Assembly (NCBI GenBank): GCA_029721435.1 | Contig: CM056573.1 | Coordinates: forward strand, 100,989,447 to 101,053,446 | DNA: 64,000 nt | Source of the DNA: Gymnothorax reevesii | Lineage: Eukaryota > Chordata > Actinopteri > Anguilliformes > Muraenidae | Direction of reading: 5' to 3' | In this document: positions 1-64,000 of the stretch, piece after piece | How positions within the stretch are numbered: the stretch's first letter is position 1 | How the letters are laid out: each line of letters opens with the position of its first letter | Notes under the pieces: model-generated | What the model was told of the DNA's origin: nothing | The model's database searches: none | The model's input: the letters and a program-made list of their open reading frames with translations, nothing else | Translations under genes and position numbers: made by a program

Positions 1-1240
1 CATAGGCGGTGTTTCCATAGGGCAAACACGGGCAGTTGCCCAGGGCCTCGGCCAATCAGGAGCCTCGGTTGGGGCCTCGTCCAATCAGGAGCCTCGTTGG
101 GTGAAACGTCACAACTATATGTTAATGAGCTTTCAGAACATACACACCCTAGCGCTAGGTGAAGCCACTGCGTGCCTCACTGCTACTGTAGGCTGCATGA
201 ATGCTTTTGACCACCACAGCCACCAGAACGCGTTGTCTAATAAATTGTGTTTTCACGTGCAAAGTTAAAAAATGCCTCGTTGTCAATCCAAAGGCCCTCG
301 TTGTTGTACCAGCTTAGTGGGAAGCATTTTCGGGCTTTTTAAATGGTTGTGTAATATACTAGTTGTCATAGCTTCACTGTGTTATTGACAACAGGTCTGC
401 TGGCTAGCATCTAGCTGGTCTCATTTCCACCCCATTTAGTCAGTGTTTATGAACTTTCAAAGCTCCCAAATGTCTCGTTTTTAATGTTAAGGATCTTAAC
501 TAACTGTCACTAAAGTGGTAGTCATTTCAAGCCTTTCAATGGTTTGAAACGTATCTAGCTGCTTGCTGCTTTTCATCCTCTGCATTCAAAGAAACTGTAA
601 AGCTGTCCGGCTTCGCTCTGGCTCTGGCGTCTGAGGTAGCCTAGGCAACGACTTGAGCGAGCCCGCCGGGAATAAGGTATATAGAATACCAAAGTCGATT
701 ATTTTTTCGAAAGAGCGACACACATCTGTGTTCACAGAATGAAACGATTTCTAAGCGGTGGGGAGAAAAGGAAGAGAAAGAAGGAAAATGAAAGATTTGT
801 TCAAAAGCTTCCCAAATTAACCACCTTCTTCACAAGTTCAACCGAAGAAGCCAGAGCCAGCAGCAGCACCTCCAATGACGCACATACATGAACTTTGCCA
901 TATTGCACTACATATACATTGGACTTTTTCTTCAACTTTTTTTACCCTTTTTTTCTCTTTACTGGCGCACATAAAAAAAAGAAAGAAAAGCGCAAAATGT
1001 CAAAAAAAATAAAAATTGTAAACATTGTTGGGATTGATATTGTGCGCACGTTACGTATATATTACATCAGACATCAACCTATTTTTTCAATCATTTTCAT
1101 GTCGTGTTCAGTAAAAAAAATGTTTTTCCTTGCATATGATCGATTTTCTCATTATTAACAGATGTATGGGTTTGAGTTGAGGGGTGGGGCCTCAAAATTG
1201 TTCTTTGCCCAGGGCCTCAGAATTCCTAAAACCGCCCCTG
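1..1240 (+). mobile_element. Deleted hAT element with transposase N-terminus
   Basis: The left end CATAGGCGGTGTTTCC matches the reverse complement of the right end CAGGGGCGGTTTTAGG. Both ends also carry a GCCCAGGGCCTC block further in. Such CA-rGGGCGG termini are typical of hAT transposons. The left target duplication would lie off the window. Only the start of a transposase remains (739-891), so the rest of the coding region has been lost. Confidence 0.75.
739..891 (+). pseudogene. ZMYM1-like hAT transposase, N-terminal stub
   Basis: This is a 50-codon frame starting MKRFLSGGEKRKRKKE, followed by a KLTTFFTSS stretch, and ending in TGA at 889-891. The basic MKRFLSG-EKRKKK start is the usual N-terminus of fish ZMYM1-like hAT transposases, which then continue with a TTF/BED-type zinc finger and the catalytic domain. 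Neither follows here; the next bases are A/T-rich non-coding sequence. It is a truncated remnant of the element at 1-1240. Confidence 0.65.
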
Positions 1241-1242
1241 CC

Positions 1243-1440
1243 TGTGTACCGAACCTGTTTTGTCTGACTACGAGTACTGTGATTGGTGCCCTGGTTACGA
1301 CTCGGATTTCGCCCTCTGGATTTTGATTTTTGGATTGTAGGCTCAGTACTGTTGCCTCCAGCTCTGCGGGGGTTCTCGCCCTTCCTTAATAAAATCCAGT
1401 TTTACTGCACTGCTTGGTTCTCACGTCTGGTTCCTGAACG
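1243..1440 (+). repeat. Possible solo LTR fragment
   Basis: The segment has the make-up of a fish Gypsy LTR end: a C/T-rich stretch, an AATAAA polyadenylation signal near 1389, and a downstream TTTTACTGCACT...CCTGAACGATACCACA tail. I cannot find the other LTR or a target duplication. Confidence 0.3.
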
Positions 1441-1977
1441 ATACCACACATGGGGATGATAACTATCAGAATGACTGCGTTTTGAGAAGTGGTGGGGACG
1501 ATGACATTAATGTTTTCACTTTTGGTGAAATGCTACCATCACATGCATAAGCGTATTTCATGTTTTGAGTCAATAGTCAAGTTTGCCTTTCATATCAAGA
1601 GTTTTTTTTGGCAAATTTTATACAATTCGCTTTAAAGGAAATGCGAATGACCCGCGTTTCCATCAACCAGCTTGGAGCAAATAAACTCTAATGTATTAAG
1701 CCAGGTTTTCCACAAGATAGCAATAAATCACTTGTAACATATGTACCATGTATAGGCCCTACAGTACAACAGTAGAAGAGGAGGTCGCAATTTGATCCAA
1801 AAAAAAAATGCACATTAAAAATGGTGCAAAGGAAACCCAACTACTGTCATGTACTGAATTAGAAGATGGGAACACAGTTAACGAGCCCCGGGATAGGAAA
1901 AGCTTAACGCGGGACGGCATATCCCTGGGTTACGCAGTTTGTAGTAGGAAAGGGGTAACAGTTACTATCAGGGTTCG
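1441..1977. other. Unassigned intronic sequence
   Basis: This is A/T-rich with no conserved coding frame, terminal repeat or tandem structure that I can recognise. Confidence 0.5.
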
Positions 1978-2230
1978 AATTGAAGACCTGCGTGCAAGAA
2001 GTACCTAAGTCACAAAATGATACTTTTGAGATTTTGAAGGTCAAAGTTTTCAAAACGTGATGCTGATCGTGACAATGGAAACCCACCAGTATACAAGAGT
2101 GACTTGAGTGATTCTTTGCAGAAATCTTTGGCATCAGATGATGCTCTGGCCATTGTGGCTTTTAATACTGGTGTCAGCTCATATTTTGCAAAATGTGACT
2201 TAAGTACTTCTTGCACACAGGTCTTCAATT
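1978..2230. mobile_element. MITE, about 253 bp, 35-40 bp inverted ends
   Basis: The left end AATTGAAGACCTGCGTGCAAG...GTACCTAAGTCAC is the inverse of the right end GTGACTTAAGTACTTCTTGC...CAGGTCTTCAATT. No coding content; overlapping open frames are incidental. Confidence 0.7.
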
Positions 2231-2306
2231 ACACATTGGCTTTCGGGGAGCCCCATTTTCCGGTGGGCACCACTATTAAACCAGGTCACATGCACGTGCA
2301 TAAATA

Positions 2307-2517
2307 TACTGAACAACAAAAGAAACGCAAGTTAATTAAAGGCAGACCGGAAAATAATTTTGCTTGTAATTATTTTAGAAAAGCAAATTTATTACTAGCG
2401 TGTGCACATTTACACTCGTTTCATCAAACTTTTCTGTGTTTTGCGGTCACTTTGACAGAGTAACCATAAGAGCACATTAACTAACGAGCTAACTTGCGTT
2501 TCTTTTGTTGCTCAGTA
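2307..2517. mobile_element. MITE with TACTGARCAACAAAAG termini (copy 1)
   Basis: It starts TACTGAACAACAAAAGAAAC and ends with the inverse, GTTTCTTTTGTTGCTCAGTA. It is flanked by TA on both sides (2305-2306 and 2518-2519), which suggests a Tc1/mariner-type TA insertion. A second copy lies at 16560-16904 with the same interior (AATTAAAGGCAGAC and the TTTATTACTAGC block). Confidence 0.8.
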
Positions 2518-2519
2518 TA

Positions 2520-3060
2520 CAAGTGTGTAGCAGCCCGGTCATTAACATGGTTACTGCGAAAAATATTGTATGAATACCATTGTTAGCAGTGAATACCGCA
2601 GGTAATATTTCATTGAGGCACAAGCGAACGTCAAATTTCTGGGAAGAAACCAACAAAATTGGTCATCAGCTGGGAAGGAATTCCTTATTCAACCAATATC
2701 AAATGAAATCAGTACTTTTTCAACTCACCTTGATGTTTGTGTGGCAGAGAGGGGATAGGATTTAGATAAGCCAAGATTATGCCAACTTGGGAATTTCACC
2801 CAAGGAAATAATCAGCACAACGACTAAAACTCGGCTTGTTGAGAGAAAAACCGAAGCTTATTCAACGAAAAAATGCGTATATTTTCTTCAGAAAAAAAAA
2901 TCGTCAACAACTTCCATAATGTGGTTTGAAAATGACTTTTGTTTTTTTAATAAATAGTTGACATTTTGTGCAGATTGAAATGTGAAATTTTGGCGAGCTG
3001 CTGTTAATCCAGATGACAAATAATTGCATGTAACTGGAATAATGTTTTACTTAAAGCAAA
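2520..3060. other. Unassigned A/T-rich sequence
   Basis: I see no gene, terminal inverted repeat or tandem repeat here. The tandem array starts just after it. Confidence 0.5.
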
Positions 3061-3303
3061 AGGAAAAAAAGGTATATGTCACTGTGGCATTAATGGAAGA
3101 ATTCCCATTAGAATTGCTCTTGTTAGGTGGACAAAATACGACAAAATTAAAGCAGGGACCATAATACTTGTGTAGTTCAAAAAGAAAAAAAAGGTATATG
3201 TTACTGTGGCATTAATGGAAGAATTCCTATTAGAATTGCTCTTTATAGGTGGACAAAATATGAGAAAATTAAAGCAGGGACTGTAATACTTGTGTAATTC
3301 AAA
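3061..3303. repeat. 121-bp direct duplication
   Basis: The 3061-3181 block (GGTATATGTCACTGTGGCATTAATGG...) is followed at once by a second copy, 3182-3303, with only a handful of differences. The 3' part of each copy resembles a decayed unit of the satellite that follows. Confidence 0.8.
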
Positions 3304-5560
3304 ATGTTTGTGGAAATTAGGGGGCCCAGCCCATACTGCACACGCTGTAGCAAAAGGTTATTGAATAATGAGAGATTGCTTGGCCGAATCAACATGTAAA
3401 CAGCCATCAAAGTATGTGCTTTGCAACACAACTAAATGGGGCATGGCTGAGGGCCTGTAATGCTTAAAATTGAGAAATGTAGCACTATTACTTGCAAATC
3501 AATAAGTTAGTGAAAATTACAACTTGCATATAATAGAATATGGATCCTATTTATCCTATTTATAATAAATGGCCTTCAAAGTTGATACAGTGCAATGTGC
3601 AAATGCAGAAAATTGGATGGGGGCGTCATACTTGCGGACCTCTATTTCCTGCAAATCAAATAGTTAGAAAAAAGTGACACTTGATTATGATAGAAGAGAG
3701 ATGGTACTATAAGCCCACCAAATATGAAAATATTCTGTGGTGGAAATTTTTAATAAATGGCCTTCAAATTTGATACTGTGCAATGTGGGATTGCAGAAAA
3801 TTGGATGGGGGCATCATACTTGAAGACCTCTATTTCCTGCAAATCAAATGGTTAGAAAAAAGTGACACTTGATTATGATAGAAGAGAGATGGTGCTATAA
3901 GCCCACCAAATATAAAGATATTCTGTGGTGGAAATTTTTAATAAATGGCCTTCAAAGTTGATACTGTGCAATGTGGGATTGCAGAAAATTGGATGGGGGC
4001 GTCATAGTTGCGGACCTCTATTTCCTGCAAATCAAATAGTTAGAAAAAAATGATGCTTGATTATGATAGAAGAGAGATGGTACTATAAGCCCACCAAATA
4101 TGAAGATATTTTGTCGTGGAAATTTTTAATAAATGGCCTTCAAAGTTGATACTGTGCAATGTGGGATTGCAGAAAATTGGATGGGGCGTCATACTTGAGG
4201 ACCTCTATTTCCTGCAAATCAAATCGTTATAAAAGAGTAGCACTTGATTATGATAGTAGAGGGATCCTCCTATAACCCCACCAAATATGAAAAGATTCTG
4301 TGTGGAAATTTTTAATAAATGGCCTTCAAAGTTGATACTGTGCAATGTGCAAATGCAGAAAATTGGATGGGGGCGTCATACTTGCGGACCTCTATTTCCT
4401 GCAAATCAAATAGTTAGAAAAAAATGACACTGGTTTATGATAGTAGAGACATGGTACTATAAGCCTTCCAAATATGAAGAAATTCTGTGGTGGGAATTTT
4501 TAATAAATGGCCTTCACAGTTGATACTGTGTAATATGCCATTGCAGACAATTGGATGGGGGGGGGTTCATGTTTGAGGGCTGATAATTCCGGCAAATCAA
4601 AGTGTTTGTCAAAAGTTACCATTCAATAGCATAACACATCGATCCTATTATAAAATTTTAAAACATGAAAAGATTCCATTCTGGAATTTTAAAATAAATG
4701 GCCGTCAAATTTGGGACTGTTTAATGTGTTAATGCGGGCAATTGAATGGGGGTGCACACTTGAGGGCCTGTAGTTCCTGTGAATGAAGCAGTTTGTAAAA
4801 AGTACTTCTTGCTTACTACAGGTTGTAGTATCAACTCACTGAATATGAAAAGATTCGGTGCCAAACTTATTGAATAAATGGCTATCAAATCAGGAACTAT
4901 TGTAATGTGTGAATGGAGATGACTGATTGGGGTACCATGTTTGAGAGCCTATAATTCCTGTAAATCAAAACGTTTGTGAAAAATAACAATTCCTGACCAT
5001 GCTACATGCACTGTAATATAAATTGACTGAATATGAAGAGATTCTATGATGGGATTATGAAAAAAATGGGCATCAATGTCGGAACTGTTGCAGTGTGCGA
5101 AAGGAGATGATTGAATGTGGGGCCACGTTTCAGGGTCTGTAATTCCTGCAAATACAAAACTGTTAGAAAAATAACAGTTGCTTGCCGCACTACATCCTTT
5201 GTATTATTATAAAAACCTGAATATAGAGATTGCAATGTAGAAATATTAAATAAATGGCCATTGAATTTTGTTACTCTTGCAATGTACGCATGTAGACAGT
5301 TGAAATGGGGGTGATTTTTGAGGGCCTGTAATTTCTGCAAGTCAAGAAGCTTGTGGAATATAACACCTCCTTTACATGCTTCGTGTATTCTTGTGCAAGC
5401 ACATTGAAAATGAAAAGATTTCATGGCGGAATTATTAAAGAAATGGCAATCAAATTAGCCACTTTGCAGTGTGAGAATTAAGACAATGGAATGGGTGACC
5501 ATGAATTAAATTGAATGGATGACTGTGTTTTAGTACCAATAATTTGTCAAAAAGAACTTG
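3120..5560. repeat. Satellite-like tandem array, ~188-bp period, about 12 units
   Basis: The landmark 'CCTCTATTTCCTGCAAATCAAA' (or its decayed form) recurs with starts near 3456, 3641, 3829, 4017, 4204, 4391, 4581, 4769, 4950, 5139 and 5328. This gives steps of 181-190 bp, mostly 187-189. Other shared blocks are AAATGGCCTTCAAAGTTGATAC, GCAGAAAATTGGATGGGGG and TTGATTATGATAG. Units between about 3560 and 4470 are almost identical; those at both ends are strongly diverged. No coding frame crosses the array. Confidence 0.92.
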
Positions 5561-6120
5561 CACAGAATATTACTTGTAATAGTTTACGCGAAGTGTCGGC
5601 CTAATTTACCGGAAATTTTTGAATCAATGTGCATCACCTGAAGTACTTTGTACTGCCTTGATTGAAAAAAAAAAATGCGTTAGCTTGAACTTGCCTTACT
5701 CGATCCTGCGGCCCACCGACATTTGATGGTTTTTGTTACAAACACATTTGTAATTGTATGTTTTCATCAAACTATTCATTTGTCTTCTTAGGTGTATTTA
5801 ACCTCTTAACCTTCCCCTTCACCAGAAATATCCATGTATGCTTTGCAAAATAAAATAACCTTGAGCATATTGTTTAATTTTCACTTATGCAAATTATTTC
5901 AAGTTATATAATCTTACAGACCGAATAAGTCAATGGTAGAATTAGATATCTCCAACTTAAGTACTTGAACATAAGTGTTTTATTTATTTCAAAATTATTT
6001 TCTTGACCTAAACATAAACATGAAAGAAAAGAGATTGGAGTAATTTGCTCGCCCAATAAATGGTTAGTTTTTGCGACCATTTGTTCATAATTTCACCAAT
6101 CCGGCTAATCTTCTTTCAGG
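5561..6120. other. Unassigned A/T-rich sequence
   Basis: No recognisable gene or repeat; it separates the satellite from the hairpin element. Confidence 0.5.
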
Positions 6121-6149
6121 CTAGATTGGTTTGGTTTGTTTCAGTCCTC

Positions 6150-6502
6150 CTTGCTTGTTTTCTCTGGTACTGGTTGCGAGATTCCGCAGAGATAGAGGAA
6201 TGTATCACATCGTACCAATCTAGCGCTAAAGAATCATAACAATGATCGGATTGTGTTTTTAATTACCCTGTTAAATCTCGCAACCGATACGACAGTTAAC
6301 AAGCATGGACGACAGTATCGGTTGGGAGGTTGAATAGGGGAATTAAAAACACATTCTGACCATAGTTAAGATTCTTTCATAATAGATTGGTACTATGTGT
6401 TACATTCCTCCATCTCCCTTTTGAATTTCGTAGTCGGTACCAGAATCATTTCCTTAATCTTCCTATTGAATCTCGCAACCGATACTAGAGAAGACAGGTA
6501 CA
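6150..6502. mobile_element. Hairpin (foldback) element, about 350 bp
   Basis: The outer arms CTCTGGTACTGGTTGCGAGATTC and GAATCTCGCAACCGATACTAGAG are inverse copies. Further in, 6189-6266 pairs with 6340-6415 (GGAATGTATCACATCGTACCAATCT against its inverse; GTGTTTTTAATT against AATTAAAAACAC). The centre repeats the CTCGCAACCGATAC motif as a third inverted pair. The whole segment could fold on itself. Confidence 0.8.
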
Positions 6503-6524
6503 ATGGAGTACACTATCATCAGAG

Positions 6525-6910
6525 GTGTATAGTAACGAAGTACATACACTTCGTTACAGTACTTGAGTAGTTTGAGGATTTATACTTGAGATTTTCTTTA
6601 AACCTGGACGTTTACTGTACTACATTTAAAAGATAAAAAGTATACTTTCACTTCGATTCTTTGACACTGCCCCCTTTTTTACTCGTTACAAATTAAAATA
6701 TGAATGTAATTCATCATTTAAAGATTATCTGGATTTCGCGTGTTTGAGAAGAACAACGGTGCTCGCTATGTACAGATGTGTCCGACAGCGGACATGGAGC
6801 TGCAAATTCATGCACGCAGTTACAATATTTTATCACTAGATGGCACTCTAGGATCAGTTATTGAATATGGCTCTGAGTTGAATATTCACAAGCAAACTGA
6901 GTTCTATGGA
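6525..6910. repeat. Interspersed fish repeat, family R1 copy A
   Basis: It begins AGAGGTGTATAGTAACGAAGTAC and matches the segment at about 25897-26205. Shared blocks include TCGTTACAAATTAAAATATGAA, GACAGGGAGCTGCAAATTTATGC (here ACATGGAGCTGCAAATTCATGC) and CAATATTTTATCACTAGATGGC. The GTGGAAGTAACGAAGTAC-type start is common in fish non-autonomous DNA elements. The open frame 6740-6928 lies inside this repeat and is not a gene. Confidence 0.7.
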
Positions 6911-6929
6911 AGCAAATCTGTCTCATAAT

Positions 6930-7400
6930 CCAAATTAAAATGGATTAACAGAAATGCTTTTTCATTTTCAGGATATAGCTGCATTTTTTTACTCATAAAT
7001 AAAATGAATAATACATAATTCAAACTGCATTTTCATTTTCTTCTTCGAGACTGCTCATTCTGAGACTTAATTAAAATGAAAAAGAAAAGGACGTTTTTGA
7101 TTTAATTTTCAAAAGATGCCCCTGCAAGTAGCAACCAAAATTAAATTTCAAATGTCAAATTTGAAAATTAAAATGTAATATCTGAAAGGCTTTTTCATTT
7201 CAAGGTTATAGCTACATTATTTGACTCATAAATAAAATTAATAATAAATTGTCTAAACTGCATTTTCATTTTCTTCTTTAGGTTGCACATTTCATAACAC
7301 AACTAAAAAGAAAACAATGAGGACACTGCTTTTTCGTTTTCGTGTCCGCCACGCAGTGTTCCACAATTCAATTTGAATTGGCAATCCCAAACAGCGCAGG
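6930..7400. repeat. Two tandem copies of a CATTTTCATTTTC repeat
   Basis: The block GGATATAGCTGCATTTTTTTACTCATAAATAAAAT...CTGCATTTTCATTTTCTTC occurs near 6965 and again near 7200, about 230 bp apart. The style is shared with 9200-9830. Confidence 0.65.
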
Positions 7401-7644
7401 AGAGTGACGTCATACAATCGTAGAGCACTGAGTTGAGAAAGAGAGAGATTCATCCTGTTCAATTGCGGCCTGCTGCTGCGGAAGAAAGACTAACGAAATC
7501 CAAGGATCTGTGATTTTTGTTATTATATTGTAAAGTTGCTGATAATAATATGTTATCGCTGGCCATAGCCAGCTGTCAACACAGTGATATGTTTTGGCCA
7601 ATCGATGTGTTGTTCATGAACAGTCAGATAGGTAGACTAACGCG

Positions 7645-7782
7645 ATGTTCACAAGTGTTTACCACGAACATGGCAATATCCCCCGGCACCTCAATTTTAT
7701 GTGTCCGTCCGAATGTACGTACATACGGACAGAGCCCAATGCTATATCCCCCTCTTCACGCTACTCGCGCAGCGGGGGGATA
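7645..7782. mobile_element. GGGGGATA-family MITE, short copy
   Basis: It has a GCAATATCCCCCGGC head, a GTACGTACATACGGACAGAGC microsatellite-like middle, and a TATATCCCCCTCTTC...GCGGGGGGATAA tail. The same order occurs in the larger copy at 21923-22208. Confidence 0.65.
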
Positions 7783-8417
7783 ATTAGCAAGTTAACTACT
7801 TTCCTGCAAGATGACGAACATTACGAAGAACTACTGCATAAAATGTGCTTTCAGTCCATTTTTCAGTCCATTAAACCTGACCAGATGGCAATCAGTTTCG
7901 CACGTCTGTTTTATGTGGCAACTCTATGCCTCCAGCAGGATGCGTCTCTCTCCCGCAGCTCAGTGCTTCCCGGCGATTCATCCACAAAATAGCAGTGAGA
8001 CACACCAACTGAAGGCCGATGTGTTTGTAACCCGGCAACTATTATGTTATGTAGCAGCTATTAAAGTAGAATAAAAGTAAGGGCACTGATGTATTAACAT
8101 ATAAGTGGCCCTTATATTCCAAAGTTGTGAAGGAAGTCACGGAAGTCTACTTATGCAGCCCCGGTGGACAGGACCGTATCAACCTGCTTGTAAAAGATAG
8201 CGTGCCGACAATCTGTCCAACCATTGATTGATCAAGTGTAAGCACACGGTTTGAGTGGAAGCAGGTATAATCCATGCGCACGCAGGGGCTAATTGAGTGC
8301 GAGAGCCGGATCACCGCAATTGTAGTCTAACGATGTGACTGTTCATGAAAAACACATCTATTGGCCAAAACACATCACTTTGTCGACATCTGGCTATGGC
8401 CAGCGACAATATTTATT

Positions 8418-8705
8418 ACCTCCGCCAATGAGGTTATGTTTTGGGCAGCGTTTGTCTGTTTGTTTGTTAGTTAGCAAGATAACTCAAAAAGTAAGGCACC
8501 GATTTTGATGAAATTTACAGAGAAGGTGGGTATTAAGTCAAGGAACAGGTGGTTAAATTTTGGCATATCTAGGCCAAAGTACAGCTGAAATATACGCCAA
8601 AGTTCAAGATTTCAAGTCTTTCCAATGGGCCGGAGTTCCAATCGCTGTGCTTTTGGGTTTTGCTGCCCCCTGGCGGAGGTCTGCGCTCTCTGAGTGCTTT
8701 TCTAG
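8418..8705 (+). mobile_element. CCTCCGCCA-family MITE (copy 1)
   Basis: It begins TACCTCCGCCAATGAGGTTATG, has a GTTTGTCTGTTTGTTTG stretch followed by AACTCAAAAAGTAAGG and GATTTTGATGAAATTT. It ends CTGGCGGAGGTCTGCGCTCTCTGAGTGC...CTAG. It interrupts the right arm of the inverted duplication, with TTA/TATTA at the junctions. Related copies lie at 13283-13630 (minus) and 19625-19931 (plus). Confidence 0.8.
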
Positions 8706-9199
8706 TATTACAAGCGACTTTATGGTATAATAAGAGAAATCAATGGATTTTGCAAGCCTTTCTTCTGCTAGAGCAGGATGCATGCGTACAGGATGAATCT
8801 GTCCCTTTCTCTCATTCTACTTCTGCGATTCATTCGCAGGCTCGCATATAGAGAACTGAAGGTCGACGTGTTACATGGCCACCATTGTATGTTGCCAGTT
8901 TCAGTGGAAGCAGCACTAATCCAAGTGCACGCAGGGGTAATTGAGTGCGAGAGCAGGATCTTTTGGGGGAAACTTAGGCTATACTCTCAATCAAAATCCG
9001 CAATGTCCAGGTGGGCGTCCATGCACAGTCAGTGGGTCCAATTATGTAAGAAAGCATTTGTGTTTTGACATAAAACTTAGTGTAGCTGGCGTTTCTCTCT
9101 GATTGATAACCAATGAGCTTGCTTGTATTTGCTAATATCCAATCCGTACCAAATTATGGGGGAAGTCCCGCCTTCTCACCGACAGGCCACACCCAACTA

Positions 9200-9830
9200 G
9201 GGAGGGTATTTTCTTTTTAATTTTGTTAGGAAAAGCGCATGAGACCTTGAAATCGAACATGCAAAGCCAGGCATGGCAGTCTGTCACGAAAATGAGAAAG
9301 AAAAGTGGCGAACTGTGTTAGCGATTTAATTGAGACAGATATCGTGTCTGCTTCTTGAAAAAGAAAAAGCATTTCCGAGAATGTATTTGCTTTATGAGAT
9401 TAGCGTTTTCGATTTAGTTTTGTAGGTGATATTGCGGGGCACTTCTTGCAAATGAAAACAGTGCCGACATGGACTTGAAAATGCAAACGCAAAGTGGAGG
9501 ATTACTTTAGCATTTTCGTGATGATACAAATAACGCATGTACTTCTCGAAAACGAAGAACCATTTCCGAGAATATATTTGCTTTATACGATTAGAGTTTT
9601 CGTTTTGTTAGTGATATTGCAGGGCCCTTCTTGAAAATGCAAATGCAAATGAGGAATGTATTTTAATTTTTCATTTGTTATGAAAATTGCATACATTGGC
9701 TTGAAAATGAAAATGCACAGAGGAGGATTACATTTGCATTTTCATTATGATACAAATAATGCGCTTGTATCTTGAAAATGAAAACGTATTTCTGACATTG
9801 CATTTTCATTTTCATTTTGTTAACTATATG
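9200..9830. repeat. Tandem A-rich repeat, ~191-bp step
   Basis: The block CATTTCCGAGAATGTATTTGCTTTATGAGATTAG at 9370 recurs at 9561, with a decayed third copy near 9786. Between them CTTGAAAATGAAAATGCA motifs repeat. No coding frame. Confidence 0.7.
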
Positions 9831-9984
9831 CTTCCACACATTTTGCACCCTTTTCTTTGGCCCACATTCTCATACAGCACTTGGTGGCCCAGCCGTATAC
9901 TAGGTTGCACCTAGTCTTGTTTTTCTTTTTGTGTAGACTCATATCTACACAACTAATCTTAAAATATGCCACAGAGCATAGAAC

Positions 9985-11516
9985 CTCATTTGGATGCTGG
10001 GCAGAATGTAAATAAAAACAGACTTCAATGATTGGCAAACCATTTGAACTCTATAATAAAATGAAAATATTACAAAGACAATATATTAAACATTGAAACA
10101 GAGAAATGTTTTTGTTTCTGAAGAATATCTACTGATTTTGAACTTGATCCCAGCAAGACATTTCAAAAAAGTTGGGGGGGGGCATGTTTACTACTGTGTT
10201 CAATCATCTCTTCTTTTAACACCACCCTATAAGTGCCTTGGAACTGAGGAGACTGATAACTGTAGTTTTGAAAGCAAAATGTCTACTCATTCATTTCTAT
10301 TTCAGTTTCTCAACACTTTTGCAGACTCTCTTATCACATTTGTGCAACAAATTTTGCAACGGGTGACCCGTCTGGACTGCAGACAGGTCAGTCAATACCT
10401 GGACTCTTTTACAATGGATCCATGATGTTGTAACACGTGCACATTGTCGTTTGGCATTCTCTTGCTGAAATAAGCAAAGCCTTGCCAGAAAGATATCTCT
10501 CAATGGCTGTTTATTTTGCTCCAAAACCTGTATATACTGTTCAGCATTAATTCTGTCTTAGTAGATGTGCAAGTTATACATGCCACGTGCACAAATGCAG
10601 CCCATTCTATTGTGGATGCTGGCTTTTGAAATGTACACTGATTTAAAGCCGAAAGTTCCCTCTCCTTCTTAGCCAAGAGGACATTGCATCCTTGATTTTG
10701 AAAAGAAAATTCAGATTATGTTTGGTCAGACCAGAGGATAGTTTTCCATTTCATCTCAGGGCATCATAAATGAGCTTCGGCCCAGAGAAGGCGGCAGCAT
10801 TTCTGGATCTTGTTTATTTATGGTTTTTTCTTTAAATTGTAAAATTTTAACTTGCATTTGTGCATGCAGTAACAAATTGTACTCACTTAGAATTGTTTTC
10901 AGAGGTGTTCCTAAGCCTATGCATTGATTTCCACTTCAGAATCCTGTTTGTTTCTAATGCAGAGCTACCTGAGGGCCTGAAGATCATGGCCATTCAATAT
11001 TGGTTTTTGGCCTTGTCCCTTGCACACAGAGATTTCTCTGTATAATTTTATGATATTATTTACCATAGATGATCAATTGCCCAATTCCTTGCAATTTCAT
11101 TCTTAAATTGTTGAACAGTTTTCCCGTGCAGTCTGTCACAGAGTAGTGAAGCCCTCACCATCTTCTGAAAGACTCAGCCTCTCTGAGATGCTCTTTTAGT
11201 ACCCATTCATGTCACTGACCCGTTGCCAATTAGTCTAATTATAGTAGCTGTGATATGTTCCACCAGGTCCATTTTTTACCAATATGAAACATTTCCAATC
11301 ATTTGTTTCCCTGTCCCAACTTTTTTGACATATGTTGCTGATATGAAATTCAAAATGAGCAAATATTTTTCTATAAACAATTCATTTCAACATTTGAAAT
11401 ATTGTATTTGAACCATTTTTGATAAAATATAGGGTTTAAATGATGTGTAAATCATTACATTCTGTTCTTATTTGCAATTCATATAGCGTCCCAACTTTTC
11501 TGGAAATGGGTTTGTA
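9985..11516 (-). mobile_element. Tc1-like transposon, family K copy 1 (dead)
   Basis: The terminal pattern AATGTAAATAAAAACAGAC...CAATGATTGGCAAACC on the left mirrors the right end ATTTGCAATTCATATAGCGTCCCAACTTTTCTGG...GGGTTTGTA. The transposase runs on the minus strand in fragments. At 10297-10524 it shows CLFQQENAK...ARVTTSWI, where other copies of the family have QQDNAK, so the second catalytic Asp reads Glu here. Stops and indels throughout make it inactive. Length is about 1.53 kb, normal for Tc1. The family recurs at 15977-19167, 37285-37663, 38185-38317 and 42915-46590. Confidence 0.8.
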
Positions 11517-11766
11517 TTTTGGAACAAATATTTGTAACAATTAAAGCATCCATTTTCTCTTTAGGCAACACTGTCATATTAATGAGTGATTTACATTTTG
11601 AGCAACCAGAGAAGCTATATTCTCCTGGAAATGAATGCTACTATAAAGAGGCATTCTTAGATACTGCATCTGCATTTGACATGTGTAGATCATGAAATAC
11701 ATAAGGGGTAATAACGGTGTGTGGTGATTGAGGAAACAGGAAGGACAAGGGATGATGGAGACTGAC
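11517..11766. other. Intronic sequence next to globin X exon 2
   Basis: This is the intron downstream (in gene direction) of exon 2. It begins GTCAGTCTCC on the minus strand. Nothing else was recognised. Confidence 0.6.
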
Positions 11767-11874
11767 CGCAGCCCATGTGCCCGTAGCTCCTTACTGGTCC
11801 GTAAGCGCTCCAAGTCCTCCACACCTCGAAACAGGAAGAAAACATCTTTGCACTCTGGATGGGTCTCAAACAAC
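11767..11874 (-). CDS. gbx (globin X): Globin X, coding exon 2 (B helix to distal histidine)
   Basis: This is a 108-bp exon on the minus strand, preceded by ...TTTTGGCAACAG (acceptor) and followed by GTCAGTCT (donor). It encodes LFETHPECKDVFFLFR, then GVEDLERLR and TSKELRAHGLR, which matches globin X closely with no stop. It carries the conserved CD-region phenylalanines and the distal His (E7) in RAHGL. The proximal His (F8) belongs to a later exon that I do not see between here and position 1. The exon starts with the third base of the split Arg codon and ends after two bases of the next Arg codon, so the phases fit exon 1. The longer open frame around it (11574-11873) runs on into intron and is not the coding extent. 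Confidence 0.93.
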
Positions 11875-12227
11875 CTGTTGCCAAAACAACCAGTTGAATT
11901 TCAATGACAGAAGTCACATAAGCCAGTTTAATATTTTGTCTTTTTGACAATTATATTACTCTTACCTGCAAGGTCATAGATCTTGGTGATAAGGATGAGA
12001 GTAACTTATTTTAGAACGGAAATTAATAATATATACAATATATACATGTGGCTCATCCATTTGTGTGGATTATGCACTGCATGATACATAATAGATGGAC
12101 AAAAAAAACTCGCAAATTAACAAAATCAATCATTTACAGCATTATTTCATCAGTAGCATTTCGTTTTTCTTAATAAATGCAATTTTTTGGATACAGCTTC
12201 CTCTTTGCCTCTGTTGCAGGCATCTTA

Positions 12228-12552
12228 AGCTGGATTTATGGTTCTGCGTTGACTTCACGCTAAGTGCACGCCGTCGCCTCGATGCTATTGTGGATCTTTA
12301 AAAGTTCTGCGTTGAGGTCGTTTGGGTCGTGCTGCGCCGCGAAGCAATTCACCGACAAACAGCTAAGTGGTGTCAGGTTTCCGATAGACCTGTTGTGAAA
12401 TCACGTGAGACTCGAGTAGAGTGGGCCAATCAGTGCCCTTGCGGTCTGAGTCGCTTTGGCACGCAGCTGTCAAATTTTCAAGGTGCACGCAGGCGACGTA
12501 GAGGCTCTGCGTAGCTACGGCGTCGGTCCGATGCAGAACCATAAATCCAGCT
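12228..12552. mobile_element. Harbinger-like MITE with TTA target duplication
   Basis: The ends AGCTGGATTTATGGTTCTGC and GCAGAACCATAAATCCAGCT are perfect inverse copies, flanked by TTA on both sides (12225-12227 and 12553-12555). A three-base TWA duplication is typical of PIF/Harbinger. The interior is G/C-rich (ACGCCGTCGCCTCG, GGCGACGTAGAGGC) with no coding capacity. Very similar elements are common in fish. Confidence 0.85.
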
Positions 12553-12555
12553 TTA

Positions 12556-13282
12556 TGTTAATGGATTCGCTCACACGCCAACGGCTGTCCACTCGAGTTT
12601 TGTGTTCAAAGAAACTGAAAGTTCTGGGGCTAGCCAAGTACATACTTTTGTGAAAGCATGGGAGGGAAGCGAACCACATAAGATATCTGCAACGGAGGCT
12701 AACCAACACCAACATGCTGAAAATGTTCAAAAGAAGGAATTTCTTCAGGTTTCTTTGGTGTTGAAGTTTTCCCAAACACAAGCTCTTTAGCCGTAGAGCA
12801 GCGCACATCGATCGGCGCTTCGGTAGGTAGACGGTTGATGCAAGGCCAGTCGCTATCATTGTAAAGTCGCTTGATTTCCTTTATGGTCTCATCCAGTAGC
12901 CTTTTATTCTTCATAACTTTTCTAATAAAAGGTAGCATTCCATATGGTGCACAAACAGTTTGCTTGAGGAATATACAGCAGATTTAAGGGGAGAACACTT
13001 CTTATAATAGAAGGAACATCGAGTAAAATTTCCCATGTCCATGTGTTTTCTCTTTCTTTGATGCGATCCGATTATTTTACTAAAAAACATTTCATTATCA
13101 ACACATTTTTTTAAGGGTTTCGGTACCCGCAATTTTTCTTAATAATATTCCATGGGAAACATGAAAGGACTATCACATATGAAGCATTCTGAATGGCTTA
13201 TTTCACATAATGCCATTACATCACGGAACACAAAACCTTGCCCGAGTGTGCAGACTTTGGTGTGTGAGTGACATGAACCAAA
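12556..13282 (-). other. Unassigned stretch with protein-like minus-strand frames
   Basis: Short minus-strand frames (for example 12699-12938, beginning MLPFIRKVMKNKRLLDETIKE) look more protein-like than their surroundings, but I do not recognise a family. The segment shares the motif GCCTCYGTTGCAGAYATCTTA with positions 12202-12227 and 13628-13650. It could be a decayed transposon coding region. No function is claimed. Confidence 0.3.
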
Positions 13283-13630
13283 CTAGAACGGGCACTCGGT
13301 AGAGCGCATACCTTCGCCGACGCCACTGAATCCCTCGCCACTGGCGTTGGTTTCATGCCGATCGGATAAAAATTGACCGAGATATGGCCGAAAGTCGGTT
13401 TTGACCTTTTCGTGGCCTTGACCTTGACCTTTGACCCGATCACTCCCAAAATCCAATCGATTGATCCTCAGGTCATGCCAAATCAACCCACCAAATTTTA
13501 TGAAATTCCGTTTGGTACTTTTTGAGTTATTCGATACACATACATACACACAGACAGACAGACACACAAACAAATAAATACATGGGGATCAAAACATTAC
13601 CTTCGTCAGCGAAGTCGCTGGCGAAGGTAA
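13283..13630 (-). mobile_element. CCTCCGCCA-family MITE (copy 2)
   Basis: Reversed relative to the copy at 8418: it starts CTAGAACGGGCACTCGGTAGAGCGCATACC and ends GTCAGCGAAGTCGCTGGCGAAGGTAA. The middle has ACACACAGACAGACAGACACAC and the inverse of AACTCAAAAAGTACC. The open frame on the minus strand here is a translation of the MITE. Confidence 0.8.
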
Positions 13631-13800
13631 TAAGACATCTGCAACAGAGGCAAGCTTCCTCCACTGTCAAATGAAATATTTACATTATGCAGAGCAAAGG
13701 ACTGCATAAATGGTAGAACTTGATCTAACAAATAGTGCAATGCACTTAAATGCGAAGCCTCTTGTGACTGATTAGAAAATTGGCACTTTAGATTCGCCGT
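13631..13800 (-). other. Host sequence split by the hAT at 13801; possible decayed coding
   Basis: On the minus strand it reads FSNQSQEASHLSALHYLLDQ, then VLPFMQSFALHN, and seems to continue across the hAT insertion into 14711-14770. The family is not recognised. Confidence 0.25.
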
Positions 13801-14710
13801 CAGGGGCGTCACTAGACCTAATACTGTACTGGGGCACAAACAACGCGAGCGGGCAATGCGCACAAGCAAAAATTTTTTAGCAGTAATTCATCAAAAGGAA
13901 GCTTAAACAGTGCTTCAAATTATACATTCATGTCAGATTATCTTGTTGTCTGGATCTATGATTAACCTCCTGAAATGGACTGATGCATTTGGCCTACTTG
14001 TGCACTTTACTCTAGACCTCTAAACCTGGTACAAGCAAAAAAGGAATATCTCATAATGCTTATCAAACATTGATAGCAATCTCCAGAAACCGAGTTGACA
14101 GTGCTAGGCTAACCATTATGAATCAACGGTATGCCTATGATGAGCCAGTTAGCTATAAGGCAGCAGCTAATGTCTGCACTAGGCTACTTTAATTTACAGC
14201 CAGAGATAGATGGCAAGATGGCAGCTGAAAGTTTAAGCAAAGTTGTGACATTTAAATTCCCATGGAAATGGCGACACAGAGGAGAAAACAAACAATAAGG
14301 ACAGGCAGTTGCCCAGCACTAACCTGAAGACAGGTGGAAAGAATGACGACGAGAGCAGTCAGCACTGACAGACACCGTTGTGTGTGTGTGACCTTGTGTT
14401 CCGAAGTGAGCACTAGCCGAATCACAGCCAAAGCCACGTGAATATTAAGTAGCCACATGCCATTGTGGCATGTACTATACGGAGTGAAGTGAATACAGTT
14501 ATGAAGTGTATGAAGTGAGTTACAGTTATCATATTAAGTAGTTGTGTGCCTATACACTTTCTGTGTCTGTCGATTCTCTTACTGTAGATTATGTGGACAT
14601 GTAGACTTAAAATGTGATATTTTTTTATCCCCTGGGTAAAATTATACTGGGGCACTGCAGACCAATACTAAGGCACGTGCCCCGGTAAAATATGTCTGGT
14701 TCTGCCGATG
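13801..14710. mobile_element. hAT element, 910 bp, 8-bp target duplication
   Basis: The left end CAGGGGCGTCACTAGACCTA...ACTGGGGCAC matches the inverse of the right end (CATCGGCAGAACCAGACATA...CCGGGGCAC). The flanks are TTCGCCGT (13793-13800) and TTCGCCGC (14711-14718), seven of eight bases equal. That fits the 8-bp duplication made by hAT transposases. No transposase frame was recognised, so it is probably non-autonomous. Confidence 0.88.
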
Positions 14711-14718
14711 TTCGCCGC

Positions 14719-15228
14719 CCTTAACTGCTTTGTGCAGAAGCCAAATCTGGCTATTTACGTGTTACCTTATTTAAAGCTTTATAATTCAAGATTGCAGCTT
14801 CCCAGAGGAAGGGAACAGCTCAACTGAGTCAAAACACTTGAAGCAAAAAGAATTCCATTGTATTTCAGTTTTTTTTCCATGATTTTGGTAGAGAAAAAGG
14901 GCTGCAAACATTAAAAATCTTCATGAAAATTCAGCATTGAAATTGTAAAAAAATAAATAAATAAAAAAATACTGAGAATTGAAAAATGGCTAGGAGTTAA
15001 AACTATACATTTCTGGGATCAAACTCCTTGACCACTAGTATACTTCTTCTGAGCCTTACATTCTTACCTACTCTCTAGGAGCCAAATAAGACAGCTATCC
15101 AGGTGGCTCCCCGAACTCTAAGATCCCTCAAAATGGTGCACTGTCAAATCATAATGATATATTTAACACAAATCAACTTTTGCCGCATGAAATTCAATAT
15201 GAAATAATGATTTTCTGTATAATTTCAG
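14719..15228. other. Unassigned sequence before the L1
   Basis: A/T-rich, with no clear frame or repeat structure recognised. Confidence 0.45.
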
Positions 15229-15976
15229 GCTGACCTTTAGAATAACACCCACTTTATACAAAGCAAATATTTCATTGATTCCTAAACCAGACAGAGACCC
15301 TGAGATGGTATCATCATATCGCCCCATTTCATTGTTGCCGATTGAAACCAAAATACTTGGGAAAGTTAAAAGCAAACAGGTTAAGAGAATGCACATGATT
15401 GATCATTAATCCCAACCAAATTGGCAATATGCTGGGGAGACACGTTTTTTCATTTGCGCCGCCGATTTAATACTTTACATACTTAACACACGGAAGAAGC
15501 TGTTATTATCTCTTTAGATGCACAACGCACATTTGATCAAGTCGAGTGGCCTTGTATGATGTGTACATTAAAGAAATTTGGATTTGGACCCTCCTTCATG
15601 AAGTGGATTGAAATTATTAATTCACACCCAACTGCCTCAGTTATAACTAATCCATTCCCAATCAGACAGGGGAATCGCCAAGGTTGTCCGATTTCTCCTT
15701 TTTTGTTTGCAGTTATTATTGAACCATTGGTTGCTAGCATTAGACAGAACCCTTTAATTTCTCCTATTAATTTGTATGGGTATAAACATTATCTCTCACG
15801 ATATGTGGATGATATCCTTTTGTACATCTCTGATCCATAGGCATCAATACCCCCTCTTTTGACTCTTATCAATACTTTTGGCAGTCTTTCAGGATTTTCT
15901 ATTAATTGGGATAAAAGTGAATTGATGATGTTTCATCACAGGTCAGTTTGACCTTTTTGCAGTCCATACCTTTTAA
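15229..15976 (+). pseudogene. L1 LINE, reverse transcriptase part
   Basis: It translates to L1-type RT: ISLIPKPDRDPEMVSSYRPI, then LLPIETKILGKV. Later FGPSFMKWIEIINSHPTASV, RQGNRQGCPISPFLFAVIIE and the catalytic YVDDILLY (YVDD at 15802-15813) follow. Frameshifts and stops occur (for example after MIDH near 15405 and at 15838). It ends with LQSIPFK at the junction with a Tc1-like element that was inserted in it. The remaining C-terminal part of the L1 is at 19168-20862. Confidence 0.88.
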
Positions 15977-16330
15977 AACCCCAATTCTGAAATAGTTGGG
16001 ACAAAGTGTAAATTGTGAATAAAATCAAAACTCATTGGCCCTCATTTATCAAAGTTGCGTACACCAAAAAAATGGGTGTACGCCAAATCTCCCGCAAGAA
16101 TCGGCATTTATCAATCTGAACGTGAGCTAACGGTCCGCAAAAATCTCACGCCAGCTCTGACCAGGTGTACGCAAATCTGAAAACAGCGAACAACATGCAG
16201 GAATGAGTGCAGCTGTCAAAATGAGAAATAAACCATATGCAGCGATGCGGACGTCATGCTGTTGTTGTTGTTATTAGTAAAATTAATAAATAGACTAAAT
16301 AAATAAATACATAAATAAATGAATAAAAGC

Positions 16331-16470
16331 AGGCTGTTTCCAAATATAAGTGTAATTAATTTCTCTTCATAGATGTATTTATTTAATAAATGTATCTAAT
16401 AAATAAATAAATTGCATCTGTGTTGAGAAATTAGTTACTCTTATTTGGAAACAACTTGCTTGTCAGGCCA
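16331..16470. repeat. Small hairpin with AATAAATA centre
   Basis: GCAGGCTGTTTCCAAATATAAG and its inverse (CTTATTTGGAAACAACTTGC) bracket AATTAATTTCTC/GAGAAATTAG and a run of AAATAAATAAAT. Confidence 0.65.
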
Positions 16471-16559
16471 GACGGCTAACGATTACAATCCATTTGATTA
16501 AGCGCAATGCACAGCTTGGCAGATATGCGGTGTATGTCATATGCTCATCCAGTCAGATA

Positions 16560-16904
16560 TACACTGAACAACAAAAGAAACAAGAGTTGTCAGAAAGACA
16601 ACAAAGCTCGCCGGGGCAAGGTTAAAGTTTTTCTGCACGCGGACAGACGCGGACGCCGGGGGTACGACAATAGCTCTCCGGACATTCGTCCCGGCGAGCT
16701 AACAAAAGTTAGTCCAATTAAAGGCAGACTGAAAAATAAGTTTGCGTGTAATTATTTCAGAAAATCAAATTTATTACTAGCACGTGCACATTTATACTCG
16801 TTTCATCAAACTTACTTTTATTTTGCGGTCCCTTCGACTGAGTAACCATAGGAGTAGCCTACATTAACTAACTTGCTAGCTCGCGTTTCTTTTGTTGCTC
16901 AGTA
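16560..16904. mobile_element. MITE with TACTGARCAACAAAAG termini (copy 2)
   Basis: The termini TACACTGAACAACAAAAGAAAC and GCGTTTCTTTTGTTGCTCAGTA match the copy at 2307-2517, and so does the interior (TTTATTACTAGC, TGACTGAGTAACCATA). It is interrupted near its left end by a GGACG-type MITE. Confidence 0.8.
16581..16698. mobile_element. CAAGAGTTGTC/GGACG MITE (copy 1)
   Basis: The head CAAGAGTTGTCAGAAAGAC and the tail CATTCGTCCCGGCGAG bracket a CACGCGGACAGACGCGGACG middle. It is nearly identical to 23920-24047. It lies inside the MITE at 16560-16904. Confidence 0.85.
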
Positions 16905-17164
16905 TTTAGATGCCTACGGACACTTCGACAGTGATCACATTTTGACAATGGCAGATCTTCCATTGTTAGAGGAATAAGCTTCTGTCCGAAGTGAGAGGAA
17001 CTTACGGCGCACAGATCTCATCCGGGAAAGTGATGAGTGGCTGCTCGTTTTGTGTAGCATCCAATAACATGTCATGGAGTAACACTGATAAAAGAACAAT
17101 AAAGAGTGATCTCTGCAGACTGCATTTTACCAATTATCCTCATAGTGCTCCGATCGAGGAGAGG

Positions 17165-17190
17165 TGGTGGTGGGGGGGGGGGGGGGGGTT
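17165..17190. repeat. Poly-G tract
   Basis: A run of about 20 Gs after GGTGGTGGTG. The frames crossing it are low-complexity translation. Confidence 0.8.
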
Positions 17191-17399
17191 GCTCATCCAT
17201 GTCCCCACCGGCTCGGGGGAGCCCATCAGCGCTATGACAGCTGGAGGTTCGAGTCTGGTTGGCCTCCACCGGTCCGTGCGCTGTTGTAAACCGTTTTTGG
17301 GAGGCGATCTTAAAATCGGACCACTTTTTTTAACCTACATGTAACGCATTTGGATTGTCAATTATGTAGGCAATAAAACATGAAATATCGTGGATCTAT

Positions 17400-17700
17400 A
17401 AATTGAATTTATTAAGGCCGATGTTATTCGCACTTTTACGTGTGGCCAATGCAATTTTTTTTTTTTGACCAAACTTGTAAGTGTGCAAGTTGATGACCAT
17501 TCCAGTGCTGCTTAGAAAGTACCGCTTAAAATAAGTTTGGCCAAGAAAAAATTTTAGCTTTGGAATAAGTGTGGGCAATGGAGAAATGTGCGTCTTGGCC
17601 ACAATAATAAGTGTGTCTAACAAGAATTTGGTCATTTAAGTGCATCCAAGCACAAAAATTAAGTGCGAATAGTCACTTTGATTTATTAATTAATTAAATA
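17400..17700. mobile_element. Probable MITE with TTATTCGCACTT ends
   Basis: GTTATTCGCACTTTTACGTG near 17424 is inverted near 17660 (CAAAAATTAAGTGCGAATAGTC). Further in, AAACTTGTAAGTGTGC and GTGTGTCTAACAAGAATTTGG add partial symmetry. Confidence 0.5.
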
Positions 17701-19624
17701 AAACATCTGCTGCACTCCGGTTTTCCACCCCAACGGTGTTTTCTACTGTAGCAGCAATAGTTTTCCAAACCGCAGTCTACTGGGCTCCCTTTATGCCACT
17801 CTTAAGACTTCCAAATAAAATTATTTCCTTTTTCTCCATCTATCGTCGGCCTGCTGATAAAACCTCGTATCTTCAAGATGATGAACTTAACAGGAGAGCA
17901 AAAAAACAAAAAAAAAGTTAAATTTTGCATGTGAGAATGCAGTCGAGCTGTGATCAGGTAAGATGACTATTTTTCCTCCAATAATGTATCCAATCAATGA
18001 AATTTTGTATTTTGCAATGTTTATGCTATCATCGTGGACATACGAGTTTTTGTTTCTCATCAAATCATGCGAGGTTTATCAGCAGGCCGATGATATTTCC
18101 TCCTCAGTTAAGTTCTTTCTTCTTTGCCGTCTTTCGAGAGTCCATGTCGTAAAGTGGGCAGGACTATGCCTCCCAGAGCATGAATTTTTAGGGGCGTGTC
18201 ATGTAAATTACGATGGTTTCTGCCGCCAGATTTATCAATGCCACGGCAGTTCTACACCGAAATCTGTGACGTACACACTTTTAGTAAATCAGACGCGACA
18301 CTTGGCGAACGATGATATTTACACCAGAATCTACACCAGATCCTACGCAAGTTTGATAAATGAGGGCCAATGACTTTCAAAACACACCAGCCACTATTGT
18401 AATCACAATAGAACAGAGATGATCCAGCAAATGTTGAAATTTTACAATTTTACCCACTTAATGAGCTCATTTAAAATTTTATGGCTGCTTCAGATCTCAA
18501 AAAAGTTGGGACAGGGGCCAGTTTATCATGGTGTAGCCTCCTCTCTCCTTTTTAACACAGTGTGGAGGTGTCTGGGCATTGAGGAGACAAGTTTTTTGAG
18601 TTTAGCCATTGGAAAGTCAAAAGTCAAAGTCAAGTTTATTACATCCATATCAATGGAAATTACATTGCATACACCCACCGTTAGGTCACCGAATTTGATC
18701 CCACTCTTGTTTGTTCTCAATCGGTGAAAGATCAGGACTGCAGGCAGGCCAGTTCAGCACACGGACTCTTCTACTATGAAGCCATGCTGTTGTCATTGTT
18801 GCAGTATGTGGTTTTGCATTGTGCTGCTAAAATACAGAAGGCCTTCCCTGGAATAGATGTCATCTGGAGGGGAGCATACGTTGCTCTAAAACCTTTATAT
18901 ACCTTTCAGCATTCCTGGTGCTTTTTAAAACATGCAAGTGCCCCACACCATATGCACAAATGCATCCCCGTACCATCAGAGATGCTGGCTTTTGAACTGA
19001 ACGCTGACAACAGGAGGGGTGGTCTTTCTCCTCTTTAGCCTGGAGGACACGATGCCCATGATTTCCAACAAGAATGTCAAATTTGGACTTGGCTGACCAC
19101 AGGACACTTTGCTATAGTCCATTTTAAATGAGCCTTGGCCCACAGAACATGGCGGTGCTTCTGGATCAAGCTCAACAAAAGACTTCTTTATCTGCCCTCC
19201 TCAACAGTCCTACTTCAGTTAACAAATCATACTTCAGTAACAGTTTTGTTGTTGGCAATACTATAAAAATTTGGAAAAAAATAAAACTTTATATTAAGGC
19301 TCCTAAAATATATCTGTATACTTCAATTTGTGAAAATCATTCATTTGTACCTGGTTTAAATGATATAGTCTTTTCTACTTGAAAACAAAGGGGTATCTAT
19401 AATGAGGGTGATCTGTATGTTGAAGGGAAAGTTGCCTCATTTGCACAGCTGCAAGATGCTTATAATTTACCTCTGTCAAGTTTTTATAGATATTTACAAC
19501 TTCGAAATTATGTCAGGAAAAATATTTGTAACTTTGAAATCTTAAACAAACATGAGTCCCTCTTGGCAATAAATACATTTGATCCAGTTAATTGTAGGGC
19601 TGTTTCCCATATTTATCCCATTTT

Positions 19625-19931
19625 ACCTTCACCAGCGAAGTTGGGATAGAGGTTATATTTTCACCCTTGTTTGTTTGTCTGTCTGTCTGTCTGTTTGTGA
19701 ACAACATAACTTAAAAAGTAATTCACGGATTTGTCAGAAATTTTGTGGGTGCATTGCTATTACATCAAGGATGGACCCTATTCATCTTCACCGCGATCAG
19801 TGAAACAATATGGCCGCCACGGCAGCCATCTTGAAATCCTATGACACGCGATAACTCAACTTTACTCCCACTCATGAAGATTTGGATTGTGCTGCCTTGG
19901 CAGAGGTTTGCACTCTTCGAATGCCTCTAGT
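19625..19931 (+). mobile_element. CCTCCGCCA-family MITE (copy 3)
   Basis: It starts TACCTTCACCAGCGAAGTTGGG, has GTTTGTCTGTCTGTCTGTCTG and AACTTAAAAAGTAATTCACGG, and ends CTTGGCAGAGGTTTGCACTCTTCGAATGCCTCTAG. It is inserted in the L1 coding remnant. Confidence 0.8.
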
Positions 19932-20343
19932 TTTCCCCCTGTTTCCCTGCATAATAGGATTGTGGTAGACACAGCGAGATGAGGTATGGGATGAATATTT
20001 AAAGAGTATATATGATTGTTCTGTCAATGTTAGACATTGCCTTATAGCTACAGTTTAAATCATTACATAGGTTGTACTATTCTAGGGAAAAGTTACATAG
20101 TTTTTTTTTTTTTTTTAACTGATGTTTCACCTATTCGTAATAGGTGCAAGTTTATGGTCAGCCACTTAAGTCAGGACTTCTAGTCATGTAGTAAACTATA
20201 CATTTTGGAAAACATCCTTCATTGTTTCTCTGAGGCATTTGGAAAATGTTGGAAACCTGACCCTCTCACAGCCATTCTTGGAGCAACTGGTACTTTGCTT
20301 TCTGCCAGTTAAAACTAGAATGGTTTTTACACGTAAAAACAGA

Positions 20344-20645
20344 TGTCTCCCCCTTCCCCCATTTCACATTTTAGAGTTATGGTCCGGAAACGAGTCCACC
20401 CTTCAATATGCCTAAGTCCAAATTGTCGCCATGGAAACAGAAAAAATAAAATTCAAAAGCAGTTCAAACCCTCAAAAGGCACATCTACATGTTATGGAGA
20501 GACTCTATATCAAATTTGGTGAGAATCGGTCGAACAGTTTCAGAGTTATGCTCCGGAAACAAATGGGAACGCCGACGCCAACGCCAACGGGAATTCAGGC
20601 AAAAACAATATGCCACCCCCCCCCCCCTCTAGGAAGTGGGAGACA
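20344..20645. mobile_element. MITE with TGTCTCCCMCTTCC ends, in L1
   Basis: TGTCTCCCCCTTCC on the left is inverted on the right (GGAAGTGGGAGACA). The interior repeats the phrase AGAGTTATGGTCCGGAAACG/AGAGTTATGCTCCGGAAAC. It splits the L1 C-terminal frame. Confidence 0.7.
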
Positions 20646-20862
20646 AAATGAGGAGTTAGCTGTTTTATTTGGACTGATAATTGCAAAAAGGTTAATTCTG
20701 CGAGTGTGGAATTTGGATTCCGCACCCGCATATGAATTATGGTTGAGAAAAATGGCAAATACGTTACACCTGGAGAGGCTAAGGTTTTATAATGAAGATA
20801 GAGGAGAGGTATTTGACAAGATCTGGGACCCTGTTCTGAATTTTTTTCAAAGTACAAATTGA

Positions 20863-21042
20863 TTTGCTGTGTCCACTGTAACATACCTTGCTGATTTTTT
20901 TTTTTTTTTTGCACATATATATCCTTATATATTTAAAAAAAGCTGATATATTTAATTTATGACTGTGGTTATTTACTTTTTGTATGTGCTGCTTTTTCTA
21001 TTATTTTATTATTATTAAAACATGATGTGTTTGTGAGACACT
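20863..21042 (+). other. L1 3' non-coding tail
   Basis: A/T-rich sequence with a poly-T stretch and ATTATTTTATTATTATTAAAACATGATG, following the L1 stop. Confidence 0.5.
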
Positions 21043-21439
21043 GATGCCCCCGTGCAAAACATGCTCATGATAACCATTAAAGGCCTATCATGAGTCAATC
21101 AAAGGGTAAAGGTCAAGGTCACAAGGTCAACATGCATTACCTCATCAGAAAGGCCTTATCCTAAGGAGTACATATGCCAGGTATCAAATGCCTATGACTA
21201 GCTAATGAAAAGTTATGGCCCATGTTTTTGTCACCAAACGTCATGCTCCAAGGTTAAGGTCACAAGGTCAAAAGTCATGACCCCATCCGAAATGCCTTCT
21301 CACAAGCAATGCATATCCCAAGTATCAAAGTCCTATCATGAGCGGATCAAAAGTTATAGCCATGGCAAAGTGCGGACAGACACACAGACAGACGGACAGG
21401 TGAAAAACTATATGCCCCGAAACTTTGTTTATGGGGGCA
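21043..21439. mobile_element. GATGCCCCCGT...GGGGGCATA MITE
   Basis: The ends ATGCCCCC and GGGGGCAT are inverse. Inside it repeats AAGGTCAAGGTCACAAGGTCAA and ATCATGAGTCAATCAAAGG-type blocks two or three times. It finishes with CAGACACACAGACAGACGGACAGG before the tail. Confidence 0.72.
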
Positions 21440-21922
21440 TAAAAATAAATGAATAATATTTTCTAGTTGAATTTAGCATGAGTGTATCAATATAGGTGCA
21501 GTTGGACATCAGTGGTCACCAGTAACCTTTCCAAACACAAAACATTCCTTTTCTGCATGATAAAGTTTAGAATTTTGTCCATTTTTCTCCAGAGTCCCAC
21601 AAGCTAGCACACATGCTCATTAAAGGAACTGCTTATTTAACGATCAGAACATTAACCATGAAATGAAAAGCCAGCAGTTCCCACTTCTTAGCTCGCAATC
21701 TTATACAAACACTTTCCACATCTAATAATATCTGAAATATACCTTATTATAACAGAGCAGACTGTCCACTATCAGGAAAAATCAGGCAATATTCTACCCT
21801 GGATTGAACAGAATGGTGCGATGAACATACCAGGGGGTCAACCAAAGTCTTTGAGCTGTTGGCATAACAAACAAGCCAAAACATCGGCATTTGATTTCAT
21901 TGTATATGGTATAAATTCAAAA

Positions 21923-22208
21923 ACAACGAGAGTTTGTCACTAAAGTGACTATATCCCCCGCCGTTAGGTCACCAAAACCGACTGGTGTCTACGCATTCCC
22001 AGTAGGAAGGTTAGTACCAAAAAGAATTGAAATAGGTTGACTCCTTCTTGAGATATCATGCTGACAATGTTCGGGACGGACGTACGTACGTACGTACGGA
22101 CAGACGTACGTACGGACGTACGTACGGACGGACGTACGGACGGACGTACGGACGGACAGAGCTGAATACCATATCCCCCGCTTCGCGCTAAACGCCCGGC
22201 GGGGGATA
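21923..22208. mobile_element. GGGGGATA-family MITE with ACGT/GGAC microsatellite
   Basis: The head AACGAGAGTTTGTCAC...ACTATATCCCCCGCCG is followed by a long GGACGTACGTACGG stretch (about 22075-22158) and the tail ATATCCCCCGCTTCGCGCTAAACGCCCGGCGGGGGATA. The overlapping minus-strand frames rich in SVR/YVRT are translations of the microsatellite. Confidence 0.82.
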
Positions 22209-23087
22209 AAAAGCCACATTGAGCAAAATACAACCACAGTAGCAGTAGCAGTATTTCTTCATTGAATTCCTCCTTCAAAGACAGTAGTATCTGGTGGAAC
22301 GTACCCTCTAGCCCTTTTTGATTCTGAATAATTCCTATTTACCACTTCCATACCTCATTTAAATCCCGTAAACGTCACTGAACACTTCAGGTCGGTTTTG
22401 GATATCTTTTTATTTTAAATTGCATCATTTTCACTGCGCTTCTGTGCCCAATGTTAACAGAATACAACCTACTTTGCTCTTTCGCAAAGGCTCTTACACT
22501 CTTCTCATTGTCCAATCAAAGTCTATACTCTCTGGCATTGGATAAGAAACGAGTCAATCAAGACATCATTAACGAGGAAGCTTCAAGTGGGCGCGAACTA
22601 TACGTGTGCAGTTACGCAGATGAGCCTTGGCACATAATTGAGTGATTGGCTATCAAAATGAGATATACTTAGGAGATTAGAAAGGATAGCTGAATTTGTC
22701 AATGGAGGAATCAACTCATAAATACACAGTGGGGAACTATGCGTTTTAGTATGTGATGACTATAATTGATAGAAGAATCACATAGTATCAATACCACCTT
22801 GAATTTTCGCTTCAGAAAACTTATTTTTCTTTACTACTAATTGGGATACCATTGGCTCACTGTAGCTGAAGTGCTTGCTACAGAGGAAAATTATTTTTCC
22901 TATCGCAAGAGATAATTTTTTTGACCTGCTATAGAGAAGAGTGCCCATGACGATTGAATCAGCATACACCGCCATTTTTAATAGCTTGGTTTTTAATTTT
23001 ATTCTGGATATTACTGGCTGGATTGCTTGCTTGCAAACATGCCTATTTGGGCCCCCTGTGGGTTTACTGAGGGCAGTGTGTGCCAGG
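22209..23087. other. Unassigned; contains one arm of a dispersed repeat
   Basis: 22810-22890 (GGCTCACTGTAGCTGAAGTG) is the inverse of 26222-26310, so a dispersed repeat is present. No gene was recognised. Confidence 0.4.
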
Positions 23088-23572
23088 TATAATGTGAATA
23101 GAAGCCACTAGATGGCAGTATTGACCTTTCTTATGTTAAGCCCAGACTGGAGCTAGGTTTGGGTATGTCTTGGGCATGTCTGGGACAAGTCCCAGAGAAT
23201 AAAAAAAAAGAGGTCTAAATGTGGTAGGGGTCTGCAAAAGAGTATATAAGGAGGAAAATTGAGAGAGTAAAGTCGTAGGAGAAATTGCAAGGAGAAGGAT
23301 ATATGTGACCAGACCTGTCATTCTGTTCAAGACCTGTGAAGTTTCTTATGGATTTTTGCCTGTGTTGGAGCATTTTCCTCACCCAGGACATCACCAAGCA
23401 ACCCAACCAATGGGACTGTAAATATTTTTTTTCTTGTATTTATCAATCTTGGTCAGTAGAGTAGATAGTGGATTAGTTAAAAGTCTTTGTTTAGTTAAAT
23501 GTGTTTAATTTTTAAAATTGTGTCTGTCATCCCTTGCCGTCATAAATGTAATAACAAATTGGGGCCATAACA
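23088..23572 (+). repeat. 5' LTR of Gmr1-like Gypsy copy 1
   Basis: It aligns from TATAATGTGAATAGAAGCCACTAGATGGC to GGGGCCATAACA with the LTRs at 57595-58093 and 63154-63664. The opening dinucleotide has decayed (TA instead of TG). A PBS-like TTGGGGTCTCATCCGGGA follows at 23576-23593. Confidence 0.88.
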
Positions 23573-23687
23573 AATTGGGGTCTCATCCGGGAGAGACCAT
23601 TGTGTAAGTCATTTATTGAAAATCTAACATTTCAAATTGTAAAATTGTTTTTTGAATTTTCCTATATATATTGACAGATCAACAGCA

Positions 23688-25060
23688 ATGGATGATTTCT
23701 TGGCATCACCAACCATTGAGGTTTTGAAGTCTTTTAAAAAGACAGAAATGCTAGAAATATGCAGACATTTCGACCTGACAGAGGTAAAACCAGCCATGTG
23801 AAAAGCAAGACTGGCTAGAGAGATTGTGGAATATTACATTGATGAAAATGTGTTTGCACCAGGAGATCTGGAACAGTTTCCAGTGGAAAATCCAAATATA
23901 GAAATGGAAGTTACATTAACAAGAGTTGTCAGAAAGACAGCAAAGCTCGCCGAGGGGCAAGGTTAAAGTTTTTCTGCACGCGGACGGACACGGACGCGGA
24001 CGCCGGGGGTACGACAATAGCTCTCCCCGGACATTTGTCCCGGCGAGTTAAAAATGCTAGAGATTGAAAGGGAGGAAAAAGAAAAACAAAGGCAGTTTGG
24101 CAGTTGGAAAAATTAAAGGGAGGAAAAAGAAAGGGAGGAAAAAGAAAAACAAAGAGAGAAAGAGGAAAGAGCAGAAAGAAAGAGACAGAAACAGAGAGAT
24201 TTTGAATTAGAGAAGTTAGATAGAGACGAAAGACTCCAAATGGAGCAACTAAAAATTAAAAATGAAACTAAAAATAAATTTTGTGCTAGCCAGGAGGTAA
24301 AACTGGTGCCTCCATTTTCGGAAAAGGATGTTGACAACTATTTCCAATGTTTTGAAAAGGTAGCAAAGAGTTGCCGGTGGCCAAAGGAATACTGGCCTCT
24401 GTTGCAAACTGCCCTCAAGGGTAAAGCTCAACAAGCCTATTCGGCTTTGTCTGCAGATTTTCCTCTGATTATGAAGTTGTCAAAAAGGTTATTTTGAGAG
24501 CTTATGAGTTGATTCCAGAGGCTTACCTACAGAAATTCAGAGGTCTGAAGAAATCCGACAATCAGACTTATGTGGAATTTGCTAATGAGAAGAAGGTTTG
24601 CTTTGAGTGCTGGTGTAGGTCAAGGATGATTTCAACTCACTAAAAGAGATGGTGTTAGTTGAAGAATTCAAGAACTGTGTTAAGGATGATATTAAGACCT
24701 ACCTTAATGAGAAGCAAGCACTGAATTTGCAATCAGCTGCCAAATTTGCAGAAGAATATGTTCTCACACATAAGTCCAAATTTCAGTCTAGCAGCAACAA
24801 TAGATGGTCCAAATTTCAGAAAAAAGGTAATGGTGATACCCAAGATTCCTCACCCAAAACCAAAGACAAATCTGGTGATGGTGCTCAGAAATCCAGTAAC
24901 AGGTCTGATCAAAGTGTGAAAGCTGACAGTGACAAAAGTGGTCTCGTTTGCAATTATTGCAAGAAATCTGGTCATGTTACAATTAACTGTTGGTTCCTAA
25001 AAGCTAAGAAAGAAAAAGAAAAGGATACGAAACCAAATGCCTTTGTGAAAACAAGGTTGA
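23688..25060 (+). pseudogene. Gmr1-like Gypsy gag, copy 1 (broken)
   Basis: It starts ATG GAT GAT TTC and parallels the gag at 58214. The lesions visible are a TGA where copy 2 has CGA (near 23800), a 128-bp MITE inserted at 23920-24047, and frameshifts in the purine-rich linker and around 24470-24620. The C-terminal third (24649-25068) stays open and contains the zinc knuckle CNYCKKSGHVTINC (C-x2-C-x4-H-x4-C). After KTRL the sequence leaves the Gypsy element and continues as a CR1-type LINE, so the rest of pol is absent. Confidence 0.88.
23920..24047. mobile_element. CAAGAGTTGTC/GGACG MITE (copy 2), in gag, TTAA at both sides
   Basis: It is flanked by TTAA at 23916-23919 and 24048-24051. 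Comparison with the uninterrupted gag at 58440 shows that only one TTAA-containing site existed before. The head CAAGAGTTGTC and the tail CCCGGCGAG match 16581-16698. A TTAA duplication is the mark of piggyBac or Kolobok-type transposition. Confidence 0.85.
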
Positions 25061-25065
25061 CAAGG

Positions 25066-25791
25066 TGACTGTAGGTCGGCAGCGCTGGAAAGGGCGTGCA
25101 TGCCGTACAGCAACAGCTTCTCCAGTGGTTGAGGTGTCCAACCGATTCCAGCCCTTGCAGGAACTCGACTTGGCCCCTGACCCTGAGAGTGAGAGGACTG
25201 ATGAGCAGCAGGGCACCCTGTTAGCCTCTACCCCTCAGAAAAGAGAGTTATTGATAGTGGGGGACTCAATACTTAGAGGAATAGATAGCTTAGTCTCGTA
25301 CGGTGTGTTGCCTGCCTGGTGCCCAGGTAGGAGACCTCCTGGAGCGTGCGGACAAGCTCCTGGCCAGAGCAGGGAAGGATCCAGTTGTCATGGTCCATGT
25401 TGGGACAAATGACATAGGTCAGGGTAGGTTTGAGGTTCTGCAAGGCAAATTTGTGGAATTAGCTGAGATGCTTAGGAGCAGATCCTCAATGGTAGTGTTC
25501 TCCGGGATTCTACCGGTACCACGTGCAAGCAAAGGTAAGCAGAATTTTATCTGGAGGTTTAACACGTGGCTACGAACCTGCTGTAGGAAAGAGGGGTACA
25601 GGTTTATGGGGCACTGGAACTTTTTCTGGGACAGGGGTGACCTTTTCAAGCTTGACAGGCTGCACTTGAACTGGAGGGGTACCTTTGCACTGGGTCAGCG
25701 TATGTTGACGGTAGCACAGGATTATTTAACCTTAAAACTCCGGGAAAATTTGCCTAAAATGCCTATCAAAAGCGTACCCAAAGTAAATTGA
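25066..25791 (+). pseudogene. CR1-type LINE ORF1, SGNH-esterase domain
   Basis: It carries the SGNH hydrolase blocks of CR1-group LINE ORF1 proteins: LLIVGDSILRGID (nucleophile Ser in GDS), CCLPGAQVGDLLE, VMVHVGTNDIGQG (Asn in GTND), VVFSGILPVPR, and the Asp-His block DRLHLNWRG. A frameshift near 25303-25325 moves the frame from VGDSILRG to the rest. All four catalytic blocks are still visible. Upstream it joins the Gypsy gag directly, so the LINE is 5'-truncated and lies in that element. Its ORF2 continues at 29753. Confidence 0.85.
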
Positions 25792-25815
25792 ACGCTGTTC
25801 TTGAACCGTTTGGAC

Positions 25816-27395
25816 CAGTGGCGTAGCGTGGAGGCGCTGGGCCCCGGTGCGAGAATGGCGCTAGCCCCCCACCCCCCCCCCCCAGGCCTATCCGCGAAGC
25901 AGAGGTGTAATTGTAACAGAGCTTTAGTTTTTTGAGGATTTGTACTTTACCTGAGTTCTTTCTTAAACCTGGACTTTTTACTCTACAACATTTCAAACTT
26001 AATAATTATCATTTTACTTCGTTACTTTGACACTAGCCACTTCGTTACAAATTAAAATATGAACGCAATTCATCCTTTAAGATTTATCTGGATTTAGCGT
26101 GCTCGGCAGCAGGGTATGTTAGTGCGGGGACAGGGAGCTGCAAATTTATGCACGTAGTTACAATATTCTATCACTAGATGGCACACCCGCATCAGTTATT
26201 GGATATTCACGGAAACAATCGTCCTCTGTAGCCAACCACTTCAGCTACAGTGAGCAAGTAGGTATCCAAATGAGTAATTAAGAAAAATCAGTTTTCTGAA
26301 AAACGCAGACGCCCATAATTATTAGGGCTATTAGAACCATGGACAATGAATATTTGCACAGCATCTCAACATCACACAACACGTTAGGCTGTTTGAACCA
26401 TGAACAACAGTGACAATACATTGCCAATGAAAATGCGAAAAGGATCCATACGGCTGAACAGTCAACCGTATTTCCCTAACAGCACAACAGTGGCCAAATC
26501 AACAAGTAAACAGATAGATGGACACACATCCTGGCACAGCAGCCATTGTTACAACCAGCAAGCTGATCACTTACAGTAGCCTAATAAAAAAAAACTGCAC
26601 TCACTCATTCAGAAGTTAACTCTGGGTGCCTTCTGCTCTGCGAAGTCGTTGAGCAAGAGGGCAATGCGGTGGTAGCATTAGCCTCCAAGTCTGACTGCTG
26701 CGTGTCGCCGCTATCATTCACTACGCTTGCAGGAACTGCATCTGGACAAGATGACTATTTAAAAAATGCATTCAATTTCGCCAATTTGGAGTTCCGTACA
26801 TCGAGCTCTTTTTTTGTTTTCTTTTTTGAGCACCGCTTTTGTGCTGCTCAACATGGTGCTCAAGACTTTTCACCTCCAATACTAGGCTGATAGGTTAGCT
26901 GATCTCTCAAAAAAGAACAATTCACGAGCAAGCGCGTAGCCTACGAAGCTACGATCAGAAAGGAATAAGTGAATATCACCTAATTGGACAAACACATTTC
27001 CCAGCAGGCCATGTTCATTTGAAAATGTTGTGAATAAAACAATCAAATATATGATTAGTAATTGTGATGATAACTGAAAAAGTATCATTACTGAAATACA
27101 AAAGACATATATCAAAGAAAAGAGGAAAAATGGCCAATGTGTGTGTGGGAGGGGGGGGGGGGGGGGTTGTTACCATGACTGTGTTGTATGAAACAGTGGA
27201 GCAATATATAAACTCATCAACTCCTATAATTGTAGAAAATGATCCTGCGTTGAACTGAAGACTTGAAATGATGTAACTTATAGATGTAATTGCTAGATGT
27301 GTTTTTATGATAAGAGGAAGAATGGCATAGTTAATCACCGTGGGCCCTCAGAGGTCTTCAGCGCACCGGCTGCACCGGCAATACCTACGCCGCTG
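25816..27395. mobile_element. hAT element, 1580 bp, perfect 8-bp target duplication
   Basis: The left end CAGTGGCGTAGCGTGG...GGGCCCCGGTGCG matches the inverse of the right end (CAGCGGCGTAGG...GCCGGTGCGC). GTTTGGAC flanks both sides exactly (25808-25815 and 27396-27403). It contains the repeat R1 copy B (25897-26205), a copy of the repeat at 22810, and a poly-G tract at 27148-27170. No transposase was recognised, so it looks non-autonomous. Confidence 0.9.
25897..26205. repeat. Interspersed fish repeat, family R1 copy B
   Basis: It matches 6525-6910: ACTTCGTTACAAATTAAAATATGAA, ATTCATCCTTTAAG, GGGAGCTGCAAATTTATGC and ATTCTATCACTAGATGGC. It lies inside the hAT element. Confidence 0.7.
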
Positions 27396-27403
27396 GTTTG
27401 GAC

Positions 27404-28652
27404 TATTATGGTCTCGTTTGAAAGGAAACACTCTGAAGTTTTTCCCCCAGCTGAAAGAAACACTCTAAGTGCTACTGTCATTGAGTAATCCAAGCTGGAA
27501 CGCACTGAAGTAGAAGGTTTTTACTCTCGCCAAAATTTTTTTTGCAAACAGATGCCTATAGATGAGAGCAACTGGGACTTATTAGCTGAAAAACACAATG
27601 GGACCTCAGCATGAAGCCTTACTTAGATCCAGTTCAAATTTGATAACAATCCTACAGAAAATGAGCATTTTACACATGTTTTTCTAAAGCCATGTCTAGG
27701 CGTTTCCAAAAATGGCCATTTGGAGACCCGAAAGGACCCTTGGATAACCATGGTCACATACCTAGGATAAAAGGGGATAACTCTTGAACGCTTCAACATA
27801 CAGTCATAATGTTGGGTTCTAATGAAAGGTGACACTTAGAGGAATCTAATCCCATATCCAGATTCACTATCAATATTGCTGAAAAAAGTTACTGAAGCAT
27901 AAAATCAAATTTGTGCACATAAGAGTCAAAACGAGTGCCGTTATGTAAAAAAATGCTTTTTTATATGAAATGTTAACAAACAAATAACCTTTATGCAGCA
28001 AACTCACAGCAAAATATTTACAATATATGATAAATAAAAAAAATTATAAGTTACTGAAGCATAAACTCAAATTTATGCATATAAAAGTCAAAACGAGTGC
28101 TATTACGTAAAAAATGTTTTTTATATGAAATGTAAACAAACAAATAACCTTTCCATAGCAAACTAATTACAATATATGATAAATTAAAAATTTTGACTGA
28201 GGCATAAACTCAAATTTGTGCATATAAACCCCAAGGGAAGGAGATTCTGACTTTGTGCTTTTACATATATCATTGTATCATTTACATATATCCAAAGCAA
28301 AAGCAAATTCCTTTGTCTTTGTTCTTGCCTGTAATGAAGACCCTATGTGGCACATAGTAAAATGGATCCCATTTACTTCTCACTCTGATTTCTTACAGGG
28401 ATGAAAATTAAAATTCCCACAACAACCAACGCCGGCGAAAAAATAACTTCCTGCCACCTTTGGTGACGGAGGTAATAATGCGTAATATGGTAACAATATA
28501 ATCATCATAATATCAGCATAATATTATAATATCCTTTTTCCGTAATCCTTTACACAGAATTACAGACAAACCGAATCACCAACTCTGGTGAAAACATGAC
28601 GTCTTTCCACCTTCCGTGACAGATGCACATAATACGTGTAATAATAATATAT

Positions 28653-28725
<73 letters not shown>

Positions 28726-29640
28726 TAAGCGTTATATTATTATATTATGAAATATAAGTTATAATATGATGCGTACTTGTCAAGAGTAATGTCATCTCCC
28801 CCGAGAAACATTTCCTCTGCTACGGAGCCATCACTGATTTGGTCAGATATTTCTTCCCCTGAGCTATCACTTGCACGCCGAGTGCACAGCTCTGCAGCTT
28901 TTGAACTGAAAAAGATTTTTTTTGCAACCTTTTCGCTATTTTTTCTTTCAAACTCCGTAAACAACCATCAAACATTCGCTGGAAATCTCTCTCTGCCTCG
29001 CTCTGTTTTGCAGAACGCGCAGCACGCATTATGCACAGCTGAACCATATTCTGTCCTTTCTCTTATGCGAGCGAAAGGCAGCGTCAGCTTCGTAGCCACC
29101 CCAACAAGCTATATATCGGCGTTTGCAGAATTTTGTTGGCTTTACAATGCAACAATTGTTGTCTCGATTGGTTGCTGGTTGCTCGGGCTACACGCAAAAA
29201 AAGGAGGCATGAGCTTTGTTTCAACACGGGCACTCGTTGGCTATAGCAGGCTGTAGACAAGGCAGGGAAGCTCGTAACTGGTCGAGTGAGGTGTGAATTG
29301 AAAGGTTAGAGTGCAGACTCCATTTTGATGCAAATGGCTTTGTATTGTTTATATCTGCACCGAAGGATGGACTACTAATGTAGCGAACTTTGTGGATAAC
29401 CACCAACTCATTTCAAACGATGCAGCAGCTGTTCATGGATATTTACCGGTATAATAGTGTGTTTTGGACTAAAAACTTTACTTGGTTGGATTTACTGGAA
29501 CTTCGTGGATGTAACAAGACCATGTTTGAGGGGAGATGTTGGACTGGAGGAGTACTAGGAGGCTTCATTGGTGAGTTACATCAGTTTTGTAACTGTTCGT
29601 TTGTTTGTTTGTGGTCTGACATAGGCGTTGATTAAAGCTG
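27404..29640. other. Unassigned segment between CR1 ORF1 and ORF2
   Basis: It holds a tandem repeat at 27885-28215 (GTTACTGAAGCATAAA...GTCAAAACGAGTGC, step about 162 then 143 bp), two similar short blocks near 28420-28476 and 28560-28640 ending GACGGAGGTAATAA-like, and an (AAT)n microsatellite at 28640-28725. It also has an acidic minus-strand frame at 28740-28964 (DSSGEEISDQISDG) that may be a decayed transposase N-terminus. The segment may be another element inserted in the LINE; I cannot define its ends. Confidence 0.4.
28640..28725. repeat. (AAT)n microsatellite
   Basis: About 27 uninterrupted AAT units. Confidence 0.95.
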
Positions 29641-29752
29641 CTGTGTTGATTATGCTTTGAAATGGTTGGCATTTGAATCTCAAGAATCTTAGCTTTCCGA
29701 CGTGTGTGGCATGAGTATCTCAGTTGCATCCAAGCTGTGTAAATGACGTAGT

Positions 29753-30660
29753 ATGTTATTAACTTCCCTGCAACGGGTTAAAATAGGGACTTGGGGGGCA
29801 GGGATGTTAGTGAGTGTTACACATAGGGAAATGCAGACTGCCCTGATGGAAGCTAACAGCGTTACATGCACTATTGATGATGTATTTTTAAAGCAACAAA
29901 ACGTAGTGGGGGGCTTGAAGCAGCGGCCGCATGGTAAATCAATGGGGAAGAGCATTAGTAATAACCTGAAATGTTTTTATTTAAAAGCAAGAAGCATAAA
30001 AAATACATTTCCAGAGCTTGGGGCCGTTATGATTACTGAAGGCTATGGCATAGTTGGGATTACAGACACATGGCTTAATGAAGAGGATGGAGATGAATAT
30101 AATCTAGAAGGTTATAAGCTCTTTAGGAAGGATAGATGTAATAGGCGAGGAGGGGGCGTAGCAATTTATGTGAACGAAAACAGAAGTGTGCAGGAAATTC
30201 CCGAAATTGAACATTCCTTGCCCTGTGAAGATAGCTGGGTCAGGCTCATTGGCAAACATGAGACAGGTTTAAACATAGGAGTATGCCATTGACCACCAGC
30301 TTTGGACAGTACAGTCAATGAAATGCTTTTTAGGAGGATTACGCAAGCTTGTAGAGGTGGAGGGACTGTTATTATGGGAGACTTAAAATATCCTGGTGTC
30401 AATTGAGAAATGGTGAAAGGACAGGGTAGGGGAGAGGAAGAATTTCTAGATGCTATAAATGATCAGTTTTTGGTGCAGTATGTTAATAAACCTACAAGAG
30501 AGAAGGCAATTTTAGACTTAGTGCTCTGTAATGACCCAGATAGAATTAGCAATGTTGAGGTACTGGAGCCACTTGGGACGAGTGATCACTCTGCTGTTAA
30601 TTTTGATGTTTCATGGGAAGTTGTAAGGTGTATTCAAAAACAAAAATTTTCAATTTTAGG
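29753..30660 (+). pseudogene. CR1-type LINE ORF2, endonuclease domain
   Basis: It has AP-endonuclease motifs of the CR1 group: CFYLKARSIKNTFPEL, YGIVGITDTWLNEEDGDEY, GYKLFRKDRCNRRGGGVAIY. After a TGA at about 30290 come GGGTVIMGDLKYPGVN and LEPLGTSDHSAVNFDV (the SDH motif). At least two in-frame stops break it. It continues with KLKKQNPQWMTTCIRRILR and an EKRNLYKMYLKDN linker to about 31260, where a 1.4-kb element is inserted. Confidence 0.87.
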
Positions 30661-31260
30661 TGAGCAAACTTTGACAGGATGCTCTCATATCTAAGTGAAA
30701 TAAAATGGGAGACTCCTAGACTGTTAATGAGATTAAATTGTAAATGAGATGTGGGAAAGATTTAATGGGGTTTTACTCGATTTACAATGCTAATTCATTC
30801 CAAAGGTGTCCAAAAGTAAGCTGAAAAAGCAGAATCCTCAGTGGATGACCACATGTATCCGCAGGATTTTGAGGGAAAAGAGGAATCTTTATAAGATGTA
30901 TTTAAAGGATAATAATGAGAACACTAAGGCTGAATACTGTAAAATGCAGGCTGTGGTCAAAAAAGAGCTGAGGAAATGCTGGAAGACTGTATGAAAGACA
31001 AATTGCAGAGGGGGAAAAAACTAACCCTAAGTGCTTCTTTCAGTTTTGTAGCAGAAAAAGGAAAGTCAAAGAGCAGGTTAAGTGCATAAAGAATAAAAAT
31101 GGATCGCTGCTATATGATAGCAAGGATATTGCGGATGCCTTAAACAGTTACTTAAACAGTTGAGAATTTTACCTCAGAGTGGGTCTTAATTCAGCCAGAG
31201 GGCATGTCAAATGCTCAAGATTATTTAGCGGAAATTGAGGTTAGGGATGACGAAGTATTA

Positions 31261-32656
31261 AGGCCCTGTCACACAGCGAAAACGCATAAAAAGCGCATAA
31301 AATCTAGGTTATACACGATTGTGCGTGGAAAATGCGTGATATGCGTAAATCATTAGTGGAGCCTGCGAAAGTCATAAGTTTTTATGCGTCGAAAGTGGGG
31401 GCGGGGATGGGCTTGCGCGCTCGTACGCGAAAATCGTTTTGAACTGCACAAAAATTTAAGGCCCTGTCACACAGCCCATAACTGATGGATCACGTATGGA
31501 AAACGCACTTAGCTGCAAAGTGCGTGCATGTTAGAGTAAAAATATTCCCAAATTTGGGCGTATGCGTCGAAAAGAAAAGATGTTCCACTCATAAATCATG
31601 CACACATCACTTGAAAATTACGAAAAGAACGCGCTCTTCGACAAACAAGCCAAAAACCACGTGCTATACTGTGTTGTTCCTTATTTAGCCTGTAGGTAGA
31701 GCCCCAGGCAAGGCGATGTGTGCTCCTGCGGAGGGGGGTTAAACGGTGGACGTAAAGGACTCGGTCAAGCATTCATCTAGGGTCCTGATAGGTAGATGAG
31801 TTTGAAAATAAAGTAAGGTAATTCAAGCCAGTCCGACCTCCTTACTACTACACAACATTTACGCGTTATGAAAGTGAATGGTTAGTGAAATGTCTGCGAT
31901 ACATCTGCTTTAAATGCGTGGAAAGTCCGTGGACATGCGCGGAATAGACGCTAACATCGCCAGAATCCCGCAGCAAACACGCAAAAAAGACGCATAGAAC
32001 ACGTCCTTAACGCGCACAAAATGCATGTTTCACGCTTTAAGTACGCATATTCCACGCACGATTTATGCAAAGGCCCCGCCCACTTCCGAAATCACGCAAA
32101 GCCTAAATTTTTGTGCAGTTCAAAATGATTTTCGCGTACGAGCACGCAAGCCCACCCCCGCCCCCACTTTCGACGCATAAAAACTTATGACTTTCGCAGG
32201 CTCCACTGATGATTTACGCATATCACGCATTTTCCACGCACAATCGCGTATAACCTAGATTTCATGCGCTTTTCATGCGTTTTCGCTGTGTGACAGGGCC
32301 TTAACAGGAGCCTACTTGATTGCTTGAATGAGTCCTTTACGTCCACCGTTTATCCCCCCTCCGCAGGAGCATACATCGCCTTGCCTAGGGCTTCACCTAC
32401 AGGCTAAATAAGGACGTGGTATAGTATAGCACGTATAGCAGTATAGCACGTGGTTTTTTGGCTTGTTCGTCGAAGTACGCGTTCTATTTGTGATTTTTAA
32501 GTGATGTGTGCGTGATTTATTAGTGGAACATGCGCTATTTATCAGTTTCTCATACGCCCAAATTTGGGAAAATTATTACACTAACATGCACGCCCTTAGC
32601 AGCTAAGTGCGTTTTCCAAACGTGATCCATCAGTTTTGGGCTGTGTGATAGGGCCT
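31261..32656. mobile_element. Composite of two AAGGCCCTGTCACACAGC-type elements in an interlocked order
   Basis: Four ends share the terminus AAGGCCCTGTCACACAGC. Arm A (31260-31457, ...GAAAACGCATAAAAAGCGC) is inverted at 32103-32303. Arm B (31457-31775, ...CCATAACTGATGGATCACG) is inverted at 32310-32657. The order is therefore A, B, centre, A', B', not nested. The outer flanks are TTA on both sides, and the LINE reading resumes after it (DDEVL...NKLHKLKVDK). No coding frame. Confidence 0.82.
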
Positions 32657-33650
32657 TTAAACAAGTTGCATAAACTAAAGGTAGATAAGGTGGCGAGTCC
32701 TTATGGCTTATATCCTAGAGTGCTCAGGGAAGTTGGTGAGATCATCTTTAAGCCGCTATCTGCCATCTTCAGACGGGCTTTAGAATCTGGAGAAATACCA
32801 AATGATTGGAAACAGGGCAATATAATACCAACATATAAGAAAGGGGACCGTACTGAGCCAGGAAATTACAGGCCATTCAGTTTAACTTGCATTGCCTACA
32901 AAATATTGGGATCTATCATAAAAGATGAGCTGGACTTATTTCTTGACCATAACAGTACGTTGAGGGATAGTCAACATGGTTTCCATAAGGGAAGGTCATG
33001 CCTGACAAACCGTCTGGAATTTTTTGAGGAGGCCACCAAGATTTATGACCAGAGCAGGGCTTATGACATCATATACTTGCATTTTCAGAAAGCATTTGAT
33101 ACAGTACTGCATAAAAGACTAATTTTTAAAATGAGCTCCATTGGAGTTACAGGAGGTATTCTAGAGTGGATTCAAAACTGGTTACAGGACAGAACACAAA
33201 GAGTGGTGGTCAGTGGTATCTCATCTGAGCTAGGTATGATAGGGGAGTGGCAAAGCTAATTCCAGGTAAAAAAGATGGAAGCAATGAGACGAGGCTGAAG
33301 ATCCTTAATCTCTTTAGTCATAGGAAAAGGAGACTAAGGGGTGATCCGATTGAGGTCTTTAAATAAGTTAAAGGGATTAACAAAGTGAATTATGTAGGAT
33401 TCCTTTGACCAAGTGTTGTTAGTAGAACTCGGGGTCACAAATGGAAGTTGACCAAAGGTAAATTTAGCACTGATATTCGGAAATTTTTCTTCACCCAAAG
33501 AGTAATTTTGATGTGGAATAGCTTGCCTGACCATATTGTTGAGGCGGAGACCTTGGTAGATTTCAAGAGCAGGCTTGACTTAAAGCTAGATACCATTGAG
33601 TCATTGAGTGTCTGGAGTGATATATTCACAATATTCACCACGTCCTGAAA
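32655..33650 (+). pseudogene. CR1-type LINE ORF2, reverse transcriptase (deleted) and C-terminus
   Basis: It reads NKLHKLKVDKVASPYGLYPR, IPNDWKQGNIIPTYKKGDR, PGNYRPFSLTCIAYKILGSI, DSQHGFHKGRSCLTN and FQKAFDTVLHKRLIFKMSSI. It then breaks after GISSELGMIGEWQS at 33259. The part with the QG block and the YxDD catalytic pair is missing. The next residues (RLKILNLFSHRKRRLRGDPI, then GHKWKLTKGKFSTDIRKFFF and RVILMWNSLPDHIVEAETLV) are the normal C-terminal tail. It is an internal deletion and cannot be active. Confidence 0.9.
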
Positions 33651-34036
33651 ATGCTGTCACGTACTCAGCAGGCAACGGAAGTCAAAAAATTTGTGGGGTT
33701 TTCTCTGAAACCGTTCCGTTGCAGAGATCCAGCACTCTCCGTTGTACGGCCATACGTACAGTCGGCCATTCTCCTGCCGAAAGCGCGCATGCGCATTATA
33801 GTCCTATACCGCTTGGTACTGGTCATTTCTGCTTTTGTGCTGTGCAGAGAAGAGCGAGTAGTTTCGTGAGTTGCAATTGGTCATGCCTCCAAGCAAGGTC
33901 TGTCCACAAAGTAATGCTGTTGTACCTATAAGACTGAAAGTGTGCAAATCTTGCCAACATGTGTTCCAAGCTAAGCGCCAAGTACAGCATACTTTGCCAG
34001 CCAGGGCTACGAAGCAATTGCGAGTTGCTTTGCTAT

Positions 34037-34728
34037 CCTGCGTTGCCGGCAGTCAGCGGCTGGCTGGAGAAAGGAGAGGAAAGACCGCCTGCCCGATAAC
34101 GTAGGGATTTTGAGTTGTCCGCGCTGATCTAGATCAGTGGTTGTCCGTTCACCAGTGAACGGGAATTACTGATTGGCTTAAGAGGTGTCAATCAAAATTG
34201 AATTGTCATCGAATGTAACGCAACGCATGGTTACGCCGTAAAATGCCACAACAAAGATGGCGAATGTAGAGAACGACGCCTTAATAAAGAAATCGCTTGA
34301 ATATCTTGACGACCGAAAGATTACTCTAAAGAACGAACAACTACAGGCGATCAATCATTTACTAGAAGGTAAAGATGTACTTGGAGTTTTGCCGACTGGC
34401 TTCGGTAAAAGCATGATTTTTACTGTAGGCCTACTTGGTTTGTCCAAAAATTTTGAATCAACGTCAACGCTAAAGGCAGAAAGCATTCTCGTAATTTCTC
34501 CTCTGAAAACCCCCATCTCTGTCCAGCTAATAGATTGACAATCTTTAGAATGCACTGCTGCAGTGCTGTACAGCGAAACGTACCAAGAAGTACGTAATGG
34601 TTTAAAAAAAGGGGTGGTCCGTCGCGGCTCGTTGCGCAAGGAAGTGGGCGGCTACTCTAAATCCCTGCGTTATCAGGCAGGCGGTCTTCTCCTTTCTCCA
34701 GCCAGCTGCTGACCGCCGGAAACGCAGG
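34037..34728 (+). mobile_element. Small element with RecQ-helicase start, long inverted ends, CTAT target duplication
   Basis: The ends CCTGCGTTGCCGGCAGTCAG...GGCTGGAGAAAGG and its inverse extend for about 75 bp. CTAT stands at 34033-34036 and 34729-34732. Removing the element leaves a continuous Helitron reading (ALLCIALPDSVKSV). The 4-bp duplication and helicase content are reminiscent of Academ-type transposons, but the assignment is open. Confidence 0.8.
34257..34538 (+). pseudogene. RecQ-like helicase N-terminus
   Basis: It reads MANVENDALIKKSLEYLDDR, LKNEQLQAINHLLEGKDVLG, VLPTGFGKSMIFTVGLLGLS (Walker A TGFGKS) and SILVISPLKTPISVQLID, ending in TGA. It has the Q-motif-like start, motif I and motif Ia region of RecQ-type helicases. 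The DEAH box, motifs IV-VI and everything after are gone. The remainder of the element is non-coding (35-40 codons of decayed frame, then the right end). Confidence 0.75.
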
Positions 34729-35300
34729 CTATGCATTGCCAGATAGCGTCAAATCAGTCATTAAGGCTAAACATAAGTTAAAAAAGGTATGTAAAAGAGC
34801 AGCAGAGTCTAGCGAGCAGACATTGCACAGACAGCAGCAGAACAAAGAGCATATGGCAAGCGTGAGAGCAGCTAAGAAAGCGGATGATGTGTCTATAGAA
34901 CAAGCTATTGTGTCATTTCATGCTGATATCAAGAATGGGCCTGGTTTTGTTTGTACATGTTGCCACCGTTTGATGTATAGCAAGAGTGTTGTTCCATGTA
35001 ACCCAGCTAAATAGTCCAAGTGTAGCAATGACTTGCTAAATTGTGTGTTTAATGCTGATTTGAGATATGTTTGCTCAGCGAAGCACCAGAGGTTGCTGAG
35101 GGAGTACAAGCATGTGTACTGCTCCGGTCAAAGCTATAGCGCTTCCAGCAGTGTACAGACCCACTTGCTAGTTGGGCCAGTAGTCTTCCGTATACTTTTC
35201 GTTATACAACGACAGGCGGATGTAAACGTAATACACATGCGCATTATCTACGTTCAGCACAATTGCCGCTCCGAGGGTTTTGCACTTCAGTGCTTTCATT

Positions 35301-35950
35301 TGATTTAGTTGATGTTCAGACAAGAAGATTTTGGTGACAATTTATTTGTTGACTCGGTCATGGTGATGAGCATGTTTTGTTTATATGTTAAACTCAGCAC
35401 TTTTATTGATAATTTATTTTGGTGCTACAGACACCATTTTGTTTTCATTTGAAATTTAGTTATTTATTTTGGTGCTATTTATGTTGCTACAAGAATGCTC
35501 TTTTATTTGAATTTTGTAAGTCATGCCACTGTGACGGTTGTTTTGCAATAAACTTTTCATAGGGCCGGTAAGCTAAAAATGAATGCCTATTGCCAACATT
35601 TGGAGAATTGATGCAACATTGTCAGGATTACAACATTAACACAAAACAATCCAAAACTTGGACTTCACAACAGTTATTTTCACCGTCACTCAGCTGTGCC
35701 TCGTACTCTACAATGCCCTTTAGCTGTCACTACATTCAGACTAGAGAACAGATTCTCATGGCTTATTGCTCAATGAGCCTCGCAAGCTAATTTACACAAA
35801 TCGGCGCTGTTTCACAAGCTACAGGAGCGCAGAATTATAAAGACATTTACATTTTACGTTGTCATTGATGTGTGGAAGAAAACGCTGTATAATTTGTGGT
35901 GCAATTTATAACAAGGCTTTCAAAAATTAACTAGTCGTCGGTTCTATCAG
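35301..35950. other. Unassigned; possible 3' part of the Helitron
   Basis: Twice it carries TTATTTTGGTGCTA and an AATAAACTTTTC near 35546. Nothing else was recognised. Confidence 0.35.
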
Positions 35951-35959
35951 TCTGAGGAA

Positions 35960-36411
35960 TTAGTCTGTTGGTAAATGGGAGAAGTAAACTGCAAGAGGTT
36001 TGACATCCAAGCTAGCTCTGGGGTTAGCGGCAGGGCTTGGCATTTCTATTCTACAGCCCGGGGCCGTGTAGGCCTGTGCTCTTGGAGTTTGCATGTTCTC
36101 CCCGTGTTCGCGTGGGTTTTCTCCGGGTACTCCGGTTTCCCCCACCCACAAAACATGCAATATAGGAACACTCCTGTATGGCTGTGTGTGAATGTTTGGT
36201 GGTGGTCGGAGGGGCCGTAGGCGCACACTGGCAGCCACGCTTCCGTCAGTCTGCCCCAGGGCAGCTGTGGCAACAAAAACATAGTTTACCACCATGAGAG
36301 CGTGAATGTGTGAGTGAATGAATAATGTATCCTTGTGAAGCGTCTTTGAGTGCCCATAAAGGAGAAAAGCGCTATATAAAATTGATGCATTATTATTATT
36401 ATTATTATTAT
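35960..36411 (+). repeat. LINE/SINE-type tail repeat with (ATT)n end
   Basis: The phrases TGGAGTTTGCATGTTCTCCC...GGGTTTTCTCCGGGTACTCC and AAGCGTCTTTGAGTGCCCAT...GAAAAGCGCTATATAAA, followed by ATTATTATT at 36391-36411, are the conserved 3' portion of a common fish non-LTR repeat. Confidence 0.75.
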
Positions 36412-36435
36412 AACTAGCTACAACATAACCGGATG

Positions 36436-36770
36436 AGACGACTCCTGTCCATAGACTGTGTAATTCAAGGTTCTGTCACTGAAAGTGGCCACGCCCTTAA
36501 TTATGCAGAAATTTAAGCCTTTATATAATGTAAATAGTAGAGTGACAAAAAAATTCACGCCCTCCACCGTTTTTACGAAGGGGAAAATTAGCCATAGAGA
36601 CCAAAACTGTATTTTGAACCAGGCTGAAAACATGTTTATTTTTGCTGTAAAATTGCGCTTTTTAACATGGGGGTCAATGGGGATTGACTCATTTCTGCAG
36701 TCAGCCTCAAGTGGCCATTAGAGGAACTGCAGTTTTAGGTCCGTATTTGCTACACTTTTCAGCCCCGCAG
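36436..36770. repeat. Dispersed fish DNA repeat (TCAATGGGGATTGACTC type)
   Basis: The phrases GGGGGTCAATGGGGATTGACTC, CAGCCTCAAGTGGCCATTAGAGG and AACTGCAGTTTTAGG are widespread in fish non-autonomous DNA elements. No coding content. Confidence 0.55.
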
Positions 36771-37284
36771 TTTGCCGCTTGATCTAACAGCAATAATAGC
36801 TTAACTAACTTACCGAGATTCAGAGTTACTGAAGATAAAAAGTTTAACTCGCACTCTATGTAGATCATAAACCCTATATATACGGCTTGTTGAAGTCGGT
36901 TGAGAAGTGTTAACTTTATATATTTCTAACTATATAAATAATAAATATTTATATTTAGAAAATCCACATCTCCCCCTTTACTTGCATTTGTTTACATGCA
37001 GATCCTGATATGGCTGACGCTCTGATTCAGAGCAACAGGCCAAAGCTACTAATGCGGTATCTACGTTTATGTCTATGGCTTGACCCTTCCATTCTCTCTC
37101 CGGAGAGGCATGTCTTTGCGTAGCGTAGGGCAGCCAGCTGCCTGCTGAGTTGACTAGAGGCAGCAAATAAGTGATTTTTTTTCATTGTATTATTTATTTA
37201 TTTATATATTTTTTGTGCTCCCGCCAGTGCCCCCAGTCAAGATGCCACCCTGGACGACTGCCCATGTTGCCCATATCTAAATCT
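36771..37284. other. Unassigned sequence
   Basis: No gene or clear repeat apart from short A/T-rich runs (TATTTATTTATTTATA near 37191). Confidence 0.4.
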
Positions 37285-37663
37285 GCCAGTGACCTCATCC
37301 TATCCTTGCTTGTGAATGACTGAGCCTTTCGGGATGCTCTTTTTATACTGAGTCATGACACCCACCTGTTTCCAATGAACCTGTTCACCTGTGGAATGTT
37401 CCATACAAGTGTTTTTTGAGCATTCCTCAACTCTCCCAGTCTTTTGTTGCCTCCGTCCCAGCTTTTTTGGAACGTGTTGCAGGCATCATATTCAAAATGA
37501 GTGAATATTTCCAAAAAAAACCAATAAAGTTCATCTGTTTGAACATTAAATATCTTGTCTTTGTCGTGTACTCAGTTGAATATAAGTTAAAGGATTTGCA
37601 AATCATTGTATTGTTTTTATTCACATTTTATACAAAGTCCCAACTTCACTGGAATTGGGGTTT
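37285..37663 (-). mobile_element. Tc1-like family K, terminal fragment 1
   Basis: TTGCTTGTGAATGACTGAGCC, TTCCTCAACTCTCCCAGTC, TTCAAAATGAGTGAATATTT and the end GTCCCAACTTCACTGGAATTGGGGTTTGTA (read in two parts) match the right-hand third of copy 1. The body is missing. Confidence 0.8.
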
Positions 37664-38184
37664 GTATGCATTTTCTTTGAATTGGAAAATGTATACAAGA
37701 CTGAGAGAAAGAATAATTTAAAAAATATTTTGAAATTGAAAAAAATTCTAAAGTGGTTGCATTTGGATAGAATGTCTGCCTGTAGCAACATATGAGTGAA
37801 ATTAAATGAGTTTGGTGCCTGAGAAATCTCAAATGGCACACAAAGTACCTGAACTGTCAATATGGAGAGGGCACCTAGACAATCCTCTCTAATTTTGCTC
37901 TGATTTACTTGACTAGAATAAACTTTGGCACAGATAATGATGAGATTCTGTGCTGTAATTTTTTTAGAGGTATCAGACTGCAACTAAATAATTTCAAAAG
38001 AGATGAAAGTAAATATTTGTTTGGCAGAAATAAGATCTTTCAATTATGCTGTGTTCCATCTTCATTTACCTCGACTTGGTGACATATATACTGATTTTTA
38101 CAGGACAACAGAAATCCCAGAGATGTTACCTTAATTATGATACTAAGATTATAGACCAAGTAGTTGCAGATATTTACTCCTTTC

Positions 38185-38317
38185 ATCTTGCACATTAAAT
38201 ATCTTGTCTTTGTAGTGTACTCAATTGAATATAGATTGGAAAGTATTTGCAAACCATTATATTCTGTTTTTATTCATGTTTTAAACAATGTCCCAACTTC
38301 ACTGGAATTGGGATTTG
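38185..38317 (-). mobile_element. Tc1-like family K, terminal fragment 2
   Basis: It carries only the last ~130 bp: TTAAATATCTTGTCTTTGTA, GAATATAGATTGG, ATTCTGTTTTTATTCATG and the GTCCCAACTTCACTGG end. Confidence 0.8.
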
Positions 38318-39453
38318 TCAATATAGTGATTTAAAAAAGCTTTTGATTGGATTAAAATAATGTACAATAGGAAAACTGTCATCATTGGCCCTGACAAAGG
38401 CTATTGCTTTAAAAATGCAGTTGGTGCCAAGGCGTTGCTCTATGGCTGTCCATTGCTCCACATTCACTTTGATCGGTCAAATGCAGAAACAAATTACCCC
38501 ACAGGGTCCAGTAAAGTATATCTCACGTTACAAATGTATCGTGGTTTTTGCCCCACATGATACTGTGCTAGTTAGTAACACACCAAACAATTCCTGCAAA
38601 AGTTTGTTCAGTTAAAGAGGAAGTTAGTTTCAAGTGAACTGCCTACTGCATTCATGTATGAGGCTGGAAATGTGACACAAGGATTTTCCTGGGTGAAATT
38701 GGCCCATCTTGAATTGAAAAGAGTTTAACCTTCTTAGCTGAAAGTACTCAGACAATAAGACCGGGAGAGCTGACATTTAGGCAACAATGAACGCTAAAGG
38801 AGCCAGCTGCTGGAGATGGAGGCCATTTCAGTTACAAGGGCCAGGCAAGGAGAGATATGGTCTCTATTATGATTGCTGCAGTGAGCTTATAGACTTATTT
38901 CCAAGCTCCTACACTTTTCAGAGACCAGAGGTCCAGTTGTGGAGGAGAAATAAACCCTCAGCATTTGGAAGATTTCTCATTATGTGAAGCCCCACTGTGC
39001 TTTTATACCAAGCAGCAATCACAATATGTCGGGTACAGGTAGACAAATACTTCCTCCCTTTAGCTTATGGGGTGAATCAGAGCCCTTGCCTGCTATATCA
39101 ATTCATGAATACCTTTGTCCAAAGACATACAAAGAGGGGAAAATTAATGGAACTTCCTGCTTGAACTCTACAACCCTTCTTTCAATGTTCACAGAGCAGA
39201 GCCAGTACTTTTATGGTCTGCCTCATATTCCCCCGGGGTTGCGAGGGGATGCTCAGTTTTAACAACCAGTGCAAATCGAATACCTCTCGTGATGAGAAGC
39301 GCAATACATGTTTGACGTGGCGCATCGAAGGTACATGAAGTTCATTTCCATATCAAGGACGGTATCTTTGGATGAGGGAGGTCAAGCACTATTCAGTCTC
39401 TTTCAAAGAGACTTGCGGGGTGCCCTCTACCTGTACTCAATACGCATAAATAC
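38318..39453. other. Unassigned sequence
   Basis: Several short open frames exist but none resembles a known protein. A short palindrome AGTCTCTTTCAAAGAGACT is at 39394-39412. Confidence 0.45.
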
Positions 39454-39532
39454 AATTGAAGCACCTATTACTAAAATCCCATAAGTCACACTTGACTTGA
39501 CTTGTGGGGTTTTAGTAATCAGTGCTTCAATT
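39454..39532. repeat. 79-bp hairpin
   Basis: AATTGAAGCACCTATTACTAAAATCCCATAAG is inverted as GTGGGGTTTTAGTAATCAGTGCTTCAATT (listed in parts), leaving a short centre. Confidence 0.75.
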
Positions 39533-39853
39533 AGGGCTCTTACTGAAACAACAGGGTGCCCTCACGACAAGTCTGATATTGCAGGTCAGATTCAACTCCT
39601 TTCTTCTCACAGATTTCACAGTCCAGCTGACACAGACTGCACAGGCTCCATGTACCATGTTCTTGTTCCCCCCATTTAGAGGTCTATTCAAACAATAAAA
39701 AAAGAATGAATCTGATGTTCTTGCTTCAGGCAATTATCCTTGTTAGGTATGATCCTTCATTTGATTTTCAGGTCATGCGGCCAGCTCACGGCAGTTCCCG
39801 TGTCACACTTAATCCCCATTACTGTGAATGCAGGCTCAAGGACTACAACTATA

Positions 39854-41447
39854 CAGTGCCCTCCATAATTATTGGCATCCCTCGTTAAGATCTGTTAAAA
39901 CCCTAAAAATAATGTTAATTTTTTTATTGCAGAAGCATTCTCTCACACTGAAAATTGTAGAAAAATGTAACCTTCAACTCAAGTAAATTTTAAGAGGAAA
40001 AAAATCCCACAATGAAAATTAATTATTTTTCATAAAATCACCTGTTCCACAATTATTGGCACCCCTAACAATTCCTAGGAAATAAATGTAATTGAAGTAT
40101 TTCTGTCATTTTTACAGTAGTTTACAAAGTTGATCGGAGTATCTGGGAACATTTAATTAGTAATTCATCACTTCCCGTTTCCCTGGGGTATAAATATGAT
40201 GTGACACACCGGCCATTTCTCTTATCCACTCTTCAACATGGGAAAGACAAAGAAACACACAATTCAAGTAAAGTAGATGTGTGTCGACCTTTACAAGTCA
40301 GGCAATGACTACAAGAAAATAGCCACTCGCCTGCACCTGCCCATAACTACTGTCAGAGGAATCATTAAGAAGTTTAAAACAACTGGAACAGTGGTAAACA
40401 AGCCTGGACGAGGACACAAGGTTATTTTGCTACCACACACAGGGAGGAAGATGGTAAGAGAAATAAAATGTTCTCCAAAGCTCATGTTAAAGAATTGCAA
40501 CAAATGGTGGCATCTTGGGGTCACAAAGTCTCCAAAATAACGATCAAACAAACTGTTTAGGAGGCATGCACGGAAAAAAACCATTTCTCACTCTCAATTA
40601 TTAACGCAAACGTCCGGAGTTTGCTAAGCGGTACTGAGACTTCAACTGGGACCGCGTGCTTTGGTCAGATGAGACCAAGATACAGCTTTTTGGCAACAAA
40701 CACTCTAAGTGGGTCTGGCAGAACACAAAAGATGAGTATGCAGAAAAGCACCTCATGCCCACTGTGAAGTATGGGGGAGGATCGGTGATTCTGTGGGCCT
40801 GTTTCTCTTCCAGAGGCCCTGGGAACCTAGTTAGGGTGCATGGCATCATGAATGCTTTGAAAAACCAGGACATTTTAGATCAAAATCTGGTGGCCTCTAC
40901 CCGAAAGCTGAAGATCGGTCGTCACTGGATCTTTCAGCAAGATAATGACCCGATGTGGCCAAATCTACACAGAAATGGTTTACCAGACACAGAATCAAGC
41001 TCCTCCCATGGCCATCTCATTCCCCAGACCTCAACCCCATTGAATATCTGTGGAGTGAGCTGAAGAGGAGAGTGCAGAGGAGAGGACCCAGGTCGCTGGA
41101 AGATTTAGAGAGATGTGTAGAGAGGAATGGTCGAAGATCCCTCTTTCTGTATTCTCCCATCTTGTGAAACATTATAGGAGAAGATTAGGGGATGTTTTGT
41201 TGGCAAACAGGGGTTGTACAAAGTATTAACATCAGGGGTGCTAATAATTGTGGCACACATAATTTGATGTTAAAGAATTATTTCTTAATGTGGGATTTTT
41301 TTCCCACTGAATAAATGCACTTGAATTCAAGGTTGGATTTTCCTTTTTTTTCCATTGTGGTCCTATATTTAGGAAAAAAAAACTGAATTTATTATAAGCT
41401 AAAGTACACATCTTAACCAGGGGTGGCAATAATTATGGAGGGCACTG
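39854..41447 (+). mobile_element. Tc1-like transposon, full length, dead
   Basis: CAGTGCCCTCCATAATTATTGGCACCCC-type inverted ends stand between TA dinucleotides (39852-39853 and 41448-41449). At 1594 bp it has the usual Tc1 length. It carries one transposase remnant (40238-41168). Confidence 0.93.
40238..41168 (+). pseudogene. Tc1 transposase remnant
   Basis: The start MGKTKKHTIQVK is followed at once by TAG, then the frame continues CVDLYKSGNDYKKIATRLHL, TTVRGIIKKFKTTGTVVNKP and GRGHK (paired helix-turn-helix with GRPR-like hook). The catalytic core has LWSDETKIQLFGNKHSKWVW (first Asp), IFQQDNDPMW (second Asp; the usual His after NDPK is Trp) and SPDLNPIEYLWSELKRRVQR (Glu). At least two frameshifts separate these parts, so no active protein is possible. 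Confidence 0.9.
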
Positions 41448-41449
41448 TA

Positions 41450-42914
41450 GATGCATAGAGATAGCTCCACCAAAGAAATAGTTGTCATAAATCCAGTATT
41501 TTCTTTGTGACTTCTTGTGTTGCTGTTTAGAGGCTTAAAGTAGCTCGTATCTCTTCAGCTGCACAATCCTGACAGGAGGGAATGGAAAACTTGCAGATTT
41601 TTTGACACTTTCCATTAGCGCCAGGAACATGTTTTCTCAAGTGCATCAAGTGTGATGAGATCAGTGTACCCTTTCCAGGTACCTCAAGACTAACTTTGAG
41701 ATGTAATGAATCCATAAAGGGATGAGTATTACTCTTAAATAGAGCAAAAGCACAGTCCGTTTACATTTTGACATAAAATCCATTTTTGCTGCAGGGTATT
41801 TTGTAATGAATAAGAACACAGTCTGGCTCAAAATGATGCCTACATCCCTACTCAGACCAATTCCGTAATCATTGTTCAACATTGTCCCCTGCTTTTCTCT
41901 ATATTAACTGACTCGGGGACATCAACCGCGCATGCGTATGACCAGGGTGCAATCTATGGGGGAGTGGGGGGAAGCGCCGCCCCCAGTACTGAAATCACGT
42001 GATTTGACCCTCCCTGTGGTAAAGGAAACATCAATGAAAAAATCATATTTATTTTTGCAGTCATGGGCATTTCAGTTGTTCTGTCCCCACAAATCATAAA
42101 CTAACTGTCACGCCCAAATACTGAGGTCCAAAACACATTTGGCAAAATAGCAATCCTAGTTGGGCCTCAAAGTCTGATTCCTGCTGCTTTGACAGAAGCA
42201 CTTCAGGATTGAAGAATATATAGAGGATCTTACATGAATGGACATGCCATATGAAAATTTACTCAACAAGTTGCATAACTTTCTAATTGCACGACCAAGA
42301 GTATAAGATTCTGTTTATCATATAACTGGATTGCGTAATTTAATAGAAAACAAATGTAGTTTCGGTTAGTGCGCATTGATTGTTAGCACTGAGCTAACTC
42401 CATCCCTCTGCTAACAAAGTCAGTCACTGAGTCAGACATTTGCAGCTGAACTTGCCACGGTTTGAAAATTCAGTTAACTGATTAGCAAGCCACCATAAGC
42501 TCACTAGCGAACAAATTAATGTTACATAATGGTTATGAAAATGTACAGCGTACACACTACCTAAGTAACTTGAACGTAATTATGCAAGTGGCACCTAACA
42601 AGCTCGTAACAGTGCTGAGCCATACAAATTGAACCATTATTACACTTGGTATTCAGTTTGGCTAAATATCACCAGCGTGACGCATCGTATCATATTTTTT
42701 TCCGCACGCTCTCAGCCAATAAGATTTTGCAAAAGTGATATTACCCTTGGGTGATATCAAAAATATGTCATTGGCTTGGCTATGGGAAAAGTGCTGCATT
42801 TATGTAACAAAATATTATGTTGAACATTATAGATTTGAATTTGGAAAAAACAGAAATGCATCTGGAAACCGAGAAATAATACATTGTTATCTCCTTTGTA
42901 CAAACCCATCACTA
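41450..42914. other. Unassigned sequence
   Basis: A GTGATATTACCC/GGGTGATATC palindrome lies near 42735. A CAGGGTGCAATCTATGGGGG block near 41942 may be a hAT-like end without a partner. No gene was recognised. Confidence 0.4.
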
Positions 42915-43465
42915 CTCTCTGATTAAAAAAGGTCTGTGACAAATAATAAGATCCCAGTATCCTTCGTCATATTTTTTGCTTCATTATGTGCCAAATGCTT
43001 ACCATTGGTGACAGGTCTGGACTGCAGGAAGCTAGTTCAGCATGCAGACCATTTCTTTAGTGTGGAGCTGTGTTGTTGTAATACGTACAGAAAATGTTTT
43101 GGCATTGTCTTGCTGAAATAAACAAGTTCTTCCCTGAAAAAGGCATTGTCTAGATGGCACCATGTGTTGTACAAAAGCTATAGATATATCATTCAGCATT
43201 AATGTTGTCATCATAGATGTGAAAGTTACTCATACAAGGTGCACTAATGCACCCCCTTACCGTAAAGGATGCTGGTTTTTGAACTGAGAGCTAATAATAA
43301 GCAGGATGGTCCTTCTCCTCCTCAGCCTCCAGCATGCAGCCTCCATTATTTCAAAAACAAATTTCACATTTTGAATGGTCAGGCCATGGGACAATTTTCC
43401 ACTTTGTCCATCTTAATTGAGCTCAGGCCCAGAGAAGGCAGTGGCGTTTCTAGCTCTTGTTTATA

Positions 43466-44338
43466 CATTAATCAGCCACAAGATTGAAACCACTCACAGA
43501 CTCAGCAACTAATGTTGATTATCTCATAGCAAAGCCACATATTGAGATCTGCATATAGATCTTAGATCGTAAGCAAACAGTTGTTTCTCATATTCGACGT
43601 GTTGGATGAGGGAGAAATGGAAACTGAAGAACATTTACAAGCGCCAAATCATTACGACCAAACAAGTGGGAAAGGGGTTCTCTGAAGTGGCAAGACTTAT
43701 GGGGTGCTTACTGTCAGCAGATGTGAGTAACTGCTGACCGTGGTCCGAGGAGGGACAAAGAATGAATCTGCAACAGGGTTTTGGGTGCTCGAGGCTCATT
43801 GAAGCACAAGGGCTATGGAGGCTGTCCCGTCTTTTGCAAACCGACTGAGGGGCAACTGGCGCAAGTCATTGATAATTTCAATAACATTTGCAAATGAAAT
43901 GTGTCACAACACACAGTACCTCATACCCAGCTCTGTATTGCACTTTTTAAGCATGCAAACCAGTCAAAGTGCCCACTCTAACCTTCACCTCTCACTCCAC
44001 ATCTGATGGCACCCCAAATGGGCTCCTGAGCTTCAGAACTGGAGATTGGAGCAGTTGAAGTAGGTTGCCTGGTCTTTTTTTTTTTTTTTTTTTTAAAACA
44101 TCATGATCTTAGGCTGGGTACGTGTTTTGTGCACCATTTACCTGGGAAGAGATGGCATCAAGATGCACTGAGAAGAAGACAAGCTAGTGGAGGGAGTGTG
44201 ATACTCTGGGAGATGTTCTGCTGGGAAACCCTGAGTTTGGGAATTCAAGTGAAGTCAGTTAGATGGAGCCGTTTCGGCGGCACAAGGGGGACCTTCACTA
44301 TATTCAGCATGTGATTGTGATACTGTGGCTGATCTGTG
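43466..44338 (+). mobile_element. Second Tc1-like element inside family K copy 3
   Basis: The left end CATTAATCAGCCACAAGATTGAAACC matches the inverse of the right end (CACAGATCAGCCACAGTATCACAATC), with TA on both sides (43464-43465 and 44339-44340). The interior keeps phrases of a widespread fish Tc1 transposase gene: TGGTCCGAGGAGGGACAAAG, GGCTCATTGAAGCAC, TTTACCTGGGAAGAGATGGC and AGGGAGTGTGATACTCTGG. It is shortened, with a poly-T run at 44076-44095, and dead. Confidence 0.85.
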
Positions 44339-44589
44339 TATGTGGATTTATCTTTACATAGTAGAGTTTTAACTTGCATTTGTGGATGTAGCGATTAGCT
44401 GTGTTCACTGAAAATGGATTTCAGGAGTGTTCCTGATCCCATGCAAGTGATTTCTAGTATAAAGTCCGGTCTGTTTTTAATGCAGTGCCACCTGAGGGTT
44501 TTAAGATCACAAGCAATCAGTACTCGTTTTTGGCCAAGTCCCTGGCATACAGAGATTTCTAAGGATTTTCTGAAGCGTTCAATGATAAC

Positions 44590-46059
44590 TAGCCCTGGGT
44601 TACTTAAAACTTAAAACTTTCATGAATAAAAAGAAACGCTCATATTTCAGTGGTGGTCCTCATGAAAAGAAGGCAGTTGCCAGAGAGGTGTGAAATGAAA
44701 TAAGGAAGGCTAAAATTAAGTACAAAGAAAAGATAGACAGGGAATATACTAGTGGGGATTCTCAGACAAGCTTGGCATGTGATCAAAACTATGGACTCCA
44801 TTACTAAGGTAGAAATGAGAACAAACCATCTGTCAGAGTTAACAGGGTGGAGGATTCGGACTTGCCCAACAATTTTAACTCTTTCTTTTCTCGTTTTGAA
44901 AGGACCGAGTTTTCTGATGATGTTTCCATGCTTAAAGGCTCCATTGTGTTGCAAAATGAGATTGTGATATCACAGAAATGGGTGACGGCTCCTCTTAGAA
45001 AGGTGAACGTGAGGAAGGCCCCTGGCGCTGATGCCATCTGTGGGCACACGCTGCGCCACTGTTCAGATCAGCTGGGCGAGGTCTTCGCTAACCTTTTTCA
45101 GAGGTACGCAAACTCAGGCCAGATACCTACAATCTGTAAAAATATCCACAATAATACCTATGCCTAAAGTGAAGAACTCTAGGGAACCGAAGGAGTTTAG
45201 ACCTGTAGCACTCACATCCTTGGTTATGAAAATCTTTGAGATCTTAAAAACATGACCCTGCCCTTGATTGATGGCAAGCTAGATGCCCTAGAGTTTTCCT
45301 ATGAAGCTGAAAAAGGAGTACAGGATGCAAAACTCTTTATTTTAGACAGTGTTTAAACACCTTGAGAAACCCAAATCCCACACTAGACTCTTTAGTTGCT
45401 GTTTTCTCATCAGCGGTCAACAAAATGCAGCCCCTCGTTTTGATTGAACAACTTGCCTCCAATTTTAAGTTACCTGATCAGCTTTTAAGGTTGTTTTTAG
45501 ATTTCCAAACTGACAGAACGCAACAAGTGTTAGTAAATGGAAACATGTCCTGCAATATGGTCTCAAACACAGGCTCACCTCAGGGCTGTGTCCTGTCCCC
45601 CCTTCTGTTCGTTATGTATACAGATAGCTGCAGGAGTCCCCAGGCGGGCAGACAAAAATTGCTTAAATGGGATAGTAAAGATCTGCTCATAAGAGTGAGG
45701 CAGAGGGACTTGGGCTCTCTTTGGGAGAAACAGGTGGTCCAGAAGGCAGAAAGAATCATGAGCAAATCTGACCACATTCTAACTAAGAAATTCACTTTAA
45801 TGCCATCGGGTCAGCAGTATGTAGCGCCCCACAGGAGAAGAAACCGCTATGCCAAGTCCTTCACTCCCTCCGCCATCAGTTTACTCAATACAACACTTAA
45901 CAACAGCCACTAGTTGTCCTAGAATTGTGACCATATACTACTACATTGTTGATTGTAGTTGTATCTCTGCTGCTGTACCCCCTGTCATGTAGGACAGATG
46001 GTTTTAAATTAAAACTTATTCTTTCTCATTTTATCATTATTATAATTATTATTTTTATG

Positions 46060-46093
<34 letters not shown>

Positions 46094-46220
46094 GTTGTGA
46101 ATACAAGAATGTTTTTGACATGAATGTTTGTTGTGTTTTTTTTTTTTTTTTGTGCATGGAGTATGAGCTATAAATGAATTGCACTCTGGGATAAATCAAG
46201 CTGTCTGAATCTGATAAAGC
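44590..46220 (+). pseudogene. L2-type LINE with reverse transcriptase deletion
   Basis: It reads EDSDLPNNFNSFFSRFERTE, VNVRKAPGADAICGHTLRHC, SDQLGEVFANLFQRYANSGQ and PKEFRPVALTSLVMKIFE. After a frameshift come LIEQLASNFKLPDQLLRLFL and SNTGSPQGCVLSPLLFVMYT (QG block). The frame then jumps at about 45630 to the C-terminal tail LMPSGQQYVAPHRRRNRYAK and PSAISLLNTTL. The FADD-type catalytic pair is therefore lost. A 3' region with (AAT)n and poly-T follows. Confidence 0.88.
46052..46155. repeat. AAT repeat and poly-T tract
   Basis: AATAATAATAAT at 46060-46093 and a run of T at 46135-46152, in the LINE 3' region. Confidence 0.85.
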
Positions 46221-46590
46221 ATTTCTTAAAAAGCTGAATTATTTGCCAATACAATCTTTCCGAAAGATTCAGCCTCTCAGGGATGCCCTTTTCATATCAA
46301 ATCATGCTTTTGACCTGTGTCTAAATATACTAATTAGCTGTGTGATGTGCCGCAAAGTGTATTTTTTTTTCCAGTCTTTTGTTGCCCCTGACTCAAGATT
46401 TTTGAAAAGTGCTACTAGCGTCAAATTCAAAATGAACGAGTGTTTTTTAAAAAAAAACAGAAAATTTTCCCAGTTTAAACATTTACAATGTTGTCTTTTT
46501 ACTACTTTCCACTAATAATTGGGTTTAAATGATTGATACGTCATTGCATCCGCAGTGTCCCAAAGTTCTGAATAATGGGGTATTATAGGC

Positions 46591-48250
46591 TACGTGTTGG
46601 TCATGAAAGGATATGCAAAACTTCTGCCCAGTCCCAGGAAGAATAATTAAGGATGGAAGGCTATGATGCATCAGGGCAAGTTAAGGTAATTCATAGTTGC
46701 TCGAATAATCTCTAAATTAAGTTTCACTATTGCATTCACAGTACAGGACTGTTTGCCTGCTCCACTCTGCAAACGCAATCTGATATCCGCCGGCAACACC
46801 ACCACACTTTCATTTGTGTCACAAAGCAGCTACAGCCTCGAGTCATGGTGTTTCAAGTCTGAGCAACATTACTTTTGCGGAGCTTTTTGACCAGTGGAGT
46901 CATCATAACCTAGAGCCAACAACCCGAGGTCTGTGTCTCCACTGCTCTCACTTTTCCTCGGAAAACGCGAGAAGAAAATTTCTCAAGGTTTTTTCTTTCA
47001 CTTTCCTCTCCCTTTCATTCGCTTATACACGTTGCCCAGTTTGCTTAATTTAGCATGCACCTGAAGCTGGAATAGCCTATGTCATTCATAGTGCGGCTAA
47101 CAAATATTTGGAATCGCTCGTTAGTATTTGAAACCGGACAACAATCCTACTACAACCACTGCTCTCACAACAACTCACAACTATTATTATCATTATCATC
47201 ATCATCATCATAGTAACATCTAAACATACAATGGACTTGGCTTTTTGTTCGGGTGAACTAAAACCCTTGATATATGTCATTGTGGAGGATGGGCGTGAAC
47301 CGTTGATGTTTTGAAAACTACCTATCTGTACTCAGTAAATAACATGAAAGACGCATGGCCAGCGTCCGTGCAGCTGTCAGGCGTAGCCTACATAAATGTT
47401 GTAGGAATGGATTATTTTTTTGAAGGCACAATGGTTCACTTTTTACAACGGTAAATGTTGGTTTTAGCGAGCAAATACAAAGCGGTTCATTTCGAGGCAA
47501 CTTCACCGTAACACAGTGGTGAAGCCGTAAAACGACGGTCAAACACCACTAAATCTGCATGGACGGACAAACACGCGCCCACGCACGCACGCGCACACAC
47601 ACACGCACACATTTTAGGGAAAAAATTAATTAAAACATTAAACTTAGGTATGACATGAAATAAACTGTAAGAAATTAAACACATCGTTTAGAGAGGAAAA
47701 AAAATATATATATAAAACTTAATGAAATGAAATTCAAGAACTTTATCAACACATCGTTTCAAACGTAGTGTAAGGGAGGCGTCTGTGCCATCTGTAGGCT
47801 ATACTGGATTGAGTCTGTATGGGGAGGGATCGAGGGTTACATCCAAAGCACAAAACACTTTTCCACGCGGGTAGTCTGAACCTGGGCGTTTGGTATATCA
47901 TACATTATTGCAAGGCTATGCCGGCCGAAGTTGCCTATACTTTTGAAATAGCCAAGTAGGCTAAAACGCCGCAATTTAGGCCTATACACGCAAAAACTAC
48001 ATGGGCTTCAAAGTTGATTTTCGTTAAATCGGATGATAGCCTATTCTTTTAAACCAGTGTCTTTCAAACTTGCTTTGATGGCTTATTGCAAAACTTCGCT
48101 GAATGTCTGCACTAAGTCCACAGTAAAAATAAAAATGAATAGGTAGCTATTTGCTTTGTTTATGTGAGATTTTGCCGAAGTGATAAATTCGAATCGGCTG
48201 TTCAATAGACCACTGCATCCATTGTCTACGACCTGAAATAAATTTGCAAG
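46591..48250. other. 5' part of globin X intron 1; no element recognised
   Basis: This stretch directly after exon 1 (in gene direction) shows only short microsatellites: ATTATCATCATCATC near 47170-47213 and GCGCACACACACACGCACAC near 47588-47612. It is the longest part of the intron with no recognisable transposon, so it might hold regulatory sequence. I see no specific site. Confidence 0.45.
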
Positions 48251-48258
48251 TCACTCAC

Positions 48259-48428
48259 CTTACAAACATAATGATACCAACTTTAGCGATATCCTCTTGG
48301 ATAACTTTCCACGACTCTTTGATCATTTCGATTTGCTCTTCGCTGAGCCGAGCGGCGACAGTTTCCTCATCTTTCGCTTCCCTAGTCTGTTTCTGTGGCG
48401 AGCCAAGTCCTGATATTGCGCAACCCAT
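48259..48428 (-). CDS. gbx (globin X): Globin X, coding exon 1 (N-terminus)
   Basis: Read on the minus strand, the ATG at 48428-48426 opens 56 codons plus two bases. The protein begins MGCAISGLG and contains the globin A-helix segment LSEEQIEMIKESWKVI, then IAKVGIIMFV. Fish globin X starts the same way. The family is a membrane-attached, hexacoordinate globin kept in fish and amphibians and lost in mammals. Gly2 and Cys3 are the positions expected for N-myristoylation and palmitoylation. The exon ends ...GTAAG followed by GTGAGTGA, a strong donor. The last two bases AG join the first G of the exon at 11874 to give Arg, exactly the residue expected before LFETHPECKD. The ATG is chosen because the MGC lipidation motif follows it directly. 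Intron 1 starts at 48258 and is filled with transposons. The 5' UTR and promoter cannot be placed with confidence. Confidence 0.93.
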
Positions 48429-48930
48429 CCTCACCGACTTAAACCCACAAAAACGGATTTATACTGAGAACGTTAATACACCAACCGATTGTGCCGCTGT
48501 TACATGCGTTCTGTGTCAAGTCCCCGTCGCGTTCATGGTCCGTATGCTTGTGACGAATTGTCAGCGTTATGTTGAGCGCACAAACTCGGGAATGACGGTT
48601 TATTAATTCATAACTTGAAGTAGCCTGTAAAAGGGACGTCACACTGGGTAACAAAACGAAACAACCTTTTGCGACAAAATGTTTTGAATGAAATACCCAT
48701 TCACGGAACCGCATTTGGCAATTGGAAGTGAAAAAGCGAAAAGAAAAAATAAAGACAGGTGCTGATCGACCAGATGTATCACCAAGCTGCTGAACATCTG
48801 AATCGTGACTAATGAACATCATCTGATACGTCAGCTACGCGGACAGACGCCTAAAAATGTCAGGGGCATTAAGAATTCCCAAATAGTCGCATATCTTCCT
48901 TCAAACCTTCGTAAAGTGTCAACACAGAAC
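48429..48930 (-). promoter_or_regulatory. Globin X upstream region
   Basis: It lies directly 5' of the ATG and must contain the 5' UTR and probably the promoter, unless a non-coding exon lies further upstream. A TATAAAT at 48463-48457 is too close to the ATG to be a convincing TATA box. No CpG-rich island is obvious. Confidence 0.4.
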
Positions 48931-48938
48931 GTTATCCA

Positions 48939-49526
48939 CAGTGGCGGCTCGTGAATTGGCAACAAGGGAAGCCCAAACAATCCCTTAAAGTTAATTATTG
49001 TTCATGACCTGTTTTCAATCATTTATTTACATTACAATAACAGAAACTCCGAAAACTCAACATTATCTGATGCGGCCAGTTTTCATTAATAACGCATACC
49101 TGTCAACTCTCATGCATTCGGCATGAGTTTAAGTGGCATTTTTACGTTCCTCTGCTGTAGACAGCAATTATTCTATCAACGCGTATGTAAGAGATTTTCG
49201 CGTGGAATTTAAGTGCTTGTGCATGGAGGGGTTTGAAGCAATGGAATTGCATAACGACGTTTCAAATTATCTTATTTCATTTAAACAATCATGAAACAAA
49301 CGCATTGCTTCCAACCCCAACCCAGGAGTAAATAAAAGCGTGAGAGGTCTGGAGTCGTAATCAGTATGCGTTATAAATGAAAACTGGCCACATCTGATAA
49401 TGTAGAGAGTTTTCGGAGTTTCTGTAATGGTAATTTAAATGAATGATTGAAAACAGGTCATGACCAGTCATTAATTTTAAGGGATTGTTTGAGCTTCCCC
49501 TATTGCCAGTTCACGAGCCACCGCTG
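48939..49526. mobile_element. hAT foldback element, 588 bp, perfect 8-bp target duplication
   Basis: GTTATCCA flanks both sides exactly (48931-48938 and 49527-49534). The ends CAGTGGCGGCTCGTGAATTGGC and its inverse continue inward for about 150 bp (AACAATCCCTTAAAGTTAATTATTG, GACCTGTTTTCAATCATT, CAGAAACTCCGAAAACTC). The arms could form a long hairpin. No transposase. Confidence 0.92.
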
Positions 49527-49534
49527 GTTATCCA

Positions 49535-50050
49535 TTGAAGGCAAACAAATTCAGCGAAATAGCAGGCGAACTTGATTAGGTCACCAGACATTATTTTCTT
49601 TATCAAAACAGATATTGCCTGCAAGAGAAAAATCAAAGACGCATCACTGTTGGGAAACCCATTTAGGCCTTTTTGTGGAGACAAGAAGGATCTATTGTCG
49701 AATACTTAATAGGCTACCTGAAAGGCACGAAACAATCGTCATGAGTTATGAATTTCCCCTTACATTATTTTTACTTTTTTTTTTCCAGACAACCAAAAGA
49801 TACTAATGAAAACTCTCATAAATTTAGTCCAACTTGCAAGGCAGCTGCTCTATCTTCTTCGTTGTGACTGGGTCAACTTCCACAAATTAATGCAGTTTTA
49901 AAGGATAACAGTAGCCCTCAGGCAGCACACCAATTCTTTCAAGCCCTCACCCTCCTCATTGTCTTACGATTACACAGAGGTATAGCCCTAGGGACATAAC
50001 CAGAGATATTAAAGGTTACAGGAGCTAAGCCTTTATTAGCGTGGGGGCAG
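49535..50050. other. Unassigned sequence
   Basis: No gene or repeat recognised. Confidence 0.45.
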
Positions 50051-50059
50051 GGCCGGATT

Positions 50060-50840
50060 ACATAGTGTGATGCCTCATGAGTGCATGGACGACTCATCCA
50101 GGAGGTCACAAAAGAACCCAGAACAACATCTACAGATCTGCAGGCCTCACTTGCCCCAGTTAAAGTCAGTGTTCATGATTCCACAATAAGAAAGAGACTG
50201 AGCAAAAATGGCATCCATGGTGAAAACCACCACTGACCAAAAGAAACACAAAGGTTCATCTCACATCTGCCAAAAAACATCTTGATGAACCCCAAGACTT
50301 TTGAGAAAATATTCTGTGAACTGGCGAGACAAAAGTTGAACTTTTTTGAAGGTGTGCGTCCTGTCACTTCAGGCATAAAACTAACACAGCATTTCATAAA
50401 AAGAACATCATACCAGCTGGTCAAACATGGTGGCGGTAGTGTTATGGTTTGGGGCTACTTTGCTGCATCAGGACCTAAGCTGCTTGCTGTAATTGATGGA
50501 ACTATGAATTCTGCTTTTGACCAGAAAATCCTGAAGGACAATGTCCTACCATTAGTTTGTGAGCTCAAGCTCAAGCTCTAGCACACTTGGATTATGCAGC
50601 AGGACAATGATCTGAAACACACCAGCAAGTCCACCCCTGAATGGCTAAAAAAAACAAAAACAAAATGAAGTTTTGGAGTGGCTAGTCAAAGTCTGAACTT
50701 AAATCCGATTGAGATGCTGTGGCATGACCTTAAACAGTCCGTTCATGCTTGAAAACCCTCCAATGTGGCTGAATTAAAACAATTCTGCAAAGATGGATGA
50801 TTCTAGGGCCCCACAGAGGATAGTGTTATTATAAACATTT
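50060..50840 (+). pseudogene. Tc1-like transposase remnant
   Basis: In shifting frames it reads HLTSAKKHLDEPQDF, ENIL, VKHGGGSVMVWGYFAASGPK, LLAVIDGTMNSAFDQKILKD and NPIEMLWHDLK-like parts near 50710. The DNA phrase CAGCAGGACAATGATCTGAAACACACC keeps the QQDND-KHT catalytic block. Stops are frequent and I could not define the ends. It belongs to a different Tc1 family from 39854-41447. Confidence 0.8.
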
Positions 50841-51840
50841 GTAAATAAAATATATGGACACTTTCATTTTAAATTTTAATTTTTGTAATAACTTGATCAA
50901 TTTAAAATGAATTTGTCGTTTATTCTTAAAAAGCTGAAAATTGAGAAACAATCTCAGCACAAGAACAATAGGTCTTACTATTCATCATTTTGTATGGCCC
51001 AAATTATGCTACTACGTGAACTGGCTGCACCCTTAGTTCAGACAAGTGGTGAACTGAGAACGGGTGAGGCTGAATGCCGAAGACGGAGCGCCAGAAAAGA
51101 AAGGAAAGAAACAGTTGAGAGAGAGAGAGAGTAGAAAGGTCAACAGTTAGCGACCCAGTTTTTTCAAAAGAAAGGTATATTTTTGTATCTGGCCATTAAC
51201 AAACTGACAAGCTAAATGGCTACGATAGCTGAGTTTGGCCACTGCCTGGATGAAAACTTTGTTTGCACAGTCATTCATGAATACCCTGGGCCCTTGTGAC
51301 AGAAAATGAGATCAGTGTACTTTTGTCAGCATGAAGAGATAAATGAGTTTGTAGCCTTCATCCTGACTTATGGTAGCTACATAAAATAGCTCACTGTCCA
51401 CACAGTAGAATAGATTGCTAAAGGTGTGTTTCTGAAAAATATGTTTTATTCGATTTCCGGTCATGAAAACATGAACGTGTTCTAGAGATCCTGCCTAAGA
51501 ACTTTGTCCAGCGACATATATTTGCTGTGTATTTTGTGAAAACAAATTCTATTCGACCAAACAGATACAGACATCTCTCCAAAAACTACAGCCCCGCCAC
51601 TAGGTGACATTCTTTGTCCATTCTTTTAGGATGTCGAGTTCCAGTCACAGGGCCCAAAATTGCAAGAAGCGCCCCTGGTCATCAGACATGTGTCAGCCAA
51701 TCAGAGGCCAGAGCTGCCATATTGGATCATTCCACGTCAAGCCAAAATATAACACATGGTCAGGGCCATGAGAGGAACATCAGTACAAAGTCTGATCCAA
51801 ATATGCCAGGTAGAGCTTGAGAAGTTGTTTGAAGAAAAAG
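50841..51840. other. Unassigned sequence before the BEL element
   Basis: It includes a short GAGAGAGAGAG run (51117-51131). No gene recognised. Confidence 0.45.
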
Positions 51841-51845
51841 AGTAC

Positions 51846-53701
51846 TGTAAGTGCCAGTTTTCCCTTTGCGTCTTGTCATGCCGTAATTGTCCACTGGGGG
51901 GCACCATGATGTAATTGGGGTCACAGCAATATATGCGAGAACCTTTGTTCAAGTGACGGGTGTTGCCTGACGGAGGGGAACACATCCAGTTTTGGCCACT
52001 ATGCTCTGCGTGTATATGGTAAACTTTCTGGTGTGTTTGCTCTGTGTTCAATGGACTATTGTGAACGATGCTGACTTGGGATGTATTGCTACTGGATGCC
52101 CTTCAACATTGCGGTGAGCCACAATAAATACGCAAAAGAAAGAAGACGTTAAGTTTGTTTATTCATACATACAAGTGATTCCACCTGCCGAGCAAGCGTG
52201 TCAGATTGGAGTTAGTCAAGCAACGTCTCGGGGGGCTTCAAGTGCTAGTCTTAGCCTCTATAGCTAAAGTCAAAACTGTATCCCACGCGATCAAGACGGA
52301 ACAAGATTTATCAAAGTAGATTTAGCTGTTCATCGTGCGACTGGTCTGGAGATACAGGAAGATCTGACTTTACTACGGAGCCGGGGACTGGAGTACTGCT
52401 TCAGCATCGCAACACTGGATCAACACAGCAGAGAATGACCCTGCTTTTCGCCGAAAGTTTTCTAGGTCTACTTGCTTTGGAGTGAAGCAAGTGCGATACG
52501 CATAGTGAGGAAGATTCTCAATTCAGTTTTTCGGCAGCAGAGGCTGGATGATGAAGGATTCCACACAGTCATGTGTGAAGCGGAGGACATATTGAATGAC
52601 CAGCCCATCACCAAGCTGTCCGATGACCCGAACGACCTTGAACCTCTTACTCCCAATCATGCTGGATGATAATGGATTCCACACAGTCATGTGTGAAGTG
52701 GAGGACATATTGAATGATCGGCCCATCACCAAGCTGTCCGATGACCCGAACGACCTTGAACCTCTGACTCCCAATCATATCCTCTTAATGAAAGGAAGGA
52801 CCTCTCTACCACCAGGACTGTTTAATCAACATGACTTGTACATCAAGAGGAGATGGAGGCAAGTTCAATACATCTCGGATCTATTTTGGAAGCGATGGAT
52901 AAGTGAATACCTTCCAATGCTTCAGGAGAGGCAGAAATGGAACGAACAAAAGGAAAATTTCAAACAAGGGGATATCGTCATCATTATGGATCCCACTACT
53001 CCACGTGGCTCATGGCCACTTGCAAGAGTCCTGGAAACATATCCTGACAAATGGGGACTTGTCCGCTCTGTACGACTTCAGACAAAGAGTAACATACTTG
53101 AAAGACCTGTTACTAAGCTTTGTCTGCTGTACAAACCTCTAGGTTAGCCAGAAAGGGTACGCAATTATGTGTGTCAGCTGGGGTAATGCGTACGTGCCTA
53201 TTGTTTGTTTCTTTTACTGGCTCTTTAATTATGTGTTTGTGAATTGTCATGTTTATGTGCCAACCATTACAATTAGGTGCCGGGGTGTAAGAGCCAGTTT
53301 TCCCTTTGCGTCTTGTCATGCCGTAATTGTCCACTTGGGGGCACTGTGATGTAATTGGGGTCACAGCAATATATGCGGGAACCTTTGTTCAGGTGACAGG
53401 TGTTGCCTGACGGAGGGGAACACATACAGTTTTGACCGCTATGCTCTGCGTGTGTATGGTAAACTTTCTGGTGTGTTTGCTCTGTGTTTAATGGACTATT
53501 GTGAACGATGCTGACTGGGGATGTATTGCAACTGGATGCACTTTAACATTCCGGTGAGCTACAATAAATACGCAAAAGAAAGAAGACGTTAAGTTTGTTT
53601 ATTCATACATACAAGTGATTCCACCTGCCGAGCAAGCGCGTCAGATTGGTGTTAGTCAAGCAACGCCTCAGGGGCTTCAAGTGCTAGTCTTAGCCTCTAT
53701 A
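51846..53701 (+). mobile_element. Short BEL/Pao retrotransposon, two LTRs, AGTAC target duplication
   Basis: The 417-bp 5' LTR (51846-52262) and the 416-bp 3' LTR (53286-53701) are nearly identical and both begin TGTAAG. AGTAC flanks at 51841-51845 and 53702-53706. The internal part is only about 1.02 kb and retains just the end of pol. A purine stretch GGTGCCGGGG precedes the 3' LTR. Confidence 0.92.
52470..53147 (+). pseudogene. BEL/Pao integrase C-terminus, with internal duplication
   Basis: It reads VRKILNSVFRQQRLDDEGFH, CEAEDILNDQPITKLSDDPN, DLEPLTPNH, then the same block again from LDDNGFHTVMCEVEDILNDR. It continues ILLMKGRTSLPPGLFNQHDL, RRWRQVQYISDLFWKRWISE, YLPMLQERQKWN, FKQGDIVIIMDPTTPRGSWP and RPVTKLCLLYKPLG to the stop. 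This is the usual C-terminal end of BEL/Pao integrases (DUF5641-like). The 118-bp tandem duplication (units starting 52544 and 52662) shifts the frame, and the catalytic core is gone. Confidence 0.92.
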
Positions 53702-53706
53702 AGTAC

Positions 53707-55075
53707 GGATGGACAGTCGGACAACAGACGTCGCATCAAGGCAATAACTCACTTGGTCCTTTGGACAGGTTAGCTAATAATGTACTTCGGAGGACTGCAT
53801 CACGAACAACAATGAATGATTTCATGAACTGGTACTGGAAACAGAGAGCCAAACAAGGATGAGTTTGCATTAGTTTTTATTTTTGGTGCCATTATTCATG
53901 GTAAGGGACATTTTGATAAACTATTGATAAAAACAGAACTTCTAGAAGAGTTTCAGTTTAGTCTGGAGACTAAATTGACAGGTACTTTAAGAGGCATCTC
54001 ATTTTAATGGGTCAAAAAGATAAAAATATAGAAATATCACATTTGATGCAAACGTTTGTACCACGCATCAAAGCAGTTACTTGGAATTAAAACACTGTCG
54101 CAATTATAATTCGCACCAAGGCAAAAAACTTCCCTTTTACTTCAGTTTGTGGAGGTAGAGGGGCAGCTTATACTTGGTTCCACAGATAATCAGTAGCTCT
54201 TTATATCACGCTCAGAAGAGTAAACTTCTTGTAAATGAGTTTGTGATCCAGGACCTGTATCGTCTTACCTCCAAGGCATTTTTTGTTTCTCATCATTTCG
54301 TTGTGAAATGACAGCAATGTTGAATTTTCATGCATTTTCTTTGCCCTTGCACCGCTATTTTACTGCAGTATTATGAAAAAAAAAAGAAAATAAGTTTTAA
54401 TTACAACTGACAAGTGTCTTGATTTATTGAAATAATTTATCCAGTCTCTGTGACACTCAAATTCTGAGTCACAAAACCTTAAACAAGAGTCATGCACACA
54501 AAGGCAAGGATTCGCTTGATTTTTGCACCTGCATTAAGAGATTTGACCGTTTAACTATTTGCTTGCACAGCCTTTGGCAAAGTTGCAAACCTCAACCAAG
54601 CCTGCTGGTAAAAAGCCTTTAGCCATGAAATATGACCCTTCAGCTTAGTATCACTAAATTCTTGTTGTTTCCAACATGTCACACTGCTGTACATCCCCAT
54701 CCCACATCAACACAGAGTAAACAGTAATTAAACAGTTTTAGAAAAAAATAAAAAATAAACTCAGTCATGAACGCGATCGCAGCACCAAGACATCTTTCTT
54801 TTAACACGTTTCATGCCCAAGCACTGTTCTGTGAAGAAAAACTGTCCTCGGTTCCAAACAGCCGATTTGAAAAAAATGAAAATCAGTCCCGACAAAAACA
54901 GCGGTTTGACTCCCTCGTAGTATTCCGGTCAGCAGCAATTAGCAACGTAGCAACAGAAATCCTCTTTGACACAATCCTGGTAGCCGTAATCTCAGCAACA
55001 CAATTTACAAGCAAAACTATAAAAGGTCACTTAGTACCTTTGATGTTAAACAGCAAGGATCAACTCACTTCACCA
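53707..55075. other. Unassigned sequence
   Basis: Contains an open frame 54767-55075 with no recognised family. No repeat structure was seen apart from A-rich runs. Confidence 0.4.
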
Positions 55076-55139
55076 AAGCATGGTGCTGAGGCACCGAAGC
55101 ACGGTGCATCAGTCTCTGGATGGCAGGGAACTGTTGAAT

Positions 55140-55240
55140 CGAATCGAATCGCCTTTATTGTCATTGTGCAATACAACGAAATTTGAGCGCCGCTCCTTTG
55201 GTGCAAAACAGGAGATAAAATAGATAGATAAAATAAAATA
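55140..55240 (+). repeat. Fish non-LTR tail repeat (GCCTTTATTGTCATTG type)
   Basis: ATCGCCTTTATTGTCATTGTGCAATACAACGAAATTTGAGCGCCGCTCC (in parts) is a widespread fish repeat phrase. A related part, GGGAAAAAGCTATCCCTGAG...TTGTGTGACCTGTACC, stands at 55553-55606, beyond the microsatellite. Confidence 0.6.
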
Positions 55241-55275
55241 CGACAAAAAAAAAAAAAAAAACAGGCAATAATACA

Positions 55276-55284
55276 TATACATAT

Positions 55285-55365
<81 letters not shown>

Positions 55366-55376
55366 CACACATACAG
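55276..55376. repeat. (TA)n microsatellite with CA flanks
   Basis: About 68 bp of pure TA between ACATATACATATACACACACA and CACATACACACATAC. Confidence 0.97.
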
Positions 55377-55699
55377 ATTTTTACGCTCAAGTGGAATGTA
55401 ACCAAGCATTTCACATTATGTCCCTTTATATTTCACAGAAAAAGATTATTCCAGTTGTGTTAAGTATGATCAACATGATCAGTAAAGTGTGATTGAGGGG
55501 ACCATGTTAACCGGATTCGTTTTTGTGTTTGTTGACTGCATTTATAGCTTTTGGGAAAAAGCTATCCCTGAGTCTGTTGGTCCTTGTTTTGTGTGACCTG
55601 TACCTTCGGCACAGGCTGATTCTCGAACGTACGGCTCTGCATTCAGCCACACCATTCACTTCAATGGCCAGAAGACGGGCTTAAAAAGCACTTTGCGAT

Positions 55700-56164
55700 A
55701 ATAACTTTCACTTTAGCTCAATCGCTAACACTTGTTCTTCGCGGCTAATTCTCTAACCTTCTCATCTGTACTCTCCGTTTGCACTACTCTCCATTTTCAT
55801 TCTTCTTCGCCCAAAAAACAACAACTTCACCCTTATCCTTCTGGTCCAGGTCCACTCTAGCTTTCTACTCTGTGGTATATCCCCACCGGCTGATTGGCTA
55901 TGGATAAGGAAATTCCACGGAAAAAGATATTTCATATATTCACCACTTTCCCTCCCTTCAAACCCTGCCATACCAGAGACTCCTCCGCAGGTACCTGGGG
56001 CTCTACAAGGATAGAACGGAAGTCAGTACGACAGATATTTAGGGATAACAATGAGTCTCCATAACAACACATCATCCAAATGAACATACAAGTTTTTTTT
56101 TCTTTAATATACCCATTTCAGGTCAATTGTGAAGCCATTAAGCATCGACATAAAAAATTACGGG
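55700..56164 (-). repeat. Possible LTR or 3' non-coding part of the minus-strand Gypsy
   Basis: Read on the minus strand, it follows the end of the Gypsy pol frame and has LTR-like features (GGTATGGCAGGGTTTGAAGGGAGGGAAAG and a following A-rich part). No second LTR is available for comparison. Confidence 0.35.
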
Positions 56165-57594
56165 TTACTCCACAACATATCCCTCATGGTACCTTACAGG
56201 CAGTTGACCCTTAGTGCTTCTCTGAGGGCGTCTCGACCTGCCGGTTTCATCAGCAATGGACCTTGAATCATCTGCATCCCCAGACAGATCCCCAGCCTCC
56301 CCATTCACCATCATGCTAGCATCTGAAACTACGTCTAGCCCTGCATACTCAAGATCCTCCTGACTTACCCACGGAATCACATTGAGTGTAGCTGCGTCAG
56401 GAGATGAATTGCAAGGGATACAAACTAATCCTACAAAGTCTTTGTCTGAATTGTGATCAGCAGACTTGCATCTGGGTATGGTGGGCTTTTGTCTCACTGG
56501 TGCCAGAAAAGTGCAGTGTTTCATTTAGTCCCGATGCACAACCCTGGAGGGGCCCCCAGCTTCAGGCTTAACTGTGGACACTGGCGTGTTGTGGTGATTC
56601 TGCTTGACTACTAGATAAGGTTCTGGCTCCCATTTGTCTTGAATTTTGTTCCTTCCTCTTGCCCGATGATTCCTCAGCAGAACTCGATCACCTGGCCTTA
56701 CAAGAGCGGCACGTGATGTCTGGTCGTAGATACACTTGCATCGCCAAGAGGCATCCTGGGCGGCTTTCTTAGCTGCCTCAGCAGGCACCTTCAGTTGCTT
56801 ATGATGCCTAAGGACCCAGTCATTAAGGTTATTAACATCACTATGCTCCACATACCTTGCCCCCATAGCATCTTGACGAAGCCTGGCATTCCAACCAAAA
56901 AGAAGGTAGAAGGGGGAGTATCCAGTTGAGGAGTGGATGTGACTGTTGTAGGCCATCAGTTCAGGGAGATGCTCTTTCCAGTTAGCCTTCCTCTCTGGTG
57001 GCAAGGCCCTCAGCATGTCCTGCACTGTCTGGTTAAATAGCTCGCATTGAGCATTGCTCTGTGGATGATACAGGCTTGAGTGACTCTTGGAGATGCTATA
57101 TATGCAACACAGCTCTGTAATTATGCTAGCTTCAAAACTGTACCCTTGATCGGAATGAAGCCTGGCGGGGCAGCCATAATAAACAAACCAGTGCTTTAAA
57201 AGAGCCTTGGCTGTCATCTTAGCAGATTGATCCTTAGTTGGGACAGCAATGGTGAATCGCGTAAACATGTCAGTTAAAACTAACACGTTCTCATAGCCCC
57301 CCACGGACCTCTCCAGTAATGTATAAACCATCGCTAAAACCTCCAGTGGCGTAGTGACACTGGTACATGTCATTGGGGCTATGATTTTTGGAAAGACATC
57401 CCTTGCTAGTGCACACCGCTTACAGTATACTTCTTCACCCAGTCTCGAACATCATTACCCATTGAGGGCCAGTAATAGTTCCGTCTCATCCGGGCAAGCA
57501 TGCTCTTCTCACAGAAATGACCCCCGTGCTCGTGCTCCATACTCAGTTTTTCCAGAAACTTTGCAGAAACGTACTAACTGATGCACCCCCCCAC
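56165..57594 (-). pseudogene. Ty3/Gypsy integrase and pol C-terminus (minus strand), truncated
   Basis: On the minus strand, the zinc-binding part ([35 protein letters not shown]) runs from 57590 with a frameshift, and its second cysteine pair is lost. The 282-codon frame 57373-56525 contains [20 protein letters not shown] (Asp), [20 protein letters not shown] (Asp), [20 protein letters not shown] (Glu) and the C-terminal [12 protein letters not shown] and [11 protein letters not shown] chromodomain-like region. A last frame, 56524-56165, ends RRPQRSTKGQLPVRYHEGYV. At 57594 it stops at the 5' LTR of another Gypsy element. Its protease, RT and RNase H are absent. Confidence 0.88.
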
Positions 57595-58093
57595 TGTGAT
57601 GTGAATAGAGGCCACTAAATGGCAGTATTTACCTTTCTTTTATTAGGCCCAGACTGGAGCTAGGTTTAGACATGTCCTGGGCATGTCTGGGGCAAGTCCC
57701 CGAAAATTAAAAAAAAGAGGTCTAAATGTGGGTGGGGTCTGCAAAAGAGTATATAACGAAAAGAATTGAGACAGTAAAGTAGTAGGAGAAATTGCAAGGA
57801 GAAGGATAAATGTGGCCAGACCTGTCATTCTGTTCAAGACCTGTGAAGTTTTTAGTGGATTTTTGCCTGTGTTAGAGTTTTTCCCTCACCCAGGACATCA
57901 CCAAGCAACCTACAAAAGGGACTGTAAAGATTTCTGTTTTTTTGTATATATCTAATCTTGGTCAGAAAATTAGTTAAGTCGTTATTGTCAAGTTGTTGTC
58001 TTTGATAATTAAATGTGTATAAGTTTTAAAAACTGTGTCTGTCATCCCTTGCTGTTGCTGTTGTAAATGTAATAACAAATTGGGGCCATAACA
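57595..58093 (+). repeat. 5' LTR of Gmr1-like Gypsy copy 2
   Basis: It begins TGTGATGTGAATAGAGGCCAC and ends GGGGCCATAACA. Inside it has AGTATATAACG (TATA-like) near 57750. It pairs with 63154-63664. Confidence 0.92.
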
Positions 58094-58096
58094 AAT

Positions 58097-58114
58097 TGTG
58101 GGCTCGTCCGGGAT
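58097..58114 (+). other. Primer binding site, tRNA-Pro type
   Basis: TGTGGGCTCGTCCGGGAT differs at one position from the complement of the 3' end of tRNA-Pro (TGGGGGCTCGTCCGGGAT). Confidence 0.85.
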
Positions 58115-58213
58115 AGACCATTGTGTGATTCATAAATTGAAAATCTAACATTTCAAACTGTAAAATTGTTTTTTTGAATTTTCCAATATAAACATATTGA
58201 CAGATCAACAGCA

Positions 58214-59477
58214 ATGGATGATTTCTTGGCATCTCCAACCGTTGAGGTTTTGAAGTCTTTTAAAAAGACAGAACTGCTAGAAATTTGCAGACATTTAGAG
58301 CTGACAGAGGTAAAACCAGCCATGCGAAAAGCAAGACTGGCTAGAGAGATAGTTGAATATTACTTTGATGAAAATGTGTTTGCACCCGGAGATCTGGAAC
58401 AGTTTCCAGTGGAAAATCCAAATATAGAAATGGAACTCAAATTAAAACTGCTAGAGATTGAAAGGGAAGAAAAAGAAAAACAAAGACAGTTTGAGTTAGA
58501 AAAATTAGCAAGAGAAGAGAAAATGAAAGGGAGGAAAGAGAAAAAGAAAGGGAGGAAAGAGAAAAAGAAAGGAGGAAAAAGAAAGAAAGGGAGGAAAGGG
58601 AGGAAAAAGAAAAAAGGGAGAATTTGAGAGAGAGAAAGAGGAAAGAGCAGAAAGAGAGAGACAGAGAGAGAGATTTTGAATTAGAGAAATTCGATAGAGA
58701 AGAAAGACTCCAAATGGAGCAACTAAAAATAAAAATAGCAACAGAAAATAAATTTTGGGCTAGCCAGGAGGAAAAACTGGTGCCTCCATTTTCAGAAAAG
58801 GATGTTGACAACTATTTCCAGTGGTTTGAAAAGGTAGCAAAGAGTTGCCAGTGGCTAAAGGAAAGCTGGCCTCTGATGTTGCAAACTGTCCTAAAGGGTA
58901 AAGCTCAACAAGCCTATTCAGCTTTGTCTGCAGATGATTCCTCTGATTATGAGGTTGTCAAAAAGGTTATTTTGAGAGCTTATGAGTTGGTTCCAGAGGC
59001 TTACCGACAGAAATTCAGAGGTCTGAAGAAATCTGAAAATCAGACTTATGTGGAATTTGCTTATGAGAAGAAAGTTAGCTTTGAGCGCTGGTGTACTTCT
59101 ATGGCGGTCAAGGATGATTTCAACTCACTAAAAGAGATGGTGTTAGTTGAAGAATTCAAGAACTGTGTTAAAGATGATATTAAGACCTACCTTAATGAGA
59201 AGCAAGCACTGAATTTGCAATCAGCTGCCAAATTTGCAGATGAATATGTTCTCACACATAAGTCCAAATTTCAGTCTAGAAGTAAAAATAGATGGTCCCA
59301 ATTTCAGAAAAAGGGTTACGGTGATACCCAAGATTCCTCACCCAAAGACAAAGACAAAGCTGGTGATGGTGCTCAGAAATCCAGTAACAGTCTGATCAAA
59401 ATGTAAAAGCTGACAGTGACAAAAGTGGTCTAGTTTGCAGTTACTGCAAGAAATCTGGTCATGTTAAAACTAACTGC
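58214..59477 (+). pseudogene. Gmr1-like gag with SAP-like start, SCAN-like capsid and zinc knuckle
   Basis: It starts MDDFLASPTVEVLKSFKKTE with LLEICRHLELTEVKPAMRKA, resembling a SAP-type helix pair. A long charged linker (EREEKEKQRQFELEKLAREE, repeated GRKEKKK) follows, then the capsid: VPPFSEKDVDNYFQWFEKVA, LKGKAQQAYSALSADDSSDY, VPEAYRQKFRGLKKSENQTY and CVKDDIKTYLNEKQALNLQS. This capsid region is the known ancestor of the vertebrate SCAN domain. The zinc knuckle CSYCKKSGHVKTNC is at 59436-59477. Frameshifts occur in the purine-rich linker (about 58500-58640) and by one lost base near 59389. The protease is in the same frame as the knuckle. Confidence 0.92.
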
Positions 59478-60137
59478 TGGTTCCTTAAAGCTAAGAAAGA
59501 AAAAGAAAAGGATACCAAACCAAATGCCTTTGTGAAAACAAGGTTAGAAACCCCTGTAGTAGATGACCGATCTGCTAAATTGCCCGCTTCTTGTGGGGCT
59601 AAAAAGCCTGATACAGCTGACTTCGTGAGGGAGGAATTTCTTCCATTTGTGTCAGAGGGATTTGTGGCTCTGAATGAGCATACTACTCCTGTCCCCATAT
59701 ATATCCTAAGGGATACCGGAGCTTCTCAGTCACTTTTGTTGAAGGACTCCTTGGGGTTACGTGATGAGACTGCTTCAGGGGATTTCATACTTGTACAAGG
59801 TATTGAAGGGAGGACTGTATCTGTACCCCTGCACTCTATATTCTTGAAGTCAGATTGAGTTACAGGACAGGTAAAGGTGGGACTTATGTCAAGTCTACCT
59901 ATAAAGGGTGTTTCTCTGTTGCTAGGCAATGACCTGGCTGGGGGCAAAGTAGTTCCCCCTGTACATCTTACTTCACAGCCGAGCACTGAAGATGGGGATG
60001 AGGACCCATCTCTGTATCCTTCTTGCGCAGTGACTCATGCTATGGCCAAGAAGGCTAAAGAAGATGTTGTGGTGCCGTCCAGCACATTGAATAGTCAGGA
60101 CTCAGGTGGTTCGCCTCATGACTCTGATTGACCTACT
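59478..60137 (+). pseudogene. Gmr1-like protease region
   Basis: The active-site motif LRDTGASQSLLL (DTGA at 59712-59723) marks the aspartic protease, followed by FILVQGIEGRTVSVPLHSIF and, later, LLLGNDLAGGKVVP. In-frame TGA stops stand at 59856-59858 and 60129-60131. It continues in the same frame into the integrase. Confidence 0.9.
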
Positions 60138-61679
60138 ATGGTTTCTCCGTTTGAGAACTTATCAGACACTTTTATCAGTTCATTGTTCAGCCAGCCAGAT
60201 GGATTTGGTGATTCTGATGTGTCTGGAGACTTGTCTCTGTTCAGAAAGCGGTTGATTGAGGAGCAAGCTAATGATCCTGAAATTTGTGCACTGAGGAGGA
60301 GAGCCCTTCCTGATAAAGAAATAGACGCAGTTCCAGTTGGTTATTATCTCAAGGATGGTGTGTTGATGCGGAAGTGGCGCCCTCCTGATATACCTGCTAA
60401 TGCAGATTGGGCAGTGGTCAGGCAAATTGTTGTTCCGAAGGTCTACAGGAATGAGATCTTAACAATGGCTCATAGTTTACCTTTAGGAGGTCATCTTGGT
60501 GTTAAGAAGACTGTTGATAAGATCATGAAACACTTCTTTTGGCCTGGGCTTCGGAAAGACGTTTCCAACTTTTGCAAAACCTGTCACACTTGTCAGGTAG
60601 TTGGAAAACACCAGTTAGACCCACCTGTAGCTCCATTGCAGCCTATCCCAGCATTTGGGGAGCCCTTTTCTAAGGTCATTGTTGATTGTGTTGGTCCATT
60701 ACCTAAGACTAGATCTGGAAATCAGTACTTGTTGACAATCATGTGTGCATCTACCAGATTCCCCGAAGCCATACCTCTACGTAACATCAAGGCAACTGCA
60801 ATCTCGAAGGCTTTGATAAAGTTCTTCACGTTGTTTGGCCTTCCCAGGGAAATTCAGTCAGACTAAGGTAGCAATTTCACTTCTGGTTTGTTTCAGCAGG
60901 TTGTGTATGAACTAGGTGCAAAGCAGATTCTTTCTATTGCCTATCATCCAGAAAGTCAGGGTGCCTAAGAGCGGTTTCATTCCACTCTCAAGACAATGAT
61001 GAGGACTTATTGTTTTGACCATGAGAAAGACTGGGATGAAGGTGTTCATTTGCTGTTGTTTGCAGCTAGAGAAGCAGTGCAGGAGTCTACTGGATTCAGT
61101 CCGTTTGAGCTAGTGTTTGGCCATGAAGTGAGAGGACCTTTGCTATTGTTGAGTGAACAATGGCAAGAGAAAGAACCGCACATCAGTCTGTTAGACTATG
61201 TTAGCAAGTTCAAAGAAAGACAGCGTGCAGCTTGTGACCTAGCCAAAGAGAACTTGAAATCAAGTCAGGGAAAAATGAAAACTTGGTATGATCATAAGGC
61301 TAGAAGCCGTGAGTTTAAACAAGGAGATAAGGTTCTTGTGTTGTTTCCCTTGCAGTCCAATCCATTACAGGCTAGATTTCATGGTCCTTATGAAATTCTG
61401 ACAAAACTCAATGATCTCAATTACATTGTGAAGACTCCAGATAGGAGAAAACCAAAACAGTTGTGTCACATTAACATGCTGAAGCCTTATCATGACAGAA
61501 ATGCTAGAGTTGCAGCTGTCACTTCAGATTCTCCTATGGCCGAGACGAGTGAAGATGAGGGGGAGTTTCAAGATGATGAACCTAGAATTAAAGCTGAAGT
61601 TCTTTCATGTAAATTGTCAAATTCTGAAGTGTTGCAAAATCTTGATGTAAAACTCCAGCACTTAGAACCCTCACAGTGA
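60138..61679 (+). pseudogene. Gmr1-like integrase (upstream of RT)
   Basis: The zinc domain has HSLPLGGHLGVKKTVDKIMK and FCKTCHTCQ (HHCC). The core has FSKVIVDCVGPLPKTRSGNQ (first Asp) and LPREIQSD followed by TAA (60864-60866) where the next residue of the D-x-G block should be. The GAxERFHSTLKTMM block (catalytic Glu) has TAA at 60966-60968. The C-terminal part has GFSPFELVFGHEVRGPLLLL, FKQGDKVLVLFPLQ and RFHGPYEILTKLNDLNYIVK. It ends at TGA 61677-61679. All parts are in one frame; only the stops break it. Confidence 0.93.
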
Positions 61680-61689
61680 GATCAGTTTG

Positions 61690-62390
61690 AGAGGTTGATC
61701 AAGATAGTATGAGGATCTGTTTCCTGATGTTCCAAAAAGAGTTTCTATAGCCTCTCATGATGTAGATGTTGGTGATGCCAAACCAATAAAACAGCATCCG
61801 TACCGGATGAATCCTGAAAAGAGAAAGATTGCTGAGAAAGAGGTTGAGTACATGTTAGAACATGATACTATCAGACCCTCCGTGCTAGTTCCAAAACCTG
61901 ATGGAAGTACTAGATCCTGTACAGATTATCGCAAAGTCAATGCTGTAACTAGAACTGATGTGTTTCCAATAACTAGGATTGATGATTGTATTGATAGGGT
62001 AGGGCAAGCAAAGTTTCTGACCAAGATTGATTTATTGAAGGGTTATTGGTGTATGCCTTTAACTGAGAGGGCCAAGAGCATCTCTGCTTTTGCCACACCA
62101 TCTGGGTTGTACCAGTATGAAGTCCTACCCTTTGGGATGAAAAATGCCCCAGCCACATTCCAAAGGATGATACAGTCTACAATCGCCGGATTGCCACACA
62201 CGGTTGCATACATCGATGACCTGATCACATGGAGTGACTCCTGGGAAGAACATCTAAAAGATGTAGAGACGTTGCTCCAGCGCCTGACCCAGGCTAACCT
62301 GACTGTTAACTAGAACAAGAGTGACTTTGGTTGTGCTACTGTCACCTATCTTGGCTACGTCATGGGCCAGGTAAGGTGGCACCCATAAAT
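61690..62390 (+). pseudogene. Gmr1-like reverse transcriptase
   Basis: It is in a different frame from the integrase (shift near 61700). It reads HPYRMNPEKRKIAEKEVEYM, SVLVPKPDGSTRSCTDYRKV, FLTKIDLLKGYWCMPLTERA (first Asp), YEVLPFGMKNAPATFQRMIQ and VAYIDDLITWSDSWEEH (YIDD at 62209-62220). A TAG follows LTVN at 62311, then NKSDFGCATVTYLGYVMGQ, then a frameshift into the RNase H frame. Confidence 0.93.
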
Positions 62391-63016
62391 GCTAAAGTCC
62401 AAGCCATCATGGACTTTCCCGTTCCTGACAACAAAAAAGCTTTGCGCCGCTTCCTTGGAATGATCGGGTACTACCGCAAGTTCTGCAAGAACTTTGCTGA
62501 GATTGCTCTCAGTCTAACTAACCAACTGAAGAAAGGCGTAAAGTTCACTTGGGATGATGCATGCCAGAGAGACTTCGATCGCCTGAAGTCTCTGCTGTGT
62601 CACTTGCCCGTGCTCAAATCTCCTGACTTCAACAAACCGCTCTCAATCGCGGTCGATGCTAGCGACCAAGCTTGTGGATCTGTGCTCCTACAGAGAAGTG
62701 ACTCTGATGACATTGAGCATCCCGTGGCATACTTCTCCAGGAAGTTCAATCGCCACCAAAGGAACTATTCCACAATAGAGAAGGAGCTGTTGGCTCTGGT
62801 CCTTTCTTTACAACACTTTGAGGTTTACGTTTGTACAGGACAAAAGCCAATGATTGTGTACACTGACCAGAATCCGTTCATGTTTTTGAGTAAGATGAAA
62901 AACAAGAATCGGAGATCGTTGAATTGGGGTTTGATTTTACAGGAGTTTGACTTGGAAATTAAGCATGTGAAGGGTACACAGACAATGTAATTGCTGATTG
63001 CTTATCCCGTGAATGA
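62391..63016 (+). pseudogene. Gmr1-like RNase H
   Basis: The RT thumb/connection DNKKALRRFLGMIGYYRKFC leads into RNase H: LSIAVDASDQACGSVLLQRS (Asp), YFSRKFNRHQRNYSTIEKEL (Glu) and MIVYTDQNPFMFL (Asp). It ends LEIKHVKGTQ, then a frameshift and IADCLSRE with the TGA at 63014-63016. This is the last coding part before the purine tract. Confidence 0.93.
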
Positions 63017-63143
63017 ATATGTACATATATATCATGTGTTTATTTGAATATTGTATGATATGTATATATAGACAAGTGTTCACTTAACCATTTTGTATTG
63101 AAAAGAAAAATTTTGCCTTTATGAGTCAAAATTTTTCCCTTTT

Positions 63144-63153
63144 GGAATGGAGG
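63144..63153 (+). other. Polypurine tract
   Basis: GGAATGGAGG lies directly before the 3' LTR, the expected position of the plus-strand primer. Confidence 0.75.
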
Positions 63154-63664
63154 TGTGATGCGAATAGAGGCCACTAGATGGCAGTATTTACCTTTTTTTT
63201 TTTATTCAGCCCAGACTGGAGCTTGGTTTCATGTCCTGGGCATGTCTGGGGAAAGTCCCAGAAAATAAAAAAAGAGGTCTAAATGTGGGTGAGGTCTGCA
63301 AAAGAGCATATAAGGAGTAGAACTGAGACAGTAAAGTAGTAGGAGAAATTGCAAGGAAAAGGATAAATGTGACCAGACCTGTCATTCTGTTCAAGACCTG
63401 TGAAGCTTGCTTTTAGTGGATTTTTGCCTGTGTTAAGAGTTTTTCCCTCACCCAGGACATCACCAAGCAACCTATTAAAGGGACTGTAAATATTTTCTGT
63501 TTTTTGGAAATCAGTCTTGGTCATTAGTTGTAGATATTAGATTTGTCATTATTGTTAGTTGTTGTCTTTGTTAATTAAATGTGTATAAGTTTTAAAAACT
63601 GTGTCTGTCATCCCTTGCTGTTGCTGTAGTGTTGTAAATGTAATAACAAATTGGGGCCATAACA
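63154..63664 (+). repeat. 3' LTR of Gmr1-like Gypsy copy 2
   Basis: TGTGATGCGAATAGAGGCCAC to GGGGCCATAACA; the same order of blocks as 57595-58093 with scattered substitutions and small indels. Confidence 0.92.
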
Positions 63665-64000
63665 ATACAATTATGGTTATTAATCCTGCGGACAAAGGTG
63701 GAGCGAATGCGCTACAAGATCTAGACCCTTACAGTAAAATAAGTCCAGAGATGGTTGGATACAGGCTTCAAAATTAATTACTACAAGATCCTGCTGAAGT
63801 ATTCCTAAGGAAAAATGTTTGATATTTACAAAACAGGCTTAAAAAAAAACAAAAAAAAAAAAAACATGTTCAACTCAAAGCCCAAATTTGACTTTTTATT
63901 CAGTCATTTTATTGGCTATATGATGCTTATATCACCGTTTTATACATAACTCAAATGGTATGTAACCTGCGCAGGCTCCCTCTATAGGCTACTGCGTCTG
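63665..64000 (+). other. Possible Penelope-like fragment, then unassigned sequence
   Basis: Right after the LTR the plus strand reads MVINPADKGGANALQDLDPY, and then, after a stop, LLQDPAEVFLRKN. I-x-PADKGGA is a recurrent motif of Penelope-like reverse transcriptases. Too little is in the window to be sure. A-rich runs at 63840-63864. Confidence 0.35.

Follow-up and report, generated by a model that had tools for sequence, protein, structure and literature searches.

Globin X exons on the minus strand

The window, that is the whole stretch of 64,000 nucleotides that we analysed, very likely carries the 5' part of a globin X (GbX) gene, one of the ordinary kind that probably works and that belongs to an anguilliform eel, possibly a moray. 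As shown in Table 1, two short exons separated by a long intron encode the beginning of the protein. Exon 1 runs from its ATG to a donor reading ...GTAAG/GTGAGT (the slash marks the splice point), and its product, MGCAISGLG...IIMFV followed by two bases, comprises the N-terminal extension and the first part of the globin fold. Exon 2 follows an acceptor reading ...GGCAACAG/GTTG, opens with the third base of the split codon, continues with LFETHPECKDVFFLFRGVEDLERLRTSKELRAHGL plus two bases, and ends at the donor CTGCG/GTCAGT; GTCAGT is not the commonest form of donor. The two exons join in frame with phase AG/G to give a joint product of 92 residues, and the splice points split codons 57 and 93, each after the second base, matching the GbX intron positions B12.2 and E10.2. 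Neither a stop nor a frameshift interrupts the 278 coding bases, three splice sites retain their dinucleotides, and there are no N bases in the window.

Table 1. Features of the globin X locus, in positions of the window
Feature	Coordinates	Strand	Details
GbX exon 1	48428..48259	minus	170 nt; residues 1-56 and two bases of codon 57
GbX intron 1	11875..48258	minus	36,384 nt; GT-AG; B12.2; between codon bases 2 and 3
GbX exon 2	11874..11767	minus	108 nt; residues 57-92 and two bases of codon 93; B12 to E9
Inferred start of GbX intron 2	1..11766	minus	11,766 nt or more, should the gene continue
CpG-rich stretch, possible promoter region	48201..48800	minus	over exon 1 and the adjacent upstream side

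The assignment to globin X was measured with profile HMMs built from up to 120 fish GbX proteins and cut into exon segments, the targets being the stop-free six-frame pieces of the window. The exon 1 HMM gave 106.3 bits (E 1.5e-31) at exon 1 and the exon 2 HMM gave 91.9 bits (E 2.1e-27) at exon 2, with next-best scores in the window of 9.1 and 8.8 bits, respectively. In 20 shuffled control windows, made by permuting two-base blocks so that dinucleotide content was not fully kept, the top scores were 10.1 bits for exon 1 and 16.2 bits for exon 2. The Pfam Globin profile (PF00042) reached 20.4 bits (E 0.00076; profile positions 4-38 of 117), below its gathering cut-off of 22, because exons 1 and 2 alone, about a third of the domain, are present. 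A search of PDB sequences returned nerve hemoglobin, cytoglobin, myoglobin and plant hemoglobin at E ~4e-7 to 8e-6 (best 60 of 269 sequences); its top four rows, designed TIM barrels, were rejected because they matched through repeated low-scoring pieces, the real signal being the globins ranked lower.

A preliminary description of this DNA had reported two minus-strand exons with consecutive parts of globin X, and the in-frame junction, the HMM scores and an identity of 89% to the Anguilla protein bear this out. Its coordinates, its junction 48259/11874 and its splice signals were exact, and its 36.4-kb intron measures 36,384 nt. It had also proposed aligning a teleost globin X with the window; a full-length Anguilla query matched both exons and ended near their donors, matching exon 1 up to the donor and continuing for just six residues beyond exon 2 (RSVSII vs RVMSFI).

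Comparison with known globin X genes

Two published accounts place the introns of GbX at B12.2, E10.2, G7.0 and H10.0 in fish, amphibians and turtles, and give the first coding exon of fish and Xenopus GbX a length of about 57 residues (PMC3206486; PMC4524481). Since both exon ends lie at published GbX intron positions, we conclude that the gene follows the standard five-exon plan, with a long intron 1, and is not a new form of the gene. The exons and the intron of the earlier formulation 'two exons separated by one 36-kb intron' stand, but they are the first two of the five known GbX exons and do not make a two-exon gene. The boundaries between exons 1 and 2 and between exons 2 and 3 equal those published for fish GbX (PMC3206486). 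The softshell turtle gene likewise has four introns, at B12.2, E10.2, G7.0 and H10.0, but as located in its description the whole gene occupies about 16.8 kb (890205-873421; PMC4524481), whereas intron 1 alone takes up 36.4 kb here. No published size of an eel GbX gene was found in the open-access literature searched.

Our homolog set consisted of the best 120 of 311 protein matches and therefore leans to close relatives. In this set (best 120 of 311) the best matches were fish x globins, at no more than 89% identity over the full length: x globin of Anguilla anguilla (P0002; 89%, 92/92 residues, E 2.3e-44), that of Synaphobranchus kaupii (P0003; 89%), and a protein of Albula glossodonta (87%). 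The first two share with the window protein the MGC start and the distal His, and differ from it mostly in the N-terminal extension (18-19 of 26 residues shared) and by a D where it has G at residue 74. Automatic naming has labelled several matches of this set neuroglobin-like or cytoglobin-like. No Gymnothorax protein is among the best 120 of 311 matches, which decides nothing because the database is clustered at 90% identity and representatives alone are named. The suggestion that gene finders could easily miss such a gene found no support: the annotations of many fish, Anguilla among them, give GbX its name (best 120 of 311).

Conservation and intactness of the visible part

The MGC start, the Gly2/Cys3 acylation motif, is present in the window protein and in 120/120 listed GbX proteins; an MGC acylation start has been studied in zebrafish GbX (PMC3176823). 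His90 is equally constant (window protein and 120/120 listed homologs), and the E10.2 intron at codon 93 suggests that it is the distal His (E7). In the fold part, residues 27-92, 64/66 positions are shared with Synaphobranchus and 63/66 with Anguilla, against 18/26 and 19/26, respectively, in the N-terminal 26 residues (Fisher p 0.0005 for Synaphobranchus and 0.005 for Anguilla, with the boundary 26/27 picked after the alignment was seen). Such a gradient of conservation, fold over extension, is what would be expected under purifying selection. The visible part of the gene, with its open frame, MGC start, distal His and nearly unchanged fold, gave no sign of a pseudogene.

The CpG observed/expected ratio is 1.24 in the 500-base window from 48301, compared with 0.56 for the window as a whole. 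The CpG-rich stretch over exon 1 fits a possible promoter and is not specific to one, because 13 windows elsewhere rank higher (rank 14 of 635).

Searching for the remainder of the gene, we obtained no HMM match above 6.7 bits to exons 3, 4 or 5 anywhere in the window, in agreement with the earlier placing of the proximal-His exon outside it, and the proximal His (F8; expected in exon 3) and the introns G7.0 and H10.0 were not encountered within the window. With no match to exons 3-5 before the left edge of the window, intron 2 probably measures 11,766 nt or more if the gene continues. This would-be intron holds a tandem array at 3558-5503, in which a 188-base unit is present in 5.4 copies at 90% (TRF) and more diverged matches extend to about 5503. 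The frame 5044-5454, also left of exon 2, gave in Pfam a weak DUF1935 match alone (E 0.0095), under its cut-off.

The lack of exons 3-5 within 11.7 kb would suit a decaying or truncated GbX copy, with clean exons 1 and 2 and with exons 3-5 lost or broken past the left edge, for instance after inflation by mobile elements. Such a copy could also account for a G at residue 74, where D is conserved in 116/120 listed GbX proteins, and for a divergence, concentrated in the N-terminal extension, that sets the window protein further from Anguilla and Synaphobranchus than these two are apart. However, 278 coding bases without a stop or frameshift, 63-64 of 66 fold residues kept and splice dinucleotides intact at three sites argue against decay, and we consider it improbable. 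The D74G change was rejected as pseudogene evidence, as 4/120 listed GbX proteins likewise have G. A related speculation, which we regard as just as doubtful, is that one eel lineage is losing or retuning its GbX gene, in which case introns inflated by mobile elements, the changed, acylated N-terminal extension and D74G, at a nearly invariant residue, would jointly alter the amount and location of the protein.

Two globin X paralogs in elopomorphs

Elopomorphs carry two GbX paralogs, exemplified by Anguilla anguilla (P0002 and P0007) and Albula glossodonta (P0004 and P0006). A tree was built from the window protein together with 39 homologs that the analyst picked from the 120 listed; in it the window protein stood, unresolved, beside Anguilla, Synaphobranchus and Albula copy A, and a grouping of these four was not rejected (p-AU 0.505). 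The second elopomorph paralog, made up of the Anguilla 'neuroglobin-like' P0007, Megalops P0008 and P0017, Albula P0005 and P0006, and Aldrovandia P0019, belongs to the same family and is 77-83% identical to the window protein over 92 residues, but its six members form a clade of their own (support 98/94) that excludes the window protein. Of the published groups GbX2a and GbX2b (PMC5381549), the window protein can be placed in neither because the tree is not resolved at that depth.

The existence of two paralogs raises the possibility that the exons stem from different gene copies, either as a tandem pair or through an assembly join; the 36-kb stretch would then not be one intron. Exon 2 alone cannot separate the paralogs because its sequence is nearly invariant across GbX. 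Nevertheless, the exons lie on the same strand, in the right order and with matching phase, the exon HMMs picked up each exon just once in the window, and the window holds no N bases, which makes a mixed origin very improbable. Chance resemblance and a processed, intronless pseudogene are already refuted and have next to no probability left, since the scores of 106.3 and 91.9 bits stand against at most 16.2 bits in 20 shuffled windows, the exons of a processed copy would adjoin whereas these are 36 kb apart, and the Anguilla query stops at the exon 1 donor and six residues beyond exon 2.

Content of intron 1

The preliminary description had called the intron almost wholly transposon debris. 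This claim went beyond what we could recognise and may still be right: repeats and mobile elements were recognised in 33% of intron 1 (11,941/36,384 nt). This figure sums self-matches, mobile-element protein matches and intervals picked by eye; obtained without an eel repeat library, it sets a minimum for the mobile share, and a small part of it could be ordinary duplicated sequence. Self-matching DNA makes up 19.6% of the intron. An inverted-repeat element at 39852-41449 holds an open frame that, as we take it, resembles Tc1 transposase; a Pfam scan of this frame yielded no match.

Nested host genes were sought by scanning against Pfam every stop-to-stop frame of 100 aa or more inside intron 1, 33 in total, a scan that small exons would escape. 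Matches at E <=0.01 appeared in 5/33 frames, namely three RVT_1 (one under cut-off), one SCAN (under cut-off) and one GDSL, the last of which we presume to belong to a LINE ORF1. All five look like mobile elements, and nested host genes were accordingly rejected among these frames. The reverse transcriptase frame at 32600-33259 has its best match in a protein of Gymnothorax javanicus, a muraenid eel (85% identity over 89% of the frame), and the next match has 68% over 71%. This one mobile element and the nearest kin of the globin together suggest an anguilliform source, perhaps a moray.

Two further arrangements were observed in the intron. On the plus strand, 23085-25068 is a partial copy (LTR and gag, 88-89% identical) of a retrotransposon located at 57595-63665. 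Furthermore, 31258-31458 has an inverted copy at 32104-32304 (96.5%) and 31455-31790 has one at 32302-32660 (82.6%); the region 31258-32660 is not a simple palindrome because both inverted copies keep the same order, and it has the highest CpG ratio of the window.

A model for the locus

Based on the exon structure and the conserved motifs, we propose that a GbX pre-mRNA would be read from the minus strand. Exon 1 would supply the N-terminal extension, whose Gly2 is predicted to be myristoylated and Cys3 palmitoylated, so that the globin may be anchored at the membrane's inner face; exon 2 would supply the globin fold as far as the distal His, and exons 3-5, with the proximal His, presumably lie beyond the left edge of the window. 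The 36-kb intron, located at the standard B12.2 position, has probably grown at least partly through insertion of mobile elements and would be spliced out like any long vertebrate intron. The contribution is modest: one more eel GbX, closely similar to the Anguilla 'x globin', set beside relatives that reveal a pair of GbX copies in elopomorphs. The locus also illustrates why annotation has to be guided by protein or RNA where exons are short and lie tens of kilobases apart, and it leaves the picture of the nature of globin X and of the splicing of long introns unchanged.

Elements upstream of exon 1

Scans of the window with ARAGORN (bacterial settings) and with Rfam at gathering scores found nothing. 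A pair of inverted repeats at 48939-49526, each some 160 bases long (87.7%) and separated by 264 bases, looks like a small non-autonomous DNA element; it lies about 500 bases upstream from the GbX start codon. Further upstream, a tandem duplication of a 118-base unit at 52543-52778 on the plus strand (94%; TRF) overlaps the DUF5641 frame 52596-53147, which we take to be part of a BEL/Pao-like element.

The LTR retrotransposon at 57595-63665, on the plus strand, encodes a SCAN-type gag, a weakly matched zinc finger and an integrase (H2C2, p58 C-terminal), followed by reverse transcriptase and RNase H. Its enzymes are of gypsy type with the integrase before the reverse transcriptase, several frames divide its coding region between them, and its two LTRs are 87.7% identical. 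This order of domains recalls, in our estimation, the Gmr1 group. A protein search with an integrase had its best-scoring match at 69% (among 120 listed of 1032). A SCAN domain is reported for over half of the Gmr elements of a frog (PMC4131045).
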